A stretch of DNA of 64,000 bases from a virus. Of the stretch, positions 1 to 64,000 are shown piece by piece. The stretch spans positions 38,066-102,065 of the IMG/VR virus record IMGVR_UViG_3300032291_002123; one strand, 5' to 3'. Position numbers and translations under genes: made by a program. How positions within the stretch are numbered: position 1 is the stretch's first letter; each line of letters opens with the position of its first letter. A model generated the notes under the pieces. The model saw only the letters and a list, made by a program, of their open reading frames with translations. It was not told the DNA's origin and ran no database searches.

Positions 1-3000
1 CATACATATACTTATCCCCGTATCTATCAGCAACTTCCCTTCTCAAGGCGGTTCTATCTTTGTAACTTCTTAGTAGTTCATTAGGGACGAGCATTTCCAT
101 AACTGAATAACCTTCCGAACTTGCAAACTGAGATGCTCTGCTATAGTTTGTAGAAACGTAAGTTCCAGGACCGATAACGCCATTTCCAATAAACGGCTTA
201 CCGTCAACTAACTCTTGAGAAGCATTATTGGGAGCACCCCTAAAAATTCTTGTCAGCCCCAGTTGAGCAGCGCTATTCCAAAGTTCTCTAAATTCATCTT
301 TTGTTACGCCTATTGCTGGTTTATCCCACCCTTGAGCCTCGATAACTTCTTTCATTTTTCTAAAATCTGTCTTATATCCATTGTTTTTTGGATTGTCTTC
401 TTCTTGCCCCCTATTCATAGGATATGAACCTAAGTCAATCTTCTTTCCGATTTTTGCTCTTTGGACGGCTTCATCAGCAACGGCATTTAAATCTTTAGGA
501 GTAGGTGAGCCTAAGTCCTCGTCAGTGGGGGTCTGTGAAGATTGAACCTTGCCAGCAAATTTTTCTCCGTCATCAGTTAGGTTCGAACTGTGGTAAATAG
601 GCATTCCAGCATTTGTTCTAGCAAACTCTAGAATCGCTGTAGCGAGACCCCTACGTTGGAAATCTTCGTCAACTTCAATCATGTTAATAGTAGAGAAAGG
701 CTTGAATTCATCAAAATTAGGGTCGTCTAAAGAACTACCGCCTATGGCATCGGGCCACCAGCGTCTTGAACCGTCAGGTAGGGTCTCTGAGGGAGGCTCT
801 GCATAAGTGACTAATGCTACAGGATTTATGTCTACTTCTCCATTAGGTTCATACGGGTACGCTAGCACTTTGCCATATCGTAGTTCTTCTCCACGCTGAT
901 TAATACTCCATCTATCGTCTCTAACTAACTGGAATCGATTACCGTCGGCGTCAGTGTATTCGCCAGTTTCGGTGATATTTTTGCGTTTACCTTCTTCCGA
1001 GATTTCAGTTTCTAGGTTGTTATCAGACTTAACACGCTTTCTAATTCTTTTTTGGGGAGTTAGGTCTGCGTCCTTGTCTTGGAATACAAGAGTAAATTCT
1101 TCGCCTAGGTCTTCTTCCATAACTTGGCTAGAAGATTGGACAGCGTCTGCGAAGCGAGACCCAGATGGAGTTCTGGTTGCGTCGTGATAGATAGGCATGC
1201 CAGCGTTGGTTCGGGCAAACTCCATCATTGCAGTAGCAATACCTTCACGCTGTAGGGAGTCGTCTACTTCAACCCAGTCGACGGTAGTGAACGGCTTGGT
1301 GTTATCAATTCTCACATTTTCTGAAGAGCCACCGACCTCGGTTTCATCCCACCTTAGTTTTTCTCTAGAGTTATCGTCGACTATGTAATAAGACTTTGCT
1401 TCAGAGTAGTAGAACGAGCCAATGGGCCAAGGGTCAACTTCCGTTGGCTCGATGAAAGAACCTGCGCCTGTGTCGTAAGCACCTTCGGCAGGTAGATATG
1501 CCTCTACGCTTCCTCTGCTTAAATACTCTCTGCCTTCATTGTCGATGTCCCACTGGTCATGGCGAGACAGGATAATCTTTTTGCCATCCTTGGTAACGTA
1601 TTCACCAGTCTCGGTGACGGTTCTAACCTTAGGGAACTCTTTGTTGGCAAACTGACCGCTTAGGTCTAGTTCTCTAACGCTGCTTTTTAGGTCATTGTTA
1701 GATTTAATGCGACTCTTAATTTCTTCTTGAGCGAGTCTTTTTTCCTCAGGTATCTTGCTTGTCACCCTTTCGAACAGAGCCTGAGAAGGAGAGACTCTGT
1801 CACGGACATCGCCGAGGTCTTCATCGAGAACTTGAGCAGGAGATTGGACTCCTGCAGCAAACTCCCTACCATCTTCGCTTAAGTGCTTGCTGTGGTAGAT
1901 AGGGAAGTCAGTGTCGCTGCGAGCCGCTTCTAGCATTGCAGTTGCTAGCCCACGGCGTCTGAACTCATATCTTACTAAAATGCCAGAAATTGTGTAGTAA
2001 GGCTTGTCTTCATCCACTTGGCTTATGTTGACGTCTGCAACTGCGTTCCAAGCACCGTAGCCAACTGGATACATGCTGTAGTCCATGTCACCAACAAGTA
2101 AGAGAGTCTCTTTGCCCCTAGCCATGACGTTGTGCTCTGCCACCATATAGATATTTTTCTCTATTGCCTCTGCTTGTCTCATTGCTGGGCGTGTGTGACT
2201 TATGATGTACTCGTTGCCTTGGGGGTCTGTATAATCAAAATCTTGTCGTATATGTTCTACGCCATCAATGACTAATTTTCTAGGCTCTGCGGCAGACTTA
2301 GTTAGGCGTTGCTTAACGCTTCTGTATTCCGCTGGAACGTCACTTCTAGAAGGTGCGCCTAGGTCTTCCTCTACTACCTGAGCACTAGATTGGACGGAGT
2401 TAGCAAACTGTCTACCGTCATCGCTTAGTATCGGGCTGTGATAAACAGGTGCGTCTAGTGATTCTCTGGCAGCCTCAAGCATTGCGGTTGCTAAACCTTT
2501 GCGCCGCTGTGCTGCATTTACGTAAATTGATGAAATACTATTAAAGGGCTTGTTTTTGTCAAACGGGGCGTAGTTCCCAGCCTCGTCTGGCGGAATGTAT
2601 ACAATTCCTCTTGGGTCAGTTCCTGCATCCCACTGGCTAAGCAGCATGCCGCCCACGTAATTTCCCTCAGAATCTTGTATATTGACAAGCGGGTCGAAAT
2701 AATACTCTGCTAAATCAGGTGAAACTGGCTCTTTTTCTGTAACTTTGGTTTGAGACACTATAACAGTAAACTTTTCTCCATCTTCTGAAGTGTAATCAAA
2801 AGTCTTAAGAGTCTCGCTTTGAGTGCTAGTTGGGTAATTTGTTTTAGTAGTCTTCTCATCGGCTTTTTTAAGTCTAGAAAGAACACTTCTAGATTTCTCG
2901 GAGTCTGGAATTCTAGAACTAGTGCCTAAGTCTTCATCCACGGTAGCGGCAGTAGATTGAACCGCTTCAGCAAATCCTCTACCCCTGTCGGTTATGACGG

Positions 3001-6000
3001 CGCTGTGGTAGATGGGGTAAGGTGCAGTTTGACGTGCAGCCTCAAGCATGGCGGTGGCTATACCCTGCCTTCTAAATTCTTCACCGACGTTAACTCCAGT
3101 GATGGTGTAGAAAGGCTTATCTAAATCGGCTTGTTCTAGGTTTATATCCGATATAAGCGAGAGAAGTTGAGACCTAGATTCTCCAGAGACATTTCGTAGC
3201 CTGTAGGTCATAGTGGCAACGCCACCATTTTCATTTTTTGCCGTTACTGACTGAGCGCCAGTGTACTCATTGGCATCGCCAAAGTTTGAGATGTTGCTAG
3301 TTACAGTGTATTTTTGTCCTTCAGGAGCCTCGTAATCAAAATTGTATTGACTGCGAGAAGGCACGCCCTTAGGTGCGACAATTTTATTTTCAGATGTTCT
3401 CTTTAGCCTGCTTCTAACTTCAGCAGATTTTGCGGAAACGTTAGTGTCGGCTGATACTCCCAAGTCTTCTTCTAATACTTGACTACTAGATTGAACGGCG
3501 TTAGCAAACGCTTCACCGACGCCATCGTTACCTAAGTACTTGCTGTGGTAGACAGGTATGTTAGTAGATTGTCTAACAGCCTCTAGCGCCGCTGTAGCCA
3601 AGCCTTTACGTCTTTTGTCTGGAGCAACAAATACTGAAGATATAACGTAAAAAGGTTTTTTGGTGTTTACACTGTCAGCATCTGAATCTCTCACAAAAAC
3701 CCTAGGGTCTGTCGCCCCAGCAGGGATTATCGACATTTGCATTCCACCAGCACGTTCGCCATTTGAATCATAGATTTTGATATGAGGCGGAATGTACATT
3801 GTGTTGCCAAATCTAACTTTTGCTCGATTAAGGCTAAATTTAATTTGGAACTTTTCCCCGTCTTCTGCCTCGTACTCAAACTCGTGGCTTACACCAATGT
3901 GGGTAGTCCCAAACCTTGCTTTCCAATACCTAGCGCCGCTACTACGACTTTTAGAGATATCTATTCTTTTTAGTCGTTTAAGAACTTCTTCATTCTTGGT
4001 GATGGCTTCTTTGTCAGATTTAGCATTTAGGTCAGACTTAAAGAAAGCGTCAATAGGTTTGATTTTGTCCAACAATCCAGACAATCTGTAGCGCAGCGCA
4101 TCTACTTGACGTCTGGCAGCCTCGGCAACCTGAGGGTTTTTAATTCCGTTAGCAATCTCGGCTGCTCTGTTTACAGAGTCTGCTGCTTTTTTCAGCGTAT
4201 CGTCGTCTAGTTTTTGTTGCTCTAGGTCAGCCTCGGCTGCGTCTACATATGTTCCTAGGTCTTCTTGCAGAATCGGCGGTGGAGATAAGAATTCTTCTGT
4301 GGTGCCAGTGGATGCAGAGTCAGTCTTGTCTTTGTCCTTAGCAGCCTTAACCAGCATTCCCATAGTGAAGGCATCGCTGTTAGCACCGATGAGCATATCT
4401 TCGGCTGATAGTTCACCATTTTCATAAGCCTCTACAACTTTTGAATTGTTGATGTATAGAACATCGTGGCGAGCCGACAAAATACGCTCTGTTCCAACAG
4501 TAAATACTTCATAGGCAGAGTCTGAATTTAGTTCTAAGTTCAAGCCGTCTTGACGGTCATAGAAATATACTCTTCCCGTGTATCTCTCCCTAAACATGTC
4601 ATAAAAAGCGACTTCATCGCTGTTCGGGTGAGTGTTTCTGCCAAGCGTGGAATATGACTCTAGAGAAATAGCGTTTCGGTCTTGACTGTCGTCCATGGCG
4701 TTAGGTCTAGAGCCGTCAGGGTTTTTAGGGAGAATCTGAGAGAACAAGAATCCCCACTCCATACTCTTTAGTTCTGGGTAAGCCTGCTCAAATAGGTGAC
4801 CTAATTCGTGCACGCCAACTGAACCGCCGAGTGGAATATCTGAATCGTGTGCATGCGTGCTTAGTGTTAGTTCGGTGCCGTCTCTATAGCCACCTCTGCC
4901 GTCAGGAGACCAGTCAACAGGCAGCATGCCACCCCAGAATTTTCCAGAATTCTTTACGTAGTCAGCCATTTTTTCTACTACTGCAGCAGGATAACTTCTC
5001 AAAGCCCACTTAATTGATTCTTTGGCTAAATCTACGGAGTCAGACATTTTAGGGTCTGGCATAGTCCTTCTTCTAATGCCATCAAACGAGATGAACTCGC
5101 TGCCGTCACCCTCGTACATAGGAATATCTAGGTCTTTAAAGAGTTGCTGGTATTCTTCCCTTGAAACTACACCTAATCTGTCAGATGCCTTAACGTAATT
5201 CTTTTTAATGTTTCTCAGTTCGATGCGACGTTTATACATGTCGACAACTTCTTGAACGTTGTTTTCGAGAGCGTACCACTCTAACGCCTGTTTTTTGTCG
5301 CCATTTGGTTTCTCAACGATTTTGACCCACTCGCTGTCAATTTTTCCTTGAATCCAATCTTCTTTACTGCGTTCTAATGCTTTTTGAAGAGCGAGGTTTT
5401 TTTGTTTAGGGTCTACAATATCCCTAATATCCTTACCTTCTGAGGCAACACGTATAAACATGGATTCCAGAAAGTCTTTTCTTTCTTCATACTGTTTCTC
5501 AGCCAAGGTGCGAGCGTAATCCCTAGTCTTTTGCTGTAGACGTTTTTCTTCTTCATTTCCAGAAACAACGCTAGCAAGTTTCTCAAAAATGTCGTCGCCA
5601 AACTCGTTTCTCATACGCTGAGAGATTCTTGCTCTGGCAGCAGCAGTTAGCGCCTGAGAGTTCTCGATAAAGGCGTCCATCTCGTCTAGAACTTGGTCGT
5701 CTGGACGCTGCTTCAATTTGAATGAGTCTGGGCTATTTGGAAGGAACTCGGCAAGACGCTTCATCTTTACCATGATGCGAGTGCCTAAACTCTGTTCGTT
5801 GGCATCTTTGTTTACAACTTCTGGAGAAAATAGGAAACTCGGAACAGAAGCATCCATCTCTAGAGCCATCTGCGCTAGAGTCTTATCCTCTTCTGTGGTT
5901 TGTAGGTCGATGCCAACCTTGGCAAGAGTCTCTTTTACTTCTGGAGAGTTAGGAGTGCCTAGGTCTTCTGGAAGAGTAGCCTTAGGGTCTCCACTGTAGA

Positions 6001-8044
6001 GCATCTGACCTTGACGCTCTTCACGCAGTTCTAATTCAGTCTTAGGGCGGTCAGAGCGAGAGTCGTTTTCTTCGGTCATCCACTCTGCAGCATTTTCAAT
6101 TGCTTGCTCTGGGTTGTCGTAAGTTCTACGGCTTGCAGGGTCGAACGAGTCTTGAGATTTCTTGTCGTTGTAAACCTCGCTGACCCATCTGCCTTGAGCG
6201 TTCTGTATAACCGTGCTGCGTAACGCTTCGTCAGAACTTGGCTCAGTGGCGTAAGAGCCGTCTTCTTGCTTAATGAAATCTTCAGGAGTAATTACATCGT
6301 CGTCGTGGACGTGCTCTAAACCTAATCTGTTCTTAAAGTCTCTAGCCTTTTTGTCTCTAGGGTTAGGCTGACGTGGAGAAGTGGTTTCGTTGTTCTCGGC
6401 AATAGCCTGAACGTCTTCCCAGTCTTGTGCGTAGCCGATAACTTCAGGCTTAATGTTCTTGTCTTCCCAAGGTGCAACTTGGCGAGTAATTTCAAAGATT
6501 GGCTGGTCGTCTTCAATTTCGGTTGAGCCACTGCGGAAGCCGTTAACTATAGCGCCGTTCTTAACGTTTGCTTCCATGCGCTGCTGCACTTCCTTGTGCT
6601 GCGCTGGCTGATAGCGTCTTACAGTGAAGCCGCCCAAATCCTTAGCGTTGTTCTTTGTCCTATAAGTCGAGTAAGGCAATCCCTTCTCGGGGTCTGCAGG
6701 AGTAACTGCGTCAAATGTGTTCTTAGGGAATTCTCCTTGAGGAACGTCTCCCCACATACGTCTCTGAACGCTTCCAGCACGCTTCTGGTCGTTCTTTCGG
6801 TCATAGCGTGATACGCCTGCCTGAACATCTCCCCAAGACTGGTAGTAGCCGATTGACTCATTTCCACTCTCGGTGAATCTACCTCGAGGTTGGCTTAGAG
6901 GATTAGTCATAACCTCATAAACAGGATACTTAGGGTCGAGAGCGCCGTTCTCACCTAAGCCTTTTACTTCTGCGCCATACTGCTCTTTGTGACGTTCTAA
7001 ATCTGGCAACGCTGCGCCAGCCTCGTGCTTAATCGCATAGTAGCCGTCAGCAGAAACGAATCCGTTTCCACCAGCAACCCAGCCAGATGGTGCGTCAATT
7101 TTTTGTAGCGTGTTTACATCTAATGCGTAGTCTCTTGCATAATCTGCTGAAGCCTTACCCTTGAGAGAAAGCATCTTTCCAAGTTTGCCGCCGATGTATG
7201 CCTTAACGCCTTCAACATTTGTGGCAGGAATTCTGAAGATTCCAGTTCCTAGAGTTGGGTGGTCAAATACTTCAACGTCAAAGGTATTAGTTTTAGGGTC
7301 TGAGCCGACAAACTTACCAACAACAGAATCGATGAAGCCTTTTAGTCCTCTGGTAAAGAACCTTGCTCCACCACCCATCCAAGCGAAGCGACCTCTACGG
7401 TCTCTACGCTGGAGTTTCGCCCGTGCCGAACGTGCTAAAAAAGAGTTCTCTCCTGAAAACGGGTTACTTGCAGCGATAATCGCAAGCACCACTTCTCTAG
7501 GCACGTCCTGTGCATCAGCAGACTCTAAGCGAGCGATAGAAAACTGACGCTCTACGGTATCTGGCACGGTTAGATACGCTGAAGCGACGACAGGTCTATA
7601 CTCCTCACTAATTCTTGAGTCTGCTGCAAACCACTCACTTCTCTTCTCAATCTTCTCGAGTAGAGATGCATACTCGGTAGAAGTTGATAGAGGGTGACCG
7701 ATAGGTAGTAGGTCGGTGTTGTTTTGAGAAATCTTAGATGGAGTTCCAGTGGTAGCCATGTTTATGTAATCTGAAACTTCACGCAAGGCGGTGAACGCTC
7801 TTGCTTGAGCATCTTGTGACATGATGCTTCTACTTAGTGAACGCTGTGCAACCGTCATAGCCTCGATTGGCATAACCTTACGAGCGTCTAGGACGTTCTC
7901 GTTGGCAGATGCAACCATAGCCTTGATGGTCTCCGAAAAACTTAACTCGCTTGACGGTTCGTCAGAAGGGAGTTCGTTAACGGCAGCAACGTCCAGAGCG
8001 TCAATCAACTGATTGACTGGGTTCTCTTCGTTACTAGGGTACAT
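1..8044 (-). CDS. Giant polyvalent virion protein: zincin, six GNAT-like repeats, ART-like segment (3' end outside window)
   Basis: One frame is open from ATG at 8044 (good RBS, AGAAGGATAC) to the left edge, giving 2,681 codons with no stop; I checked the frame at the start, at 4808, at 1196 and at the edge. Residues 1-690 hold phage-specific regions, including a basic RDRRGRF patch. HELGH at residues 1079-1083 is a zinc-metallopeptidase motif. From about residue 1262 six units follow, each with the GNAT acetyl-CoA loop (RRKGLATA-like) and then a YHS motif. Every unit ends in EDLG. The last visible part (about 2595-2650) has IFRG and GTYVSTN, resembling an ADP-ribosyltransferase fold. Such chains match the polyvalent proteins known from phages and plasmids. 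It lies 18 bases downstream of the Dps gene in the portal operon, so virion assembly or co-injection is likely. Catalytic activity of any domain is inferred. Confidence 0.85.
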   Translation of the reverse strand, partial: MYPSNEENPVNQLIDALDVAAVNELPSDEPSSELSFSETIKAMVASANENVLDARKVMPIEAMTVAQRSLSRSIMSQDAQARAFTALREVSDYINMATTGTPSKISQNNTDLLPIGHPLSTSTEYASLLEKIEKRSEWFAADSRISEEYRPVVASAYLTVPDTVERQFSIARLESADAQDVPREVVLAIIAASNPFSGENSFLARSARAKLQRRDRRGRFAWMGGGARFFTRGLKGFIDSVVGKFVGSDPKTNTFDVEVFDHPTLGTGIFRIPATNVEGVKAYIGGKLGKMLSLKGKASADYARDYALDVNTLQKIDAPSGWVAGGNGFVSADGYYAIKHEAGAALPDLERHKEQYGAEVKGLGENGALDPKYPVYEVMTNPLSQPRGRFTESGNESIGYYQSWGDVQAGVSRYDRKNDQKRAGSVQRRMWGDVPQGEFPKNTFDAVTPADPEKGLPYSTYRTKNNAKDLGGFTVRRYQPAQHKEVQQRMEANVKNGAIVNGFRSGSTEIEDDQPIFEITRQVAPWEDKNIKPEVIGYAQDWEDVQAIAENNETTSPRQPNPRDKKARDFKNRLGLEHVHDDDVITPEDFIKQEDGSYATEPSSDEALRSTVIQNAQGRWVSEVYNDKKSQDSFDPASRRTYDNPEQAIENAAEWMTEENDSRSDRPKTELELREERQGQMLYSGDPKATLPEDLGTPNSPEVKETLAKVGIDLQTTEEDKTLAQMALEMDASVPSFLFSPEVVNKDANEQSLGTRIMVKMKRLAEFLPNSPDSFKLKQRPDDQVLDEMDAFIENSQALTAAARARISQRMRNEFGDDIFEKLASVVSGNEEEKRLQQKTRDYARTLAEKQYEERKDFLESMFIRVASEGKDIRDIVDPKQKNLALQKALERSKEDWIQGKIDSEWVKIVEKPNGDKKQALEWYALENNVQEVVDMYKRRIELRNIKKNYVKASDRLGVVSREEYQQLFKDLDIPMYEGDGSEFISFDGIRRRTMPDPKMSDSVDLAKESIKWALRSYPAAVVEKMADYVKNSGKFWGGMLPVDWSPDGRGGYRDGTELTLSTHAHDSDIPLGGSVGVHELGHLFEQAYPELKSMEWGFLFSQILPKNPDGSRPNAMDDSQDRNAISLESYSTLGRNTHPNSDEVAFYDMFRERYTGRVYFYDRQDGLNLELNSDSAYEVFTVGTERILSARHDVLYINNSKVVEAYENGELSAEDMLIGANSDAFTMGMLVKAAKDKDKTDSASTGTTEEFLSPPPILQEDLGTYVDAAEADLEQQKLDDDTLKKAADSVNRAAEIANGIKNPQVAEAARRQVDALRYRLSGLLDKIKPIDAFFKSDLNAKSDKEAITKNEEVLKRLKRIDISKSRSSGARYWKARFGTTHIGVSHEFEYEAEDGEKFQIKFSLNRAKVRFGNTMYIPPHIKIYDSNGERAGGMQMSIIPAGATDPRVFVRDSDADSVNTKKPFYVISSVFVAPDKRRKGLATAALEAVRQSTNIPVYHSKYLGNDGVGEAFANAVQSSSQVLEEDLGVSADTNVSAKSAEVRSRLKRTSENKIVAPKGVPSRSQYNFDYEAPEGQKYTVTSNISNFGDANEYTGAQSVTAKNENGGVATMTYRLRNVSGESRSQLLSLISDINLEQADLDKPFYTITGVNVGEEFRRQGIATAMLEAARQTAPYPIYHSAVITDRGRGFAEAVQSTAATVDEDLGTSSRIPDSEKSRSVLSRLKKADEKTTKTNYPTSTQSETLKTFDYTSEDGEKFTVIVSQTKVTEKEPVSPDLAEYYFDPLVNIQDSEGNYVGGMLLSQWDAGTDPRGIVYIPPDEAGNYAPFDKNKPFNSISSIYVNAAQRRKGLATAMLEAARESLDAPVYHSPILSDDGRQFANSVQSSAQVVEEDLGAPSRSDVPAEYRSVKQRLTKSAAEPRKLVIDGVEHIRQDFDYTDPQGNEYIISHTRPAMRQAEAIEKNIYMVAEHNVMARGKETLLLVGDMDYSMYPVGYGAWNAVADVNISQVDEDKPYYTISGILVRYEFRRRGLATAMLEAARSDTDFPIYHSKHLSEDGREFAAGVQSPAQVLDEDLGDVRDRVSPSQALFERVTSKIPEEKRLAQEEIKSRIKSNNDLKSSVRELDLSGQFANKEFPKVRTVTETGEYVTKDGKKIILSRHDQWDIDNEGREYLSRGSVEAYLPAEGAYDTGAGSFIEPTEVDPWPIGSFYYSEAKSYYIVDDNSREKLRWDETEVGGSSENVRIDNTKPFTTVDWVEVDDSLQREGIATAMMEFARTNAGMPIYHDATRTPSGSRFADAVQSSSQVMEEDLGEEFTLVFQDKDADLTPQKRIRKRVKSDNNLETEISEEGKRKNITETGEYTDADGNRFQLVRDDRWSINQRGEELRYGKVLAYPYEPNGEVDINPVALVTYAEPPSETLPDGSRRWWPDAIGGSSLDDPNFDEFKPFSTINMIEVDEDFQRRGLATAILEFARTNAGMPIYHSSNLTDDGEKFAGKVQSSQTPTDEDLGSPTPKDLNAVADEAVQRAKIGKKIDLGSYPMNRGQEEDNPKNNGYKTDFRKMKEVIEAQGWDKPAIGVTKDEFRELWNSAAQLGLTRIFRGAPNNASQELVDGKPFIGNGVIGPGTYVSTNYSRASQFASSEGYSVMEMLVPNELLRSYKDRTALRREVADRYGDKYMY
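509..4252 (-). repeat. Six tandem GNAT-like repeat units within the giant protein
   Basis: Units lie between successive EDLG linkers: 3458-4252, 2924-3457, 2357-2923, 1811-2356, 1103-1810 and 509-1102, about 180-265 residues each. Each opens with a basic SRLK-like segment, then a variable beta-rich part, then GLATA/GIATA and PIYHS-like motifs, then VQS and (D/E)EDLG. The repeats are diverged, so they are old duplications and not a recent expansion. Motif A of GNAT enzymes (R-x-x-G-x-A) is intact in all six. Confidence 0.8.
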
Positions 8045-8062
8045 TTTGTATCCTTCTGATTT

Positions 8063-8569
8063 CTAGAATTGAATAACTTGAACTTGTGTTGCGTCTGCAC
8101 CAACGATGGTGCCAAGTTGCCATAGCCACTTGTCATGCATGTCGATGCGCTCTGCAAGGAAGTTTATGATTCCCTGCTGGTTTAGAGCATTTGCGATTTC
8201 AAACGCCTCGAGCAGTGAGTCACGAAGAGTTTGGTTAATTCCGTGAAGAACTAAGGACATGGCAACAGGGTCGCCACCAGTTGGGCGAACCTCGATGCAA
8301 GAAAGACTTACGAAGTCTTGCAAGGTGAAAGGTGCGTCGTATCCGAGTTTACGAATGTGCTCAGCAAGTGGGTCAACTGCACTGTCTGCATCTTCGTAAA
8401 GTTTTTGGAAGAACTTGTGATACTGACTAAATTCAATGCCACGAACGTTCCAATGAAAACCTTGAGCGGTGAACTTGTAGGCAGTGGTGTCTGCAAGAAG
8501 GCAAGACAACTTATGGACTAGTTCTTGCTTGCCAACGCTAGCGCTGAGTTCGATTTCGATGTTTTCCAT
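8063..8569 (-). CDS. dps: Dps/ferritin-like protein
   Basis: A 168-residue four-helix Dps family protein, the usual length. The inter-subunit ferroxidase residues are all visible with the same spacing as in bacterial Dps: H39, H51, D66 and E70, in the signatures FHWNVRG and DPLAEHI. Dps dodecamers oxidise and store iron and can protect or compact DNA. The start has a strong RBS (TAGGAGATATAA). It sits between the portal and the giant polyvalent protein, so it is probably expressed with head genes. Whether it is a virion component or acts in the infected cell cannot be told from sequence. Confidence 0.92.
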   Translation of the reverse strand: MENIEIELSASVGKQELVHKLSCLLADTTAYKFTAQGFHWNVRGIEFSQYHKFFQKLYEDADSAVDPLAEHIRKLGYDAPFTLQDFVSLSCIEVRPTGGDPVAMSLVLHGINQTLRDSLLEAFEIANALNQQGIINFLAERIDMHDKWLWQLGTIVGADATQVQVIQF

Positions 8570-8578
8570 TTATATCTC

Positions 8579-10393
8579 CTAGATTTCTATCTTCGGTTCA
8601 GCAAGCAATCCTGCTGGTGCTTCGTCGCCTGTAGGTGCTGCAGGTTGCGGTGCTTCTGCTGGTGCAGGAGTAGGCGCTGCTTCTGGGGTAGGTGCAGGTT
8701 CGGCTGGCGGTGCTTGTTCTGGTGCAGCAGGTGGTGCTTCACCCTGAAGCATTTGCTCCATACCTGGCGGCATAGGTGCAGGGTTACCAGCCTGTGATGC
8801 CTCACGAACCTTGTCCATAACGTCTGGTGCAACAACACCAAGCATTGCCTCTGTAAGTTCAGGTGTGATGACACCCTTGTTGATTAGAAGACGTAATGCA
8901 ACTTCAGTTGGAGACGGAGCCTCTGCCTCTGAGAAACCGTGGGTTCTACGCCAAGTCTCGAGGCTAACTGCCATCTTGTCGAAACCAGAGTCTGCATCTT
9001 GAGCACGGTCATTGCGAGTAGCAACAGCAGTAGGGTCAAACCAAACAACGATGCGGTTGACGTCGTTCTCTGAGAAACCGTTAGCAAGTAGATACGGACG
9101 TAGATACATAACAGTAAGAGCGTCAGCAATAAGCAACATCAGTGGTTCAATGTGTGCTTTGTAAAGGCTCTCGTCGATTTGTAGAGCATTTGAATACTTA
9201 ACGTTAGCCAAACCAGTAACGATGTCCTTAGGGACGTCTAAGCCTTGGAGGATGCGCTCAAGCACACGGTCAGAACGCTCGGCAAGCATTGGGTCGAATG
9301 AACGCTCGAACTTAAACTGCTTAATCTTGTCGCCCAGTTCAGCAGGACCTCTAATGATAAGTGGGACTACGGCTGAGGCGCTGTCCTCGTCCTTAATCGG
9401 CGTGGTCATAGCGTCGATGAGTTGGTCTTCGAACTCGTCTTCGACTTCCTCTGGAGTTGGGTCGGTGTAGATGCCGTCTTGGTCATCGTAAGGGTAGTCA
9501 GGGTCTGGAGAAGCAGAAACGCTAAGTCCATCTGGCAAGTAAAGAGCACCTGCGTTTAGACGACTCTTAGCGGTGGCACGGAAAGTGCGGTTAAGCAAAA
9601 GAAGTTCAGAGCAAAGGTCAAGGATTCCACGTAGTGATGAATCCGCCTCTTCAGAGAAACGTGGGTGTGCTTTCCAAATACGTCCAACGAACGCACCCTT
9701 AGGAATTGGGATAACGCCTGGCTTACCTGCTGATGCTGCAGCAACCTTCAACTCTCGACGTGGAGTGATTAGGTAGTTGCCCTTACCATCTGTGGTCAAC
9801 TCGTCAATAGAACGGATATCCCAAGACTCAGGCGCACCCGTTCCCGGACGTGCAGGAATCTGGCTTAGGTAGCACTCGCCAGCAACCTGCAAGTTAAGTG
9901 CAGCATCTCGTAGCAAACCAGCCTGACCGCCGTATGCGCTGTCGAGACGTGCGAGTGCACGCTCTGAAGCAGAAACCAAACGCTCGTCATAGTTTTCGAC
10001 GTTGCGAATAGGTGACGGAGTTTCAGATGGGTTTTCAACTACTGCTGCATAAAGACGCACTCTTGAGACAACGGCAGCAACAAGGTTGAAAGCGTATTTG
10101 ATTTCACCAATTGCGTCGTAATACTCCCACGCTTCCGTCTGCCACATGCTAGAGCCAGCACTACGACGTTGCCTAAACATATCTGCTTCATTGCGGTCAC
10201 CAAGTTTGATTTGGGTAGCAGCAGCAGTAAGTGGACGTGGTGTCGAGTAAACCGCTGGCTGTGCAGAGTTTGGGTTCTGATTTAGGAATACGGGTGGAAT
10301 GTATTGTGTCTGAGGTGCGACAGGAGCCGACGCTCTTATACCCTGTTGTGGTCTTTTAGGGTTAGAGGCAGGTTCTTTACTAAAGATGCCCAA
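8579..10393 (-). CDS. Phage portal protein
   Basis: A 604-residue portal-type protein, the dodecameric ring at the head vertex through which DNA is packaged. Support is the size, typical portal text such as LARLDSAYGG and the DVPKDIVTGLA region, an acidic central insertion, and position downstream of terminase genes. The last 70 residues are a Pro/Ala-rich low-complexity tail (many PAPTPEAAP-like stretches). The start is TTG, preceded by GGAGAGCC. The Dps gene follows after nine bases. Confidence 0.88.
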   Translation of the reverse strand: MGIFSKEPASNPKRPQQGIRASAPVAPQTQYIPPVFLNQNPNSAQPAVYSTPRPLTAAATQIKLGDRNEADMFRQRRSAGSSMWQTEAWEYYDAIGEIKYAFNLVAAVVSRVRLYAAVVENPSETPSPIRNVENYDERLVSASERALARLDSAYGGQAGLLRDAALNLQVAGECYLSQIPARPGTGAPESWDIRSIDELTTDGKGNYLITPRRELKVAAASAGKPGVIPIPKGAFVGRIWKAHPRFSEEADSSLRGILDLCSELLLLNRTFRATAKSRLNAGALYLPDGLSVSASPDPDYPYDDQDGIYTDPTPEEVEDEFEDQLIDAMTTPIKDEDSASAVVPLIIRGPAELGDKIKQFKFERSFDPMLAERSDRVLERILQGLDVPKDIVTGLANVKYSNALQIDESLYKAHIEPLMLLIADALTVMYLRPYLLANGFSENDVNRIVVWFDPTAVATRNDRAQDADSGFDKMAVSLETWRRTHGFSEAEAPSPTEVALRLLINKGVITPELTEAMLGVVAPDVMDKVREASQAGNPAPMPPGMEQMLQGEAPPAAPEQAPPAEPAPTPEAAPTPAPAEAPQPAAPTGDEAPAGLLAEPKIEI

Positions 10394-10422
10394 AATGGCT
10401 CTCCGTTCCTGTCGAATTATCG

Positions 10423-10716
10423 CTAGTGGTCATAGCGAGACGTAATTATGCCAGCAACTGCGGATAATGCGAAAGGTAGGGCAACGACCACAGTTGCTGT
10501 TGGAACTATTGTATAGCAAATCGTGAGTAGTGATGCTACCCAAACGCTCATGCACCAGTTGCAAGTGAACAAATAACCTAATTTTGTGAGCGGAGAATAG
10601 CGCTTCCAAAGTCGTTGACGTAGGTCGTCAAAGATAACGTCGGTGGTAAGCAAACGTGAAAATCTGAACGTTGCTAAGGAGAGAATAATTAGTTGAATGA
10701 AGGGTTCGTTAAGCAC
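10423..10716 (-). CDS. DUF1360-like small membrane protein
   Basis: About 97 residues with two hydrophobic segments and a CNWCMSVW motif, as in the phage and Bacillus DUF1360 family of unknown function. I chose the GTG at 10716 because it overlaps the stop of the preceding gene (GTGCTTAA) and puts the conserved LATFRFSRLLT segment near the N-terminus; an ATG at 10776 would add 20 residues. It is part of the portal operon. Confidence 0.7.
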   Translation of the reverse strand: MLNEPFIQLIILSLATFRFSRLLTTDVIFDDLRQRLWKRYSPLTKLGYLFTCNWCMSVWVASLLTICYTIVPTATVVVALPFALSAVAGIITSRYDH

Positions 10717-11095
10717 TTGGGTCTTTCGTAGAGGATAGAGTGCGGTATGGATTCCAACTTCTGAGGCGAGAGCCACATCCGCAGTTGGTGTCTTTCTTGA
10801 AGGCTAGCATCTTTCCAGAAGAGGTCTTCACCTTGGAGTCTTCTTCCTGCTTTGGGTTCTTAATGAACTCTTGGATGCTCTCTTGGAAAACTATCTGTGC
10901 GCCATCAGGAGAGTCGGTGGCAATTACAACCATAGGAACGTCGACGTCATTGGTTATAACGATAACTCGAGCCGTTTGGATGTAGAAAGCGCCGTCTTGC
11001 TGAGGGTGGGATTGTAAGAGTTCGAGATTGCCGTCTTTGAAGGATGCAGGGGCGACGGAAACGTGGCAAGGAAAGATGTCGGATTGGATTTTCAT
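10709..11095 (-). CDS. Hypothetical protein of the packaging operon
   Basis: A 128-residue soluble protein without a domain I recognise. The C-terminal part has CGCGSRLRSW, a short Cys cluster near basic residues. It begins two bases after the HTH gene and overlaps the DUF1360-like gene by translational coupling. Conserved position between HTH/terminase and portal genes suggests a packaging or head role, which is inference. Confidence 0.75.
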   Translation of the reverse strand: MKIQSDIFPCHVSVAPASFKDGNLELLQSHPQQDGAFYIQTARVIVITNDVDVPMVVIATDSPDGAQIVFQESIQEFIKNPKQEEDSKVKTSSGKMLAFKKDTNCGCGSRLRSWNPYRTLSSTKDPSA

Positions 11096-11097
11096 GT

Positions 11098-11601
11098 TTA
11101 TTTTCCTAGACGTCGAGCGATTGCACGGTTAGTAACGTTTGACGCTCTAGCAATCTCCGAAATGGTTACGTTTTCATTATACAGGCTTTGAATTAGGAGG
11201 TTGAACTCGACGTTGGCTAATGCAGGTAGGGACGTCGACGCCATCCCACTACGGAATAGACGTGCTTCTTGGCTTAGAGTGGCTAGTTTCTTCTGGACGT
11301 CGACGGGAATGCCTGGCGAAAGCGGAGTCTTGCGCTGGTAACCCTTAGGCGGTGGAGTGTCGTCACCCCAAGGAGTTGGAACTGGATTTTGAGTGACGTT
11401 CGTCTGAGAAGCCGTTTTCACCCAATACTGAATGGTTGAACGTCCGAAAGGCGGTGAGAACGCTGCTCCGATTGCTTGTAAAGTCCAACCGACGTCGTAA
11501 AGTTGCTTCGCACGATACTTGAGTTGGCGTTGCGTAAGGGTGCCGAGCAACTCAACTTCCTGCGGGGGGAGTTTCTGGTCACGGGCATACTGTCTGGACA
11601 T
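11098..11601 (-). CDS. Dual helix-turn-helix protein, possible small terminase or regulator
   Basis: A 167-residue protein with two HTH-like segments: GWTLQAIGAAF followed by STIQYWV in the N-terminal half, and ISEIARASNVTNRAIARRL at the C-terminus. It resembles the proteins at 14642-15190 and 58426-58893, so the phage has three related double-HTH proteins. As first gene of the portal operon it could be a small terminase subunit or the operon's regulator; the sequence does not decide. Confidence 0.8.
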   Translation of the reverse strand: MSRQYARDQKLPPQEVELLGTLTQRQLKYRAKQLYDVGWTLQAIGAAFSPPFGRSTIQYWVKTASQTNVTQNPVPTPWGDDTPPPKGYQRKTPLSPGIPVDVQKKLATLSQEARLFRSGMASTSLPALANVEFNLLIQSLYNENVTISEIARASNVTNRAIARRLGK

Positions 11602-11875
11602 AATGTATTACTTTAGCACGAAAGTTCGAATGGTATTTCTTTGGAAAAATTTTTGGGGGATTCTTATGCTACAGAGGGCGTTACGGTTTCGTTATAATAA
11701 CTTTTTACTGACGGCAAAAATGATACATTAACGTATTTTGGATTTGTTGCGTGAGAGGGCAGCGGTTATATTTCGACGCTCCCAGAAACGTTTCCGGAAA
11801 CCATTTGATTGGTCAAAGGTCGAATTGTTTGGATGCGAATGACATTTGATTGATGTCGAGTTGCGATGGTGAAGT

Positions 11876-11919
11876 CAGGTTGTCAATGTTGCTATGTCAT
11901 AAAAATGGATGACAACCTG
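11876..11919. repeat. Perfect 10-bp inverted repeat, 24-base spacer
   Basis: CAGGTTGTCA at 11876-11885 is mirrored by TGACAACCTG at 11910-11919. It could be an operator for the divergent region or a hairpin; no U-tract follows on either strand, so a terminator is unlikely. Confidence 0.7.
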
Positions 11920-12157
11920 TTCAGGTCGGGAATCGGCAATCGGCTACTTTCGCTTTGATTGTATCAATCAACAATCATTAGGAAGCAAACGATTATTTGT
12001 ATTCTTGATGAGAGTGAATCTATGACATAAGAATTGACATAACTAATAAGCACTAAACAAAAGCAAAAGCAATTCGGCAATCAGAGAGATTTACTTTGAT
12101 GCTAGTGAATTACAAAAGCCATAGGGGTCTTAGATGATTGGCATCACTAACAAAGTT

Positions 12158-12187
12158 GATGAGTGTGATGAGTGATGAGTGATGAGT
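12158..12187. repeat. GATGAGT tandem repeat
   Basis: Four near-identical copies of GATGAGT or GATGAGTGT in tandem in the non-coding gap; possible iteron-like binding array or simple slippage. Confidence 0.7.
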
Positions 12188-12293
12188 AGAACTATTACAT
12201 AAGGATAGAGATAGGTCATCCGCATCTGAGGTCATCAATCACATAATGATTTTTATTTGTTAGGTGATAGAAGTCGGGTAAGGTAATCCTTAC

Positions 12294-12322
12294 TTGACAT
12301 CAAACATAGATGCCCATAACCT
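12294..12322 (+). promoter_or_regulatory. Candidate promoter for the phosphatase gene
   Basis: TTGACA at 12294-12299 is followed after 17 bases by TAACCT (12317-12322), about 40 bases upstream of the ATG at 12365. The -35 is perfect; the -10 is weak. Confidence 0.5.
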
Positions 12323-12364
12323 TGATACTGACACCATAAACAAAATCAAAAGGATGAAGCACTA

Positions 12365-12901
12365 ATGAATGACAATGACGGCGCACAATCGGCAAGCGAT
12401 ACCAGAGAATCATTTGCGGCAATAGACCGCAGAACTTATCCGAAGTATACGCCCGTATGGTCAGAGATTCTGCCAGGCTTATGGCAAGGCGGCACATTAG
12501 ATTCTGATAAGCACAATCAATACGCCGTACCGCTAATCTCAAAGAGAGAGTTCGATTCGGTATTTACTTTGTATGCTCACGCCAATCCTGTTGATTGGTT
12601 TGTGAAAGAGTTTCGATTTGGGTTTATGGATAGCGATGATACTGAGTTTGACACGGCACTACTAAAAAGAGTTGTTGCTCTTGCTCACGGCGATTGGAAG
12701 CGTGGCGAGAAAGTTCTCATTAGATGTCAAGCAGGTCTCAACCGCTCAGGCATAATCACCGCACTAGTTCTTATTCGTGATGGTCATTCTCCGAGCGAAG
12801 CAATTACTCTAATGAGAGCGAAGCGGAACGATTGGGTTCTATTCAATCCACACTTTGAGAAGTGGATTCTCAAACAATCACCGCAAGAGTGGCAAGACTA
12901 G
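12365..12901 (+). CDS. Dual-specificity/tyrosine protein phosphatase-like protein
   Basis: A 178-residue protein with the cysteine-phosphatase P-loop CxxxxxR: C121-QAGLN-R127-SG, preceded by an acidic MDSDD segment (about 89-93) that could supply the general acid. The fold and order match small dual-specificity phosphatases, which remove phosphate from Tyr/Ser/Thr side chains or other phospho-esters. It is the only plus-strand gene between 1 and 43 kb, and its end overlaps the terminase stop by four bases, tail to tail. The substrate is unknown; interference with host signalling is inference. Confidence 0.88.
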   Translation: MNDNDGAQSASDTRESFAAIDRRTYPKYTPVWSEILPGLWQGGTLDSDKHNQYAVPLISKREFDSVFTLYAHANPVDWFVKEFRFGFMDSDDTEFDTALLKRVVALAHGDWKRGEKVLIRCQAGLNRSGIITALVLIRDGHSPSEAITLMRAKRNDWVLFNPHFEKWILKQSPQEWQD

Positions 12902-14286
12902 CGAAGTCTAAACAAACTCGAACGAGGGTCAGCAAGTTTCTTACTACCCATCGAGCGAGCAGTAATCTTTCCGCCAACGAACCCGGCAGGTGGCTTGATT
13001 AGTAAAGCCGTAAGAGCGTGAACAAGCGCATCAACTCGGTCAGGTGATTTGCCCTCACCCGGAATCCAAGAATACATTTGTGATTCGAGGTCTACGAGGT
13101 AGCCAACGTGATGAACACGCCCTTGCTCATAAGCAAGAGTTACGGGTTCGGCTCTCAGCGCTTTGCCGTATTTGCTATGAACCTCTAACACTTTGATGGT
13201 CGGGTCAATCGCATTGATGGCATTGCGAACTAGCGCACCTCCTTGGTTCACCTCGGCGATAACCGGGCAACCCCATTTGCGAGCCATAGCCACAACTTTG
13301 TTAGCCCAGACCTCAGGCGAACCTAACACCGAAGCATCCTCCAACACCCAAGCATTACGCTTATACAAGTCTCGCTCACCCGTCGATGAAACAACTACGA
13401 TGCCACATTCATCACGAGGGTTCTCCGCAACTGATGGGTCTACACCGATACAACGAAGTGGGGTGTTAGGTGGGTAAGTAGATTGTCTGTGCTTCTCGAT
13501 GAGTTCCTCTGTCCATAGCGCACCCTCGACAGCATCAAGCATCTCTCCATAAAGTTCTTGCTGTGCCAATCGAGTTCCAGCATAGACACCTGTAATCGCA
13601 TCAATGTATGAGTTCGAGAGGTTGCCCGAGTTATCCATAGTCGAGCCACGAGTAATCACTACTCTGCCAGACTTAGCCTCCTCGATAAGTTTGTAAAGCA
13701 ACGGCACACGCTTAGGTGTGGTGGTCACTAAGATTTGTGGGTTAGAGCCTAGACGAGTTCCAACTCGCAAGTTGTCGAACGCTGTCATACCGGCAGCATC
13801 AGGTGTCTGTCTCCAAGCAGCAATCTCATCGCCCCAAGCGTGAGTGAACTGAGGACCACGAAGTGAGTCAGGTTCATCCGCAGTAAAGCAAGTTGCTGTA
13901 TTGCCATTGGGCCAAGTCAATCGTCGCTTAGATGGTTCGTAGAGTGGTCGCTCACTAGGTGGCGAGACATTCATAATCCCAGACTCACCCTCGACGATAA
14001 CATCTCGCACATCCGCCGCAGTTCTAGCAACAAGAGCGAAACGCCTTTGCCCCGTGGTCGTGTATTTCGCTTGGTCTCGCACCCATTCGGCTGCCAGCCT
14101 AGTCTTACCGAATCCACGCCCAGCCATTACTAGCCAGATGTTCCAATCGCCCTCGGGTGTTTGCTGTTCAGGTCTACCCCAGACACTCCAATCCCATAGC
14201 AACGAGTCGGCATCCATACCAGATAAAGCCAACGCTCTTTCGTCGTCAGGCAGTTCAGCGAGAAGTTCCATAATACTTTTAGACAT
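12898..14286 (-). CDS. terL: Terminase large subunit
   Basis: A 462-residue packaging motor. The ATPase domain shows Walker A AGRGFGKT (55-62) and Walker B WGDE with the catalytic Glu at about 154. The nuclease domain shows GVDPS with D283, E345 in AEVNQGG and the DRVDA pair (D416, D419), as in RNase H-like terminase nucleases. It cuts concatemeric DNA and pumps it through the portal. It is separated from the portal operon by the lone phosphatase g gene and the gap. The one ACGT I saw between 11.8 and 37.6 kb lies in this gene at 13106. Confidence 0.96.
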   Translation of the reverse strand: MSKSIMELLAELPDDERALALSGMDADSLLWDWSVWGRPEQQTPEGDWNIWLVMAGRGFGKTRLAAEWVRDQAKYTTTGQRRFALVARTAADVRDVIVEGESGIMNVSPPSERPLYEPSKRRLTWPNGNTATCFTADEPDSLRGPQFTHAWGDEIAAWRQTPDAAGMTAFDNLRVGTRLGSNPQILVTTTPKRVPLLYKLIEEAKSGRVVITRGSTMDNSGNLSNSYIDAITGVYAGTRLAQQELYGEMLDAVEGALWTEELIEKHRQSTYPPNTPLRCIGVDPSVAENPRDECGIVVVSSTGERDLYKRNAWVLEDASVLGSPEVWANKVVAMARKWGCPVIAEVNQGGALVRNAINAIDPTIKVLEVHSKYGKALRAEPVTLAYEQGRVHHVGYLVDLESQMYSWIPGEGKSPDRVDALVHALTALLIKPPAGFVGGKITARSMGSKKLADPRSSLFRLR

Positions 14287-14298
14287 AGGTCTATTGTA

Positions 14299-14565
14299 TT
14301 ACTGATTCTCCCTAAGCATTAGAGTCAAACCGAGCGCAGTTAGTTCAACGCTCACCGCAATCAACGCCTCAATCCGAGCGTTCATCCTCGCTATGTATGG
14401 CGGTGGTTTTGGGTGTCCATCATTTAGCGAGTCTTGGGTTTGGCTTATCAACTTACTGAACAGCGCACAATACATCTCGCAATGAACCGAGTGGGTAATC
14501 TCACCCCATTCGATTTCGCTGTTGTATTTTTCGTATAGGTCTTTTGTCATTTTATTCATAATCAA
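14299..14565 (-). CDS. Hypothetical protein upstream of terminase
   Basis: Up to 88 residues, largely helical, no domain recognised. A second ATG at 14550 (MTKDLYEKY) is an equally good start; neither has a clear RBS. It directly precedes terL in the same direction, so a small accessory packaging role is possible. Confidence 0.6.
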   Translation of the reverse strand: MIMNKMTKDLYEKYNSEIEWGEITHSVHCEMYCALFSKLISQTQDSLNDGHPKPPPYIARMNARIEALIAVSVELTALGLTLMLRENQ

Positions 14566-14591
14566 AATGTATCACGCACCTCTGACATTCT

Positions 14592-14634
14592 GAGATAAAG
14601 AAAGACCCCAACCGAAGTCGAGGTCTTTCTTGGT
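14592..14634 (-). terminator. Terminator after the HTH gene
   Basis: AAGAAAGACC and GGTCTTTCTT form a 10-bp stem around a 14-base loop, followed on the minus strand by a short T-rich tail. Confidence 0.55.
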
Positions 14635-14641
14635 TGTCCGA

Positions 14642-15190
14642 TTAGGCAACTCGGTTCTTGCTGTTGATTGGTTTGTATACCTTAGAGGTAGCGTTAGGCG
14701 CAGGTTTGTATCCATAGCGAGCAAGTCGGAATCGAATTGCCCCGTGAGATACGCCTAGTCGCTTTGCCAATCGGTAGAGCGTAACTCCATCTATGCTGTG
14801 CGCTTGGTTCAGCAAGCGAGTGTATTCCTCTGCCTCAGCACGATACCTAGGCGAGTGAGAGCGAACCTGTTGCGCTAGCGGTTGTAGTTCGAGCAGACGA
14901 GTTAGAATCTCGTCAGACGGCTCAACATACTCACGCTTGATTTTCTCAGGGTGGAATGGTGGTGTCGGAATGATGTAGTCGTCTCCTAGTTCAAGACCGG
15001 GAGATTTCATTTCGATAATCTGTCGGATACGCTCACGAGAGATACCGCAAGCATTTGCGATTGATTGAAGTGTCCAACCCATCGCTCTCAACTTGCGAAC
15101 ATACTCGTTGCGCTCGTCTCCGTCTTTGATTGTAAGAATCTTTGCTCTTACCTCAGGCGGTAGAGTGATTTGTCTTTTCATTTGGTTCAT
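14642..15190 (-). CDS. Dual helix-turn-helix DNA-binding protein
   Basis: 182 residues with two HTH elements: GWTLQSIANACGISRERIRQII near residue 35-60 (as in sigma-factor region 4 or LuxR-like helices) and TLYRLAKRLGVSHGAIRFRL near 145-165. It is related to the proteins at 11098 and 58426. Its operon is monocistronic, with its own promoter and terminator, which suits a regulator. An alternative start three codons downstream is possible. Confidence 0.82.
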   Translation of the reverse strand: MNQMKRQITLPPEVRAKILTIKDGDERNEYVRKLRAMGWTLQSIANACGISRERIRQIIEMKSPGLELGDDYIIPTPPFHPEKIKREYVEPSDEILTRLLELQPLAQQVRSHSPRYRAEAEEYTRLLNQAHSIDGVTLYRLAKRLGVSHGAIRFRLARYGYKPAPNATSKVYKPINSKNRVA

Positions 15191-15216
15191 TTGTCTGTCC
15201 TTATGTTGTTGTTTCT

Positions 15217-15244
15217 AGTTTAGATGGTTTGTTCAGTTCGTCAA
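15217..15244 (-). promoter_or_regulatory. Promoter of the HTH gene 14642-15190
   Basis: TTGACG (15239-15244) and TAAACT (15217-15222) with a 16-bp spacer, about 27 bases upstream of the start codon. Confidence 0.55.
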
Positions 15245-15266
15245 GAGTTGTATGCTCTTGGCTAAC

Positions 15267-15635
15267 TTAGTCAATAATCAATTTCACCTTGTCATCTCCA
15301 TCAAAGACGGCAAGTAAGGTTGCTTCATCAACCACGCCCGTGATTTGTAATCCGTTTTTCTCTTGGAATAACATAATGTCGCTCTTAGTAGCATCACCGA
15401 ACCAGCCCTCTTTGTCTTTGAGAGCAAGTGTGAAGCCCAACTCGGCAAGTCTCTGCTGTAAGTAGTAGACACTCACCGAACGCTTAGAGATTGGGTTCTT
15501 GAATACAATCGCAGATAGGCGAACCTCAGCGATGTCGTCAAGTTTTATCCCAGCCTCAACCAATTTCCGCTCTTGGTGAGCATAAACTTGGTCTAAGGAT
15601 ACGGGAATAGGCACTTTGTATCGCTTTTCGGTCAT
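15267..15635 (-). CDS. Peptidoglycan-binding domain protein
   Basis: 122 residues. The C-terminal half matches the peptidoglycan-binding domain 1 pattern: YYLQQRLAELGF, GWFGDATKSDIMLFQEKNGL, then VDEATLLAVF. No catalytic domain and no signal peptide is visible. Start overlaps the stop of the upstream membrane-protein gene (ATGA). It may help a lysin or a virion protein bind cell wall. Confidence 0.82.
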   Translation of the reverse strand: MTEKRYKVPIPVSLDQVYAHQERKLVEAGIKLDDIAEVRLSAIVFKNPISKRSVSVYYLQQRLAELGFTLALKDKEGWFGDATKSDIMLFQEKNGLQITGVVDEATLLAVFDGDDKVKLIID

Positions 15636-15805
15636 TCAGACCTCTGTGCGAGGATTGATGCCACGATAGCCCCAGAAGCAAGGGAAATCACTAAATTAGT
15701 GGCTCCGGGAGCCAAAATAGCCACAAAAATAGCCAAAATCGTCAAAAATACAGCAAAAATGGCACTCCAAACCACATTTTTCAGCAAAAATCGCAGTTTA
15801 TTCAT
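15632..15805 (-). CDS. Small membrane protein (57 residues)
   Basis: The frame reads MNKLRFLLKNVVW and then two hydrophobic stretches, ending in ILAQRSE. The RBS is strong (AAAGGAGAAAAAAG). Its stop overlaps the next start (ATGA), and its own start overlaps the preceding gene, so it is coupled in the operon. Function unknown; size and topology would fit a holin or a spanin-like accessory. Confidence 0.75.
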   Translation of the reverse strand: MNKLRFLLKNVVWSAIFAVFLTILAIFVAILAPGATNLVISLASGAIVASILAQRSE

Positions 15806-15965
15806 CTTTTTTCTCCTTTTTAGAGGTCGGCAGCACTACCCCAAGCAAAGGGCCGCTGTTTTTCCACGCATTTTGTTTCTTTATTATGATTTTCTGTATA
15901 ACATAATACAAACCTCCATAAATAGCAAGCAATCCGAGCAGAGATAGCACGATAATTAGTTCCAT
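15798..15965 (-). CDS. Small single-pass membrane protein (55 residues)
   Basis: MELIIVLSLLGLLAIYGG begins a single N-terminal membrane segment followed by a lysine-rich tail (SKKEKKDE). It starts nine bases after the deacetylase-like gene and overlaps the next gene. Its codons include a degenerate copy of the intergenic 23-bp element (read as AWKNSGPL), the only copy found inside a gene. Confidence 0.65.
   Translation of the reverse strand: MELIIVLSLLGLLAIYGGLYYVIQKIIIKKQNAWKNSGPLLGVVLPTSKKEKKDE
15847..15869 (-). repeat. 23-bp element, copy 9 (coding, degenerate)
   Basis: On the minus strand GCGTGGAAAA, seven bases, CCCTTT; it lies inside the 55-residue membrane-protein gene. The usual A before CCCTTT is G here. 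Confidence 0.6.
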
Positions 15966-15973
15966 TTGAGTTC

Positions 15974-16969
15974 CTAACTCCTAACCAATGTATTCGAGTA
16001 GATGTCTTTGACAACATTTGCCCAGATTCTAGGCGTGTGGGTCTCGGCTTGGTATCCGCCAGCCCCGCCAATCAACACTCGCCCCTTACAATGCTTGTTA
16101 GCAAGGTCAGCGACAACACTTGAAGCATAGCGGTAGCCATCGTAGGTGTATTTCAAGCCCCAGCCCTCGCCCTCGTGTCCATCTGCCCCTGTTGCGAGCA
16201 GAATTACATCAGGCTCATACTCGTCAATCTTTTCGGCAATCAGGTCAATAGCCCAAGCCAACGCCTCGTCGCCCTCTCCTCGCTGTAAGTTGAAGTTATA
16301 CCAATGCTTGTCAGGGTCAGAGTATTCGTAGTTGCCTAGGTCATCCATCCCTCGCAACCAAGTGTCTGAGTGAACAGGGTAGACTCCGTGTCCGTGAATC
16401 GAGAAGGTGGGTATGTCCGTATCCTCTAAGAGATTCTGAACGCCGTCGCCAGCGTTTACATCCCAATCGATGTAGGCAACTTTCAAGCCAGCCTTACGAA
16501 ACTCTTTCGCAGCCCAAGCGAAGTCATTGAATACACAGAAGCCCTCAGACCAGCCGTATTGTGCGTGGTGTTTAGCACCCTGTGGATTGAAGCCAACCTG
16601 AGTTTCGCCAGCAATCATTTTCTCAACAAGGCGAGCAGTTCCAGCGAACATCTGAAAGGCGGTGTTGCCCATCTCTGTGCGCTTTCCATCCCAATCGTGA
16701 GACACTCCCTTATCAATTACCTCGCTCACGAACTTAGGGTCGTGGATAGTCTCCAACGCCTCCCTATCGCCATCACGGATTTCGGGTTCGATAATCTCCA
16801 CATTATCCGCACCAAGTTCCTCGGTAATGTATTGGGTAGCCAACTTAGCCCTAATCGGTTTCGTAGGGTGCGAGCCATCGCCAGAGCCTAACTGCCATTT
16901 GAGGTAGTCGTCGCTGTAAGCGATTGTTAGTTTATTTGGGTATGTCAATCTGTCCTTTTTTTCTTTCAT
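15974..16969 (-). CDS. Histone deacetylase/AcuC-superfamily protein with altered zinc site
   Basis: 331 residues with the HDAC/acetoin-utilisation fold: the catalytic His pair HH at 134-135, GFCVFND at 143-149, D263 in GADGHEGE, and Y306 in GGAGGY. The zinc-binding stretch, normally DxDxHHGDG, reads DWDVNAGDG: D170 and D263 are kept, but the third zinc ligand is N172 and the next His is A173. The family removes acetyl groups from lysines or polyamines. Loss of the His ligand suggests an inactive, re-targeted or differently metallated enzyme. It heads the operon containing two small membrane proteins and the peptidoglycan-binding protein. Confidence 0.85.
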   Translation of the reverse strand: MKEKKDRLTYPNKLTIAYSDDYLKWQLGSGDGSHPTKPIRAKLATQYITEELGADNVEIIEPEIRDGDREALETIHDPKFVSEVIDKGVSHDWDGKRTEMGNTAFQMFAGTARLVEKMIAGETQVGFNPQGAKHHAQYGWSEGFCVFNDFAWAAKEFRKAGLKVAYIDWDVNAGDGVQNLLEDTDIPTFSIHGHGVYPVHSDTWLRGMDDLGNYEYSDPDKHWYNFNLQRGEGDEALAWAIDLIAEKIDEYEPDVILLATGADGHEGEGWGLKYTYDGYRYASSVVADLANKHCKGRVLIGGAGGYQAETHTPRIWANVVKDIYSNTLVRS

Positions 16970-16978
16970 CGTGTTTCT

Positions 16979-17007
16979 AAGTTATCAAATAAACTAGAAA
17001 AAGTCAA
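16979..17007 (-). promoter_or_regulatory. Promoter of the deacetylase-like operon
   Basis: TTGACT (17002-17007) and TAACTT (16979-16984) with a 17-bp spacer, about ten bases upstream of the start. A copy of the 23-bp element lies immediately upstream of the -35. Confidence 0.65.
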
Positions 17008-17012
17008 GTTTT

Positions 17013-17035
17013 GCGTGGAAAATCCTTGACCCTTT
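17013..17035 (+). repeat. 23-bp element, copy 1
   Basis: GCGTGGAAAA-N7-CCCTTT in the gap between the deacetylase promoter and a small membrane-protein gene. A TTATGTAAT string follows at about 17046. Confidence 0.85.
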
Positions 17036-17057
17036 GTAATAAGCCTTATGTAATAAC

Positions 17058-17183
17058 TTAGTCTCCGAGGTGTTCGTGCCTATCGTGCTTGTTCAGCCAA
17101 TCGGTAAGCCAGAATAAGCCAGCCAGCATTATGACGATAGAGCCAATAACAGCACCAAAAATTAGTAGAGTTTCCATAGCCAT
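17058..17183 (-). CDS. Small membrane protein, probably leaderless
   Basis: 41 residues: METLLIFGAVIGSIVIML forms one membrane helix, then a charged HDRHEH tail. A -10 box (TATGCT) ends about six bases before the first ATG and there is no RBS, so translation is probably leaderless, common in actinobacteria. ATG at 17177 is an alternative start. Confidence 0.6.
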   Translation of the reverse strand: MAMETLLIFGAVIGSIVIMLAGLFWLTDWLNKHDRHEHLGD

Positions 17184-17188
17184 AATCT

Positions 17189-17219
17189 AGCATAAAAGAA
17201 ACCCCCTGACATAAGTCAA
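17189..17219 (-). promoter_or_regulatory. Palindromic -35 promoter that can also fold as a terminator
   Basis: The palindrome TTGACTTATGTCAG (17206-17219) is followed by TATGCT. CCCC on one side and GGGG on the other extend it to a hairpin with a T-rich tail, so it may also terminate the gene at 17241-17486. Confidence 0.55.
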
Positions 17220-17240
17220 GGGGTCGTGTCTTTTTAGGGT

Positions 17241-17486
17241 CTAGCCCTCCACAGAAGCCTCATAGAAAGGCGGAAGTGGTTGAGTTGATGCCAGAGCCTT
17301 GCCGAACTTTTCTATCGCCAAGCAGGTGTCAGCAATCCAAGTGTCGTAAAGCACCTTGTCCACACCTGAGTGGGCTTCGTTCTTTTTTGCTTTCAACTCG
17401 GTAAGCGAGAACAAAAGAACGCTTTTCATAAATTGTAGTTCTTGGGTCTCGAACTCTACTGAGGTTGAGGTTTTTGTTTCTGTCAT
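17241..17486 (-). CDS. Hypothetical small protein
   Basis: 81 residues, helical, no recognised domain. RBS GGAGAAAGAA. Last gene of a short operon with 17501-17929. Confidence 0.75.
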   Translation of the reverse strand: MTETKTSTSVEFETQELQFMKSVLLFSLTELKAKKNEAHSGVDKVLYDTWIADTCLAIEKFGKALASTQPLPPFYEASVEG

Positions 17487-17500
17487 TTCTTTCTCCGTTT

Positions 17501-17929
17501 CTAGTTGTTTTTGTTGTTTAGGTAGTTGATGTAGCCGTCGCTGTTGATTTCTGCCTGATACTCGTCGGCATACACCCTCGGGTTAGTTTCTACTCTTGGG
17601 TAAGCACAGGTAGAGCAAAGGTCGTAGTCGATGTCAATCCCAACTCCGCAAACGCACTTGCGCTCCTCCAACTCCTCGGGTTCGGGTTCGATGTCTCGGG
17701 TATCGCCCTCGTCGATAATCGGGTTAGCCAATCGCTCTCGCTCATACTCCTCACCCTGAGCAACTCCAACCTCGTAGCCCGTGTCATAGGCGAGGTCGAA
17801 AATCATACGGGTGTTGTAGAGGTGTAGGTATGGTTCGGTCTTGTTATACCAATCCCAGAACGCAGCCTCTCGCACTCGTGCTTTTCGGGTGCTTACATCT
17901 AGGAAAGCGTTTACTTCGTCTTGTGTCAT
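17501..17929 (-). CDS. Zinc-ribbon-containing hypothetical protein
   Basis: 142 residues; a C-terminal CVCG/CSTC pair (about 97-118) forms a probable zinc ribbon after an acidic EPEPEELEE stretch. RBS AAAGGACAAAA. Function unknown. Confidence 0.78.
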   Translation of the reverse strand: MTQDEVNAFLDVSTRKARVREAAFWDWYNKTEPYLHLYNTRMIFDLAYDTGYEVGVAQGEEYERERLANPIIDEGDTRDIEPEPEELEERKCVCGVGIDIDYDLCSTCAYPRVETNPRVYADEYQAEINSDGYINYLNNKNN

Positions 17930-17953
17930 TTTTGTCCTTTCTACAATACTAGG

Positions 17954-18142
17954 TTAGTCCGTGTCGAAGTGTTTGTCAAGTTCACTCGCCAAATAATTTA
18001 CGGCAATCGCAAGAATTAGGAAACACCCACCGATTAGCAGATTTGAGAATACAAGAGCATAACCAAAAGTTCCGCTAAACAGGATTGCCAGAGCAACTCC
18101 TCGAAGTAGGATTACCAATCCCTCCCGATTGTTCTTGCTCAC
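17954..18142 (-). CDS. Small two-helix membrane protein
   Basis: 62 residues with two hydrophobic helices and a basic N-terminus (VSKNNREG). I chose GTG at 18142 because it overlaps the stop of the upstream 36-residue ORF; an ATG at 18187 would extend it by 15 residues. Confidence 0.65.
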   Translation of the reverse strand: MSKNNREGLVILLRGVALAILFSGTFGYALVFSNLLIGGCFLILAIAVNYLASELDKHFDTD

Positions 18143-18249
18143 TTGTTCCTCTGCGGTCTGCTCTTGGCGATTTGATTTATAGCCCAAGCAAAAGCCAACG
18201 CCCCAGATACAATCAGCCCAATAGCAGCCACTAAAAGTAGTTCTCTCAT
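18139..18249 (-). CDS. Very small membrane protein (36 residues)
   Basis: MRELLLVAAIGLIVSGALAF forms one membrane helix; the tail is basic. RBS AAAGGACAAA. Translationally coupled to the next small membrane protein. Confidence 0.6.
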   Translation of the reverse strand: MRELLLVAAIGLIVSGALAFAWAINQIAKSRPQRNK

Positions 18250-18283
18250 TTTGTCCTTTCGTCGTTTCTATGTTAGCACATTA

Positions 18284-18550
18284 TCACAGATAAGGCAACA
18301 TACCAAGCCGTCTCGACAATTCTGCCTCACATTGCGTTGAGAGGTCGCCAAAGACCTCCTCAGCGTTCGGGATAGTTCCTGACCTGTCTAGGTAAGTAAT
18401 CCCAGCGATAAGGCTCACGAGAGTGTTTACCGAGAACTCAATCTCATTGTCAAAGTCTAAAAATCCAGCGGTGAAGTTGTCGTTCACTCGATTGACAAAG
18501 GCGACGATTTCGTCGTCTGTCATTTCGGTAATGCTTTTTTCGGCAGCCAT
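18284..18550 (-). CDS. Hypothetical acidic protein
   Basis: 88 residues, acidic and helical, no recognised domain. RBS GAAAGGC. Monocistronic or first of the following operon. Confidence 0.75.
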   Translation of the reverse strand: MAAEKSITEMTDDEIVAFVNRVNDNFTAGFLDFDNEIEFSVNTLVSLIAGITYLDRSGTIPNAEEVFGDLSTQCEAELSRRLGMLPYL

Positions 18551-18590
18551 AGTAAGCCTTTCTTTGTTTATTATTTTAGCAGATTATTCT

Positions 18591-18613
18591 GCGTGGAAAA
18601 TCCCCTACCCTTT
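18591..18613 (+). repeat. 23-bp element, copy 2
   Basis: GCGTGGAAAA-N7-CCCTTT in the gap upstream of the 18550 start codon. Confidence 0.85.
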
Positions 18614-18661
18614 ACGACAGAGCCGAACTCTCGCTCGGCTTGTCGGTGGGTGGGTGTATCC

Positions 18662-18880
18662 TTACCCGAAAAGATTTTTCCAGCAGGGTGGGCAATACCC
18701 TGATTGGAAACGCTCACGCTGGTCGGCGGTGAGATTAGGGAAAGCGTTTTGTATCAACGCCCCCTGATTGTAATCGAACAGGTTCTTGGAACTGACCTCA
18801 ACCTGAATAGTTCCCTCACACTTAGGGCAAGGCTTAGAGGTTGCGAGATACTCGCCCTCTTTGATTTTCTCGAACTTCAT
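18662..18880 (-). CDS. Zinc-ribbon protein
   Basis: 72 residues with CPKC at about 17-20 and CPPC near the C-terminus, a two-knuckle zinc ribbon. Strong RBS AAAAGGAGAG. Possible nucleic-acid or RNA-polymerase binding; unknown. Confidence 0.78.
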   Translation of the reverse strand: MKFEKIKEGEYLATSKPCPKCEGTIQVEVSSKNLFDYNQGALIQNAFPNLTADQRERFQSGYCPPCWKNLFG

Positions 18881-18904
18881 TTTGCTCTCCTTTTTATTTT
18901 CTAA

Positions 18905-19042
18905 CTAAACACGAACTCGGTAAACTCGCCAAGCGAGATTTCGCCACGGATAAGTTGCCATAGCAAAAGTGTCTGCCTCTTTTTTCGTAGCGAACTGATA
19001 AGGCTGAACACCTTGACCACGAACCTCAATAACCCAAATCAT
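18905..19042 (-). CDS. Hypothetical small protein (45 residues)
   Basis: The frame MIWVIEVRGQGVQPYQ follows directly after the stop of 19043-19531 (TAA then ATG). Tryptophan- and arginine-rich end (WRVYRVRV). No domain recognised. Confidence 0.6.
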   Translation of the reverse strand: MIWVIEVRGQGVQPYQFATKKEADTFAMATYPWRNLAWRVYRVRV

Positions 19043-19531
19043 TTACACCAACTCCTGTTCATCTTGTAAAACCACAAGCGAGACCACGCCTCGCTCTTTG
19101 ATTGGGTAGAACCCATACTGACCACGAGCAAAGTGGTAGTAGACATTAGCCAACTTGTAGCCCTTGCTCTCGTAGAACTTTTGCTGTTTGCCGTAAGAAT
19201 TAGCAACCGAAACATTGACCCACGATACAGAACCATCTGGGTTGTTTACTCGCCACACCTTGCCATACTTGCCGTCTACAATTTTTGCGTCTACGACATT
19301 ACCCTCCAAGTCGAGCAAAGCGTTTTCGTAATCAACGCCGTGATTGCGAGCCAAGCGAGCCTCACGGATGTGTTCACGATACATACCCTCGTGATAAAAA
19401 GCGTAGCCGTCGTTATCCAAAATACGCTGTTTGTCTAACTCAACAGCGTGAGCGTTCTGCTCACACTCGACAGCGTGAGCCTCCCACTCTTGTGGCGAAA
19501 CTCCCTCACGATACCAAATCGAAACTGACAT
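19043..19531 (-). CDS. Hypothetical protein
   Basis: 162 residues; helical, charged N-terminal half and a beta-rich middle. No domain recognised. RBS AAAGGAGATAC, own palindromic promoter. Confidence 0.78.
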   Translation of the reverse strand: MSVSIWYREGVSPQEWEAHAVECEQNAHAVELDKQRILDNDGYAFYHEGMYREHIREARLARNHGVDYENALLDLEGNVVDAKIVDGKYGKVWRVNNPDGSVSWVNVSVANSYGKQQKFYESKGYKLANVYYHFARGQYGFYPIKERGVVSLVVLQDEQELV

Positions 19532-19551
19532 TTGTATCTCCTTTCACTAAA

Positions 19552-19581
19552 ATAGTATCAAAGACTACTGACATTTGTCAA
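19552..19581 (-). promoter_or_regulatory. Palindromic -35 promoter
   Basis: TTGACAAATGTCAG (palindrome at 19568-19581) with TACTAT at 19552-19557, 18-bp spacer, upstream of 19531. Confidence 0.65.
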
Positions 19582-19583
19582 GT

Positions 19584-20033
19584 CTAAAAGCCATTGTTTT
19601 TCGCACAGACAGGGCCGATACCCTCGGCAACGCTCTTAGGGTCTGTCAGGAAAATACCGCAGACACAGCACATACCTGTTTCCATACCAAAAGCCTTAGC
19701 CTGTTCCAGCGACATTTTGTGTTCTGGTTTTAGGCGATAGATAGCCCCAGCCTCATACTCGAAACCGCCCTCTAATGCGTTCAGTTTCTTAGCGTAAAGA
19801 CGGCTACTCATTTTGCTCGGGTGAACTCGGTAGATGTCGCCGTTCGGCATACGATACATACCAACCTCGCCGACAATTCCAGCAGCCCGAGGTGCTTTTA
19901 GTAGCGAACCGATTAGGTCGCTAGCGTCTTTCGAGGTGAGAACCTCAAAGTTGATTTCCTCGCCATTGTAGACACGCTCGGTTAGGAGTTTCTCGATGAA
20001 CTCCACCTGTCGAACTGATACCTTGTTAGCCAT
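19584..20033 (-). CDS. DUF6011-like zinc protein
   Basis: 149 residues; the C-terminal CCVCGIFLTDPKSVAEGIG-PVC pattern is the DUF6011 zinc-binding signature common in actinophages and actinobacteria. The N-terminal part (QVEFIEKLLTER) is a conserved helical region in such proteins. Function unknown. Confidence 0.85.
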   Translation of the reverse strand: MANKVSVRQVEFIEKLLTERVYNGEEINFEVLTSKDASDLIGSLLKAPRAAGIVGEVGMYRMPNGDIYRVHPSKMSSRLYAKKLNALEGGFEYEAGAIYRLKPEHKMSLEQAKAFGMETGMCCVCGIFLTDPKSVAEGIGPVCAKNNGF

Positions 20034-20060
20034 TTGCTATCCTCTCTCTCTTACAACTAA

Positions 20061-20090
20061 AAGATAGCACACCCCCCTGACATTTGTCAA
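20061..20090 (-). promoter_or_regulatory. Palindromic -35 promoter
   Basis: TTGACAAATGTCAG (20077-20090), 18-bp spacer, TATCTT at 20061-20066, upstream of 20033. Confidence 0.65.
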
Positions 20091-20152
20091 TTCCTATTAG
20101 GCGTGTCGCTTATGTAATTATTTTGCCAGGCGGTTGCTAGGCTGCCTCGCTC

Positions 20153-20175
20153 AAAGGGTGGGGCTTTTTCCACGC
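20153..20175 (-). repeat. 23-bp element, copy 10
   Basis: Minus-strand GCGTGGAAAA-N7-CCCTTT between the 20033 promoter and the terminator at 20222. TTATGTAAT lies nearby at 20110. Confidence 0.85.
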
Positions 20176-20221
20176 AAAACCAGCCAAAAATAAAAGATAG
20201 TTAGCGTAAGTAATAAAAAAA

Positions 20222-20250
20222 GAACCTTGCCTCTCGGCAAAGTTCTTTTT
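20222..20250 (-). terminator. Rho-independent terminator
   Basis: GAACTTTGCC/GGCAAGGTTC-like stem with TCTC/GAGA loop and T-runs on both sides; ends the operon whose last gene is 20264-20497. Confidence 0.75.
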
Positions 20251-20263
20251 CGTGTGGTTCGGT

Positions 20264-20497
20264 TTACTCCTGCGAAAGTCGCTCGTTCATTAGAGCCAAG
20301 ACCTGTCGGCTGTGAGCCAGCACTTCGGTAAGCCTCTCGACCTCGCTGTGTATTTTTAGGTCAATCACCTTTTGGGATAACTTGACCAATCCCTCCATAA
20401 TTTTTATCTGCTCTGCCATAGCCCATACGATAGCCTCTCGTGGTGCGTTGGCGATTGTGGTTTCCCACTCCTCAATCGAGGTTAGTTGTTTTGACAT
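20264..20497 (-). CDS. Hypothetical helical protein
   Basis: 77 residues from MSKQLTSIEEWE (RBS AGGAAGTT); an upstream ATG at 20551 lacks an RBS. Coiled-coil-like C-terminal half. Function unknown. Confidence 0.7.
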   Translation of the reverse strand: MSKQLTSIEEWETTIANAPREAIVWAMAEQIKIMEGLVKLSQKVIDLKIHSEVERLTEVLAHSRQVLALMNERLSQE

Positions 20498-20557
20498 AAC
20501 TTCCTTTGGTTGTTTCGGCAAGGGGGAGATGTTCTCAATCCCCCGAGCCAAGTTTTT

Positions 20558-20767
20558 TTATTTAGCGTTTGCCCAAGCAATCGCTTTGTTGATTAGAGGT
20601 AGGCAAGCCATAAAGACCAGCCAAGAGAAATACATCACGAGCAGGTTATCCCACACGCCAGCACTTCCCGGTTCCGCACCCAGAGCCATTAGCAATAGGT
20701 TTAGAACGACATAAGCCAGAAAAATTACAGGAAAGAAAATCGTTCCTCGAACTAATCGCTTTATCAT
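20558..20767 (-). CDS. Small two-helix membrane protein
   Basis: 69 residues with two hydrophobic helices (FFPVIFLAYVVLNLLLM and the C-terminal LLVMYFSWLVFMACL). RBS AAAGGAC. A TTGACA-17-TACCTT promoter lies just upstream. Confidence 0.75.
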   Translation of the reverse strand: MIKRLVRGTIFFPVIFLAYVVLNLLLMALGAEPGSAGVWDNLLVMYFSWLVFMACLPLINKAIAWANAK

Positions 20768-20813
20768 TTTTGTCCTTTCGACATTTCTAAGGTATCAAAC
20801 CACTCGGCTTTTG

Positions 20814-21089
20814 TCAAGCGTTGTAGTAAGACCAATTTCGGTGGATTTCCTCTTGCTCGTATTCACGAATACATCTCGCACAATGTTGCTCGTCGTCTTT
20901 CGTGCTGAAAGCAATTTCCTCACCGCAGTTCGCACAGCCCATTTCGGTAGGCGTAGGTTCGTGAGGTGCGTTTCCGTCTGCCTCCTCACAGATTGTTTCG
21001 TCGCCCCACACCTTGTCGCTAATCCAAATGCTCGGCGATACTTCTGTGATTACCTCTCCACAATGTAGGCACTCGTTTTTCTTGGTCAT
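20814..21089 (-). CDS. Double zinc-knuckle protein
   Basis: 91 residues from MTKKNECLHCG, chosen because AGGAG is nine bases upstream. CLHCG pairs near the N-terminus, and CANCG/CARC form a second zinc site in the C-terminal half. Probably nucleic-acid or protein binding; function unknown. Confidence 0.75.
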   Translation of the reverse strand: MTKKNECLHCGEVITEVSPSIWISDKVWGDETICEEADGNAPHEPTPTEMGCANCGEEIAFSTKDDEQHCARCIREYEQEEIHRNWSYYNA

Positions 21090-21119
21090 AGTTATCATCT
21101 CCTAATTTCTAAGGTAGCA

Positions 21120-21398
21120 CTACCTACTGACATACTCGGTTTCCAATACTTCTGTTAGTAGTCGGTCATAGTCGTATTCACCCAAACGGAAACCAGCCTC
21201 GACAATAATCTCTGCCAACTTCACGCCCAAGCCATCTGCGACAGATTGGATTACTTCGCTCGACATCTCTTTTACGCCACGCTCTACTTCGCTTAGGTAG
21301 CCGATAGAGACATTTGATTTGGCGGATAGTTGTCTTAGTGTCCAGCCTCTCTGCGTTCGTAGGTCTCGAACTACATCACCTACGGCAACTCGCAACAT
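21120..21398 (-). CDS. ClgR-like XRE-family transcription regulator
   Basis: 92 residues. Nearly the whole protein is an XRE HTH: VGDVVRDLRTQRGWTLRQLS, then SIGYLSEVERGVKEMSSEV, the pattern seen in actinobacterial ClgR, activator of Clp protease genes. Start ATG at 21398 overlaps the upstream stop (TGATG). The downstream gene is preceded by a half palindrome. It is the best internal candidate for a protein reading the palindromic promoters, but no binding can be shown from sequence. Confidence 0.85.
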   Translation of the reverse strand: MLRVAVGDVVRDLRTQRGWTLRQLSAKSNVSIGYLSEVERGVKEMSSEVIQSVADGLGVKLAEIIVEAGFRLGEYDYDRLLTEVLETEYVSR

Positions 21399-21805
21399 CA
21401 CGACCAAACACCAGCCAAATACTTTTCGGCGGCTAGGTTTGCCTTTTCAGCAAAATCGATTGCCACATCTAGTTCGTGAAAAGGTTCGCTGAACCACTCG
21501 GTATCTGTTTCGTGTAGAACTACGAACCAAGAATTATTTACCCAACAAAAAACTTCCTCGTCTTTGCCAGACCAATCGCTAAGTTCCTTGTCGGTCTTGA
21601 TACCGAACTCCTCTAACTTATCGGTGTAGCGGATTACTTCGTCGTGTCCATTTTTATTCACAGCGTTGATACGCATTTCACCCTCACGATAAACCGCAAA
21701 AGGATTGTCCTCGCTTGACCACACCAATTCAGTTCCAACTTCGTTGGTGTAGAACGCACTATCCTGTCGCTTTGGGTCAGTTCCGTATTTCGTCAGTTTT
21801 GTCAT
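21398..21805 (-). CDS. Hypothetical protein coupled to the ClgR-like regulator
   Basis: 135 residues, acidic, no recognised domain. RBS AAGGAGAAAAAAC. Stop overlaps the regulator's start. Confidence 0.75.
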   Translation of the reverse strand: MTKLTKYGTDPKRQDSAFYTNEVGTELVWSSEDNPFAVYREGEMRINAVNKNGHDEVIRYTDKLEEFGIKTDKELSDWSGKDEEVFCWVNNSWFVVLHETDTEWFSEPFHELDVAIDFAEKANLAAEKYLAGVWS

Positions 21806-21819
21806 TTTGTTTTTTCTCC

Positions 21820-21999
21820 TTATAGATAGAACTTGTCGTCAAACTTTTGCGAGGATAAAAGTCGAAACTCCACTAACTTTTTTCCATTTAGTTTTGACCG
21901 AACGATTTTTTTCTCTGCGTGTTTCTGCGTGTTGGCGATAAGCGATACTTGTCGTATTCGTGGAACGCCGATGATTTCGTAGGTGTAGAGGTTAGCCAC
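21820..21999 (-). CDS. Hypothetical small basic protein
   Basis: 59 residues from a GTG at 21999 that overlaps the preceding stop (TAGTG). Sequence MANLYTYEIIGVPRIRQVS onward looks like a small alpha/beta domain. Unknown. Confidence 0.65.
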   Translation of the reverse strand: MANLYTYEIIGVPRIRQVSLIANTQKHAEKKIVRSKLNGKKLVEFRLLSSQKFDDKFYL

Positions 22000-22270
22000 T
22001 ATTGATACCCCTCTCGGTGAAAATCTCCAAGTGATAGTTCTCCAAGAGGATTGACGCAGGGGCTTGGTTAGAGCCAGCAACGCTGTATCCACTCGGCAAC
22101 TCAATCAACGCCTCTGGGTTGCCAGCGATAGTTTCCTCAACTGCTTTTAGGCAAGCAGGGTAGAGAACCTCGTTGATTGGCTCATAGAAATTGGTTGATA
22201 GGTGTAGCGAGATTTTCTTGTCTAATGGCAAATCGCTAGTTGCTATGCCTATGGCATTTATCAATCCCAT
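21992..22270 (-). CDS. Hypothetical protein
   Basis: 92 residues, no domain recognised. RBS AAAGGAC. A TTGACA-17-TAACCT promoter lies inside the end of the upstream gene (22330-22335 is the -35). Confidence 0.75.
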   Translation of the reverse strand: MGLINAIGIATSDLPLDKKISLHLSTNFYEPINEVLYPACLKAVEETIAGNPEALIELPSGYSVAGSNQAPASILLENYHLEIFTERGINSG

Positions 22271-22318
22271 AATTGTCCTTTCGTCTTTTTCATCTCTTAC
22301 CTAATTAGGTTATCAGGT

Positions 22319-22537
22319 TTATTGCTCTGTGTCAATCTCGGTAGAGTTCGGCACTTGTCCTACAAAGGTCAGCATAGGACCTGCGTAGGTTGGGTCGTTC
22401 ACGAGGTTCGAGAAATACGACACGAGTTCCTTAGAACTCTCTGCCACAAACTTGACGGCACTCGCCTCGTCTGTGATTGTGCCAGACTTCTCGACCTCGA
22501 ATACGAACTCGACATTTACTTTGTAAGTTTCAGCCAT
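22319..22537 (-). CDS. Hypothetical protein
   Basis: 72 residues with a VNVEFVFEVEKSG beta-strand start, no recognised domain. RBS CAGGAAAT. Confidence 0.75.
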   Translation of the reverse strand: MAETYKVNVEFVFEVEKSGTITDEASAVKFVAESSKELVSYFSNLVNDPTYAGPMLTFVGQVPNSTEIDTEQ

Positions 22538-22580
22538 TTTATTTCCTGCTTTCAGTTGGTTCTATTTTACACCAACTGCC

Positions 22581-23063
22581 TTATGTGATTAGTGAGTTTA
22601 GGTGAATACGAGCATCAAGGTAGATGTCCTCGTTTTCTCCTTCTCCAACGCTCTCCCACTCCTCGCTTTCCTTGTTCCAAACATCAGCACTACCAAACAA
22701 AGCCTCTGCTCTGTCGTCGTCTAGGAAAGTAATAGTTGGCTTGCCGTTGTTCATCTCTACCGCAACCACGAAATAAACCTGCTTGGTGTCTGGGAAATCC
22801 ATACCAAACAGACTTTCGAGGCTGTCGTATTGGTCAAGATTTTCATCAAGCCACTCCTCGAACTCCTTGGTGTATTCGGTATCGGTGATTAGCCAATTAC
22901 CATCATTGTAAGAATTATCCTTGCTCAATTCCAGCCATTGTTTAGTTCCTCGCCAGAGGAACGCAACACTTCGCTTTTGATTGTCGGCGTAGTCCTCAAC
23001 GCTTTTGATTTCTACATCTGGGATAAATGCGTTGTTGGGTGTTGCGTAAATGTCGTATGTCAT
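22581..23063 (-). CDS. Hypothetical acidic protein
   Basis: 160 residues, strongly acidic, starting MTYDIYATPNNAF. No domain recognised. RBS AGAAGGAG. Follows the gene at 23063-23257 with a one-base overlap. Confidence 0.78.
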   Translation of the reverse strand: MTYDIYATPNNAFIPDVEIKSVEDYADNQKRSVAFLWRGTKQWLELSKDNSYNDGNWLITDTEYTKEFEEWLDENLDQYDSLESLFGMDFPDTKQVYFVVAVEMNNGKPTITFLDDDRAEALFGSADVWNKESEEWESVGEGENEDIYLDARIHLNSLIT

Positions 23064-23257
23064 CAGTACTCCTTCTGTTCGATTGTTTCCGTGCCACCAA
23101 GAAACTCGAAGTCGTCTTGGTCGTGTTTTAGTAGAACCATACCGAAATCGGCTAGGTCAGCATTTCCAAAGAAAATGTGGAAGTGATTGAGAGCAACTCG
23201 TGGGTCGTCTGCCTCAACTTCATACTGCTCTGTTTTTGTAATTACAAATGTCGCCAT
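23063..23257 (-). CDS. Hypothetical small protein
   Basis: 64 residues beginning MATFVITKTEQYEVEADD, a pattern seen in small phage proteins of unknown function. RBS AAAGGACACG. Promoter TTGACT-17-TAACCT about 40 bases upstream. Confidence 0.75.
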   Translation of the reverse strand: MATFVITKTEQYEVEADDPRVALNHFHIFFGNADLADFGMVLLKHDQDDFEFLGGTETIEQKEY

Positions 23258-23317
23258 TGTTATCGTGTCCTTTCCTTGACATTTCTAGGTTAGCAAATTA
23301 TGTGCGATAAGTCAATC

Positions 23318-23590
23318 TTATTTACGGCGTGGTCTGCCACGACCAGCCTTGATGTTTCGGCAGATTATCTCGGCTCGTGGTGCGAACCACTTGTCGAGTT
23401 CCTCTGGGTCAAAGAGAATAACATTGTTAGTAGTTCGAGCGACTTCCTTTGGTCTGGTAGTCGAGTTCTCGTCATAGTTCACAAAGTAGAGAACTCTCGC
23501 AGCACTAATGTCGTATTTCTTGGCGAGGTCTTTGTAAGACCAGAGTTGCTTTCCATCTAGGAAATAAGTAATTCGTTTTTCGAGTTTCAT
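23318..23590 (-). CDS. Excisionase/MerR-like HTH protein
   Basis: 90 residues from MKLEKRITYFLDGKQ (RBS AAAGGATAC; a longer start would lie inside the promoter). The DLAKKYDISAARVLYFV helix pair and DPEELDKWF resemble small excisionase-type HTH domains. The C-terminus GRGRPRRK is AT-hook-like. A DNA-binding regulator is likely. Confidence 0.75.
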   Translation of the reverse strand: MKLEKRITYFLDGKQLWSYKDLAKKYDISAARVLYFVNYDENSTTRPKEVARTTNNVILFDPEELDKWFAPRAEIICRNIKAGRGRPRRK

Positions 23591-23612
23591 TTGTATCCTT
23601 TCTACATTACAG

Positions 23613-23642
23613 AGTATGCCACACACCCCTGACATTTGTCAA
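23613..23642 (-). promoter_or_regulatory. Palindromic -35 promoter
   Basis: TTGACAAATGTCAG (23629-23642), 18-bp spacer, CATACT at 23613-23618, for the HTH gene. Confidence 0.65.
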
Positions 23643-23646
23643 ACTC

Positions 23647-23669
23647 AAAGGGTAGCGAGTTTTCCACGC
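23647..23669 (-). repeat. 23-bp element, copy 11
   Basis: Minus-strand GCGTGGAAAA-N7-CCCTTT, five bases upstream of the 23629-23642 palindrome. Confidence 0.85.
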
Positions 23670-23702
23670 AAATCCACGCAAAAAAAATAAAGCATAAAAA
23701 AG

Positions 23703-23724
23703 CACCCCGACTTTCGTCGGGGTG
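23703..23724 (-). terminator. Rho-independent terminator
   Basis: CACCCCGAC/GTCGGGGTG stem with a four-base loop and a T-run on the minus strand; ends gene 23739-24062. Confidence 0.8.
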
Positions 23725-23738
23725 GGAAGCGACTTATC

Positions 23739-24062
23739 TCACTTTACGAGAGAAATAAAGTCGTAAGGGTTCTCATACGAAGCGGCTTCAAACGCTTCTG
23801 GGAACGCACTTTTCAGCACATCACGCTTCAAATCGACACGGCTTCTGCGCTCAATCTTGAACGCTGGAACACCGCCGACATTAGCGAACTCCGCTTTTCC
23901 AATCGCAGAACGGAGAACCTGTTCAGCAACAGCCTTGCGAGCCTTTGCTTCCTTTTCCGCATTTGCGGCTTCGGCAAAGTCAGCAATCGCCTTGCGAACT
24001 TCGGGGTTGAACCCAACTTCAACCGAACTTCCTGGAACAAAAGCAACTAATACTTTCGACAT
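23739..24062 (-). CDS. Paralogue A of a two-copy small protein family
   Basis: 107 residues from MSKVLVAFVPG. About 70 percent identical by eye to 29227-29550: both have SVEVGF, an AxNAEKEAKA helix and an ASYENPYDF C-terminus. The start was chosen for its RBS (AAAGGAG); upstream starts lie in the leader. The leader has a GTGGG/CCCAC hairpin at about 24081-24093, also seen before the paralogue. Function unknown. Confidence 0.8.
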   Translation of the reverse strand: MSKVLVAFVPGSSVEVGFNPEVRKAIADFAEAANAEKEAKARKAVAEQVLRSAIGKAEFANVGGVPAFKIERRSRVDLKRDVLKSAFPEAFEAASYENPYDFISLVK

Positions 24063-24099
24063 CTTTATCAACTCCTTTCCGTGGGACCCCCACATTTTT

Positions 24100-24129
24100 A
24101 TTATGTCATAGACCCCTGACATTAGTCAA
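24100..24129 (-). promoter_or_regulatory. Palindromic -35 promoter
   Basis: TTGACTAATGTCAG (24116-24129), 18-bp spacer, CATAAT at 24100-24105, for paralogue A. Confidence 0.65.
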
Positions 24130-24131
24130 GT

Positions 24132-24254
24132 CTATCGCTCGTTGTCTTTTGCGACAGCGATTTGGATTTCGATTAGGGCTTCCTCGGCGTTTATCTCTCG
24201 TGCTTCAAATCGGTCAAGGATTGCCACAAACTCGGCAGCAAGTAGTTCGTTCAT
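24132..24254 (-). CDS. Hypothetical small helical protein (40 residues)
   Basis: The frame MNELLAAEFVAILDRFEARE has RBS GAGGTGAT and its own promoter. One long amphipathic helix. Unknown. Confidence 0.65.
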   Translation of the reverse strand: MNELLAAEFVAILDRFEAREINAEEALIEIQIAVAKDNER

Positions 24255-24279
24255 TTTTCATCACCTCTCTTACAAAGAA

Positions 24280-24309
24280 AGTATCGCACCACCCCCTGAC
24301 ATAAACAAT
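24280..24309 (-). promoter_or_regulatory. Degenerate palindromic -35 promoter
   Basis: The ATGTCAGGGGG half is kept while the -35 arm is degenerate; GATACT at 24280-24285. Upstream of the 40-residue gene. Confidence 0.5.
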
Positions 24310-24314
24310 TTTTA

Positions 24315-24337
24315 GAAGGGTAAGGGATTTTCCACGC
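24315..24337 (-). repeat. 23-bp element, copy 12
   Basis: Minus-strand GCGTGGAAAA-N7-CCCTTC between the preceding promoter and the terminator at 24358. Confidence 0.8.
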
Positions 24338-24357
24338 AAATCCAGGCAAAAAAGAAA

Positions 24358-24377
24358 CCCCGTGCTTTCACACGGGG
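24358..24377 (-). terminator. Rho-independent terminator
   Basis: CCCCGTG/CACGGGG stem, six-base loop, T-rich tail; ends the NlpC/P60 gene. Confidence 0.8.
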
Positions 24378-24390
24378 CTTCCTTTTGTGG

Positions 24391-24996
24391 CTAGTTCGTC
24401 TGTTCTATCAGCCGAACAAATGTTGCGGTGCTGTGTCGAAACGACGGGTCATCGAGCGAGATTATGGAAGTGCTTGTGCCTTTCCTAAATCCTGCGTGTA
24501 TGACCTTGTTATCTCCAATGTAGATAGACGAGTGATAGTAGGACTTCGACCCTTTGTAGCCGAATACCACTATGTCGCCAATCGCCGGGGTTCTCACCTT
24601 TGTTCCCGAATTGCCTTGCTTATTGGCTGAGTGTTCCACAGGAACTCCCAACTGCCCATAAGCCCAATAGACCATACCCGAGCAATCCCAGCCCTGCGGT
24701 GTGTGTCCTGAAAATACATACCAAGTCTTTCCAACTCGGCTTTTCAGTTGTTTCACCACAGACAGAACTCTTTCGGTATTGTCTGCTAGTCGCTCTGCTC
24801 TCCGCACTTCCAACTCCAACAATGTCTGTGGGTGTTTTGGTTTGTCAAACAGATTGGCTAGATTTACTTGCTTATGAGCAACAGGAGTTTCCATACTCCT
24901 TGTCGCTCTGTCGCTTGCGCTCGCATTTTCTCCATACGGAAAACTTCCCGTAGTCATAGAGATAATGACAAGTCCTATTGCTAGCAACCATTTCAT
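24391..24996 (-). CDS. Secreted NlpC/P60 peptidoglycan hydrolase
   Basis: 201 residues. An N-terminal signal peptide (KWLLAIGLVIISMTTG) is followed by a charged helical region and an NlpC/P60 domain: catalytic Cys in GWDCSGMVYWAYGQLG, His in YYHSSIYIGD, and IHAG. It would cleave peptide cross-links of the cell wall from outside the membrane. RBS GGAAAGGT. Located in the small-gene block, not the lysis operon, so an early role in entry or superinfection control is possible. Confidence 0.88.
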   Translation of the reverse strand: MKWLLAIGLVIISMTTGSFPYGENASASDRATRSMETPVAHKQVNLANLFDKPKHPQTLLELEVRRAERLADNTERVLSVVKQLKSRVGKTWYVFSGHTPQGWDCSGMVYWAYGQLGVPVEHSANKQGNSGTKVRTPAIGDIVVFGYKGSKSYYHSSIYIGDNKVIHAGFRKGTSTSIISLDDPSFRHSTATFVRLIEQTN

Positions 24997-25149
24997 AGTC
25001 AGCCTACCTTTCCTTGCGTTAGTACTTGGCTGTGTTTTGTCTTGGTTCTCCCAAATCGGTATTCAGTTGTGTTCCAATTCTACACCCAAAACGACTTGAC
25101 AAACAAGATAGTATGTGAAAGATTGTCGTCCTGGAACATTGGCTAAATT

Positions 25150-25172
25150 GCGTGGAAAATAAAGCACCCTTG
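25150..25172 (+). repeat. 23-bp element, copy 3
   Basis: GCGTGGAAAA-N7-CCCTTG in the gap between 24996 and the terminator at 25181. Confidence 0.75.
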
Positions 25173-25180
25173 TAAAAATC

Positions 25181-25203
25181 ACCCCCGAGCGTGTGTCGGG
25201 GGT
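25181..25203 (-). terminator. Rho-independent terminator
   Basis: ACCCCCGA/TCGGGGGT stem with a seven-base loop and T-run; ends gene 25209-25376. Confidence 0.75.
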
Positions 25204-25208
25204 TGGGG

Positions 25209-25376
25209 TTATACTTCTTTTTCTTTTTTGATTTTTTCGATTGTCTTTTCCAATCCGTGTTTCTCAATCTCACGGAGAACATAATCAACTCCGTCGTTCC
25301 AACCCTGACAAAACATTTCATAGTTCTTTTGTCGTACTGGGTCTGCGTATAGCGGTATGGTTTTCTTTTCGCTCAC
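25209..25376 (-). CDS. Hypothetical small basic protein
   Basis: 55 residues from a GTG at 25376 overlapping the previous stop (GTGA), RBS AAAGGA. Helical, lysine-rich C-terminus. An ATG at 25406 would add ten residues. Confidence 0.65.
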   Translation of the reverse strand: MSEKKTIPLYADPVRQKNYEMFCQGWNDGVDYVLREIEKHGLEKTIEKIKKEKEV

Positions 25377-25594
25377 TTGTCTATTCCTTTCACTTTTAGT
25401 ATCCAATCAAGCACTTCGCCAAAGAAATACCTTTGGGGGCTTGGTATCGGTAATGGCTTTGGAAAGCCGGGGTCGTCTTTGTATTTCAGTAGAAAACTCG
25501 GCGACACTTTTACGGCGTAGAACTTCCTTGTGTAATGAGCAATCAAGTTCAGGCTCATAAGAGTTCCACGCCACTCGTCGTTTGGTTTTTCCAT
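25373..25594 (-). CDS. Excisionase/AlpA-like small protein
   Basis: 73 residues; the C-terminal part (VSPSFLLKYKDDPGFPKPL then RYFFGEVLDWI) follows the winged-HTH pattern of AlpA and phage excisionase-like regulators. Probably DNA-binding. Confidence 0.72.
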   Translation of the reverse strand: MEKPNDEWRGTLMSLNLIAHYTRKFYAVKVSPSFLLKYKDDPGFPKPLPIPSPQRYFFGEVLDWILKVKGIDK

Positions 25595-25615
25595 TGGAAA
25601 CCAACTCCTAACTAA

Positions 25616-25777
25616 CTACTGAAAACGAACTTTATTTACGAACTGCTTTGCGAAAGCAACGAACTTCTTGACCAACTTCTCGCCGAACTCGTAAACCTTG
25701 TCGCCGGGAGATTTGTAGAAACCAACTTCTGCTTGTTCAGCAGCCAAGAACTCAGCACCAGAGCGATAAACACCCAT
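25616..25777 (-). CDS. Hypothetical small protein (53 residues)
   Basis: The frame MGVYRSGAEFLAAEQAE has an amphipathic basic C-terminal helix (EKLVKKFVAFAKQFVNK). RBS AAAGGTGG, palindromic promoter upstream. Confidence 0.68.
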   Translation of the reverse strand: MGVYRSGAEFLAAEQAEVGFYKSPGDKVYEFGEKLVKKFVAFAKQFVNKVRFQ

Positions 25778-25807
25778 AACCAATCACCACCTTTCCCTTA
25801 CATACAA

Positions 25808-25837
25808 AGTATGACATAGACCTACGACATTTGTCAA
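25808..25837 (-). promoter_or_regulatory. Palindromic -35 promoter
   Basis: TTGACAAATGTCGT (25824-25837), 18-bp spacer, CATACT at 25808-25813. Confidence 0.6.
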
Positions 25838-25960
25838 GTCCTGAGCAAACTATTTTTCCGTGTCGTTTCGGCGCTCGCTTATACCACCACCCCCTGACAT
25901 CAACTAATCTGTCGCATAAGAAATAACCCCACTAAGTAATTTCCGGGCAGCGGCGTGCGT

Positions 25961-25983
25961 GCGTGGAAAATTGGCTACCCTTT
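25961..25983 (+). repeat. 23-bp element, copy 4
   Basis: GCGTGGAAAA-N7-CCCTTT between the 25824 promoter and the terminator at 26003. Confidence 0.85.
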
Positions 25984-26002
25984 CCAAATCGGCAAAAAAA
26001 AA

Positions 26003-26022
26003 CCGAGCGATTTCTCGCTCGG
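26003..26022 (-). terminator. Rho-independent terminator
   Basis: CCGAGCGA/TCGCTCGG stem, four-base loop, long T-run; ends gene 26039-26257. Confidence 0.82.
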
Positions 26023-26038
26023 CTCTTTTACTTCCTCT

Positions 26039-26257
26039 TTACGAGGAACTCGTCAGTTCGTTTTGTGCGTAAGTTTTCAGCACGGCGGCAATCGCCTCGT
26101 CGTTTGTATCGCCCCAACTATCGCAAATCAAGTCCAGCGCCTCGTCGTAAATGGTCGCACGGAACTCTGTTCCCTTTCCCTCGGAAACATCATCAACGAT
26201 AATCCTCAGCGTAAAGTCGCTCGTGATTTCATCTCGGTAGGTTGTTTGTTCTGTCAT
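26039..26257 (-). CDS. Hypothetical acidic protein
   Basis: 72 residues, no recognised domain. RBS AAAGGAGAAT. Starts one base after the stop region of 26259-27104. Confidence 0.75.
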   Translation of the reverse strand: MTEQTTYRDEITSDFTLRIIVDDVSEGKGTEFRATIYDEALDLICDSWGDTNDEAIAAVLKTYAQNELTSSS

Positions 26258-26258
26258 T

Positions 26259-27104
26259 TTATTCTCCTTTACTTGCTTTGTATTTTGCTACTTCTCTTTC
26301 ATACTGCGAAACCTTTTTCGCAATCTTTGGTTCAGCCTCGGCACGAACTTCATCAACCGAAAGATTTTTCTTTTTCGCAATCGCAGCGAGAACTCGAACG
26401 AAATCTAATTTCCTGTTTTCGTTTTTCTCGGCTTGCCAAGTTCTCTCTGGGTCAAAGGTCGCAATCTCAAAACCAGCATTGACCAACCAAATCTCCGCAG
26501 AGCGCAAAGTGTTGATTGGCTCTCGGTAATCTCCAAAGCCGTAAACTTTGAGAGGGTTTCCGTCAAGGTCTTTGATACCTTTGAGTTCCCGTGCTTCATC
26601 ACGCACACGCTTTGCTTCATCACGCACACGCTTTGCCTCGACAAGTTCTGGGTCGGCAATCACACAAGGGCGATACTTGTAATCAACGGGGGCGTTCGGG
26701 AAACAAACAGAGCAAGCCATTTCCCCAGCGTCTTTCACAATCTTGTCCTCATCAGCGCCAGAGTATTCGGTGAGCCACAAGAACTGAGTGGTTGGGTAGC
26801 AAGTGCCACAATTCATAGTTGAGTGGATGTGTCCATTACCATTACGCACGAGAAACGCTCTTGACCAGCCCTCGTATTTCTTTTCCAACTCGGCAATCTC
26901 GTTTATCAACTTATCGAACTGCGGAGATAACTCGGCAATCTTTTCCTCGTTGCTAACGATAATCTTGTCGTAGTAAGAGTATGCGCTCTTACGGAAACGC
27001 TGGTTCTGCTCGGTGAGGTTTTGGATTTCGTAGAACACTCGGCTCTTTTGTTCCCACGCTTTCGCTAGGGCGGTATCCACTTCTATTGGATTTACTGTAT
27101 ACAT
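26259..27104 (-). CDS. Coiled-coil protein with CxxC/CxxC zinc site, conserved in actinophages
   Basis: 281 residues from MYTVNPIEVDTAL (RBS AAGGAG). N-terminal coiled coil (about 25-85), then HSTMNCGTCYPTT and ACSVCFPNAP, which form one zinc-binding motif found in many actinobacterial phage proteins, then a highly charged helix with three VRDEA-like repeats. Binding of nucleic acid is plausible; function unknown. Confidence 0.82.
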   Translation of the reverse strand: MYTVNPIEVDTALAKAWEQKSRVFYEIQNLTEQNQRFRKSAYSYYDKIIVSNEEKIAELSPQFDKLINEIAELEKKYEGWSRAFLVRNGNGHIHSTMNCGTCYPTTQFLWLTEYSGADEDKIVKDAGEMACSVCFPNAPVDYKYRPCVIADPELVEAKRVRDEAKRVRDEARELKGIKDLDGNPLKVYGFGDYREPINTLRSAEIWLVNAGFEIATFDPERTWQAEKNENRKLDFVRVLAAIAKKKNLSVDEVRAEAEPKIAKKVSQYEREVAKYKASKGE

Positions 27105-27127
27105 TACAACTCCTTTCCTACATCTAT

Positions 27128-27157
27128 AAGGTAGCACTAGCCCCCGACATTTGTCAA
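27128..27157 (-). promoter_or_regulatory. Palindromic -35 promoter
   Basis: TTGACAAATGTCGG (27144-27157), 18-bp spacer, TACCTT at 27128-27133. Confidence 0.62.
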
Positions 27158-27159
27158 GT

Positions 27160-27333
27160 TTATTCCCAATCTTTTTTAGCGTTTCGCTTTACTGATTGGC
27201 GAGTTTTTAGTCGGCGAGTTCTCCTATCGGCGTGAGTTCCATTAGCACCCGAACGATTACGCTCTCGCAACAGAACGGATAGGGCGAACGCCTCGACATT
27301 ACGCCGAGCCAAGTTTGTTCGGTTCAGTTTCAT
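27160..27333 (-). CDS. Small highly basic protein (57 residues)
   Basis: The frame MKLNRTNLARRNVEAFALS runs on into an Arg/Lys-rich tail (RRTRRLKTRQ, KRNAKKDWE). RBS AAAGGAGAGAG. Probably binds nucleic acid. Confidence 0.7.
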   Translation of the reverse strand: MKLNRTNLARRNVEAFALSVLLRERNRSGANGTHADRRTRRLKTRQSVKRNAKKDWE

Positions 27334-27353
27334 CTCTCTCTCCTTTCACTTTT

Positions 27354-27383
27354 AGAATACAGCATACCTCTGACATCTGTCAA
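27354..27383 (-). promoter_or_regulatory. Palindromic -35 promoter
   Basis: TTGACAGATGTCAG (27370-27383), 18-bp spacer, TATTCT at 27354-27359. Confidence 0.65.
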
Positions 27384-27388
27384 TGTCC

Positions 27389-27411
27389 AAAGGGTAGCCC
27401 TTTTTCCACGC
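27389..27411 (-). repeat. 23-bp element, copy 13
   Basis: Minus-strand GCGTGGAAAA-N7-CCCTTT six bases upstream of the 27370-27383 palindrome. Confidence 0.85.
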
Positions 27412-27482
27412 AAATCACGCTAAAAAAATAAGCGACCTGGTATCGCATAAGACTTTCTGTTTGTCAAGTCGGCAAGAAAAAA

Positions 27483-27500
27483 GCCGAGATTTCTCTCGGC
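27483..27500 (-). terminator. Rho-independent terminator
   Basis: GCCGAGA/TCTCGGC stem with T-rich tail on the minus strand; ends the operon of 27519-28245. Confidence 0.75.
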
Positions 27501-27518
27501 TCTCTCTGTCGGTATCGC

Positions 27519-27767
27519 TTAGACAATCTCAAAGGTGAGGTCGTCGAGCAAGCCAGCGAAGTCTGGGTGGCTCTCCTGCCACTCCTGAAACTCCTCCATT
27601 TCCTCCCTAGTCCATTTACCCTCTGGGTCAATGGCAATCACCTCGTAGCCCTCTCCCTCGGCGTAGGCAAACTTGTAGTAAAAGTCCTTGCCCTTATAGG
27701 TCGCAATTCCTTTTCTTGTCCAAGCGTTAGTTTCCTCGCTCACGCTGACGATTTTGATTTCGCTCAT
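27519..27767 (-). CDS. Hypothetical acidic protein
   Basis: 82 residues with KFAYAEGEGYEVIAIDPEGKW; alpha/beta, no recognised family. Overlaps the upstream gene by four bases. Confidence 0.75.
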   Translation of the reverse strand: MSEIKIVSVSEETNAWTRKGIATYKGKDFYYKFAYAEGEGYEVIAIDPEGKWTREEMEEFQEWQESHPDFAGLLDDLTFEIV

Positions 27768-27955
27768 AGGTATTCTCCTGTTTTCTCTACTGTGATTTCT
27801 AGAACATCAAGCGTTCCAATGTCTATGCCGTCGTAGGCTAGTTTGTCCTCGGCTTGACCTATCGGCAACTCGTCGTTCTCCTCTGCCACATAAGCCAGCG
27901 TGGTTATAGAGCAATTCTCTAACGAGAACCGCACTTCGTATTCGTGGGTTGTCAT
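27764..27955 (-). CDS. Hypothetical small protein
   Basis: 63 residues, acidic. RBS GAGGAGAAGG. Overlaps both neighbours by four bases, so it is translationally coupled. Confidence 0.75.
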   Translation of the reverse strand: MTTHEYEVRFSLENCSITTLAYVAEENDELPIGQAEDKLAYDGIDIGTLDVLEITVEKTGEYL

Positions 27956-28245
27956 TCCTTCTCCTCTGCTAGTTTGTCGGTTTCGGCAAGCAAGCGATAC
28001 TGCTCTGCCACATCATTCGGGTCGGCAACTTCGGTAGCACCGCACTCCTCGCACTCGTTTAGGTTTCGGTCTGTCCAAAGAACCCAAGTGTGATACTCGC
28101 ACTCTTGGTCGTAGTCCAGCAGAACCTCTTGGCAATCTCCGCACTCAACGGCAACATTCACTGGGTCGCTTGGGTCGCCGTAAGTATTGACACTCACTTT
28201 ATGACCAGCGTGAGCAACCAATTCCGCAAAATTATTTACGCTCAT
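27952..28245 (-). CDS. Zinc-ribbon hypothetical protein
   Basis: 97 residues with CGDCQ and CEECG, a probable zinc ribbon, in an acidic chain. First gene of its operon; a CTGACAC half palindrome lies at 28292. Confidence 0.75.
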   Translation of the reverse strand: MSVNNFAELVAHAGHKVSVNTYGDPSDPVNVAVECGDCQEVLLDYDQECEYHTWVLWTDRNLNECEECGATEVADPNDVAEQYRLLAETDKLAEEKE

Positions 28246-28284
28246 TTTATTTCTCCTTTTCTCTCCAACACTTTTACTATACTG

Positions 28285-28527
28285 CTAGCCTCTGACACTC
28301 GTTCGGCGGTCTATCTCTGTCGGGCAATACTCGACGGGAAAGCCAGCGTGGTCGTGCGACCACAATCCGTCAAGCACGAGATACGACGAGGTGATACGCA
28401 ATCCGCACTCGGCACATTCGCCGAACCACACACGATTATCTTTTCGGTATCCATCTCCGGGATTTAGAACCGAGAAGTTTGTGCCTAATCCTTTTTCCCG
28501 GATTGACTTCACATTTATTTCTGTCAT
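28285..28527 (-). CDS. Zinc-binding hypothetical protein
   Basis: 80 residues from MTEINVKSIREKG (RBS GGGAGAGATG). A CAECG pair followed by LWSHDHAG and YCPTEID suggests one zinc site. Confidence 0.72.
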   Translation of the reverse strand: MTEINVKSIREKGLGTNFSVLNPGDGYRKDNRVWFGECAECGLRITSSYLVLDGLWSHDHAGFPVEYCPTEIDRRTSVRG

Positions 28528-28538
28528 TTCATCTCTCC

Positions 28539-28703
28539 CTATCCCAAGTGGATAAACGCCCGAAACTTTTTCTCGCAATTCCAGCAAAGGATTTTGCCAG
28601 ACCAACTCGTGATGAACTTTGGTTGCTTTTTACCGAACGATACTCCGCACTTTTCGCACTTGCTAGCACTCAACGATTTGTGGTTCACGAACGAAATTGC
28701 CAT
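28539..28703 (-). CDS. Zinc-ribbon small protein
   Basis: 54 residues from MAISFVNHKSLSA (RBS TTAGGAG). CEKCG and CWNCE form a zinc ribbon. Half palindrome upstream at 28750. Confidence 0.72.
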   Translation of the reverse strand: MAISFVNHKSLSASKCEKCGVSFGKKQPKFITSWSGKILCWNCEKKFRAFIHLG

Positions 28704-28761
28704 TTGATTTCTCCTAATCTTTCCGACACTTTTAGGGTATACCCACCCTCTGACACTCGAC

Positions 28762-28938
28762 CTACTCGCTGTCGAAAATACAATGGCTACGAACCTCGAC
28801 CACGAAATCCTTGCCAGCGACTTTGCCACCGAACTCTTTTAGTCCGTAGACATAAGAACGAACCTCGACTTCGGTAAAGAACTCTCGCTCGATACCACTC
28901 GACAATTTGACAACCCACGACACAGCACCAACGCTCAT
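28762..28938 (-). CDS. Hypothetical small protein
   Basis: 58 residues from MSVGAVSWVVKLSS (RBS GGGAGGCAC); beta-rich with basic charge. Unknown. Confidence 0.7.
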   Translation of the reverse strand: MSVGAVSWVVKLSSGIEREFFTEVEVRSYVYGLKEFGGKVAGKDFVVEVRSHCIFDSE

Positions 28939-28958
28939 AGTGCCTCCCTTCACTTCTT

Positions 28959-28987
28959 ACGATACGGCAATTCTCCACTTATGTCAA
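28959..28987 (-). promoter_or_regulatory. Promoter, non-palindromic class
   Basis: TTGACA (28982-28987), 17-bp spacer, TATCGT (28959-28964). The same pair of hexamers precedes the candidate ncRNA near 57.75 kb. Confidence 0.65.
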
Positions 28988-29023
28988 GAGAAACGCCGTA
29001 AGTTTTTAGAAAGTTTTTTCGGC

Positions 29024-29046
29024 AAAGGGTCGGTGATTTTCCACGC
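29024..29046 (-). repeat. 23-bp element, copy 14
   Basis: Minus-strand GCGTGGAAAA-N7-CCCTTT between the 28982 promoter and the hairpins at 29086-29193. Confidence 0.85.
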
Positions 29047-29085
29047 ACCAGAGGCAAAAAAAGATTGGAACTCTGCGACATAAGA

Positions 29086-29129
29086 AAATCCCCTATCACG
29101 AAAGGGGGGGGGGGTGTGATAGGGGATTT
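29086..29129. terminator. 14-bp hairpin with an 11-G loop
   Basis: A perfect 14-bp stem (29086-29099 with 29116-29129) encloses the loop GAAA followed by eleven G and one T. T-runs flank it, so it can terminate transcription of 29227-29550 on the minus strand. Confidence 0.75.
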
Positions 29130-29162
29130 CTTTTACTATCGGGGGAGAACCTCGGCAGGTAT

Positions 29163-29193
29163 GTTATCTAGAAAGGGGGGGGGATTAGATAAC
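29163..29193. repeat. Second hairpin with a GAAA + nine-G loop
   Basis: GTTATCTA/TAGATAAC perfect 8-bp stem; loop GAAA then nine G then AT. Same loop design as the hairpin at 29086-29129 but an unrelated stem. Confidence 0.7.
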
Positions 29194-29226
29194 GGCGTTG
29201 AGGTCGTCAGCCCGATAGCCTCGGGG

Positions 29227-29550
29227 CTACTTTACAATAGCCACGAAGTCATACGGGTTCTCGTAAGACGCTTTTTCCCAAGCCTCTGGGAAAGCGGTTT
29301 TGAGAACATCTCGTTTGAGGTCGGTGCGGTTTCGGTGTTCGATTTTGTAGACGGCAACTCCACCCACAGTTGCGAACTCGGCAAGTCCGATTGCTTTACG
29401 CAGAACTTCCTCGGCTTGTGCCTTCTTAGCCTTCGCCTCTTTTTCGGCGTTGCTCGCCTCGGTAAAGTCGGCGATTGCCTGTCGAGCCTCGGCACTAAAT
29501 CCAACTTCTACGGAAGTGCCTTTTACAGTAGCGGTAATAGTCTTTGACAT
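29227..29550 (-). CDS. Paralogue B of the two-copy small protein family
   Basis: 107 residues, MSKTITATVKGTSVEVGF onward, closely similar to 23739-24062 along its whole length, with NAEKEAKAKKA helix and ASYENPYDFVAIVK end. RBS AAAGGAG. Leader hairpin GTGGGA/TCCCAC at about 29585-29599. Function unknown. Confidence 0.82.
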   Translation of the reverse strand: MSKTITATVKGTSVEVGFSAEARQAIADFTEASNAEKEAKAKKAQAEEVLRKAIGLAEFATVGGVAVYKIEHRNRTDLKRDVLKTAFPEAWEKASYENPYDFVAIVK

Positions 29551-29604
29551 CTCACCACTCCTTTCATTTTGTCATTTCGGTTTTGTGGGAACTCCCACAT
29601 TTCT

Positions 29605-29633
29605 AGGGTAAGGGATACAATCCCTTTTGTCAA
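29605..29633 (-). promoter_or_regulatory. Promoter of paralogue B
   Basis: TTGACA (29628-29633), 17-bp spacer, TACCCT (29605-29610). Unlike paralogue A, the -35 is not palindromic. Confidence 0.62.
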
Positions 29634-29663
29634 TTCCAAACACGGCGTGTCGGAAAAGTTTTT

Positions 29664-29972
29664 TTATCCAACTACATCTTGGAAAGTCTGGGCAACTGCC
29701 TCGTCAAGAGCCTCGACCAACTCGGCAATCTTGTCGTCTGGCAAATCACGAACTAGGTCAAGGGTGATTTCAGATTTCCACACCACAACCTTGTCAGCGT
29801 TCGCCAATCGGAAATCTCCGAGAGCCTCGGCAACTCCGCAAGCAGAACAAATCTCGGTCTTGTTATCGGCACGAGAAATCGCTCCGGGATACGCCCCCGG
29901 GTTTTCGTTGCTTGGTATGTAGCCAGAACACTTCGGGCAACGAACCAAGTCTTTGTCATAAGCATCGCTCAT
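29664..29972 (-). CDS. Zinc-ribbon hypothetical protein
   Basis: 102 residues from MSDAYDKDLVRCPKCSGYIP (RBS AAAGGAGATAC). CPKC and CSACG form a zinc ribbon like those in actinophage and actinobacterial proteins; the C-terminal half is helical and acidic. Confidence 0.78.
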   Translation of the reverse strand: MSDAYDKDLVRCPKCSGYIPSNENPGAYPGAISRADNKTEICSACGVAEALGDFRLANADKVVVWKSEITLDLVRDLPDDKIAELVEALDEAVAQTFQDVVG

Positions 29973-29994
29973 TTTGTATCTCCTTTCACTTCTG

Positions 29995-30023
29995 ATTGTG
30001 CCAGAGTATCGAACTTTTGTCAA
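29995..30023 (-). promoter_or_regulatory. Promoter, non-palindromic class
   Basis: TTGACA (30018-30023), 17-bp spacer, CACAAT (29995-30000). Confidence 0.65.
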
Positions 30024-30168
30024 GTCTATTTTGACATTTTTCCAAACTTTTTTTCGGCGACCATCTCGATTTTTTTGTGTGTCAATTCCACGATACCAAG
30101 ACCCTCTGACATTGGGCGAAAGTCGTTTTGACATAAGCGAAAAGTATTTCCGGGATTAGCCCGGTTTT

Positions 30169-30191
30169 GCGTGGAAAATCGGCAACCCTTT
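30169..30191 (+). repeat. 23-bp element, copy 5
   Basis: GCGTGGAAAA-N7-CCCTTT directly beside the terminator at 30200-30219. Confidence 0.85.
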
Positions 30192-30199
30192 ACAAAAAA

Positions 30200-30219
30200 G
30201 GATTGGCTCTCGCCAATCC
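30200..30219 (-). terminator. Rho-independent terminator
   Basis: GGATTGGC/GCCAATCC stem, four-base loop, six-T tail on the minus strand; ends gene 30227-30493. Confidence 0.85.
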
Positions 30220-30226
30220 AATTTTG

Positions 30227-30493
30227 CTAGTTCAGACCTTCAATCCGTAATTCGCAGGTATCGCAGACCTTGTGGTTTCCGTCGAAATCCCAATCCGTCG
30301 TATTGAACTGATGCTCACCCGCTACGAAGTGTTCGGCTAGTTCTCGTCTCTCGCTATCACCAGCATCATCTATCGCACTCCACATTAGTTCTGTCCAAGA
30401 ACTCGTATCCGTTAGCACTAAGTCCTTAGCATCTCCGTATGAACCATCCTCGGCAAAATAAGTCTTGCTCTTAGCGGTTTCGCTTGCCGTCAT
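30227..30493 (-). CDS. Hypothetical acidic protein
   Basis: 88 residues; C-terminal CDTC pair. RBS GGAGAGGATG inside the upstream gene's end; one-base overlap with it. Confidence 0.75.
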   Translation of the reverse strand: MTASETAKSKTYFAEDGSYGDAKDLVLTDTSSWTELMWSAIDDAGDSERRELAEHFVAGEHQFNTTDWDFDGNHKVCDTCELRIEGLN

Positions 30494-30843
30494 TAGACAT
30501 CATCCTCTCCGATAAATACAATCTCCAACTTGGCAACTCGTTCTCCCCAGCCGTCGAGGTCTACGAAGTGGGCGACTACTGGATACAATCCGTCTCCCAA
30601 TCCTGTCCGTGATACTACTCCCGAGCCAGCGTGTCCAGCAAGGAAGTTCAACTGTCCGTTATCCTCTTGCCGTAGGGTCAGGTCGCAAGCACCAGCGTAG
30701 GAATAGTCTCCGTTAGGAACTCTCGTGCCGTATTCGTTGTCTCCCCATCCACCGAGATAACTCGGGTCGGTGATAAGTATCTGTCCACTATCGACGGCAC
30801 AGAATCCGATTACGGCTTGCCGTGTTTTGTTTTTGGTTGTCAT
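30493..30843 (-). CDS. Hypothetical protein, possible phage beta-domain
   Basis: 116 residues from MTTKNKTRQAVIGFCAVD (RBS GGAGAAGG). Contains ILITDPSYL and YPVVAHF, a pattern seen in small proteins of phages and bacteria of unknown function. ATGA overlap with the 48-residue gene upstream. Confidence 0.75.
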   Translation of the reverse strand: MTTKNKTRQAVIGFCAVDSGQILITDPSYLGGWGDNEYGTRVPNGDYSYAGACDLTLRQEDNGQLNFLAGHAGSGVVSRTGLGDGLYPVVAHFVDLDGWGERVAKLEIVFIGEDDV

Positions 30844-30986
30844 TCCTTCTCCTCTGTTTTCGGCGGTGATAGTTTCCACTCTAAAGTCTCGAGCGTGTTC
30901 TCGTCGTAGTCGCCCGTCGAACGCATCTCGGCAATCGTGTCAAGAACATCCGTAATAATCTTTTCGTAAATCGTCGGGTCAATCAT
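30840..30986 (-). CDS. Hypothetical acidic protein (48 residues)
   Basis: The frame MIDPTIYEKIITDVLDTIAE overlaps both neighbours, fitting a tightly coupled operon. Helical; unknown. Confidence 0.65.
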   Translation of the reverse strand: MIDPTIYEKIITDVLDTIAEMRSTGDYDENTLETLEWKLSPPKTEEKE

Positions 30987-31207
30987 TACGCATCCACGCT
31001 CTCTACCTCATACTCGGCGGTCTCGCACCAGTTCTTGAGAACTCGTGCCGTGTCGTCGCCGAACGAATCGCTGTCCTCTAAGTAATCGGCAATCGCCTCA
31101 AACTGCTCGGGGTTGTATGAAGTGTGTTCGGCAACCAAGAACTGAAATACAATCGGCTCGTCTGGGTCGAAAGTTTTCAGCAGGTCGATTAGTTTTTGAA
31201 CTGTCAT
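30986..31207 (-). CDS. Hypothetical acidic protein
   Basis: 73 residues; MTVQKLIDLLKTFDPDEPIV resembles small proteins in phages and bacteria that follow a KLIDxLxxxDPD pattern. RBS GAGGAGAC. Confidence 0.75.
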   Translation of the reverse strand: MTVQKLIDLLKTFDPDEPIVFQFLVAEHTSYNPEQFEAIADYLEDSDSFGDDTARVLKNWCETAEYEVESVDA

Positions 31208-31380
31208 TTTGTCTCCTCTGTTTTCGGTTTTTCGTTATAGACATAAATTATGTCGGTGAAACAATCAACGCACTCAAGCCCTGCTGTTTCGTCGTATCGA
31301 AAGAACAATCGAACTGCGTGTCCTCGGTGGTCGGCAAGTTCGTCGTAAGTGATAGTTGCCTCGTCAAACTTCTGTGTCAT
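31204..31380 (-). CDS. Hypothetical protein (58 residues)
   Basis: The frame MTQKFDEATITYDELADHRG contains a CVDC pair and ends in EKPKTEETK. Start overlaps the stop of 31380-31988 and stop overlaps the next start. Confidence 0.65.
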   Translation of the reverse strand: MTQKFDEATITYDELADHRGHAVRLFFRYDETAGLECVDCFTDIIYVYNEKPKTEETK

Positions 31381-31988
31381 TAGTTCTCCTCCTTGAAGTA
31401 GTCGTAGATGCTGTATTCGCTGGCGTTCTCCCAGTCAATGCATCCATCCTCGTCGAGAGGAACTCCAAGCGACTTGTAGATGTCTGGGGTAATGTCTACA
31501 CACTCGTCGTCTAGTTCGCCATCCTCGATAAACGCACGACCTAGATAGCCAACGCCCTCCTCGGCGTAAAGGTTCTTGACCCGAATTGGATACTGCTCAC
31601 TTAGGGTTTGCCAGAATGGTAGAGCAGGAGACCACGCTGTCGAATAGCCAATCTCAAACTTGAACTGCTTGCCATCTGTTGTCGGCACAATCTTGGAAAT
31701 CTGCGTGGTATCAAAATCCAAATCCCACTTAGTTCCCCAGTTGCCTAGTCGCCAGTTATACCAGTTTGTGTAGGCATACTTGCGATTACCAGCGAGAGCG
31801 TTCATCCACTCTGTCTCGTCGTTAGCAGACTTACCTTTTCCAAAGTTCCTATCGCCCAAGCCCTCTGGTTGTGGAACTAACTGCTGAAACGAAAACGCTT
31901 GGTTATCATCTTTTGCTTTTGCGAGAATCGTCTCGAGAACTTCTTTATCTCCAACGACCTCAACTGTGTTGTCGCACCAATTTGGCAT
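31380..31988 (-). CDS. YubB/DUF1281 ferredoxin-like-fold protein
   Basis: 202 residues. MPNWCDNTVEVVGD and the GTKWDLDF strand match the Api92/YubB (DUF1281) family found in phages and plasmids, function unknown. RBS GAGGAGATGATG. First gene of a six-gene coupled operon reading to 30227. Confidence 0.82.
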   Translation of the reverse strand: MPNWCDNTVEVVGDKEVLETILAKAKDDNQAFSFQQLVPQPEGLGDRNFGKGKSANDETEWMNALAGNRKYAYTNWYNWRLGNWGTKWDLDFDTTQISKIVPTTDGKQFKFEIGYSTAWSPALPFWQTLSEQYPIRVKNLYAEEGVGYLGRAFIEDGELDDECVDITPDIYKSLGVPLDEDGCIDWENASEYSIYDYFKEEN

Positions 31989-32010
31989 TTACATCATCTC
32001 CTCAATCTTG

Positions 32011-32039
32011 ATTGTGCCATAGTTTGTTTTGTTTGTCAA
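32011..32039 (-). promoter_or_regulatory. Promoter, non-palindromic class
   Basis: TTGACA (32034-32039), 17-bp spacer, CACAAT (32011-32016), upstream of the YubB-like operon. Confidence 0.65.
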
Positions 32040-32045
32040 GTCCTG

Positions 32046-32219
32046 TTAGGACATTTTTTCCAACTCAACTCGTGAGTTCAGGTGATGCTCGAGAGACGAA
32101 ACCAAGTTGTCAATCTCTGGGTTCTGGTGCATCTGGTTGTAAGCCTTGATGAACCCCACCAACTTGAGTTGGGCTTTTACTTCTTTGCGAACCTTGATTA
32201 CTCGAAACAGTTTTTTCAT
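32046..32219 (-). CDS. Small basic hypothetical protein
   Basis: 57 residues from MKKLFRVIKVRKEVKAQ (RBS GGAGATAAA), helical. Unknown. Confidence 0.7.
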   Translation of the reverse strand: MKKLFRVIKVRKEVKAQLKLVGFIKAYNQMHQNPEIDNLVSSLEHHLNSRVELEKMS

Positions 32220-32239
32220 TTTTATCTCCTCCACTTACG

Positions 32240-32268
32240 ATTATGCCAAAAATAATCTCGCTTGTCAA
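32240..32268 (-). promoter_or_regulatory. Promoter, non-palindromic class
   Basis: TTGACA (32263-32268), 17-bp spacer, CATAAT (32240-32245), the closest to consensus in the block. Confidence 0.72.
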
Positions 32269-32336
32269 GTTTTATTATTTCAGCGTGTCGCAGGTTCTTA
32301 TGCGATAACTATGACGCAGAAATCTCGACTCGCTCT

Positions 32337-32359
32337 GCGTGGAAAATTGGCGACCCTTT
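32337..32359 (+). repeat. 23-bp element, copy 6
   Basis: GCGTGGAAAA-N7-CCCTTT between the 32263 promoter and the terminator at 32369. Confidence 0.85.
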
Positions 32360-32368
32360 ACGAAAAAA

Positions 32369-32386
32369 CCCCAAGCGAACTTGGGG
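32369..32386 (-). terminator. Rho-independent terminator
   Basis: CCCCAAG/CTTGGGG stem, four-base loop, six-T tail on the minus strand; ends gene 32402-32809. Confidence 0.82.
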
Positions 32387-32401
32387 TGATTTCGATTTTG
32401 G

Positions 32402-32809
32402 CTATCGCCAGAACTCAGGGAGTTTTCGACTGAACGAGCCGGGGAACATAGTTTCCTCCTCGTATTCGATTCCAAAAATCTTGGTGAACGCCTCTCGCAC
32501 TTTGTCGCTGATGTCGAGCCACTCAGCGTAATACAACTCGCTCGTATTGCCCTCGTAGCCGGGAACTGCGTTCTCCTGCGTGTAGTCGCCAACGACCACG
32601 ACCCTATCGCCAGCCCAGCGACCAGATGCATCGGTCAGCGGAAAGTCGCCACCGCCAGATTCCGGGCTAATCATAGTCAGCAGATAAATCGCATCCGATA
32701 GTCCTCCGATGCTACCCGTATGCTCGAACTGCTTTCCCAGCAATCCGATTGCATAAGGGCTTACCTGTTCCTGCTTGTCTAGGTTTACGAGTTTGTGATA
32801 CTGACCCAT
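32402..32809 (-). CDS. Conserved hypothetical protein
   Basis: 135 residues starting MGQYHKLVNLDKQEQVSPYA, a beginning shared by phage and actinobacterial proteins of unknown function. Acidic, alpha/beta. TTGACA at 32893-32898 provides a promoter. Confidence 0.78.
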   Translation of the reverse strand: MGQYHKLVNLDKQEQVSPYAIGLLGKQFEHTGSIGGLSDAIYLLTMISPESGGGDFPLTDASGRWAGDRVVVVGDYTQENAVPGYEGNTSELYYAEWLDISDKVREAFTKIFGIEYEEETMFPGSFSRKLPEFWR

Positions 32810-32921
32810 CCGTTTATTTCCTTCCGTCTCTTTCGCTTGCCGTTTGGCAATCCGTTTACTACCTATTCAGTTTAGGGCATCTCTTGCCGTTTTGTCAAGC
32901 GTTAGGCTAGCCGTGTTTCGA

Positions 32922-34925
32922 CTAGCCGTTTCGCTTGCCAGCGGTTGTCAATGCTCGGGCCGCTGATTCGCCAATCATCGTCGAGATTGACCCTGCGGTT
33001 GCACCTCGCTTGATTTCGACATACACCGCATCCGTTCCTCTTATGTGATAAGGGATGAAGTCATTCCCACCACCCTCGAACCCGAGCCAGAGAACTGCCA
33101 CGCCGTTCCGTTGGCACGAGGCTAGCCAATGCTTTACCTGCTCTCGTTCCTCCTGCGTGTAGTATCCGTCAGACACAATCACGAGCAGTCTCGCACCCGA
33201 GCCGTGAAGTAGATTCATCGAGCCGTCAATCGCCTTGAACGCCTTGCCGAACTTCTCGGTGTTGTCTCGTGCCGTATACACATTCACATCGGTGAGGTGC
33301 TGTCCCGGCTTGAGAGTGGCGAACACATCGTTGCCGTAGTAGACCATAGATGCCTTGCCGTGAACTCGTCGAACTGCCTCTGACATAACCCAAGCGGTAG
33401 TCGCCATTGGTTGCATCGCCTCGCCCATCGAGCCAGAGATGTCCACCATAATTCCGACATTCAGTTCTGGGTTGTCTGTGTGCTTGCGCTTGGTCGCTCT
33501 CCAAGGTTCGACCTTGGCATTGACACCATTCGCTTTATAGGCTGCTCTCTGAACCATCGCACGAGAACGCAGACGACCTACTGGCAACTCGCTCGTAATC
33601 TCGACCTGCGAACGCTCACGATACTTTGCCTTCTCGAGCAGTCGTGCAACACGAACTGCACTCGCTCGTTCCTCGCCAGTTGGTTTACGAACCTCGACCA
33701 GTTTTGAGTTGGTTGCTAATCCATCAGAAGGACCTGTGCCACGACCAAACACTTCAGTCGCAACATCCTTGTGCTGTTTCGCCTCTTTCGCTGAATCTGC
33801 CTTGTCCTTGGCAATCTCTTTCCACTCCTCTGATTCAATCTGTTCCTCTGCATCAGAACGAGATGAAATCTCGGCGTTGTCCTTTGCCTCGTTCAAGGCA
33901 TCGAGCATCTCTTTGATAAGGTCTTGCTCGGCAGAAGTTGAACCTGAACCAGAACCTGAATCAGAACCCTCCTCTGATTCGCCAGATTCTGAATCGCTAG
34001 AACCTGAACCTGAACCAGTCTCACCAGATTCTGAATCGCCAGATTCTGATTCGCCAGAACCAGAACCAGTCTCGCCAGTTGGAGATGGAGTTCCTGAACC
34101 AGATTCTGATTCGCCCTTCTCACCAGTCGGCGATGGAGTTGGGTGGCAACCGGGGTGAGGTGAGTTTCCAGTCTCGCCCTTTTCTGCTTTTGTCTCGTTG
34201 ATAACTTTGACCCACTCACGAGCGAGGTCGTAAAGTTTTGTCGCATCAGCGTGAAGGTCGTGCGCTTGGAACTCAATCCAAATCGCACGAAGTTTTGCAA
34301 CGACATCTGCACCAAGAATCTTTTCGAGAACAGGAACAACAGGTTCGACATCACTCTCGTCAAGAACACCTGCATCAACTCGAGCGAGGGTTAGAGCAGC
34401 GAGGAAAGATGCACCTGCAACATTAGTAATCTTTGCAACTTGGTTTTCCAAATCTGCAACCACGATGTGCAACGCAGATGAACGCAGAAAAACTTTGTTC
34501 TTTGGATTCGTGCGAATACCAAAAGCCTCGATACGACCCTCCTCCAAATTGAACAGCGCACCAAACTCGTCTCGAGTTAGTTCTGCTTGTGCTTGTTCGA
34601 TTGACCAGCGTGAGAATCGAGCGTGGAGTGCCTCGTGGAAAATTGCGCCAGTCGCAACTGGGTGAGCAAGTTGATTGATTCGCTTAGTGAGGTCTCCAAC
34701 CTCGGCAGGTTCGATGTTGCCAAAAGCAACTTTTGTATTTACTTCAATCTCGGCACTTCGTGGTGAGAACGCAGCCGGGGCACCAGACACAGTTGTCTCG
34801 CCCAAGTTCACTACTAGGTCGTTTCGGAACGACCAGTCATTGACCAGCGCACCAATCTGCGCCCCTGCTCGTAGCCATTCGCTAGGTGTTGATTTTCTTG
34901 TCTCGGCAATTCCATAGTGAGCCAT
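32922..34925 (-). CDS. CobT-like VWA-domain protein with HExxH motif
   Basis: 667 residues. N-terminal domain with HEALH (97-101), a zincin-like motif; an acidic Ser/Gly/Glu linker of about 80 residues (SGSGESESG-type); then a C-terminal von Willebrand A domain with the MIDAS DISGS (about 495). Such VWA proteins work with MoxR-family AAA+ ATPases as metal-insertion or remodelling machines. The MoxR gene lies directly upstream. The substrate is unknown; cobalt insertion need not be the role. Confidence 0.85.
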   Translation of the reverse strand: MAHYGIAETRKSTPSEWLRAGAQIGALVNDWSFRNDLVVNLGETTVSGAPAAFSPRSAEIEVNTKVAFGNIEPAEVGDLTKRINQLAHPVATGAIFHEALHARFSRWSIEQAQAELTRDEFGALFNLEEGRIEAFGIRTNPKNKVFLRSSALHIVVADLENQVAKITNVAGASFLAALTLARVDAGVLDESDVEPVVPVLEKILGADVVAKLRAIWIEFQAHDLHADATKLYDLAREWVKVINETKAEKGETGNSPHPGCHPTPSPTGEKGESESGSGTPSPTGETGSGSGESESGDSESGETGSGSGSSDSESGESEEGSDSGSGSGSTSAEQDLIKEMLDALNEAKDNAEISSRSDAEEQIESEEWKEIAKDKADSAKEAKQHKDVATEVFGRGTGPSDGLATNSKLVEVRKPTGEERASAVRVARLLEKAKYRERSQVEITSELPVGRLRSRAMVQRAAYKANGVNAKVEPWRATKRKHTDNPELNVGIMVDISGSMGEAMQPMATTAWVMSEAVRRVHGKASMVYYGNDVFATLKPGQHLTDVNVYTARDNTEKFGKAFKAIDGSMNLLHGSGARLLVIVSDGYYTQEEREQVKHWLASCQRNGVAVLWLGFEGGGNDFIPYHIRGTDAVYVEIKRGATAGSISTMIGESAARALTTAGKRNG

Positions 34926-34958
34926 TTAGCCACCAGTCCTTTCATCTCTACTTCTCAA

Positions 34959-34987
34959 TTATTGCAAAATCTCTGACTAATGTCAAG
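34959..34987 (-). promoter_or_regulatory. Palindromic -35 promoter with 17-bp spacer
   Basis: TTGACATTAGTCAG (34974-34987) and AATAAT (34959-34964), upstream of the VWA gene; the one palindromic copy with a 17-bp spacer. Confidence 0.62.
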
Positions 34988-35041
34988 TCCTTCTTTGGTG
35001 TGTCTGGGGCGATGGGATTGGAGACCACCACCCCAGACGAA

Positions 35042-35071
35042 CACGAATCTAGGGAAGGAACTAGATTCGTG
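35042..35071 (-). terminator. Hairpin overlapping the MoxR stop codon
   Basis: CACGAATCTAG/CTAGATTCGTG, 11-bp perfect stem, eight-base loop. The MoxR stop codon is in the stem. No clear T-tract, so it may be a stability or attenuation hairpin. Confidence 0.6.
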
Positions 35072-36071
35072 CTGGCTTGACTTCCTCGCCGAACGCACGA
35101 CTGAAAACATCGGCAACGACTGGTCTGTCAAGTTCTGGTGCGCTAGCAAGCAAGTTGCTAATCGCAAACGAAGTTCCGAACAACTCGGCGAGGTCTCGGA
35201 AAGCGAGAACTTCACGCATCTGCGGAGACCACGACACTTCATCACTCGCTTGCTTTTTCGCAAGATTCTGGCTGGCAGTAATCACAACAGCAGGAACGCC
35301 CAACTTACGAGCGATAGTCCAGTCAGTAGTCATTTCTGCTTGAACAGAGAATCGAGAGAGCAACGCCTCGGAGAGAACAACTCCCGGTGCATTGGGGTTC
35401 GTTGCACTAACCACAAAGAATCCATCCTTGGCTTTTACTGTGCCACGCTCCGGGTTTTGAGTGATAGTGATTTCACCACGACCATCCATTAGTCCATAGA
35501 CCAACGAAAGAACTTTCGGGTCTACCAAACCAATCTCGTCAATCAGGAGAACTTTACCCTCCTCGACTGCACGAACGAGAGGACCATCAATCCACTCGAA
35601 CCCACCACTTGCAGTCTGAACATAACCACCAACGAAGTCTGCAACTTCGGTGTCGCCAGTTCCAATGACTGTGTAGAGGTCGTCGCCAAAAGCAGCCTCG
35701 AGCATCGCAGTCTTACCAGTTCCCGGTGCGCCATAAAGCAGAACATACTTCTTGGCATCACGAGACTTGCGAATCACTTCGATGTCGGCGTGTTCAGTAT
35801 TACCCCACTTGCGAGAAGTGTAGGTCTCACCATTAGGTCGAACATAAACTCCTTCACCACTAAGTGCCTCTGCCACGATGGTTTTCACCCTCTTTGTAGT
35901 TCCTGAATTGTCTCGCACACGAATGACTGCACGACCAGATGCCTCGTCGAAAAACTTGTCAAGCGATGCATCTAATTCTGCATTTAGTTTTTGACCACTA
36001 ACTGCAAACAGAGCCTCGGAAAGTTCTTTCGAGAATCGTTCTTGGTCGATAATTACTTGTTGTCTATTCAT
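35061..36071 (-). CDS. MoxR/CobS-like AAA+ ATPase
   Basis: 336 residues. Walker A GAPGTGKT (114-121), Walker B VLLIDEIG (about 172-179), sensor-1 region VSATNPNAPG and an arginine-rich end fit the MoxR/CobS AAA+ family. An N-terminal helical domain of about 90 residues precedes the ATPase. Probably acts with the VWA protein encoded next. RBS GGAGGAGATTAC. Confidence 0.88.
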   Translation of the reverse strand: MNRQQVIIDQERFSKELSEALFAVSGQKLNAELDASLDKFFDEASGRAVIRVRDNSGTTKRVKTIVAEALSGEGVYVRPNGETYTSRKWGNTEHADIEVIRKSRDAKKYVLLYGAPGTGKTAMLEAAFGDDLYTVIGTGDTEVADFVGGYVQTASGGFEWIDGPLVRAVEEGKVLLIDEIGLVDPKVLSLVYGLMDGRGEITITQNPERGTVKAKDGFFVVSATNPNAPGVVLSEALLSRFSVQAEMTTDWTIARKLGVPAVVITASQNLAKKQASDEVSWSPQMREVLAFRDLAELFGTSFAISNLLASAPELDRPVVADVFSRAFGEEVKPARI

Positions 36072-36086
36072 TGTAATCTCCTCCTA

Positions 36087-36587
36087 TTACGCTGATACTG
36101 CTACTGAATTGAAAAGTGATTCGCCCCACGAGAGTGCTTTACGAGAACGCTCGATTCGACGATAGAGACCATTCGGAGTTTTTCCGTCTCGAATGTTTGC
36201 CAAGTCCTCGTAAGAAAACTCAACTGCGAGTGGTCGCTGATACAAAGTCCAACCTTGTGCATACAACTGATTGAACTGGTGAGCGATTGCGCTAACATTC
36301 TGCCCAGCGTGTTCTTGTGCTTGGTCGAGTTCCAATGGCTCGAACTCACCATAAGCATCACGAGATGGTGCTGGATAAGTTAGTGGGCCATTGTTCTTGT
36401 CGATTGTCCAGTTTCGACGAGGGTGGTAAGTAGAGATTCGTCTGCGTAGGTTTGCAAACGGAACTACTTCATTCTCCAGCGTGATTGCCCAAGGGGTGAT
36501 AATCATCTGGTAGGTGTATACATCCTTGCGGAACTCCAAGTAGAGTGCCTTCCCGGCTGCATCCTTTTTGGTTTTTAGAGTTGTCAT
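36087..36587 (-). CDS. Hypothetical protein of the MoxR operon
   Basis: 166 residues, alpha/beta, no recognised domain; N-terminal KTKKDAAGKALYLEFRK. RBS GGAAGGAAAA. Promoter TTGACT-17-TTCAAT upstream. Sits 15 bases before the MoxR gene, so it may serve the same machine. Confidence 0.75.
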   Translation of the reverse strand: MTTLKTKKDAAGKALYLEFRKDVYTYQMIITPWAITLENEVVPFANLRRRISTYHPRRNWTIDKNNGPLTYPAPSRDAYGEFEPLELDQAQEHAGQNVSAIAHQFNQLYAQGWTLYQRPLAVEFSYEDLANIRDGKTPNGLYRRIERSRKALSWGESLFNSVAVSA

Positions 36588-36665
36588 TTTTTCCTTCCTT
36601 CTAACTCTTACTTACTAATTGAAACATAGTTTGATTCAAAAGTCAAGCGTGTCGCCAAACTTTTT

Positions 36666-37115
36666 TTAGTCAATTCGTGAATCTGCATAAGCCTCGATGC
36701 CAATCGCATTTAGGTGCTGAGATACTCCTCGAGCGACTTGCTCTTTGAGTTGTAGCGACTGTCGAGTTTGAGCGAACCCTTTACCATCGACCCAGAACTG
36801 CACGCCCTTGTAGCCACCACCCCATTGGTAGTGCTTGTATCCTTTACCAGTTTCGAGAATCCACTTAGCGAACGCAGAACGCCCATTCGGAACTACGACC
36901 CAAGCGAACCCACAAACTCCATCTGCTACGAAGTAGGTTTTTTTAGAGTAGTCGATGTCATTCCCGAGGGGAGTGGTTGGTGAACCCACAATCATAGGAG
37001 TGGGTGGAGTGGCTTTTGCCAATGCCTCGTGCGATACACGCTGGAGGTCTAGCCAAATCTGCTCGAACTTGCGCTGATTGGCAACGCTGACTTTTGCTTT
37101 TTTAGTGGTTGTCAT
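36666..37115 (-). CDS. Hypothetical protein
   Basis: 149 residues with an aromatic GYKHYQWGGGYKGVQFWV stretch; no family recognised. RBS GGAAGGAC. Confidence 0.75.
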   Translation of the reverse strand: MTTTKKAKVSVANQRKFEQIWLDLQRVSHEALAKATPPTPMIVGSPTTPLGNDIDYSKKTYFVADGVCGFAWVVVPNGRSAFAKWILETGKGYKHYQWGGGYKGVQFWVDGKGFAQTRQSLQLKEQVARGVSQHLNAIGIEAYADSRID

Positions 37116-37138
37116 TTTGTCCTTCCTTCTACTCTCTT

Positions 37139-37168
37139 ATTATTGCATACACCTCTGACACTTGTCAA
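37139..37168 (-). promoter_or_regulatory. Palindromic -35 promoter
   Basis: TTGACAAGTGTCAG (37155-37168), 18-bp spacer, AATAAT (37139-37144). Confidence 0.65.
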
Positions 37169-37186
37169 GGGTATTTTTAGGTGTGT

Positions 37187-37438
37187 CTAATCGCTGACTA
37201 TCTCGTAGCCCTTCTTGGTTTTTTTATCTACGAGGTCGTCGATGAAAATCGAGGCGAGGAACTTGCTATCAAAAGTGTGCTGTTTTTGCTGTCGTGAATA
37301 CCACATCTCTGCTCGACCCCAACTAACTTGAACGACTGACTTACCACTCGACACTTCAAAGAGGTCAACCACATAACGCTTTTTGAACCCCCAGTCGCCT
37401 CGTGCGCCTTGGGAGGTTGCTTCCAAAATAATCTTCAT
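37187..37438 (-). CDS. WGR-domain-like protein, probably leaderless
   Basis: 83 residues from MKIILEATSQG. KKRYVVDLFEV, VSWGRAEMWY and KTKKGYEIV match the WGR domain pattern (nucleic-acid binding in PARP-like and bacterial proteins). TTGACA-17-CATACT ends six bases before the ATG and no RBS exists, so the mRNA is probably leaderless. Confidence 0.75.
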   Translation of the reverse strand: MKIILEATSQGARGDWGFKKRYVVDLFEVSSGKSVVQVSWGRAEMWYSRQQKQHTFDSKFLASIFIDDLVDKKTKKGYEIVSD

Positions 37439-37444
37439 ACTCAG

Positions 37445-37473
37445 AGTATGGCAAAAAAATTGGCAGATGTCAA
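37445..37473 (-). promoter_or_regulatory. Promoter of a leaderless gene
   Basis: TTGACA (37468-37473), 17-bp spacer, CATACT (37445-37450); the predicted start point falls on the A of the ATG at 37438. Confidence 0.68.
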
Positions 37474-37479
37474 GTTTGT

Positions 37480-37688
37480 TTATAGAACAGGCGTGGCGCA
37501 CTCAGCGCAGACAATCCATTCAGCCTCGTCGTCCAGACATACAACGAATGCGACGAAGCCAGCGTCAGTGCTGCCCACTTGCTCGTGGCATTGCTCGCAC
37601 GACTCGTCGTCGAAGATGTCGAGTCCCACTGCGTTACCAGCGTCGACGTCGTGCGGTTCTTCAATCAGGTGCATCTCGATGTGTCTCA
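37480..37688 (-). CDS. Zinc-binding small protein
   Basis: 68 residues from MRHIEMHLIEEPHD. CEQCH and CAEC form a likely zinc ribbon; very acidic. The first ACGT to the right of the ACGT-free block (37646) is in this gene. Confidence 0.7.
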
Positions 37689-37905
37689 TGTTTATAGGAT
37701 AAAACATCATCCGTTACGTGATTTGGACGTTGCTGCTACACGTCTGGTGCGAGTCATCCGTTTGCTGCGGCTGACTGTAGCATAAGCGTAAGTCGCACCC
37801 GTTGCTTGCTGAGCAGCGTCCCCGTCACTGGCTACGCAGCAATCCCTTGCCGTCATCGCATGCCGTTATGTAATTCCCAGCGCAGCGGGAGTCATCCATC
37901 AACGT

Positions 37906-37928
37906 GCGTGGAAAATCAGGCACCCTTT
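37906..37928 (+). repeat. 23-bp element, copy 7
   Basis: GCGTGGAAAA-N7-CCCTTT; identical to copy 8 through the spacer (TCAGGCA). Confidence 0.85.
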
Positions 37929-37945
37929 GGTGGCACGCCGTTGCT

Positions 37946-37968
37946 GCGTGGAAAATCAGGCACCCTTT
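37946..37968 (+). repeat. 23-bp element, copy 8
   Basis: Direct repeat of copy 7, 40 bases downstream, same spacer sequence. Confidence 0.85.
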
Positions 37969-38126
37969 GGCTCGCCGCTGCGAGAAGACATCCGTTATCA
38001 CTTACCGTTATGTAATAAACTCGCCAGGCTCCACACCAGGTGGGACACCAGGCTCGCCGCTGGTCATCTGTAACACAAGCCGTTATGTAATTAACAGCGC
38101 TGCGGGTCTCTTGGTCGTTTCGGTTC

Positions 38127-38894
38127 TTACTGAACTGCTATAAACAAACCCGTTAGGGTGGCAAGCCGTTGCAAAGAGGGGAAGTCAACGTCACCCGTTG
38201 AGGTTGATGCGGGGTAACCGATGCTCCGTTGGAACTTAGCGTAAGCAAGTCGAGTGCGGGTATCGAAGTGTCCCCTTGGCAAGCCGTTGATGTTGAGCAG
38301 CACACCCAGTGCGAGTTGCACCGTCTCGACGTTCTTGTGCTTTATACCCGTCCTCACCTGTGCGGTTGAGATTCGAGGCACCGTTGCGTTTTCGGGGAGT
38401 GGCGTATGGCTTGCCGTTGAAAAGGACGGACGTCCAAACCCCATCACCTCGTGCGTCGAGCGTATCCGTTTAAACACTCCGTCATCTTGGGCAGTGCGCT
38501 TTGGCATGCCGCTGACCGTCATACCCTCCACCGTTTCGAACGTCCCGTCTATGGCGTGCCGTTCAGTGTTTATTACTATACCCACATGTGGCGTGCCGTA
38601 ATCGTTAACCGTTGACGTCTCGAAGAAGACAATGTCCCCCCGTCGAGGTTTATTATAAAAGCGACCCGTCTTCAGGAATTCGCTTAATCCGTTAAGCGGA
38701 TATGTCAGAGAGGGAAGTGGCGTGCCGCTTTCCTTTGCGACGACGTCAATGAACGCACCGTCCCACGGTTGTCCGTTATTACCTAATCGCTCGCCGAAGA
38801 TGTTGTCTCGGTTAGGGCGTGCCGTGTATCCGATGTAACTTAAGGCTTTATCAATGAAGCGCTGGACGTTATCCGTCGGAGTTCTGAATATCAT
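38127..38894 (-). CDS. CHAP/NlpC-like lysin with altered active site, plus peptidoglycan-binding domain
   Basis: 255 residues. The N-terminal 110 residues follow the actinophage lysin pattern (GNNGQPWxxAFIDVVAKESG, then RRGDIVFFE and PHVGIVI), but the catalytic Cys position reads D45 (PWDGAF). A C-terminal peptidoglycan-binding domain has VQLALGVLLNINGL and FDTRTRLAYAKFQR. It would bind cell wall but may not cut it by the Cys mechanism. The gene is unusually rich in CCGTT on the non-coding strand. The start overlaps the upstream gene. Confidence 0.82.
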   Translation of the reverse strand: MIFRTPTDNVQRFIDKALSYIGYTARPNRDNIFGERLGNNGQPWDGAFIDVVAKESGTPLPSLTYPLNGLSEFLKTGRFYNKPRRGDIVFFETSTVNDYGTPHVGIVINTERHAIDGTFETVEGMTVSGMPKRTAQDDGVFKRIRSTHEVMGFGRPSFSTASHTPLPENATVPRISTAQVRTGIKHKNVETVQLALGVLLNINGLPRGHFDTRTRLAYAKFQRSIGYPASTSTGDVDFPSLQRLATLTGLFIAVQ

Positions 38895-39066
38895 TAGCAG
38901 GTAATCCGTCTTCCGTGTAATTCATAAGGGAGTGGAGAATGTTAGATGCTTCGTTAGCACGAGCCGTTACTCGAACATGTTCCATTCTAGTCGACGCAAG
39001 TTGAACATCCTCGGCAAGCCGCAAAGCGTGTTCGGTTGCCATTTCAATTATATCATTTAGAGTCAT
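38869..39066 (-). CDS. Hypothetical helical protein
   Basis: 65 residues from MTLNDIIEMATEHALR; a TTG at 39075 is an alternative start. Amphipathic helices, unknown. Overlaps both neighbours. Confidence 0.68.
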   Translation of the reverse strand: MTLNDIIEMATEHALRLAEDVQLASTRMEHVRVTARANEASNILHSLMNYTEDGLPANDIQNSDG

Positions 39067-39964
39067 CGTTGTCAACTACTTCTTCCGCATCTACTATAAC
39101 TTCGTTTTCTTGCTGAGTTGCTTCGAAGCGCCGCTGCGCTTCGATTGCGTTATTACTTAAGCGCTGCAGACGTTCAGCAATAATGCTTGCGGCGGGACGC
39201 ACGTCTAGTGAGACTTCGGTGTTAATGTCAAACCCAGCACGCACACCAGCACGGTCTAGGATTTCCGTTGCCGCTTTCAACTTGACAGGCTCTGACTCTG
39301 CGTTATCCATCAAATCTTCTAATATATCAACGGCGTTAGGTGCGGCTTGGGTCAGACGTTGACGAGCACGTTCTACTGAGTCCGTTGGTTTATTACGTAA
39401 GGAACCTAAGTGGACACGACAGAAGCCGTCATCACCCGGGCGTCCTCCACTCCAAAGTTGACAGCGGATGCCGTCATCTTTGATTGCCTTGCATCGGTGA
39501 GGAAGAGGTGCTGGTTTCTTGGGGGCGACGCCCGTAAGTTCGAATTCGTTGCTTTGCTTCTGCCAAGCACGGGTTGCTCCAAGTACCCACGGTGGAACAA
39601 TGAGGTCAGCCGCCTCTTCAACAAGAAGGTCGACGCCCGTTAAGTAATTACTGTTCTTGTCAGAGGGGTCAACTAAAATAGCCCGCTTCTCGTCGATGGA
39701 ACGTAGACGTTGTTCAGATTGCATCTCGGGTGAGATTGCTTGGATGGTTCCAGTAGGAACGCCGTTAATTGCGTAAACAGGAATCCAGTTGAACTTTGCT
39801 CGGCGGAGGGCTTGCCGATTTTCAAATGTATCTTCGCAGACGCCTCTGTCAACTTCTTCGATGCCGTGAAGGGAAAGGTCGGGGCGGAGGTTGATGGGGG
39901 TGTCGATTTGAACGACAGGAGTTTCAAGTTCAGGTTTAGAGAACGGGTCTACCATCTCTGACAT
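39053..39964 (-). CDS. Zinc-finger protein, possible small terminase-like or head-associated
   Basis: 303 residues. A central CKAIKDDGIRC ... FCRVH pattern is a zinc site common in phage proteins. The helical stretch after it (ARQRLTQAAPNAVDILEDL, then LKAATEILDRAGVR) is typical of actinophage proteins sometimes linked to packaging. A role as small terminase is only a guess because terL is 25 kb away. Confidence 0.72.
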   Translation of the reverse strand: MSEMVDPFSKPELETPVVQIDTPINLRPDLSLHGIEEVDRGVCEDTFENRQALRRAKFNWIPVYAINGVPTGTIQAISPEMQSEQRLRSIDEKRAILVDPSDKNSNYLTGVDLLVEEAADLIVPPWVLGATRAWQKQSNEFELTGVAPKKPAPLPHRCKAIKDDGIRCQLWSGGRPGDDGFCRVHLGSLRNKPTDSVERARQRLTQAAPNAVDILEDLMDNAESEPVKLKAATEILDRAGVRAGFDINTEVSLDVRPAASIIAERLQRLSNNAIEAQRRFEATQQENEVIVDAEEVVDNDDSK

Positions 39965-40257
39965 AAGCCTTCGACATCCTTAAGTAAGACCGAGCAGGAA
40001 GACTTGGGGAGAGACTGCTTCCTGCCCGGTCGACTTTTGCAACGTTCTTAAGGTTGCCGTCTTAAGGTGTCTCTTCCCGCCAAGGTTTTTATAAACCCTG
40101 ACGTATAACACTATAAAGGGAAAGCCGAATAGCGTTCGGACGATTTTTTGGGTGAGGTGAGGGAGAGAGAAGCGTTTTCCGTTTAGAAAGGCAAAAAAAT
40201 CCCCTAGAAATCAAGGAACTCGAAATCTAGGGGAAGTTTTTTGAAAGTGATTTGAAA
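39965..40257. other. Gap with two hairpins
   Basis: 293 bases with no gene seen. A GACCG-GCAGGAAG/CTTCCTGC-CGGTC hairpin lies at about 39987-40033 and a terminator at 40201-40237. Confidence 0.6.
40201..40237 (-). terminator. Rho-independent terminator
   Basis: CCCCTAGA/TCTAGGGG stem, then a seven-T tail on the minus strand; ends gene 40258-40617. Confidence 0.8.
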
Positions 40258-40617
40258 TTACTTCTTTTTTGGTGCTGGTTTCTTTTTAGCCGTTGGCTTT
40301 TTAGCGACAGGTTTTGTCTTGTCTTCAATCTTGATGTCAGTCTTTTTAGCCGTTGGTTTTTTACTTACAGGGTCAGGAGAGCAAGAGCACTTACCTTTTC
40401 CGCCACAGCATTTGATGATTTGAGTCTCAGCCTTTTTCTCTTGGATAAGGGTGAACTTCTCGATTCGTTTAGGGTCGTCATTCTTGTAGACGAGTTTCTG
40501 CTCGTCGTCAGTCACCCATTTACCTTTGCTGTCTCGTGCAATCTGTTCGATGTAGATGTCGGTACGGCGAGACTTTTCAAACCTGATTTTGTTCAGATAG
40601 TTTTTTAGCCACTTCAT
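40258..40617 (-). CDS. Histone-H1-like lysine-rich protein with a Cys cluster
   Basis: 119 residues. The C-terminal 50 are KKPTAK/KPAPKKK-type repeats like H1-like or nucleoid-associated tails. Just before them is CCGGKGKCSC, four cysteines in ten residues, a possible metal site. The N-terminal half is a basic helical domain. Strong RBS AAAAGGAACC. DNA binding likely. Confidence 0.75.
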   Translation of the reverse strand: MKWLKNYLNKIRFEKSRRTDIYIEQIARDSKGKWVTDDEQKLVYKNDDPKRIEKFTLIQEKKAETQIIKCCGGKGKCSCSPDPVSKKPTAKKTDIKIEDKTKPVAKKPTAKKKPAPKKK

Positions 40618-40880
40618 GTTGGTTCCTTTTCGGATTGGTTGGAATTAGATTCTAGCGGTTCTGATTCTTGACCATCAGTCTCGGTCCGTGCTGATAGGTC
40701 AGTGGTCGGCTCGGGAAGAATATCTTGCGAATTAGATTTTTCATTTTTGTCCTTTTTGTCATTTTGTTTATCTTTGCATTTCTCACAGTGACAATACCAG
40801 ATTCTCTCGTAATATACAAGTTCTGGCTTGCACGTGTCGTGATGTCCTGTAATGCACCATCCGCAGATGTGCTCGGACAT
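40614..40880 (-). CDS. Zinc-binding protein with disordered tail
   Basis: 88 residues: HICGWCITGHHDTC and CHCEKC give a zinc site in the first 40 residues, followed by a low-complexity acidic tail. RBS AAAGGAATT. Confidence 0.75.
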   Translation of the reverse strand: MSEHICGWCITGHHDTCKPELVYYERIWYCHCEKCKDKQNDKKDKNEKSNSQDILPEPTTDLSARTETDGQESEPLESNSNQSEKEPT

Positions 40881-41149
40881 TATACAATTCCTTTGTCGCT
40901 ACCGCTCTCGGTTAGCATGCTTGCTTGCATCCATTTTCCAAAGAACTCTCCTAACTCCATCGGAGTGAGTTCCTCGAATTCTTCAACTCGCTTAGGGTCA
41001 ATCAATCCAAGTTCGACAATCTTGAGAACTTGCTTTAGGAAAACTGCGTAGTCCCCTGCTTGCTCGAAGTCTAAGTCTCGACGCTCCTCTGGAATTTCCA
41101 AGAACGACAAGATATCAAGTTCTTTTATATCTTTGTAGTTGATGGTCAT
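40880..41149 (-). CDS. Small acidic protein, possibly tail-assembly-chaperone-like
   Basis: 89 residues from MTINYKDIKELDILSFL. The pattern of LEIPEERRDLDFEQAGDY and GEFFGKWM is similar in feel to tail-assembly chaperones, but no tail genes are adjacent, so this is weak. A longer start at 41308 would overlap the glycosyltransferase heavily. Confidence 0.65.
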   Translation of the reverse strand: MTINYKDIKELDILSFLEIPEERRDLDFEQAGDYAVFLKQVLKIVELGLIDPKRVEEFEELTPMELGEFFGKWMQASMLTESGSDKGIV

Positions 41150-41187
41150 AACATTTAAACTCAACTCGAACTTACTTGGGTCGTCGT

Positions 41188-41859
41188 TTATGGAACTTCC
41201 CAAATGATTTCCTTGTGGTGCTGAACTTTTACCATTGGGTCTAAGTAAACCTTGTAGCCATTTCTTTGTGCGTTTATACACCATGAGTAGTCCTCTCCTA
41301 TATTGCAAACGTGAGACAAGTTATCCCACTGGACATATTCAATTTTGAACCAAGGTCTGTCCATACCTTCGAACACTCCCGACTTCATAGCCACAAAGCC
41401 GAAACCTACTCCGCCAACTTCGAACGGTTCATCTTTCATAAAGAGTTCTCGTTCGTTGATGATGTTTGGTCTCCCAAACTGGTCATACTTGTTGGCAGCG
41501 ATTGTGCCATCGAGACTGGTCATGTAGACGCCACTCACAATCTCTAGGTCTGAAGTAAAGATTCTCGCAAAGTCTTCGACCTTCCAAGAGATGTCACTAT
41601 CAATCCAAAAGATTTTGTCGTAAGTGTATTCACCACAACCAACTTCTTTAGTATCCCACCGATTCACACTGCTGTCAAGTGCTGTCAATTCTCTACCGCT
41701 TGGAATGAATGACGACGCTTTACCAATCAACCGATAGGTGTATCCCATTTCATTCAGCCACGAAGTTGTCGCAACCAAACTCTGAACATACTCTGCCACC
41801 ATGTATTTTCCCGGTGTAGCAATCAGAACGTTGTAGTGCTTTTTATTTGCCATGGTCAT
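41188..41859 (-). CDS. GT-A-fold glycosyltransferase
   Basis: 223 residues from ATG at 41859 (RBS AAAGGA). IFWIDSDI contains the DxD metal/nucleotide-sugar motif; an N-terminal KHYNVLIATPGKYMVAEYV strand-loop and GEDYSWCINAQRNGYKVYLDP are typical of phage and bacterial GT-A enzymes. It may glycosylate a virion protein or DNA. Confidence 0.82.
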   Translation of the reverse strand: MTMANKKHYNVLIATPGKYMVAEYVQSLVATTSWLNEMGYTYRLIGKASSFIPSGRELTALDSSVNRWDTKEVGCGEYTYDKIFWIDSDISWKVEDFARIFTSDLEIVSGVYMTSLDGTIAANKYDQFGRPNIINERELFMKDEPFEVGGVGFGFVAMKSGVFEGMDRPWFKIEYVQWDNLSHVCNIGEDYSWCINAQRNGYKVYLDPMVKVQHHKEIIWEVP

Positions 41860-42391
41860 AACATCCTTTGCATAACCCATCGTCTTCGTTTAACCAAGGT
41901 TGGAATCTACTTAACATAAAAGTTTTCCCTGCCCCTGACATTGAAAAAGTTCTGTAGCAGATTTTACAGCGACCAACTCGCTCTTCTCTAAAGCAAGGGT
42001 CTAGTGCTATTCGCTTTCTAACTGTCTCGGAGTAATCAATCATTGCTTGGTAAGCGTCGACTCTACGGACATGCTTTTCTGGTGTAAGTGGATACAGCAA
42101 CTTGTCTACTTCATACACATACGGGTCAGGGTCAATATCGACGTTGTATTTCATCTGATACCCAAAAGTCCAACCAGCAGGGACATCAACATCAGTCATT
42201 CCGTATTCGTACTTAGCAGGAACGAACCCGAGAATTAATCTCCAGTGCCACATTCCACCTTGGCTCTTTGCATTTTCGTAGACACAGTAATCACCCAACC
42301 CAAAACTCCACTCAGCGTCCATGTCATAACGCACGCTGTTGTTGTAGGCGTAGCAATCTTTTTCGAACTCAACAATCTGAGCCTCCGTCAT
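41843..42391 (-). CDS. Hypothetical protein with C-terminal zinc knuckles
   Basis: 182 residues from MTEAQIVEFEKD. Aromatic-rich middle; CKICYRTF and CKGCYDHG near the C-terminus form a zinc site. Translationally coupled to the glycosyltransferase. Confidence 0.75.
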   Translation of the reverse strand: MTEAQIVEFEKDCYAYNNSVRYDMDAEWSFGLGDYCVYENAKSQGGMWHWRLILGFVPAKYEYGMTDVDVPAGWTFGYQMKYNVDIDPDPYVYEVDKLLYPLTPEKHVRRVDAYQAMIDYSETVRKRIALDPCFREERVGRCKICYRTFSMSGAGKTFMLSRFQPWLNEDDGLCKGCYDHGK

Positions 42392-42398
42392 TCCTTGT

Positions 42399-42848
42399 TC
42401 AACCAACACGGCACTCCCTACATAGCATCTTGTCCCAACCAGTTGCATCATTAGCAACTCTGCCGTCTTGTGTCATAGGTACTGGAGCAACTGCAACTTC
42501 GGCGTTGCATTTGTCGCACTTCTGCTCAATCAGCCACTCAATCTCTGCGCCAAGTTTCTGAGCAGCGATGATTCCCTGAGTTAGCGCATGCAACCCACCA
42601 GCACCATGAGTCTTACGAATAAACACTCTGGTGTTGCTACTCTCAAGAACTGCTCTTGGAGTTCGACATGGGCAACTCTGTTTCTGAGCATTACACTTGT
42701 GAACTCCACGGTGAGAGATAAACGCATGAAACTTCATCGTGTGACCGCAGATACAAATTCTGCCGTCTCGATTTCCATAACGCTCGACTTGCTCGAACGC
42801 TTCCTTTGCTTCATCCTCTGAAACATCTAAAAAATCAAACGCTGACAT
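42399..42848 (-). CDS. Zinc-finger hypothetical protein
   Basis: 149 residues with CICGHTM, CNAQKQSCPC and CDKCNAE/CREC Cys groups, two likely zinc sites. RBS AAAAGGAAAA. First gene of the glycosyltransferase operon, reading from the 43-kb divergent region. Confidence 0.78.
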   Translation of the reverse strand: MSAFDFLDVSEDEAKEAFEQVERYGNRDGRICICGHTMKFHAFISHRGVHKCNAQKQSCPCRTPRAVLESSNTRVFIRKTHGAGGLHALTQGIIAAQKLGAEIEWLIEQKCDKCNAEVAVAPVPMTQDGRVANDATGWDKMLCRECRVG

Positions 42849-42925
42849 TTTTTCCTTTTCCTAAATATAAATCCTTGAAACATACTCTAGCACACCTAAC
42901 CCTACCTAAACAACCTAATCTATTC

Positions 42926-43007
42926 AATAATCTAATAGACCGTGTTTCAGGTCACCTCCATACGCACACGCACACGCGTATAGTGATTTACAGTCTATTA
43001 GATTATT
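42926..43007. repeat. 15-bp perfect inverted repeat
   Basis: AATAATCTAATAGAC (42926-42940) and its complement (42993-43007), 52-base loop containing a CGCACACG run. Could be a cruciform, an operator pair or an RNA hairpin. Confidence 0.75.
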
Positions 43008-43024
43008 AGGTTAATTAGGTTAGA

Positions 43025-43229
43025 GATACTATCACGAAAAAGTCCTTTTCTTTCTACTTTTCCTAGATAGTATCCTGAAAAACCACTCTTAGAGATACTA
43101 TCCAAAAACGCCGTTTTTAATATCACTTTTCGAGATAGTATCTTTTTCTCTATAATAACTATTGACATAACCCTTAAACACCATAAACAACTTTAAACTA
43201 ATTCTTTTTTCACTTTTTCAGATAGTATC
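43025..43229. promoter_or_regulatory. Five-copy GATACTATC operator-like array
   Basis: Copies at 43025-43033, 43066-43074, 43094-43102, 43134-43142 and 43221-43229. Three extend to AGAGATACTATC on one strand or the other. Spacing 28-87 bases; two face one way and three the other. Confidence 0.72.
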
Positions 43230-43289
43230 TCTAGCATTTCTACCTCCGCCTCCTCGAAATCAGTTTCACCCAATGCGGTAAAATTAACT

Positions 43290-43526
43290 ATGTTTAGTCT
43301 CGAAGATTATCAAGAAGCAGTCGAATCTAACTTAAGAAAGATTCGTCTAAGCGAACTAGTCGTCTCCGAGGCTCACTCGAACTTAGTTGTTCCCATCTAC
43401 CCCGAAGATAAAGCAGACCTTTTAATTGCTACCGAAAGGCTTGCGGAGTCTGCTTTCCTACTCTTAGAGCAGGTTAGAGAGATTGTTTGGGAAGAGTCGA
43501 AGAACCAGCCGTCTAGCGAAAGTTAA
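43290..43526 (+). CDS. Hypothetical helical protein
   Basis: 78 residues, helical and acidic. TAAAAT lies six bases before the ATG and there is no RBS, so it may be leaderless. First gene of the fibre/lysis operon. Confidence 0.7.
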   Translation: MFSLEDYQEAVESNLRKIRLSELVVSEAHSNLVVPIYPEDKADLLIATERLAESAFLLLEQVREIVWEESKNQPSSES

Positions 43527-43536
43527 ATAATAAAAG

Positions 43537-45972
43537 ATGCTACGCCCTAACAGGGGCGAGGGAGAGCGTCCGAAGTATAAAGCACCGCAGATTACTCTTG
43601 CAGTGCTTCTATCTGCCTACCCAATTTGTATGGCAGAACAGGCTACTTACGCTTCTGTTTCCTCATTTGGCGTATTGCCACAATCGTCGCAACAATCACC
43701 ATTATCAACCAACCAGCGCCTATTCCAATCAGGAAACTGGCTAGGTCTAAATACAGGTAAAATTCCATTTTTAAATCCTTTCAATCTGACCCCAGAAGAG
43801 TATCAGAAAGAAGTCGAGAAGGCAACCGCTAGGGTCGAAACTGCCCAAAAACGCCTATCTACCGCCCAAAACAGCCTAGATACTGCCACAACAGCCAAGG
43901 ATAAGGCTCAATCAGCCCTAGACACCGCCAAAACAGCCTTTGACACAGCAACTGACCTTCTAGATAGTCTAAAAGACAGCACTGACAGCACGTCTGACAG
44001 CCTAGATGCTGCCAAAAAAGCCTTAGACACGGCTCTAGATGACTTGACTTCTGCTAAAGAAGCGCTACAATCTGCTGACGAACTGCTGAATCGTCAGACG
44101 ACTATCACGCAATCAGCACAGGCTGCCCTAGCGACTGCCCAAGCAAGTCTCAGCACAGCGTCTTCAAACTTACAATCAGCACAGACTGCCTATAACTTAG
44201 CCAGCACCACTCTCAGCAACTCACTCTCAGCATTACAGTCTGCACAGTCTGCCTATGACTCCTCACAAGTTCCTAACCCAAACTACGTTGCTCCAACCAC
44301 AACTTTTGTTCCAGTTTCTTACAACATTCCAGACAACAACTTCACAACAGGCACCCCTTGGATTGGTGACGGTTCAGGACAAAACGGACAGCCAGAGATT
44401 CACTCAGGACACTTGCACTTCTCTTATGTTGCAACAGAGGTGTATCAAGACATTCTTATTTCGCCACGTGCAATTGCTAACTACACCTTCACCGTTGGAG
44501 TTTGGAACCAAGACCAAAACTCGATAGGTCAAGGAGCAGTCGCAGATACGTATGGCTTACGTATTTATTTCTACGACACCAACAACAACTTAGTCCACCA
44601 AGATGCTTTCACATCTAACGCAATTCACTCTTGGCAGGATGTCGTCTTGCAAGGCAACACTAATACTCAAACTCAGATAAGCAGAGTTCGTATCGCCGTT
44701 TACGGAATCGACAATGGTTACTGGGCAGGCACATACGGTCCTGCCATGAACAACGTTCGTCTCCTTCTAGGTTGGACAACTGGCGTAACTCAAGGTTCAA
44801 CCACAACTGGAACCATGCAAGTAAACATTAACGAAGGCGGAGAATCAACCTACACAGCGCCTAATGGTGGAGTGTTTACTTCAAGCAACTTGCGCTACGA
44901 GGCTATCGACGACCCAACCTGCGGAACAAATGTTACCCCCTCAAACCTAGGCTCCAACACCATCACCCTTGCTGCCGACAACGGACTATGGGGCGACCCT
45001 TGCGGAGGCTACTACAAGCGTATTGTTGGAACTCTCACCTACTCTACCAATGAGCCACAGTTCATCAAAGACCCAACACTCTACACAGCATTGCAAACAG
45101 CACAAAGCCAATACAACTCAGCGCAGTCTGCTTATGTAACAGCGCAGTCATCTCTACAACAAGCGCAGGTTGCTAGAGACGAAGCGCAGTCATCTGTAGA
45201 AGATGCACAACCTTATGTCACAGATTCCCAAACAGACTTATTAAACCTTCAAGACTCTAAAGATGAAGCCGTTGCAACCGTTGCTAGTCTTCAAGCGATT
45301 TACGATACTGCAGAAACTACCTATGAGTCAGAGCAATCAAAACTAGAAGCGTCTCAATCTGAATTAGAGGAAGCACAGACTGCTTATGAAAAAGCAGAGG
45401 CAACTTACGAAACAGCGCAGAGCAACTTTGACGATACAGAAACAGAATTCGAGTCTGCCTCTTTAAGTGTCGAAGAAGCGACTACTGATTTAAAGGATGC
45501 TCAAGAAGAGTTGGACTCAATTCCAGAACCAGAAGAACCGAAAGAGCCAGAGGCTCCAGAGATTCCAGAAGTTGACCCTAAGGAACTAAGCGAAGCAGAA
45601 GTAGAAGAACTTGTCTCTCAAGCAGAGGAAGTCCTAGAGTCTGCAGAGCAAGGCTCACCAGAATACCAACAAGCACTGGAAGCCTTGGCATTTGCTGCCG
45701 AAGCAGATGACCCAGAAATCTCTGCAGAACTTGCTGCTATCCCACTCCTAGGTGATGCAGCAGCAGCAGCATTAGAAGTTCTAAACAACCTAGGAAACGT
45801 CGGTGCTGACATGGCACCAGCAGTTCGAGAGGACGCAGAGAAAACAATCCTTGCATCCGTCATCGCAACTGGAGCCGCAATTAACGCAGTTCAAGCAGCA
45901 GCAGGGGCAGCCGCTTCTGCCGCAACCACCGCAAGCGCATCAACATCAAGCACACCAAGAAGGAGCATCTAA
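43537..45972 (+). CDS. Coiled-coil tail-fibre-like protein with central beta domain
   Basis: 811 residues. A long coiled coil (about 90-235) rich in heptad-like LDTAKTAFDTA repeats, a beta-rich domain (about 260-500; YVATEVYQDILISPR, a carbohydrate-binding-like sandwich), and a second coiled coil (about 515-660). The Ala-rich C-terminus (IPLLGDAAAAALEVL ... GNVGADM) is shared with minor tail proteins of aquatic actinophages. The start is uncertain because no RBS is present. Likely a receptor-binding fibre. Confidence 0.8.
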   Translation: MLRPNRGEGERPKYKAPQITLAVLLSAYPICMAEQATYASVSSFGVLPQSSQQSPLSTNQRLFQSGNWLGLNTGKIPFLNPFNLTPEEYQKEVEKATARVETAQKRLSTAQNSLDTATTAKDKAQSALDTAKTAFDTATDLLDSLKDSTDSTSDSLDAAKKALDTALDDLTSAKEALQSADELLNRQTTITQSAQAALATAQASLSTASSNLQSAQTAYNLASTTLSNSLSALQSAQSAYDSSQVPNPNYVAPTTTFVPVSYNIPDNNFTTGTPWIGDGSGQNGQPEIHSGHLHFSYVATEVYQDILISPRAIANYTFTVGVWNQDQNSIGQGAVADTYGLRIYFYDTNNNLVHQDAFTSNAIHSWQDVVLQGNTNTQTQISRVRIAVYGIDNGYWAGTYGPAMNNVRLLLGWTTGVTQGSTTTGTMQVNINEGGESTYTAPNGGVFTSSNLRYEAIDDPTCGTNVTPSNLGSNTITLAADNGLWGDPCGGYYKRIVGTLTYSTNEPQFIKDPTLYTALQTAQSQYNSAQSAYVTAQSSLQQAQVARDEAQSSVEDAQPYVTDSQTDLLNLQDSKDEAVATVASLQAIYDTAETTYESEQSKLEASQSELEEAQTAYEKAEATYETAQSNFDDTETEFESASLSVEEATTDLKDAQEELDSIPEPEEPKEPEAPEIPEVDPKELSEAEVEELVSQAEEVLESAEQGSPEYQQALEALAFAAEADDPEISAELAAIPLLGDAAAAALEVLNNLGNVGADMAPAVREDAEKTILASVIATGAAINAVQAAAGAAASAATTASASTSSTPRRSI

Positions 45973-46226
45973 TGAAGAAATTCATTAACGACCTATTAGG
46001 TCAAGCATGGACTCTGCTAGGTATGTTCGTAGCGTGGGTAGTTCTCGAAGGGTCTGCAAAGACCATCGTTGGCTACTGCATTATGGGCACCCTCGCAGTA
46101 TGGGTAGCGACCTATCCGCTAAGAAATCCAGCCGAACCAGAGGATGAACCTGTGGACGGCGACAAAGATGGTTTCGTTTACGACGGAACTCCAAAACAAC
46201 GTAAGGCTAGCAAAAAGGAAAAGTAA
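45972..46226 (+). CDS. Holin-like membrane protein
   Basis: 84 residues with two hydrophobic helices (AWTLLGMFVAWVVL and IVGYCIMGTLAVWVATY) and a charged C-terminal tail. It overlaps the fibre gene by one base and lies just upstream of the M23 endolysin. Small two-helix proteins in this position are usually holins. Confidence 0.78.
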   Translation: MKKFINDLLGQAWTLLGMFVAWVVLEGSAKTIVGYCIMGTLAVWVATYPLRNPAEPEDEPVDGDKDGFVYDGTPKQRKASKKEK

Positions 46227-46231
46227 CCTGA

Positions 46232-46393
46232 ATGCCAAAAACCACCGAGCAACTATGGGCAGAAGCACATTACGAGTTAGGAAAGTTGGAGGCTTTACAG
46301 GGGAGAAAATTCTGGTGGCTCAAGCGAATTAAATTCGTTATGAACTACATAGAGGAGAGAGAAAATAATGAAGACAGTAAAGCAGATAATTAG
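46232..46393 (+). CDS. Hypothetical small protein (53 residues)
   Basis: The frame MPKTTEQLWAEAHYELGK, with a basic WWLKRIKF segment, begins five bases after the membrane-protein stop and overlaps the next gene. Unknown; a lysis accessory is possible. Confidence 0.65.
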   Translation: MPKTTEQLWAEAHYELGKLEALQGRKFWWLKRIKFVMNYIEERENNEDSKADN

Positions 46394-46571
46394 ATACTTC
46401 AGACTTATGAATGAGCCTGATAAGAAAGAACTAGCGGAAATGGCGTATAACTCTGCCAAAGAGTATTATAGAACTAAACCACACACTCGCTTAGAGTTTC
46501 AGACTTATCAGCGTTCTTACATGGGCGCTTATCGCAGACAGTATGCCAACAGGGAAATAGCCAATCTCTAA
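46368..46571 (+). CDS. Hypothetical basic protein
   Basis: 67 residues, rich in Arg and Tyr (YYRTKPHTRLEFQTYQRS). RBS GAGGAGAG. Unknown. Confidence 0.7.
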   Translation: MKTVKQIIRYFRLMNEPDKKELAEMAYNSAKEYYRTKPHTRLEFQTYQRSYMGAYRRQYANREIANL

Positions 46572-46612
46572 AAGGTTTAAAATTAAGTGACCCCTACTAT
46601 ATAAGGATTACT

Positions 46613-47479
46613 ATGTCAAAGGCACAATACCCTATCGACGGGAAACTAGGCAAAGACTTCAAGGTCACCAGCCTAATGGGTATGCGTATCCACCCAGTCA
46701 CTAAGCAAAAGAAACATCACAACGGAACTGACATCTGGTCAAAGCACGAACCATGCTGGATTGAAGCACCATATGACGGCACCGTTCTTGACGCTAAGAA
46801 GTCAACCGCACCCGGCGGAGGCTTCGGTAACTTTGTTATCTTGCTGCACAAGATTGACGGAAAGTTCTACACCACTCTTTACGCTCACCTACAAGACGGA
46901 ACTCTAAAGGTTAAGAAGGGTCAGAAAGTAACAGCAGGCTCACCACTCGGAAAGATGGGTACCACTGGTATGTCAACTGGCAAGCACCTCCACTGGGAAC
47001 TACGTCTAGGTAAGTCGCACGTCTGGGATGCAATGGGCAAGAACTACATTGAGCCAATCGCATTCTTCAAGGCTCTAATTGCTAAAGAAGCAGCCATCGC
47101 AACTGCAGGCGTTGTCGCAACTGATGACGACCCAGTAGCAGAAGCACCAGAGCACAACGAAGACCAAGCAGCAAAGGTTGAAGCAGCACGTGTAGCAGCG
47201 AAGGTTGCTCCAGTTGCTAAGCCAGTTGTTGTCACCCCTGTTAAAGCAACAGTTCCCCCAGTTGTGGTTCCTGCAACTAAGCCAGTACTAAAGGGTGAAC
47301 TCAAGAAGGGTTCTAAGGGAGCAACCGTTTCTTACTTACAGAAGGCTCTCGGCTTAACACCTACTGGCGTTTTTGACCAAGCACTGCACGTCGCTGTCAT
47401 CACTCTACAAAAGAAGCACTCTGACATCACATTGGACGACGGAATCGTTGGACAACTAACTTGGAGCAAGATTAAATAA
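46613..47479 (+). CDS. M23 (LytM) endopeptidase endolysin with peptidoglycan-binding domain
   Basis: 288 residues. N-terminal peptidase M23: HHNGTDIW supplies His and Asp zinc ligands, and KHLHWELRLG the HxH motif. A Pro/Val/Ala linker (about 175-220) leads to a C-terminal peptidoglycan-binding domain (ATVSYLQKALGL ... DDGIVGQLTW). Cuts peptide cross-bridges. One-base overlap with the next gene. Confidence 0.92.
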   Translation: MSKAQYPIDGKLGKDFKVTSLMGMRIHPVTKQKKHHNGTDIWSKHEPCWIEAPYDGTVLDAKKSTAPGGGFGNFVILLHKIDGKFYTTLYAHLQDGTLKVKKGQKVTAGSPLGKMGTTGMSTGKHLHWELRLGKSHVWDAMGKNYIEPIAFFKALIAKEAAIATAGVVATDDDPVAEAPEHNEDQAAKVEAARVAAKVAPVAKPVVVTPVKATVPPVVVPATKPVLKGELKKGSKGATVSYLQKALGLTPTGVFDQALHVAVITLQKKHSDITLDDGIVGQLTWSKIK

Positions 47480-48987
47480 TGAACCTCATTCCTGAAGAGC
47501 AGGAGTTAGCCAAGGCGCTACTTCGCATTACACAAAAGTATGGCAAGTTCAACGCAGACGATACTGGCGTTTGGGCTGGCTACACTCCTGCCTCAGAGAA
47601 TGAAGTAAAAGATATTGGTGTTGCATGCAAGAACTGCGTCTTCTACACCCACGACAAAGACGGTAAAGACGTCTGTCAAATTATCTCTGCTAAAATCGAA
47701 GAACTTGGCAAGTGTCGTTTTGCTGTAATTCCAGACGGCGTTGTTAAGCCAGAAAAGATATTCTCTAAGTCTCCTAACCTGACCCAAGACAGTCTTAAGG
47801 AAAAGGTCAAAGAGATGGGGGAAAGTTTTACTGAAGAATTAGTGAAGATTTCTAACTTAACTCCAACCCAAGACTACTTAGACCCAGTAAAACTTGAGGA
47901 TGCAGGTAGCAACAATAAGCCAATCATTGTTTACAAGGATGATGAAGGCTTCAAACTCGTTGATGGTCACCACCGTTGCGCTTCTAAAGTTATGTCTGGT
48001 GAAAAGTACATCATGGCAAAACTATTTAAAAGCCATTTCATGCCTAAGCCAATATCAATCAATCCAGAAGACATGGAGTTTTCTAACAAGAGTCCATGCT
48101 GGGATGGCTACAAGCAAGTTGGTATGAAGAAAGGTAAGAACGGGGACATGGTTCCCAACTGTGTACCAGACAACGAAGCGTCTGTGACTGCCACTGCAGG
48201 TTCGAAGCCAGCGCCTAAGAAAGACCAAATCAAAGGCTCAGACAAAAACAAGAAAGGCTCAGCCTCTGATGGCAAGGGCGTAACTTTTACTGCCTCAATC
48301 ACTAAGGCATTAGAGAAGAAAGTCGAAGAGCACAACGCTAAAGCAAAGAATGGTCGCAAGGTCACGCTAGCAAAACTTAAAGCCGTCTACCGCCGTGGAG
48401 CAGGTGCGTTCTCTTCTTCACACCGCCCAGACCAGAATCGCAACTCATGGGCAATGGCTCGTGTAAATGCTTTCCTTAAATTAGTTCGCTCAGGTAAACC
48501 TAACAACCCTAAGTACGTTCAGGACAACGACCTTCTACCAAAGATGCACCCACGTCACTCAGAGGCATCTACTATGTCTCCATTAATGGCGTCGATGGTT
48601 TTCGCTTTAGACGACGCATCTTGCCCACCTGCAACTCAAGACATTGTTCTCAACATCGAGAACAGACAGAACGCTATCGACAACGTTGGATACGGTCCGT
48701 TAAACCCTGACGAACCAAACACAGAGTTCTGGCAAGAGAAGGCTGACCGTTGGGATACTACTCCAGTTGAGGCAAGCAAGAGCATCTGCGGAAACTGTGT
48801 GTTCTTTGTTCGCACTCCAGAAATGCTTGACTGCATTTCTAGCGGAATTGAGCAGGGAGCCTCGGGCGAGAAGAACGCTTGGGATGCTATTGACCAAGCA
48901 GAGTTAGGTTTCTGCGAGGCGTTGGACTTTAAGTGTGCTGCCTCAAGAACTTGTAATGCTTGGGCTGCTGGCGGACCAATCGTTTAA
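47479..48987 (+). CDS. Multidomain protein with ParB-like nuclease motif and two Cys clusters
   Basis: 502 residues. Cys cluster 1 at about 50-70 (CKNCVFYTH ... CRFAV); a ParB-like segment VDGHHRCASK (about 157-166); the motif GYKQVGMKKGKNGDMVPNCVP-like (about 212-232, common in phage head proteins); then YRRGAGAFSSSHRP with WAMARVNAFL and DNDLLP, typical of actinophage capsid-associated proteins; Cys cluster 2 at the end (CGNCVFFVR ... CNAWAAGG). Probably a structural or maturation-associated polyvalent protein. Activity not established. Confidence 0.8.
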   Translation: MNLIPEEQELAKALLRITQKYGKFNADDTGVWAGYTPASENEVKDIGVACKNCVFYTHDKDGKDVCQIISAKIEELGKCRFAVIPDGVVKPEKIFSKSPNLTQDSLKEKVKEMGESFTEELVKISNLTPTQDYLDPVKLEDAGSNNKPIIVYKDDEGFKLVDGHHRCASKVMSGEKYIMAKLFKSHFMPKPISINPEDMEFSNKSPCWDGYKQVGMKKGKNGDMVPNCVPDNEASVTATAGSKPAPKKDQIKGSDKNKKGSASDGKGVTFTASITKALEKKVEEHNAKAKNGRKVTLAKLKAVYRRGAGAFSSSHRPDQNRNSWAMARVNAFLKLVRSGKPNNPKYVQDNDLLPKMHPRHSEASTMSPLMASMVFALDDASCPPATQDIVLNIENRQNAIDNVGYGPLNPDEPNTEFWQEKADRWDTTPVEASKSICGNCVFFVRTPEMLDCISSGIEQGASGEKNAWDAIDQAELGFCEALDFKCAASRTCNAWAAGGPIV

Positions 48988-49202
48988 TCGATTTCTTTCA
49001 CTCGATACTGAGCCACGTTCACCATAATCATTCTGTCGTTGTCTTCCCTAACAACAATCTTGACCGGGACTTTAGCCTGCTCTATGTAAGTAACTTCTCC
49101 AGACACCTGCTGCTGATTTGCGGGGAAGTAAGGCGAGTGAAGCACGACTCGCTTACCAATCAACTCTAGATTGATGTCTTCGCTATCAAAAGCATTTCCC
49201 AT
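48984..49202 (-). CDS. Hypothetical small beta-rich protein
   Basis: 72 residues; strands suggest an SH3- or OB-like barrel (KRVVLHSPYF, SGEVTYIEQAKVPVKIVV). RBS AAAGGT. Converges with the preceding plus gene. Confidence 0.72.
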   Translation of the reverse strand: MGNAFDSEDINLELIGKRVVLHSPYFPANQQQVSGEVTYIEQAKVPVKIVVREDNDRMIMVNVAQYRVKEID

Positions 49203-49245
49203 ACCTTTATTATAAATTACTTCTAATTAGGCGAGAAAAGGAAAA

Positions 49246-49281
49246 CCCCCAGCGCTAGAAAGGAGTTAAGAACGCTGGGGG
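49246..49281. terminator. Hairpin with a GAAAGGAG loop
   Basis: CCCCCAGCG/CGCTGGGGG stem, 18-base loop containing GAAAGGAG. Flanked by a T-poor context on the plus strand; on the minus strand it may end transcription. Confidence 0.65.
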
Positions 49282-49409
49282 CTTCCCGTGAAAGGAGATG
49301 ATACTACAACATGCAAAACACATTTTGAGGATACGTGTATTACCTAGATATGTTAACACGACGTTTTCGAGATTTGCAAGCAGACTTACAAAAATCTTTT
49401 TATTATAAC

Positions 49410-50420
49410 TTAAGGCTTCTTAAATACCAGAACAGGCTCATACTTGTAGCCACCCTTAATCATCGAGGACAGCAATAACTTCAATTCTTCCTCTAACTCA
49501 AAGCCTTCTTCTTGAGCAATCCTGATGGTGTCTGCCACCAGCGTCTTGTGCGTCTTAACGTCTGCAACATTAAGCACCATGTATTTCCCAGACTTCAGCA
49601 CCCTCATGCAGTTCCTGATTGTCTCCCGAAGAAACCCCTCGTTCCACAACTCAACCGAGTCAAACTTTTTGTAACTCTGTGCTTCATCATCTGAATACTT
49701 TTCCGTATCAAAGTATGGTGGCGAGGTGAAACAGAAGTCTACTGACTCGTCTTCCATAGGGACGTCCACCTCACTGCCCTGCTTAAACAGGTCAATGAAA
49801 GTCCTCCCCCTCAACCCAAAGTCTTTTTGGATTCCAATCAAACCTTGCATGGTTTCTGTTGCAGGGTCTGTTCCAATGTAGCGAACTACGTTTGGCGAAA
49901 CCATCGCACCAAGCAATCGTCCACCATACCCACAACTCATATCCCACACCGTTGCGTTCTCACCAGCGTATTTGACATAGATGGCAGCAGCAGCCGTAGG
50001 TCTAAAGTTAGAAACGCTTTGCACTCCAGAGTAAGTTCTCAATCCCTTACGCATACCAGAATCAGAGAAGTAGTCTCCACGCACCATACGTCGACGAATC
50101 GCTTTCATAAGCAACTCGTCATTCTCGAACACCTCCATAGGTGTCTTCATGTTGCCGACTTTTACGCTCCAAGAGTGATGCATGTAACTCCACGCTAGCG
50201 CCAACCCATGCATTGTTTGCTTTACTTTGCCATCTTCAATCAAGGTGTCCAAGTTCTTGTCTACATAGTTCTGTAGTTTCTCGAACTCAGCCTCACGCTC
50301 TTCAGCGGTTAGGTTGTAGTAAGGGAATCCGTTCTTACGGGCGTCTGCGAAAATCTTTTCCGCAAACTCCTGCTGACCCTGTTCATCTAAATCTTTCCAT
50401 TCTGATTTAGAAATCGTCAT
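49410..50420 (-). CDS. DNA methyltransferase (N4/N6-adenine or cytosine class)
   Basis: 336 residues. TSPPY (about 229) is motif IV of amino-methyltransferases; YVKYAGENATVWDMSCGYGGR is the SAM-binding motif I. The N-terminal 110 residues are a helical extension. No restriction partner is seen. It probably modifies phage DNA against host nucleases. The target site is unknown; GATC and regional ACGT absence make its specificity interesting. Confidence 0.85.
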   Translation of the reverse strand: MTISKSEWKDLDEQGQQEFAEKIFADARKNGFPYYNLTAEEREAEFEKLQNYVDKNLDTLIEDGKVKQTMHGLALAWSYMHHSWSVKVGNMKTPMEVFENDELLMKAIRRRMVRGDYFSDSGMRKGLRTYSGVQSVSNFRPTAAAAIYVKYAGENATVWDMSCGYGGRLLGAMVSPNVVRYIGTDPATETMQGLIGIQKDFGLRGRTFIDLFKQGSEVDVPMEDESVDFCFTSPPYFDTEKYSDDEAQSYKKFDSVELWNEGFLRETIRNCMRVLKSGKYMVLNVADVKTHKTLVADTIRIAQEEGFELEEELKLLLSSMIKGGYKYEPVLVFKKP

Positions 50421-50724
50421 ACAAGGTTTCCTCTACTTCTTTTACAGTTCGTGCGTGTCCAGTTAGCGCTTCAAGTTCTGTTGAATAGCGTTTTTGGTCG
50501 CCATTCATGTTGCCACCAAACACCAAGGTCTCAAAGATGATTGGCATTCCAGTTCCCATACCATGGTCTGCGCCTAACCAAACAGTAGAAATAAGAACGT
50601 CTTCGCCATCGCCTTTGGGGTTTTTAAATGTGGTTCGCTCTACGATTTTGTATTGAGGGTCTTCAAACGTTTCCATAAACTCTTCTAGAGTTATTGGTGC
50701 ACCGTCTCTGTTGTAGTAATTCAT
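50407..50724 (-). CDS. Hypothetical protein
   Basis: 105 residues, beta-rich, MNYYNRDGAPITLEEFMETF; resembles small proteins of actinophages with unknown function. Overlaps the methyltransferase by 14 bases. Confidence 0.75.
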   Translation of the reverse strand: MNYYNRDGAPITLEEFMETFEDPQYKIVERTTFKNPKGDGEDVLISTVWLGADHGMGTGMPIIFETLVFGGNMNGDQKRYSTELEALTGHARTVKEVEETLYDDF

Positions 50725-50742
50725 TTTGTCTTTTCCTAAATA

Positions 50743-51087
50743 CTAATCTTCTACTAGATAAGCGACCAACGCTGGGTTATCTCTTAGCAACATTAGCAGA
50801 GGCTCTTCCCAAATACCAATGAAGTAATGCTCCCAAGTGTCGAAATCATCTTTCTTGCTTGGCTTGACAGAAGTATCGAAAACGAAACCCATAGCGTGCA
50901 TCAGTTCATGCAATAGCGTAAGACGCTTTTTACTAACAGGTAATTGCTTATCAACCACAATTAGGTTCTGCAACTCCAAGGTGTAACCAAGGGTATTGTC
51001 ATTTAGCATGCCATCCTCGTCTCGACTACGCATGGTAATCGTAAAGACCTGAGCACCGATTTTGACGGTGGATGGCATCATGTTCAT
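50743..51087 (-). CDS. Zinc metallopeptidase-like protein (ImmA/SprT-like)
   Basis: 114 residues with LLHELMHAMGF, a HExxH zinc motif, and an acidic C-terminal tail. Small zincins of this type often cleave regulators. Overlaps the kinase gene (ATGA). Confidence 0.8.
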   Translation of the reverse strand: MNMMPSTVKIGAQVFTITMRSRDEDGMLNDNTLGYTLELQNLIVVDKQLPVSKKRLTLLHELMHAMGFVFDTSVKPSKKDDFDTWEHYFIGIWEEPLLMLLRDNPALVAYLVED

Positions 51088-51968
51088 AGCAGTTTCTTAA
51101 CCTCGGCGTGTAGATACTCTATTGTATCAGAGTTGCCAATAATGGCATCGAAGTCATATCCGTCTAAAGCATGCTCAGACTCGTGGTCATTGGCTGCCCC
51201 AAACCCATCTCTGCCTACTCTCCAGACTTCTCCGCCCAGTTCTTTTATAGCATCTGCTTCGTTTGGATAACGGACGTCGGCGAAAACGACTTTACCCCCG
51301 TCTGGAATTCGTGCCAAAGCATAGTCAACCCAAAAGTCAGGGGAAAACATTTCCCTCCCCACCTCTGTGCCAAAGCGTTGCAGTAGTGGTCGAACTTCGG
51401 TGCTGGCAGTTTTTAAGTACTCCCAGCCAAAACTGTTAACAGCATGCTTCAGGCTGGAGCGAGTCTCAAAAATGTCAATCACAGGGTCTAGGTTTACCAA
51501 AGCATCTCGTATCGGCTGAGCGAAAGACATCTTTGTAAAGCCACAGTTTTCTACTAGCCAATCAGCAACAGTGTCTTTTCCTGCTCTAGCCCATCCGCTT
51601 AAGCCAAGAACCTTTACACGAGGTCTCAGTTCTCCATCCTTAAGGACGTAGATTGGAACACCAATCGCATTAGCGACGTGCACCTCAAGCGATGCGCCTT
51701 TTGAATCCTGCCAACCAGGTAGAACACAAATGGCGTCACACTCAAGAACGTGTGGCAAATCCCTACGCATATACCAAGCCCAAGTGTTGTTAGGTCTCTC
51801 TGGCAATCCAGCAGACTCGAGAGCCAACTCTAACGTTGTGCCATCACTATGTGCAGGGTTGATTACTTCATAACCCAATTTAAGTAGTTGCCGTTCGGCT
51901 TCAAAGAAAGCAGGGAAATTCCACTGGTCGTATCCCGTCATCGGTCCTGCCACGTAAATCTTCGTCAT
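51084..51968 (-). CDS. DUF4406 - deoxynucleoside monophosphate kinase fusion
   Basis: 294 residues. Residues 1-100 match DUF4406 (IYVAGPMTGYDQWNFPAF), a nucleoside-2-deoxyribosyltransferase-like fold; residues 118-294 are a dNMP kinase with P-loop GWARAGKDT. The kinase phosphorylates dNMPs for phage DNA; the N-terminal domain may handle nucleosides or nucleotide-like compounds. Together with ThyX and RNR it forms the nucleotide pathway. Confidence 0.85.
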   Translation of the reverse strand: MTKIYVAGPMTGYDQWNFPAFFEAERQLLKLGYEVINPAHSDGTTLELALESAGLPERPNNTWAWYMRRDLPHVLECDAICVLPGWQDSKGASLEVHVANAIGVPIYVLKDGELRPRVKVLGLSGWARAGKDTVADWLVENCGFTKMSFAQPIRDALVNLDPVIDIFETRSSLKHAVNSFGWEYLKTASTEVRPLLQRFGTEVGREMFSPDFWVDYALARIPDGGKVVFADVRYPNEADAIKELGGEVWRVGRDGFGAANDHESEHALDGYDFDAIIGNSDTIEYLHAEVKKLL

Positions 51969-52162
51969 TTATCTTCTCTCAACTTGATTGCTTTAATAAT
52001 CTTGTCCTTAACCACCTTGGTGATTCCCGTTCCTTCTAGATTCTTAATGACGTCGACGATAGCGTCTCGCTCATACTTAACACCGTCTTTAACCCACATC
52101 GAGTGGCACTCGACGAACATGTTCTTTACTTCTGTATTAAGCGGCGTCTGGTTCTGAGCCAT
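51965..52162 (-). CDS. Hypothetical protein
   Basis: 65 residues from MAQNQTPLNTEVKNMFVECH. Helical, lysine-rich. Overlaps the kinase gene by four bases. Confidence 0.7.
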   Translation of the reverse strand: MAQNQTPLNTEVKNMFVECHSMWVKDGVKYERDAIVDVIKNLEGTGITKVVKDKIIKAIKLREDK

Positions 52163-52340
52163 CTTCTTCTCCCTTGGTAAGAGCATGAATTTCAATCTGC
52201 TGTTGCTCAATCAATCTTTGAAACGCAACCATTTCAGGAGTTAGTTTCAATCCCATACGCTCATAGGCTGATAGCCATAGCATCGTGCGAAATCGTTCCA
52301 TTAGCCAAGTTTGATATGCTGCATATGTTGCGTTGCTCAC
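52137..52340 (-). CDS. Hypothetical helical protein
   Basis: 67 residues from a GTG at 52340 overlapping the upstream stop (GTGA), RBS GGGAGAGAAC. Ends acidic. Unknown. Confidence 0.68.
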   Translation of the reverse strand: MSNATYAAYQTWLMERFRTMLWLSAYERMGLKLTPEMVAFQRLIEQQQIEIHALTKGEEDGSEPDAA

Positions 52341-52561
52341 TTGTTCTCTCCCTTGATTTTGGCAATAATCTCGCCAATTCGCACTTCGTAATCCCACTGT
52401 GACTTGCAGTCACGAGTTTCTTCTAGCAAAGCCAAAATGCGCTCACGCTCACGCAACATACCCTCGTTCATTATGGAAAGCATTAGTAACTGCTTAGCCT
52501 CAGAGAGTGCGCTGGTGTTAATTTCAATGGTTGTGTATTCTTCTTCTTCTTCTTTACTCAT
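52337..52561 (-). CDS. Hypothetical coiled-coil protein
   Basis: 74 residues: LRERERILALLEETRD resembles the small paralogous proteins at 52789-53446, suggesting a locally duplicated family. Confidence 0.72.
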   Translation of the reverse strand: MSKEEEEEYTTIEINTSALSEAKQLLMLSIMNEGMLRERERILALLEETRDCKSQWDYEVRIGEIIAKIKGENK

Positions 52562-52685
52562 TTTTGCCTTCTTCTTTTTCCTTTATCAAAACCCATTTGT
52601 AGCCTAACGGAACGTAAGTCTTATTCACTAATTCCATCCAGCGAAGCAGGTAGTCCATCCCAAAGCGGTATCTGCGTTTAGCCAT
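52554..52685 (-). CDS. Small basic protein (43 residues)
   Basis: The frame MAKRRYRFGMDYLLRWMELV ends overlapping the next start by eight bases. Unknown. Confidence 0.65.
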   Translation of the reverse strand: MAKRRYRFGMDYLLRWMELVNKTYVPLGYKWVLIKEKEEGKNE

Positions 52686-52687
52686 CT

Positions 52688-52792
52688 TTACTTACGGTCT
52701 TCGTCTTCCCTGCTCCAAATCATTATCAAGTAGATAAAAGTAGCCAGATAGATGAACGCTACTGCGTAGGACAGGATGTACACTGGACTCAT
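52688..52792 (-). CDS. Very small membrane protein (34 residues)
   Basis: MSPVYILSYAVAFIYLATF is one membrane helix, then a charged tail. RBS AAAGGAAAA; overlaps the upstream stop. Confidence 0.65.
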   Translation of the reverse strand: MSPVYILSYAVAFIYLATFIYLIMIWSREDEDRK

Positions 52793-52980
52793 TTATTTTC
52801 CTTTATTAGAGAGATTAGGTATTCACGCCATCCACCCTTAGTGCCTTCAATCGGCTCTAGGGAGTCTTTTAATTCTTCCTTAAGTATTGCAATGATGCGC
52901 TCACGCTCAGCCTCAACGCCCTTGTCGTATTCACGCTCTCTGGTGCGTTGCATTCTTTCAGCCCAATCAGGCTTGTTCAC
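52789..52980 (-). CDS. Hypothetical coiled-coil protein, local family
   Basis: 63 residues; ERERIIAILKEELKDSLE is the shared motif of a small local family with 52337, 52977 and 53162. Confidence 0.7.
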   Translation of the reverse strand: MNKPDWAERMQRTREREYDKGVEAERERIIAILKEELKDSLEPIEGTKGGWREYLISLIKENK

Positions 52981-53162
52981 TTGTTCTCTCCGTCTTTAAT
53001 AAAGTCCACTAAGTTCTCAGACTTAAAGTGGTCACGATAGATTCCGAAGCCCATGTCCGTGCGATTACTGCTAATCCACTCAAGAGTTCTCTCTCGCTCA
53101 ATCTTTCTGCCTACTGCAATGGCTTTATAGATTAGTTCGATAACCTTGTCTTCATCTATCAT
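52977..53162 (-). CDS. Hypothetical coiled-coil protein, local family
   Basis: 61 residues, IERERTLEWISSNRTD similar to its neighbours; overlaps both by one to four bases. Confidence 0.7.
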   Translation of the reverse strand: MIDEDKVIELIYKAIAVGRKIERERTLEWISSNRTDMGFGIYRDHFKSENLVDFIKDGENK

Positions 53163-53446
53163 TACTTGCCTCCCTGAATCTTCCTCAATGCTGTCTCTAA
53201 GTCTCCACTAGATGCCTCAATAATGTCAACGACACGCTGTCTTTCGTCCAGCACTCCTAGTTCATACCCGAACGTCGACGAAGTCTCAATTGCCTCAGCA
53301 GCGGCGTCAGTTAACGCTTGTCTAGCACTCATGGCTAAACGCACCGCTATCTGCAACTTATCTGCCACCACGTCATCTCTTTCGTCGAAAGCAACCTTAC
53401 TGACGTCGACGTTTTCTAACTCGTAGTCAAAGTCTGGAATACTCAT
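53162..53446 (-). CDS. Hypothetical coiled-coil protein, local family
   Basis: 94 residues; the C-terminal GVLDERQRVVDIIEASSGD relates it to the two genes downstream. Confidence 0.72.
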   Translation of the reverse strand: MSIPDFDYELENVDVSKVAFDERDDVVADKLQIAVRLAMSARQALTDAAAEAIETSSTFGYELGVLDERQRVVDIIEASSGDLETALRKIQGGK

Positions 53447-53739
53447 TACTTCTCCACCACGGCAATCAAATCAATCGTCTCCATAACGATGTATGACTTT
53501 CCGTCATACGAAACCTTAGTTCCGCCATACATAGAGTAGATAACCTTGTCTCCCACCTTGACGTCGAAAGGAATAGGTTCACCCTTAGAGTTGATGCCAC
53601 CAGTTCCTAACCCGACGACAATCGCTTCCTGCGGAACCTGCTGCGCTGTGTCGGGGATAATCAACCCAGACGAAGTTGTCTGCTCTGCTGCGATAGGTTC
53701 GATTAATACTTTGTTGCCTAGTGGCTTGATGATTGTCAT
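53446..53739 (-). CDS. groES: GroES co-chaperonin
   Basis: 97 residues, full GroES length. PLGNKVLIEPIAAEQTTSSG is the GroES N-terminal strand followed by the mobile loop, and VKVGDKVIYSMYGGTKVSYD the central barrel. GroES caps GroEL during folding; phages encode their own caps (T4 gp31) to fold capsid protein. No GroEL is in the window, so it would work with the host chaperonin. Confidence 0.92.
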   Translation of the reverse strand: MTIIKPLGNKVLIEPIAAEQTTSSGLIIPDTAQQVPQEAIVVGLGTGGINSKGEPIPFDVKVGDKVIYSMYGGTKVSYDGKSYIVMETIDLIAVVEK

Positions 53740-54434
53740 GGGGCTACTCTTCCGTTTTTATTAAATGTTGCGTATGTGATTGGCATCTTCTCTGCGAACA
53801 GTTCTTCCATCTGTTCTGCTACCATCTCGATTTCACGCTGAGGGTAACTAGGGAATTTGGCATCGTCACGCTTGGTGCGTAGCGAAAGGAAATTCATAAG
53901 CGCACGAGCGTTCATGGTTACGAACATCGAAGAATAGATGTTTACTGGCAGAACCGCACGAGCAACCTCACGAGCAACTCCCTCAGAGAGCATGTCTTGG
54001 TAGTAGTTGTAAGACTGCATGCTACTTTCCTTGATGCAAGCAAAAGTAGTTTTGTATTGCTCGTCGCTACCAGCAACAAACTCGTAAGCACCAGTCTTAC
54101 CGATTTGGATTAGTTTGCGCTCTGGGTCTGGTAAATAGAACGTTGGCTCTAGTTCCTTGTAGCGACCCGACTCTTCGTTGTAAGAAGCGATGCGGTGTCG
54201 CATAAACTCACGGAACACGAAGATTGGCGCTTCTACATAAAAGGTAAAGCCGTTGTGCTCAAACGGGGTGCCGTGTCTATCCCTCATTAGATAGTTAATT
54301 AATCCTGCGTCTTTTTCGGGCGTCGACGAACTTCCGCCAGTAGATACTCGTGCTGACATAACTACCGACTCGTCACCGCCCATCGACTGGACTAATTTGA
54401 CGGTCATGTCTGAGCGGAAAGAGATAGGCATCAT
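53736..54434 (-). CDS. thyX: Flavin-dependent thymidylate synthase
   Basis: 232 residues. RHRIASYNEES at 79-89 fits the ThyX motif RHRx7S, followed by GRYKEL. Converts dUMP to dTMP with FAD and methylenetetrahydrofolate. Four-base overlap with groES. Confidence 0.95.
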   Translation of the reverse strand: MMPISFRSDMTVKLVQSMGGDESVVMSARVSTGGSSSTPEKDAGLINYLMRDRHGTPFEHNGFTFYVEAPIFVFREFMRHRIASYNEESGRYKELEPTFYLPDPERKLIQIGKTGAYEFVAGSDEQYKTTFACIKESSMQSYNYYQDMLSEGVAREVARAVLPVNIYSSMFVTMNARALMNFLSLRTKRDDAKFPSYPQREIEMVAEQMEELFAEKMPITYATFNKNGRVAP

Positions 54435-54480
54435 GGGATTATTCTACCAACTTTGTCGCCTAAGTCGAACTCAAAATTAA

Positions 54481-55113
54481 CTACTTAGTGAAATTCACAG
54501 CGTTAGATAAGTCCCCACGTTTACCAAAAAAGAACACTAAAGCACTTCTTACTCCACCAGTAACTACTTCAACTTCGTGCGGATGCTTGTGGTCTCCTTT
54601 GAAGAAAACTAACTGCCCCTTCACTGGTTCATGGGATATTTCTTGTTTTGGAAAGACTATCTTTCCACCAGTAAATTCTTCGTCATAAGAACTTAGATAT
54701 ACCAAGGCTGACCATTGAAGTTCTTCAGGAGTGCCGTCTTCGTTTAGCGGAGAGCCGTCTAACTTACTGCTGTCAGAGTGCAGACTGTTTTTAGCACCTT
54801 CCAGCATTTGATTATATACATACTGAACGGTATCCATCTCGGCAGAAAAAGAACTCTCTAACGTTTCTTTCACACGTATCAGTAGTTCACCTAAGTCTTT
54901 TACGGTTTGTTCGTGCTCTGTGCCTTCATACCCTTCTAAAACGGGGATAGAGTACCCAACCTTAGAAGCGACTATTGAAGTCGGGTAGCCCATAGCAATT
55001 CGAAACTTAGGTTTGTTAGGTAGAGGCTGGACGATACTTGCTAGGAAAGTATTAAATCTTTCAGCATCTTCTTTGGGTATGAAGTTATCAATTATTATCG
55101 GATACTCGGTCAT
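54481..55113 (-). CDS. 2-oxoglutarate/Fe(II) oxygenase, prolyl-4-hydroxylase-like
   Basis: 210 residues. The iron triad is HSD (HxD) at about 117-119 and the His in HPHEVEVVTGG, with an Arg in GVRSALVFF for 2-oxoglutarate. The family hydroxylates proteins or nucleotides. Substrate unknown. One of two such enzymes here. Confidence 0.88.
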   Translation of the reverse strand: MTEYPIIIDNFIPKEDAERFNTFLASIVQPLPNKPKFRIAMGYPTSIVASKVGYSIPVLEGYEGTEHEQTVKDLGELLIRVKETLESSFSAEMDTVQYVYNQMLEGAKNSLHSDSSKLDGSPLNEDGTPEELQWSALVYLSSYDEEFTGGKIVFPKQEISHEPVKGQLVFFKGDHKHPHEVEVVTGGVRSALVFFFGKRGDLSNAVNFTK

Positions 55114-55307
55114 GTGTTTTCTATGTCCTCTAGGTCAGACTCGAACTGACACTGTGCAGATTTTAAGTCTGCTGCCTCTGCCATTGGGCTACTAGAGGTT
55201 TCTCTTTCTCTCTTTGCTTGATAGAACTTACGCTTTTCTTCAGTAATTCTTCTCTGCTTTATCGTAGCGACAGCCTTACGGACGTCGGCGTCAGTGAAGT
55301 CACTCAT
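55110..55307 (-). CDS. Small basic protein whose 3' half overlaps tRNA-Leu
   Basis: 65 residues, MSDFTDADVRKAVATIKQRR then a translated tRNA. Start and stop overlap both neighbouring genes (ATGA), which supports translation, but residues after about 36 correspond to the tRNA and may be incidental. Confidence 0.55.
   Translation of the reverse strand: MSDFTDADVRKAVATIKQRRITEEKRKFYQAKRERETSSSPMAEAADLKSAQCQFESDLEDIENT
55126..55198 (-). tRNA. tRNA-Leu (anticodon TAA)
   Basis: 73 nt with a perfect 7-bp acceptor (CCTCTAG/CTAGAGG), T-arm GTCAG-TTCGAGT-CTGAC, and anticodon loop CTTAAAA. The variable arm is only five bases, although tRNA-Leu normally has a long one. CCA is not encoded. It reads UUA codons. 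Confidence 0.85.
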
Positions 55308-55411
55308 TTAATCGAGCGGTCTTTCTTACGTCTGTCTTTGTAGCACTGAGGGCAGATGCTCCCAGTGAACCTAATCCTATGCGTTCTGCACGGATAACCT
55401 ACATTACTCAT
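55304..55411 (-). CDS. Small zinc-ribbon protein (35 residues)
   Basis: The frame MSNVGYPCRTHRIRF has a C..C pair plus CPQC and a basic tail. ATGA overlaps with both neighbours. Confidence 0.68.
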   Translation of the reverse strand: MSNVGYPCRTHRIRFTGSICPQCYKDRRKKDRSIK

Positions 55412-55821
55412 AACCCAATCTTCCTTAGAACGTCTACTACTGGAACCAGTCTACCGATACTGGCGTTTGTATTTAGGGTTGCGATTGGCTGATGCACTAC
55501 ACGATAGTCATTTTCCCTAAGCAGTTCTTTTAGGGATTCAGTCTTTATCATTACAAAGCCGTTTTTGTTCGGTCCAGCAAAGCACCAATACTCAGCCTGT
55601 GTGACATTGATGCCAGATGGCTTCTTATCTATTGCGTTAGGTTGCTTGTATTGCCAAGTTTCAATATAGAAGTTCCCCGTCTCCCAAGCACGATAATCAG
55701 TTTTGACCTCAAACTTGTTCCCAGCCAAGTCAGCCAGAAAGGTATTTAGTAAGTCTTCGCCTACCTTGCCACGCTCTAAGTCAGTATCGAAGTGCGGTTG
55801 GTATCCAACCACCATTGTCAT
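55408..55821 (-). CDS. PD-(D/E)XK-like hypothetical protein
   Basis: 137 residues; KVGEDLLNTFLADL and FEVKTDYR (an E-x-K arrangement) suggest a restriction-endonuclease-like fold, as in phage resolvases. Assignment is by motif only. RBS AGAAAGGT. Confidence 0.68.
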   Translation of the reverse strand: MTMVVGYQPHFDTDLERGKVGEDLLNTFLADLAGNKFEVKTDYRAWETGNFYIETWQYKQPNAIDKKPSGINVTQAEYWCFAGPNKNGFVMIKTESLKELLRENDYRVVHQPIATLNTNASIGRLVPVVDVLRKIGL

Positions 55822-55834
55822 TACCTTTCTGTCG

Positions 55835-55905
55835 CTCCCCGACCTAGATTCGAACTAAGACTAACGACTCCAAAGGTCGCTGTGCTGCCATTACACCATC
55901 AGGGA
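55835..55905 (-). tRNA. tRNA-Gln (anticodon TTG)
   Basis: 71 nt; acceptor TCCCTGA/TCGGGGA, anticodon loop CTTTGGA, T-arm CTTAG-TTCGAAT-CTAGG, discriminator G. Reads CAA. Confidence 0.88.
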
Positions 55906-55911
55906 TTGCTA

Positions 55912-56472
55912 CTACTTTATGTGTGCGTTAGGCATTATGTCCACCATCAAATGAACTCTGTCTACTTCAGAAAAGTTATTTACGTAGTGCAAGCGTGAAT
56001 TGTTAATTTCCCAGCACTCGCCTTCTGCCATAGACAACTCCTCACCACCTACCCCGAAGTACGTATCCTTAGAAGTAACGATAGGGATGTGATGTCTCCT
56101 ACACACGTTTAGGTATATCCCCTTGTCGGTATGCTCTGAAACACTTTTATTTGCAGGCAACTTGATTAGAACAATCTGTCCACGTTTGCCGTTATGTATT
56201 TCTTCTAAGCGAGACACGATTGGCTCAACTAGTTCTAGCAACTCAGCGTTATCGCTTACTAGAGTAATTATGCAACCAGACCCCACGTGCCACTCAAAAT
56301 CTGTTTTATATAAGAAGTAGGAGTTAGTTTCCTTGTGGACTTCGTGAATTTCTTGACGCTCAGTATTTACTAGCCACTCTTCTTGGAAGTTATGCACCAG
56401 TTCTTTTATATCACTTACGTCGAAAGACCCGTGGTTTCGGAAATTGAATGGCTCATTTGCTTTGCTTTCCAT
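55912..56472 (-). CDS. Aspartyl/asparaginyl beta-hydroxylase-like oxygenase
   Basis: 186 residues. HTD (about 118-120) and a distal His in VDRVHLMVDI, with NSRLHYV, fit the Asp/Asn hydroxylase type of 2-oxoglutarate oxygenase. The second Fe(II) oxygenase within 2 kb. It may hydroxylate a host or virion protein. Confidence 0.82.
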   Translation of the reverse strand: MESKANEPFNFRNHGSFDVSDIKELVHNFQEEWLVNTERQEIHEVHKETNSYFLYKTDFEWHVGSGCIITLVSDNAELLELVEPIVSRLEEIHNGKRGQIVLIKLPANKSVSEHTDKGIYLNVCRRHHIPIVTSKDTYFGVGGEELSMAEGECWEINNSRLHYVNNFSEVDRVHLMVDIMPNAHIK

Positions 56473-56516
56473 GTGTCTATCTTACCTTCTGGACGTCGAC
56501 GCTATAAGATGTTCTT

Positions 56517-57038
56517 ATGTTTACAGTACAGATGACAAAAGATGAAATCCGCAGATGTGCGAATATGGCAGTTGAACTCTGGATTGAGAAGTTCGGCAGT
56601 GAAGACCGCCCTAACTATGCTGAGGGTAAGAAAAATGGCTCACTCCAGCACGACCTAACCTCTAACACCAGAACCATCACCGCTGAGATGGCTGTTGCCA
56701 AAGCCACAAATACGACTCTTAACTACCCCGTTTACTCGAACTACCTACACCCATACAGAAAGCACCTTCCTGATGTCGGCGGCAACATGGAGGTTCGCAC
56801 CGTTCGCACTCGTGGAGAAGTTCCCATCTGGAAGAAGGACGCCGGCAAGGCAATCGTGGGCTGTTATGTTCCAGACGAGGAGTTCTTCTCCGAAGTAGAG
56901 ATTTATGGATGGGTCATGGCTGACGATGTTATTGGAAAGCCAGAATTCGAGGACTCCTACATTGGTGGCTGGCGTTATCCACTTACGTCGATGACAGCGT
57001 TTCCAGAGCCAGAGCACTTAAATAAGCCAATCTGGTAA
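56517..57038 (+). CDS. Hypothetical nuclease-like protein
   Basis: 173 residues. PDVGGNMEVRTVRTRGEVPIW resembles the active-site strand of PD-(D/E)XK phage nucleases (D then E-x-R/K). Found singly on the plus strand. Unconfirmed. Confidence 0.72.
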   Translation: MFTVQMTKDEIRRCANMAVELWIEKFGSEDRPNYAEGKKNGSLQHDLTSNTRTITAEMAVAKATNTTLNYPVYSNYLHPYRKHLPDVGGNMEVRTVRTRGEVPIWKKDAGKAIVGCYVPDEEFFSEVEIYGWVMADDVIGKPEFEDSYIGGWRYPLTSMTAFPEPEHLNKPIW

Positions 57039-57105
57039 AAGTTATATAATAATGTATCACTTTTGGACAGATTATCTCTTATAGACTTAAGTTTAAGTTT
57101 ATAAA

Positions 57106-57453
57106 TCAGTTCTCGTCTTCGCTGGCTTTCAAAGCCCTTTCAGCCTTCTTGCGTTCTTTCAATGCTTTTACGAGATTAGCGTCGGTAGTGCTCTTGGCGT
57201 GAACGGTTTTCACTTTGTCGAGCGTAAAACTGCGGAACGACTCCATCCCCTTAGGACCTCCGATGACGGTAATCCACTCTTTTCCCTTATCCGTCTTTGT
57301 GTAGTTGACAAATCTAAAGCGACCACGCTCACCAGCGATTTTAAGTTCTGTTCCGTTAGTGACGTTGCGACCATTAATCTGCATCTCCGTGATGTACTCC
57401 CAATCATCGTTGGGGCACGGAGTGCTTTTCTTTGACTTCTTAATTTTCGCCAT
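57106..57453 (-). CDS. Hypothetical basic protein
   Basis: 115 residues, lysine-rich at both ends with a central beta region (KIAGERGRFRFVNYT) like DUF7246-type actinophage proteins. Unknown. Confidence 0.75.
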   Translation of the reverse strand: MAKIKKSKKSTPCPNDDWEYITEMQINGRNVTNGTELKIAGERGRFRFVNYTKTDKGKEWITVIGGPKGMESFRSFTLDKVKTVHAKSTTDANLVKALKERKKAERALKASEDEN

Positions 57454-57475
57454 GATGCCTACTATACATGAAAAG

Positions 57476-57510
57476 TAAAAAACCTCGCATCTTTCGACAC
57501 GAGGCTTTTT
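57476..57510. terminator. Bidirectional rho-independent terminator
   Basis: CCTCG/CGAGG stem lengthened by A/T pairs with T-runs on both strands; ends the candidate ncRNA or tmRNA transcript on the minus strand. Confidence 0.8.
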
Positions 57511-57732
57511 ACCTTGACTATCCAGCCAAGAGGTCTTCCATCACTATCCAGCAATGGTCGAATATTTATACTTCATACTCTATAACCGTGACCCACCTTA
57601 TCCGAGTTGCGAATTCGGACTTTCCACTACTTCCCTGTTCTCGCATTTCACCTAAGAATCTAGGTCTACTTTTTGATACTGCGGTTCTGTGAGGGGACGT
57701 GCTAACTGCATACACCAGTCAATAGGTCAGTA
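57480..57732 (-). ncRNA. Candidate structured ncRNA downstream of tmRNA
   Basis: No ORF, but a promoter (TTGACA-17-TATCGT) at its start and a terminator at its end. Two hairpins at 57539-57556 and 57512-57530 carry the same loop GCTGGATAGT on different stems. Several other GGA strings fall in possible loops. I cannot assign a family. Confidence 0.5.
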
Positions 57733-57737
57733 GAACT

Positions 57738-57766
57738 ACGATACGGAATTAGTATTCAGTTGTCAA
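57738..57766 (-). promoter_or_regulatory. Promoter of the candidate ncRNA
   Basis: TTGACA (57761-57766), 17-bp spacer, TATCGT (57738-57743), directly after the tmRNA 3' end. Confidence 0.6.
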
Positions 57767-57776
57767 GCATTTCTTT

Positions 57777-58112
57777 TGGTGGAGATGAGGGGAATTGAAC
57801 CCCTGTCCTGAGATATTCGATTTGTTCTTCTACACGCTTAGGCAATGAATATTTAAGGGACTGCATTGCCACATCCCTTGGTGCTTCAGTTTTACGTCTC
57901 CAGCATGGACGTGGTGCTGGGTGTTCTATTTACTTAAAACCTGACTGCCCACCTAGAACTAGTGCTTTGTCAGGGGCAACTAGCAATTTTTAGGCTGCTA
58001 GAGCGAATGCAGAACGTGATTCAGCATTTATTTCTTTTAGCGGTTTTACAAGACTCCGCTATCTTGGCGTGCTTCACCAAACTTCAGATGCCAGTCGAAA
58101 CCTGTCATCCCC
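57777..58112 (-). ncRNA. ssrA: Transfer-messenger RNA (tmRNA)
   Basis: 336 nt including an encoded CCA. The 5' end GGGGATGACAGGTTTCGACT and the 3' end with GGTTCAATTCCCC in the T-arm are tmRNA hallmarks; the acceptor GGGGATG/CATCTCC pairs with one G-T. The tag frame (57990-58025) reads AESRSAFALAA then TAA, ending in the protease signal ALAA. It rescues stalled ribosomes and tags their products for Clp degradation. Some actinophages (for example Bxz1) carry tmRNA. Confidence 0.92.
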
Positions 58113-58151
58113 TTGTCACTATTGAGTTATGTGTCTATAGTAGCACAGACA

Positions 58152-58280
58152 TTAATCTTTTGCAACTAGGCGACGCTTAATTGGGTCAAATACTTTAGGG
58201 TGCTTTTTAGCCGCCTTGCCGTTTTGACGGTCAGAGTTATTGCTTTTTGCGGCAGGTGCGCCGCCTTTGCCTTTTGCCAT
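58152..58280 (-). CDS. Small basic protein
   Basis: 42 residues from MAKGKGGAPAAKSNNSD, Lys/Ala-rich. Downstream end abuts the tmRNA. Unknown. Confidence 0.6.
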   Translation of the reverse strand: MAKGKGGAPAAKSNNSDRQNGKAAKKHPKVFDPIKRRLVAKD

Positions 58281-58425
58281 CAGATACCTTCCAATAAGTT
58301 TGCTTATAAATATTAGCATAACTATGTTCGCTCTGAGCGATAAAAAAGAACTTGCAGTTCTATAAAGAGTGTGTCTATAATCAGGTATAAAGGTTTTACC
58401 AAATGACAAAAGATGAAAGGCAACA

Positions 58426-58893
58426 ATGACAGACAACGAACTGGTAGCGCAATACGCACCAAGACTTATCGAACTACTACCGCTGGCTCGCAAGGCTTAC
58501 GGCTCACGCAACACCAAATCTCCTCAGCACGACGCCAGCCGTGAATATACCAACCTGCTAGTTGAGTATTACAACAAGGGTGGCAGTCTAATTGCAATCT
58601 CTGAGGCAGTAGGTGTCACCTATGCAGGTGTCCGTCGTCGTGTTACAACCGTCAACATTGCACCTGCAACCAAGCGTGTTCGTAGCAAGGCAACTCCAGA
58701 GCAGGTAGCCGAGGCAGTAGAGCGAATCAAGATTGCAAAACTTCAGAGCGCAGAGGCTTACCACGAGGCTCTCCGCCACGAGTATGAAGACAATGGAATC
58801 TCGCTAACTAAGATTTCCAAAGGCATGGGATTGAGTTCTTCTAACCCTCTCTACTACGGAGTGGCTAGAACGAAAATCAAGTCTGCTGTATAG
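58426..58893 (+). CDS. Dual helix-turn-helix protein
   Basis: 155 residues; SLIAISEAVGVTYAGVRRRV is one HTH, SLTKISKGMGLSSSNPLYYGV a second. Third member of the family with 11098 and 14642. Probable DNA-binding regulator. Confidence 0.78.
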   Translation: MTDNELVAQYAPRLIELLPLARKAYGSRNTKSPQHDASREYTNLLVEYYNKGGSLIAISEAVGVTYAGVRRRVTTVNIAPATKRVRSKATPEQVAEAVERIKIAKLQSAEAYHEALRHEYEDNGISLTKISKGMGLSSSNPLYYGVARTKIKSAV

Positions 58894-58905
58894 CAAAAAA
58901 AAATA

Positions 58906-58927
58906 ACCCCCTGAATTAACAGGGGGT
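58906..58927. terminator. Bidirectional terminator
   Basis: CCCCCTG/CAGGGGG stem with A/T-runs on both sides, between convergent genes. Confidence 0.82.
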
Positions 58928-58940
58928 ATTTTTTTTATGA

Positions 58941-59201
58941 CTAGCGAGTTCCCTTATTCTTTGCTACTTCTGCCTCAGCAGACGATGCAAATGCAATGTT
59001 AATTTCGTCTTCGTCAAGTGTGCCGTCTACAACATAAGCACGAGCGAGCGACTCAGCAACTTCCATAATTCCAACAAATGCTGCAATTAAGGCTGACTGC
59101 CAAAGTTCTACGCCACCGAGACTACCAGCAGCAAGAACTGCGCTGACCTTGAGGATTACAAGCGCAATCGTACGCTTGAGGATTGTTTTTGCGATGTTCA
59201 T
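58941..59201 (-). CDS. r1t-type holin
   Basis: 86 residues with two hydrophobic helices (IALVILKVSAVLAAG and SALIAAFVGIMEVAESLARA) and an acidic tail, the pattern of r1t holins of actinophages. RBS CAGGGAGAAAC. Would set lysis timing. Confidence 0.82.
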   Translation of the reverse strand: MNIAKTILKRTIALVILKVSAVLAAGSLGGVELWQSALIAAFVGIMEVAESLARAYVVDGTLDEDEINIAFASSAEAEVAKNKGTR

Positions 59202-59257
59202 GGTTTCTCCCTGAGAGTGAGGTAATTTAAGGTCGCCTCTCTCCCAAGGGCTTGATA

Positions 59258-59587
59258 CTATTTTACCTCTGTTTTGCCAGCCCTATTTTTAGCATGAGCA
59301 ATCTGCCTACGAATCTTTCTTCGCTCCAACTCATTAGTTCCTCCCCAAATACCAGCGACCCTTTCTCCCTGAGAAAGAGCGTAATCTAAGCATCTTGCTT
59401 TGTAAGGACAAGAGTTACAAATTTCCTTAGCCCCAGTCTCGTCATAGTAGGTTGATGAAACCAAGACGCCGTGGAATTCATTCTCCTGAGGAAAGAATAG
59501 TTCTGGGTCTACCTGAGCGCAGAGTGGCAGCCCTTTGTCAATGAATCTTGGAGAATTAGGGATAAAGCCAATGCTTGATAAGTCCAA
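59258..59587 (-). CDS. whiB: WhiB-family iron-sulfur regulator
   Basis: 109 residues from a TTG start. Four cluster-binding cysteines (C23, C57, C60, C66) and the GIWGG turn with a basic C-terminal ERRKIRRQI define WhiB proteins, which bind [4Fe-4S] and RNA polymerase sigma factor. They are restricted to actinobacteria and their phages, so this fixes the host phylum. Confidence 0.94.
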   Translation of the reverse strand: MDLSSIGFIPNSPRFIDKGLPLCAQVDPELFFPQENEFHGVLVSSTYYDETGAKEICNSCPYKARCLDYALSQGERVAGIWGGTNELERRKIRRQIAHAKNRAGKTEVK

Positions 59588-59655
59588 TTAATAGTTCTTC
59601 CTATTAGGTTTAACAGAGCCTAACACCGGACATCATTTCATGCAAGTCGAGAAAT

Positions 59656-59683
59656 AAAAAGCCACCCTTTCGAGTGGCTTTTT
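59656..59683. terminator. Bidirectional terminator
   Basis: AAAAAGCCAC/GTGGCTTTTT stem, eight-base loop; ends the RNR/glutaredoxin operon. Confidence 0.85.
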
Positions 59684-59687
59684 ATTT

Positions 59688-59918
59688 TTAGTCCTGATGA
59701 ACGAGAGTGTTAAGTTTATCCAAACGAAATCCAGACCAACTATCTTCTCCGACAACCACAACTGGAGCAGAGCGATAGCCCTTCTCTTCAATTAATGGCA
59801 TAATCTCAGGACTATCAGCAATCATTTTTGATTCAAACTCAATACCTTTGACAGTTAGAAAGCGCTTGGTTTGCTCACACTGCGTGCAGTTTGGGTTGCT
59901 GTAAACAATTACTGACAT
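59688..59918 (-). CDS. nrdH: NrdH-like glutaredoxin/thioredoxin
   Basis: 76 residues with the redox pair C11-TQ-C14 (NPNCTQCEQ) and APVVVV cis-proline strand. It would reduce the ribonucleotide reductase encoded directly upstream. Confidence 0.9.
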   Translation of the reverse strand: MSVIVYSNPNCTQCEQTKRFLTVKGIEFESKMIADSPEIMPLIEEKGYRSAPVVVVGEDSWSGFRLDKLNTLVHQD

Positions 59919-61960
59919 TATTTGCTGTTCTCCACAATCAACTTGATTTCACAGGCGTCTGTGGTGCAATATTTTTCGCCCACGGCATCCAACCCCATAC
60001 CAGCGTAGATACCAGCGAAGTCAATCGGGAACAACTTTCCAGCAGCCTCGTTATATTCTTCTTCGGTAATCTGCGTGTAAGGCATCTGAGGATATGTAAA
60101 GTTTCCACTAGGTAGGAACGATACAGTCTTCAACTGACCGTCGTACATGTGAAGAACCTTCTCAACATCTCCACCCTCAGTTTCTGGGTTGAAAGAGATA
60201 GTTACTGAAACAGAGTTATCTGACCAGTAGCGTTGAGCAGTTGCTGCCAAGTTCATCTTCTCGTAGATACTTACGTCTTTCTCAGCACGCTTTGCAGATG
60301 CCTTGATTGGGAAGTAAACAACAGAAGTGTGCTCAGGGTTCTCTGACGCAGGCTCTACGGTGTAGTTAGCCATCTTAAACAAAGCCAACTGCGGGTCATC
60401 GTTACCGAAGCGAATAGCACGGTTGAAGTATTCTCCACCCGGTGACCAGTGTGCGCCCGGAGACTCGCCAGCAAGAATTGACACAGTTCCAGAAGGCTTG
60501 ACAGTCGTGGTCTTAATTGACTCACGGATACCTAGCCACTCAGAGTAGATGTTGTCGTAGTGCTTGATAACGGCATAACCTGCATCCATCCAATTGCGGA
60601 GTTCAGGCAAGCCCTTGTTGTCTGCAAAGTTAGCGATACCAGACATCGAAGTTCCAATGCGACGGTTACGCTGCATAATTGCGTTGGTCTCTTCCCAGTG
60701 TGTCGGAAGTAGCGTCACGGTTTTGGCATAAAGGTAGGCGAACTTCAAGGTGCGCTTGTAATCCTCTAGTGATTCGTGACGGTTTAGGTAAGTCTCGACC
60801 AAAGTACACATTTCATATGACTCTAGAGACTGCTCTGCACAAGGGTTGTAGCCAGCGATACGCCAGTCTTTGTTGTTAATTGGGTCAGCAAGACGACCAT
60901 ACTGCTTCGACATGTCTTCCCAAATAACGCCGGGTTCACCGTTGCGGATAATTCCGTCAACGATTGGCGAGAAGTCAGTTCCAACGTTTACCATGACCGA
61001 GTTGTTTGACATCCAACCCCAGCCAGGATTTTCTGGGTCATAAGAGTTACGGTCAGGAAAAACTTCAGCGTTCTTTAAGTTCAAGAAGTCTTGGTCATCA
61101 ATGCGACCAATAAGCAACTCAGCCGAACGACGAACGTTTCCAGAAACAACACACTTGCCAATTAGGTTGCCGATGTCAGCAATATCAACGGTAGTTAGTT
61201 TCTCTCCAGCACGACCAGTAAAAATTTTAGTGATGGTTTTGTGGAGAGTAATTAGTGGGTCAGGACCTGAAGCAGTTCCACCAAAGGTTTTGATAGGAGC
61301 ACCGTATAGACGAATTTCCGAGTAATCAAACTCAAGGGTCTTTTGCTCAGGCTTTAGGAACGAGTTGATTAGGGCAATAGTAGATTCCTGCCAACCCTCA
61401 CGAGTATCAGGAATTAGGTATGTCTGAACTTCAGGAAGAGGTGCGTAGATTTCAAAGTCCTTGTCAGCACCCTTGTCATCAAAGCCCACGCCCACGCCCA
61501 GCATTGACGCTTCCATAAGGAAAGCAAAAGGCTTACCGGGGTTCTGCTTGGTCATTTCCAAGGTAGAGACAAACGCACAGTTTTGTAGGGACGCCGAGTT
61601 CTTCTGGCGGTTTACTAGGTCAGTGCCCATTTGAGATAAGCCACGACCAGGTGGACTCCACTTTAGGTTGAACAGAGAGTCAAAAAATTCTTTAGCCGAG
61701 GCTGCTGCCTTAGCATCTGACCAAGGCAAACGCTGCTGCTTTGCGTAGTCTTTCTGAAGAGAGTAAGTGCCGTTAGTTACACGCTCACAAACTTCTAGCC
61801 AAGTTTCCTTGGTGCCATCTTCTTTTTTACGAGAGTAGGTTCTGAGAAATGTAATCTCGCCTACAGAGTTACCAGCGGCATCTTTAAAACCGAATGGCGA
61901 CTCCTTGTCTTTGTAACCTGCTACGAACTCTTTATTGAGTTCAAATGAAAATAAAGACAA
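59918..61960 (-). CDS. Adenosylcobalamin-dependent (class II) ribonucleotide reductase
   Basis: 680 residues from a TTG start (RBS AAAGGTGA). The active-site Cys is in GYNPCAEQ (about 370) and the redox Cys pair near the end in EKYCTTDACEIK. Size and a single chain fit the monomeric class II triphosphate reductase (NrdJ/RTPR type). It makes dNTPs without oxygen, using coenzyme B12. One-base overlap with the glutaredoxin gene. Confidence 0.88.
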   Translation of the reverse strand: MSLFSFELNKEFVAGYKDKESPFGFKDAAGNSVGEITFLRTYSRKKEDGTKETWLEVCERVTNGTYSLQKDYAKQQRLPWSDAKAAASAKEFFDSLFNLKWSPPGRGLSQMGTDLVNRQKNSASLQNCAFVSTLEMTKQNPGKPFAFLMEASMLGVGVGFDDKGADKDFEIYAPLPEVQTYLIPDTREGWQESTIALINSFLKPEQKTLEFDYSEIRLYGAPIKTFGGTASGPDPLITLHKTITKIFTGRAGEKLTTVDIADIGNLIGKCVVSGNVRRSAELLIGRIDDQDFLNLKNAEVFPDRNSYDPENPGWGWMSNNSVMVNVGTDFSPIVDGIIRNGEPGVIWEDMSKQYGRLADPINNKDWRIAGYNPCAEQSLESYEMCTLVETYLNRHESLEDYKRTLKFAYLYAKTVTLLPTHWEETNAIMQRNRRIGTSMSGIANFADNKGLPELRNWMDAGYAVIKHYDNIYSEWLGIRESIKTTTVKPSGTVSILAGESPGAHWSPGGEYFNRAIRFGNDDPQLALFKMANYTVEPASENPEHTSVVYFPIKASAKRAEKDVSIYEKMNLAATAQRYWSDNSVSVTISFNPETEGGDVEKVLHMYDGQLKTVSFLPSGNFTYPQMPYTQITEEEYNEAAGKLFPIDFAGIYAGMGLDAVGEKYCTTDACEIKLIVENSK

Positions 61961-62027
61961 TTACGTCACCTTTTCTTGAATTAGTTTGGGATTGAAAATC
62001 AAGTATACATCCAAAAAAATTGGAGTA

Positions 62028-62252
62028 TTACTGGTTTCCCAAGAATAGTGCGTCAACAATTTCTTTGCAAACAGAACAAACCCTTAATTTTTCAGGGTCT
62101 CTAGAGGGTATGAAAACCTTTCCGCATAGGGCTATTACGGGAGTTCCCATAATATACCCTTCAGTTACTTCCGCCGCCTCCGCATAGTGAGCAAAATGAT
62201 TCGAGTCATCTGTGTTTTTTTCTTTTGGTTTTTCTAGTAGTTCTAACATCAC
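62028..62252 (-). CDS. DUF3039 protein
   Basis: 74 residues; HFAHYAEAAEVTEGYIMGTP, ALCGK and CSVCKE match DUF3039, an actinobacterial zinc-binding family of unknown function. Overlaps the upstream stop. Confidence 0.85.
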   Translation of the reverse strand: MMLELLEKPKEKNTDDSNHFAHYAEAAEVTEGYIMGTPVIALCGKVFIPSRDPEKLRVCSVCKEIVDALFLGNQ

Positions 62253-63202
62253 ACTGACCTCAACATGCCCATAACTGCTTCTAAATTAATTTTACCAATG
62301 TGAGCAGATATGTCTTCTCTACCAAATGACACCCAAACTTCGTCATTCTTTACAATCAAGCCAGCGCCGAACTCAATACCATGACCTAAAAACTGAAATG
62401 GATTGGACAATTCAAACAAAACTCCATACTCGTTGTATCTAGCAAAACGGTGCTCATAATTTTTTACCGAGTTAGTGCAAACACCAAATCTTTTAGCGTC
62501 ATAGTATTCAACTTTTTTTATGTAAGTCTTATGAACTAATGCCAAATAAGTTCCGTCATCTAACTTCCACAAATTAGAGCCGCCACGGACTCCCTTTATT
62601 TCATCGTTCTCTTCTCTAACTTGATAACGATACCTGTTAATCAGTTTTTGCGTAGGAGAATAGATATAATCAAAATGCTCACTTTGCTCGTAAGGAAGCA
62701 TCCAATTCTTTTCCGCTCTAGTCGGGTCTTCGCCATCAAATCCACCAAACTCAACCATTTCTGCATGATTACCTTGAAGCGAAAATCTCACTAAACGAGG
62801 AATTGGAACTCCGTCTGCTTCTCTTACGATTGCCGTAAACTGCCAATGTCCGTTTCTATAGTAAAGTTTTGCATCCTCGGCACCTCTGGACATAATTACG
62901 TTTATATCTTGCCAAGGTATGTCACCAAATGTAATTCGCTCTATGTTGCTGACTTTTAAGTCATCGTCTAAATCACATAAGTAGAGACGATTTTGTATTT
63001 TGTTGCCCTGAGTGACAACTAATTCGCCAGTTTCCCTAATAATTGTATAATTACTAGACCGCAAAGCCATTTTTATCTCACCCTGTGGCGAGATGGCTAT
63101 TGAAGGATTAAAAGCAGACCAAGACTGGTCTTGGGGGTCAATAAGACGTCGCACCTGCTTAACAGTGCCACCAAGTTCCGTAAAAAGCGGATAATCAGAC
63201 AT
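62249..63202 (-). CDS. Five-bladed beta-propeller glycosidase/phosphorylase-like protein (GH43/GH130 type)
   Basis: 317 residues. FNPSIAISPQGEIKMALR, GAEDAKLYY and KNWMLPY follow the blade motifs of GH130 mannoside phosphorylases and related GH43 propellers. No signal peptide. It may act on glycans of virion or host surface, or help decorate capsid sugars. Confidence 0.78.
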   Translation of the reverse strand: MSDYPLFTELGGTVKQVRRLIDPQDQSWSAFNPSIAISPQGEIKMALRSSNYTIIRETGELVVTQGNKIQNRLYLCDLDDDLKVSNIERITFGDIPWQDINVIMSRGAEDAKLYYRNGHWQFTAIVREADGVPIPRLVRFSLQGNHAEMVEFGGFDGEDPTRAEKNWMLPYEQSEHFDYIYSPTQKLINRYRYQVREENDEIKGVRGGSNLWKLDDGTYLALVHKTYIKKVEYYDAKRFGVCTNSVKNYEHRFARYNEYGVLFELSNPFQFLGHGIEFGAGLIVKNDEVWVSFGREDISAHIGKINLEAVMGMLRSV

Positions 63203-63226
63203 AGGGTTTCATCTATAATGATACAC

Positions 63227-63430
63227 ATGGAGACAATAGCAGAAGAAACCGACTATCTACTAACTAACAATGACCGCTGCGATGCCTGCGATTCCCAAGC
63301 ATATGTTTACGTCAATTTTGAGTCAGGATACTTACTCTTTTGCCTTCACCACTGGAAAAAAAATCAGGAAAGTGCATCTAAAACTGCTACCGAAATCCAC
63401 GATGAATCGGAGCGTTTACTACTTAGATAG
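63227..63430 (+). CDS. DUF7455-like zinc protein, probably leaderless
   Basis: 67 residues from METIAEETDYLLT. DRCDACDSQAYVYV and LFCLHH give the Cys/His pattern of a zinc protein shared by actinobacteria and their phages. TATAAT ends seven bases before the ATG and no RBS exists. Confidence 0.8.
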   Translation: METIAEETDYLLTNNDRCDACDSQAYVYVNFESGYLLFCLHHWKKNQESASKTATEIHDESERLLLR

Positions 63431-63506
63431 CCCTTATCCTAAAAGTCATACAAGTCGTTTTATTGTAAAATAAAAGAGACTGTATCCTCCCACGGAAAGA
63501 GGCATT

Positions 63507-63872
63507 GTGAGTTGCTGCCCACCTGCTGGAATCTATAACATTATCGCCGACCAGGGCGCAACGCTTTCTCGCACCGTGACTTGGAAAGATTCAGCAAAAA
63601 CTCCAATTAACGTGACTGGCTACACAGCCAGAATGCACGTTCGCAGCAATGTCACTTCAAATACAACTGTTTTAGTGCTTACCACCGAAAATAACAGAAT
63701 TTCACTAGGTGGAGCCACTGGAACCGTGACTTTAACTGTTTCGGCAGCAGACATGACTAACGTTACATCTGGTCAGTATGTCTATGACTTGGAGTTAGTC
63801 GCACCTGTATCAAACGTAGTATCAAGACTTATTCAAGGAAACTTTTCAGTAAGAGCCGAGGTTACTCGCTAA
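63507..63872 (+). CDS. Minor tail/baseplate-associated protein
   Basis: 121 residues, all beta. TVTWKDSAKTPINVTGYTAR and QYVYDLELVAP ... VSRLIQGNFSVR match phage tail proteins of the BppU-N-terminal type. Stop overlaps the fibre start. Confidence 0.82.
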   Translation: MSCCPPAGIYNIIADQGATLSRTVTWKDSAKTPINVTGYTARMHVRSNVTSNTTVLVLTTENNRISLGGATGTVTLTVSAADMTNVTSGQYVYDLELVAPVSNVVSRLIQGNFSVRAEVTR

Positions 63873-64000
63873 TGTCAGTCTCTTATGAAGATAAACCTAA
63901 TATTGTCCAAATTGACAAAACTGGTAACAGCGTAACTATTGCTTATGGGGGCCCTCAAGGGGTGCAAGGACCGACAGGTGCTACAGGCGCAACAGGCGTA
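63872..64000 (+). CDS. Tail fibre with collagen-like repeats (5' part)
   Basis: 43 codons visible: MSVSYEDKPNIVQIDKTG, then GGPQGVQGPTGATGATGV, a Gly-X-Y repeat. Such repeats form triple-helical fibre shafts. Runs off the right edge. Confidence 0.8.
   Translation, partial: MSVSYEDKPNIVQIDKTGNSVTIAYGGPQGVQGPTGATGATGV

Follow-up and report, generated by a model that had tools for sequence, protein, structure and literature searches.

The window, by which we mean the whole 64,000-nucleotide stretch analysed here (positions 38,066 to 102,065 of IMG/VR record IMGVR_UViG_3300032291_002123), comes from a record that probably covers part of the genome of an actinobacterial phage. The phage carries genes for a portal protein, TerL, an endolysin, CobS/CobT-like proteins and ribonucleotide reductase, together with a tmRNA gene and two tRNA genes. 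By TerL, the nearest named genome is that of a Dishui Lake phage, Actinomycetia phage DSL-LC01 (77%); Microbacterium and Gordonia phages with genomes of 100-195 kb come next. A TerL search of IMG/VR returned 469 relatives, the best at 89%, and a relatives search using a 292-aa protein returned none. The gene arrangement is conserved, with the endolysin gene, cobS and cobT followed by many small genes and then by terL and portal, and from 14 to 38 kb nearly all genes appear to lie on the minus strand. The region is framed by the terminase large subunit gene (12898-14286, minus strand) and a gene for a 303-aa protein (39053-39964, minus strand); next to the former lie genes for a 182-aa protein with two helix-turn-helix (HTH) domains (14642-15190, minus strand) and a 331-aa histone-deacetylase-fold (HDAC-fold) protein (15974-16969, minus strand). 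To our knowledge, gene control in these freshwater actinobacterial phages has not been studied.

A 23-bp bipartite element in the small-gene region

An earlier reading of the DNA from its letters alone (the sequence-only reading) had listed 14 copies of GCGTGGAAAA-N7-CCCTTT, eight on the plus and six on the minus strand, and a scan allowing up to three mismatches recovered every one at the same position. Twelve are exact, and the other two carry a single mismatch in the final base, giving the right halves CCCTTC (24315) and CCCTTG (25150). Shuffles preserving dinucleotides, a check which that reading had itself proposed, produced 0.76 copies on average and 3 at most, ruling out a chance origin of the set. 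No further copy was found in the whole 102,065-base record, in which the reversed pattern had 0 matches; the earlier remark that none was noticed outside 15.8-38 kb thus holds. The spacer is always seven bases long, as had been claimed, but its sequence is not fully free, since 13 of 14 copies have A as its final base and 10 have T as its first. The near-constant A means that the right half is better given as ACCCTTT, and the version of this record (G000) becomes GCGTGGAAAA-N6-ACCCTTT (14 sites). The element is 23 bp long and asymmetric, showed no secondary structure in comparison with shuffles, and no Rfam family matched in the region.

Most copies occupy apparently untranscribed gaps and often precede a promoter. 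In the direction of transcription, a hairpin with a T-run stands 7-68 nt upstream of nine of them: 20153-20175 (minus; terminator 46 nt upstream, -35 box 62 nt downstream), 23647-23669 (minus; 32 nt upstream, -35 4 nt downstream), 24315-24337 (minus; 14 nt), 25150-25172 (plus; 7 nt), 25961-25983 (plus; 15 nt), 27389-27411 (minus; 68 nt, -35 5 nt downstream), 29024-29046 (minus; a short terminator-like hairpin at 43 nt, -35 36 nt downstream), 30169-30191 (plus; 7 nt) and 32337-32359 (plus; downstream of the 135-aa gene after cobT). The sequence-only reading had placed thirteen copies between a terminator and the next promoter, which overstates the arrangement, as the remaining copies depart from it. 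Copy 15847-15869 (minus; GCGTGGAAAA-ACAGCGG-CCCTTT) lies within a plausible 55-aa ORF, copy 17013-17035 (plus) stands 5 bp before the -35 box of the HDAC-fold gene's promoter with no clear terminator, and copy 18591-18613 (plus) overlaps a possible -35 box (TTTCCA-18-AATAAT). The tandem pair 37906-37928 and 37946-37968 (both plus) represents one local duplication, a 26-bp direct repeat including the spacer with a 40-bp period, and sits in a repeat-rich stretch with neither terminator nor promoter.

A scored promoter follows seven copies, with the -35 box starting from -9 (inside the element) to +68 nt, and the promoters near elements are of the host type (TTGACA/TATAAT). Run on random positions in the region, the same script called a terminator at 38% and a promoter at 37% of them, so these scores are loose, and strong hairpins were judged by eye. 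The distance from element to promoter varies from 3-7 bp up to about 100 bp. A promoter-upstream activator, one of the roles suggested earlier, would be expected to keep a constant spacing and phase relative to the -35 box, which the copies do not. Orientation relative to transcription is likewise mixed (6 versus 8 copies here; 63 plus and 76 minus over seven genomes).

Lineage-specific versions and their genomic block

Relatives were analysed by an undirected gapped word-pair search in the syntenic block, followed by position weight matrices to collect the sites. In each relative of a set, the bipartite element ranked first or nearly first among the signals, with 139 sites over this and six syntenic lake-phage records (12-30 each) and 0-2 reversed-sequence matches per block. 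Conservation in relatives, which the sequence-only reading had named as a test, was thus observed, with each lineage carrying its own version. G017 (12 sites) has nearly the same version as G000; G015 and G016 (20 and 18 sites) carry GCttGGAAAA-N6-ACCCCTT, G024 (16 sites) carries GGGTGGAAA-N8-CCCCTGG, and G001 and G002 (29 and 30 sites) carry GCATGGAAAA-N7-ACCcagg. Two further versions are GTGTGGAAAA..ACCCC in G022 and L051 and ACATGGAAAA..ACCCTT in L030 and L033. The element is asymmetric in every version. Relatives without it carry other repeats, mostly of promoter type. A look-alike with a similar left half, CACACGGAA-nn-CCnGGAAAA, occurs in G007 (14 copies) and L067 (7 copies), which have no HDAC-fold gene.

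Several sites occupy orthologous places. In the gap following the 135-aa gene that comes after cobT, copy 32337 has orthologues of the same orientation in G024, G015, G016, G001 and G002, in each case after a terminator and in the lineage-specific version. In the gap before the HDAC-fold gene, the element stands 3-7 bp before the -35 box in G000 (copy 17013) and in G024, G022 and G017; in G015 and G016 the orthologue lies farther upstream. Position relative to promoters, another proposed check, is conserved at some loci, the distance varying over the range given above. Between G015 and G016, identity is 95.4% at the fixed positions, 87% in the spacer, 79-80% in the upstream flanks and 87-89% in the downstream flanks; the half-sites are conserved, whereas the spacer and the flanks drift. 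Dispersed sites that change letters together at fixed places are the signature of a trans-acting recogniser, and this concerted change of version points to a putative diffusible DNA-binding protein that would evolve with its sites; it speaks against a host site, a mobile repeat and an RNA.

The sites are confined to a single block of 22-29 kb per genome in the seven records; matches outside it number 0-4 per record, equal to the reversed control. All 14 copies of this phage lie between the 303-aa gene, the outer limit, and the two-HTH gene, with terL as the inner boundary marker. Of the 139 sites in the seven genomes, 129 are located between the homologues of this gene pair; in five genomes the remaining ten lie up to about 3 kb past the two-HTH gene. 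The genome of Microbacterium phage Zooman has a 17,079-bp terminal repeat, direct and perfect, that opens immediately ahead of the 303-aa gene homologue (gene 1, the first in the repeat), takes in the endolysin gene and closes immediately past the two-HTH homologue (gene 40, the last gene of the repeat; 50.6% identity), a few kb before terL. By this synteny, the element block corresponds to the terminally repeated small-gene module. From gene order alone, we infer that the block would be the early, terminally repeated part of this phage's genome; contig-end positions fit the presence or absence of a terminal repeat in the family alike.

Candidate binders and co-occurring genes

Both HTH domains of the 182-aa protein are confidently predicted (mean pLDDT 89.7), and the first resembles sigma-70 region 4.2. 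Sequence and fold searches of the PDB returned mainly sigma region 4 for this domain, with no mycobacteriophage repressor such as L5 gp71 among the matches listed; Foldseek found no close solved structure, and the viral models it matched were mainly uncharacterised phage proteins. The residue following RQI/RQV in the first recognition helix is C where the left half has A/TTGG and I or V where it has GTGG, an agreement that is complete in 14 grouped rows but takes only about two changes in the tree. The second HTH shows almost no variation despite the changes in the right half-site, and the protein is also encoded by G005, G012, G014 and G029, four relatives that yielded no comparable element. 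As a reader of two different half-sites it is the most natural candidate; it may instead be a regulator of the module, and we propose it as the binder only tentatively.

The HDAC-fold protein gives the best presence match to the element: it is found in every GGAAAA-type relative examined over the region and in none without the element. It has no recognised DNA-binding domain. The same applies to the co-occurring phosphatase (12365-12901) and to the co-occurring products of 32402-32809, 43290-43526 and 26259-27137, all of which were rejected as binders. A tyrosine integrase as binder or lysogeny marker found no support, none (PF00589) scoring over the cut-off in 11 records, of which G000 is partial, with a model that could miss a degenerate fold such as that of MrpR. 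A small serine recombinase is encoded in complete relatives.

Possible roles of the element

The sites are real and regionally confined, their halves are conserved, they are placed orthologously and they change version in concert. We consider it probable, from these comparative data, that the element is an operator-like binding site of a phage regulator serving the small-gene module. The two half-sites, GCGTGGAAAA and ACCCTTT, lie somewhat over one helical turn apart and would both be recognised by a sequence-specific DNA-binding protein, presumably phage-encoded. The sites would form one regulon-like set spread over the stretch bounded by the 303-aa and endolysin genes on one side and terL on the other, through which the binder may repress, activate or insulate the separately promoted units of the module. 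The unfixed promoter distance and orientation are unusual for an activator or repressor, and some relatives have sites within genes (endolysin, 303-aa gene), two observations that run against the regulator reading. A more specific proposal, in which a co-evolving two-headed phage protein silences, insulates or organises the first-entering, terminally repeated module from sites in any orientation, is conceivable but doubtful.

The binder might instead act between a terminator and the next promoter to stop read-through and keep the units independent, as an insulator of the stoperator kind. The nine copies directly after a terminator would suit such a role, and the distribution over short gaps recalls the stoperators of cluster A mycobacteriophages (PMC9283540). 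These, however, act in one orientation relative to transcription (PMC9283540), whereas the present sites are mixed, and no relative has a tyrosine integrase over the cut-off, leaving this explanation rather unlikely. Cluster A phages also have many asymmetric sites in intergenic gaps (more than 20, at promoters and in gaps), and the L5/TipsytheTRex repressor, a monomer of about 183 aa with two different HTH-type domains, provides a precedent for the binding of an asymmetric site (PMC9283540) for which the 182-aa protein is the candidate here. The present element differs in its mixed orientation, its 23-bp length with a variable spacer, its confinement to one block and the lack of a detected integrase.

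Strict confinement to the block syntenic with the Zooman repeat would also be expected of architectural or DNA-entry sites, at which a phage protein folds, protects or holds the leading terminally repeated segment. Indifference to orientation agrees with this idea, as do the site pairs of G001, G002 and G000 with their spacing of about 40 bp. We regard it as unlikely, given that in five genomes the sites overshoot the two-HTH gene by up to about 3 kb and that contig ends gave no clear sign for or against a terminal repeat in this phage.

Recombination sites for the exchange of gene cassettes, another of the earlier suggestions, found no support in the one close pair examined, G015 and G016. 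The elements do lie at unit boundaries, and in our reading homology ends on one side near about a third of the orthologous sites in this pair. Most of its main breaks nevertheless fall off the elements, with one within about 40 bp; the small serine recombinase is also present in relatives without the element, and cassette exchange would not need halves conserved at fixed orthologous places. This role is thus quite improbable.

A site for a host DNA-binding protein draws what plausibility it has from the fact that the proposed phage binder is a candidate only. The version differs between phages sharing gene content, and among 85,000 species genomes, a collection that may lack the actual host, we found 12 scattered single matches, none in an actinobacterium, and no bacterial genome with the site set; a host protein is accordingly highly improbable. 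An RNA role, be it as a leader, a processing signal or a terminator signal, is barely credible: a few copies may be transcribed, such as 15847 within its ORF, but both orientations occur, often between terminator and promoter, and the preference of the sequence-only reading for a protein-binding DNA site over RNA is well supported by this mixed orientation, the conserved halves and the negative results for structure and Rfam.

The start-associated sequences of cluster K mycobacteriophages are short repeats tied to many small genes and linked to translation starts. The present elements, unlike these, lie mostly upstream of promoters and in either orientation. The paper that mentions the cluster K sequences (PMC4351075) also describes 17-bp repeats of cluster O mycobacteriophages, of unknown function, in more than 30 copies that are intergenic and partly genic. 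The element resembles them in its many intergenic copies, in having some copies in genes and in its uneven distribution, theirs being denser toward one genome end. Theirs form a perfect dyad (TGTTCGG-N3-CCGAACA), whereas ours lacks symmetry and keeps to a single block. The SPBRE repeats of Bacillus phage SPbeta, likewise intergenic, were first recognised from sequence, and were later shown to be the site set of the master repressor MrpR, which has a tyrosine-recombinase fold (PMC10516654). The SPBRE sequence is different, and no PF00589 protein over the cut-off was found here. In kind, the element is comparable to stoperators and SPBRE, differing from the former in orientation and one-block confinement.

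The roughly six recognition versions at orthologous places are natural replicates of one dispersed site set, and provide data from which to study the joint shift in specificity of a DNA-binding protein and its dozens of sites. The two-HTH protein and version-swapped sites make the question of binding directly testable in vitro. If the two-headed binder is real, these phages, which have no known integrase, would possess module-wide control with lineage-specific recognition codes. Identification of the binder, whichever protein it is, would reveal a factor that controls or organises the whole module in this widespread freshwater family of actinobacterial phages.

Histone-deacetylase-fold gene and other genes of the window

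A phage-encoded protein of the histone-deacetylase fold (PF00850, 3e-44) is specified on the minus strand at window 15974-16969. Among the relatives examined over this region, every one that carries a GGAAAA-type element has the protein, and every one that lacks such an element lacks the protein too. The window also encodes a tmRNA (57777-58112, minus strand) with the tag AESRSAFALAA, and a dual-specificity phosphatase (12365-12901, plus strand), the gene of which lies immediately downstream of terL, with the adjacent genes encoded on the other strand.

Terminal repeat of Zooman

The related Microbacterium phage Zooman (OK040793) possesses a perfect direct terminal repeat of 17,079 bp, located at 1-17079 and 175652-192730, and the end genes of this repeat are homologues of the 303-aa gene (window 39053-39964, minus strand) and the two-HTH gene (14642-15190, minus strand).

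Further repeats accompanying the elements

Many elements in the window have a short repeat resembling TTATG[CT]nATAA 17-62 bp away, with example sites at 17050, 20110, 25920, 27450, 32300, 37865, 38010 and 38085. In two element-bearing relatives, AAAGCATAAG (11 copies in G001) and AAAACATAAG (9 copies in G002) occupy the same block as the elements. A repeat-rich stretch at window 37700-38110 adjoins the endolysin gene and contains three copies of CCGTTATGTAAT around the paired elements found there. The block of another relative, G015 (L112-L113), holds 13 copies of CCGCGAGCGC, many of them apparently intragenic, and the situation in G016 is similar.

Promoter-associated repeats

Several window promoters, including those at 20061-20090, 23613-23642, 24100-24129 and 27354-27383, share TTGACAnATGTCAGGGG, a palindrome covering the -35 region that may be the operator for a further regulator. 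In phage record G010 (L182-L183), 23 promoter-like copies of TTATTCTGTnTG-nnn-CGGAG-nnn-AATTTCAATTTCC were detected in a single orientation, and copies are also present in G009 and G011; they lie on the strand opposite to transcription, and the stem about CGGAG varies with compensation. The related Actinomycetia phage DSL-LC01 (OQ999401, L168) carries 30 CTAAAGNNGTTATAAT-like sequences, every one oriented with transcription, and these repeats are likely that phage's own promoter type.
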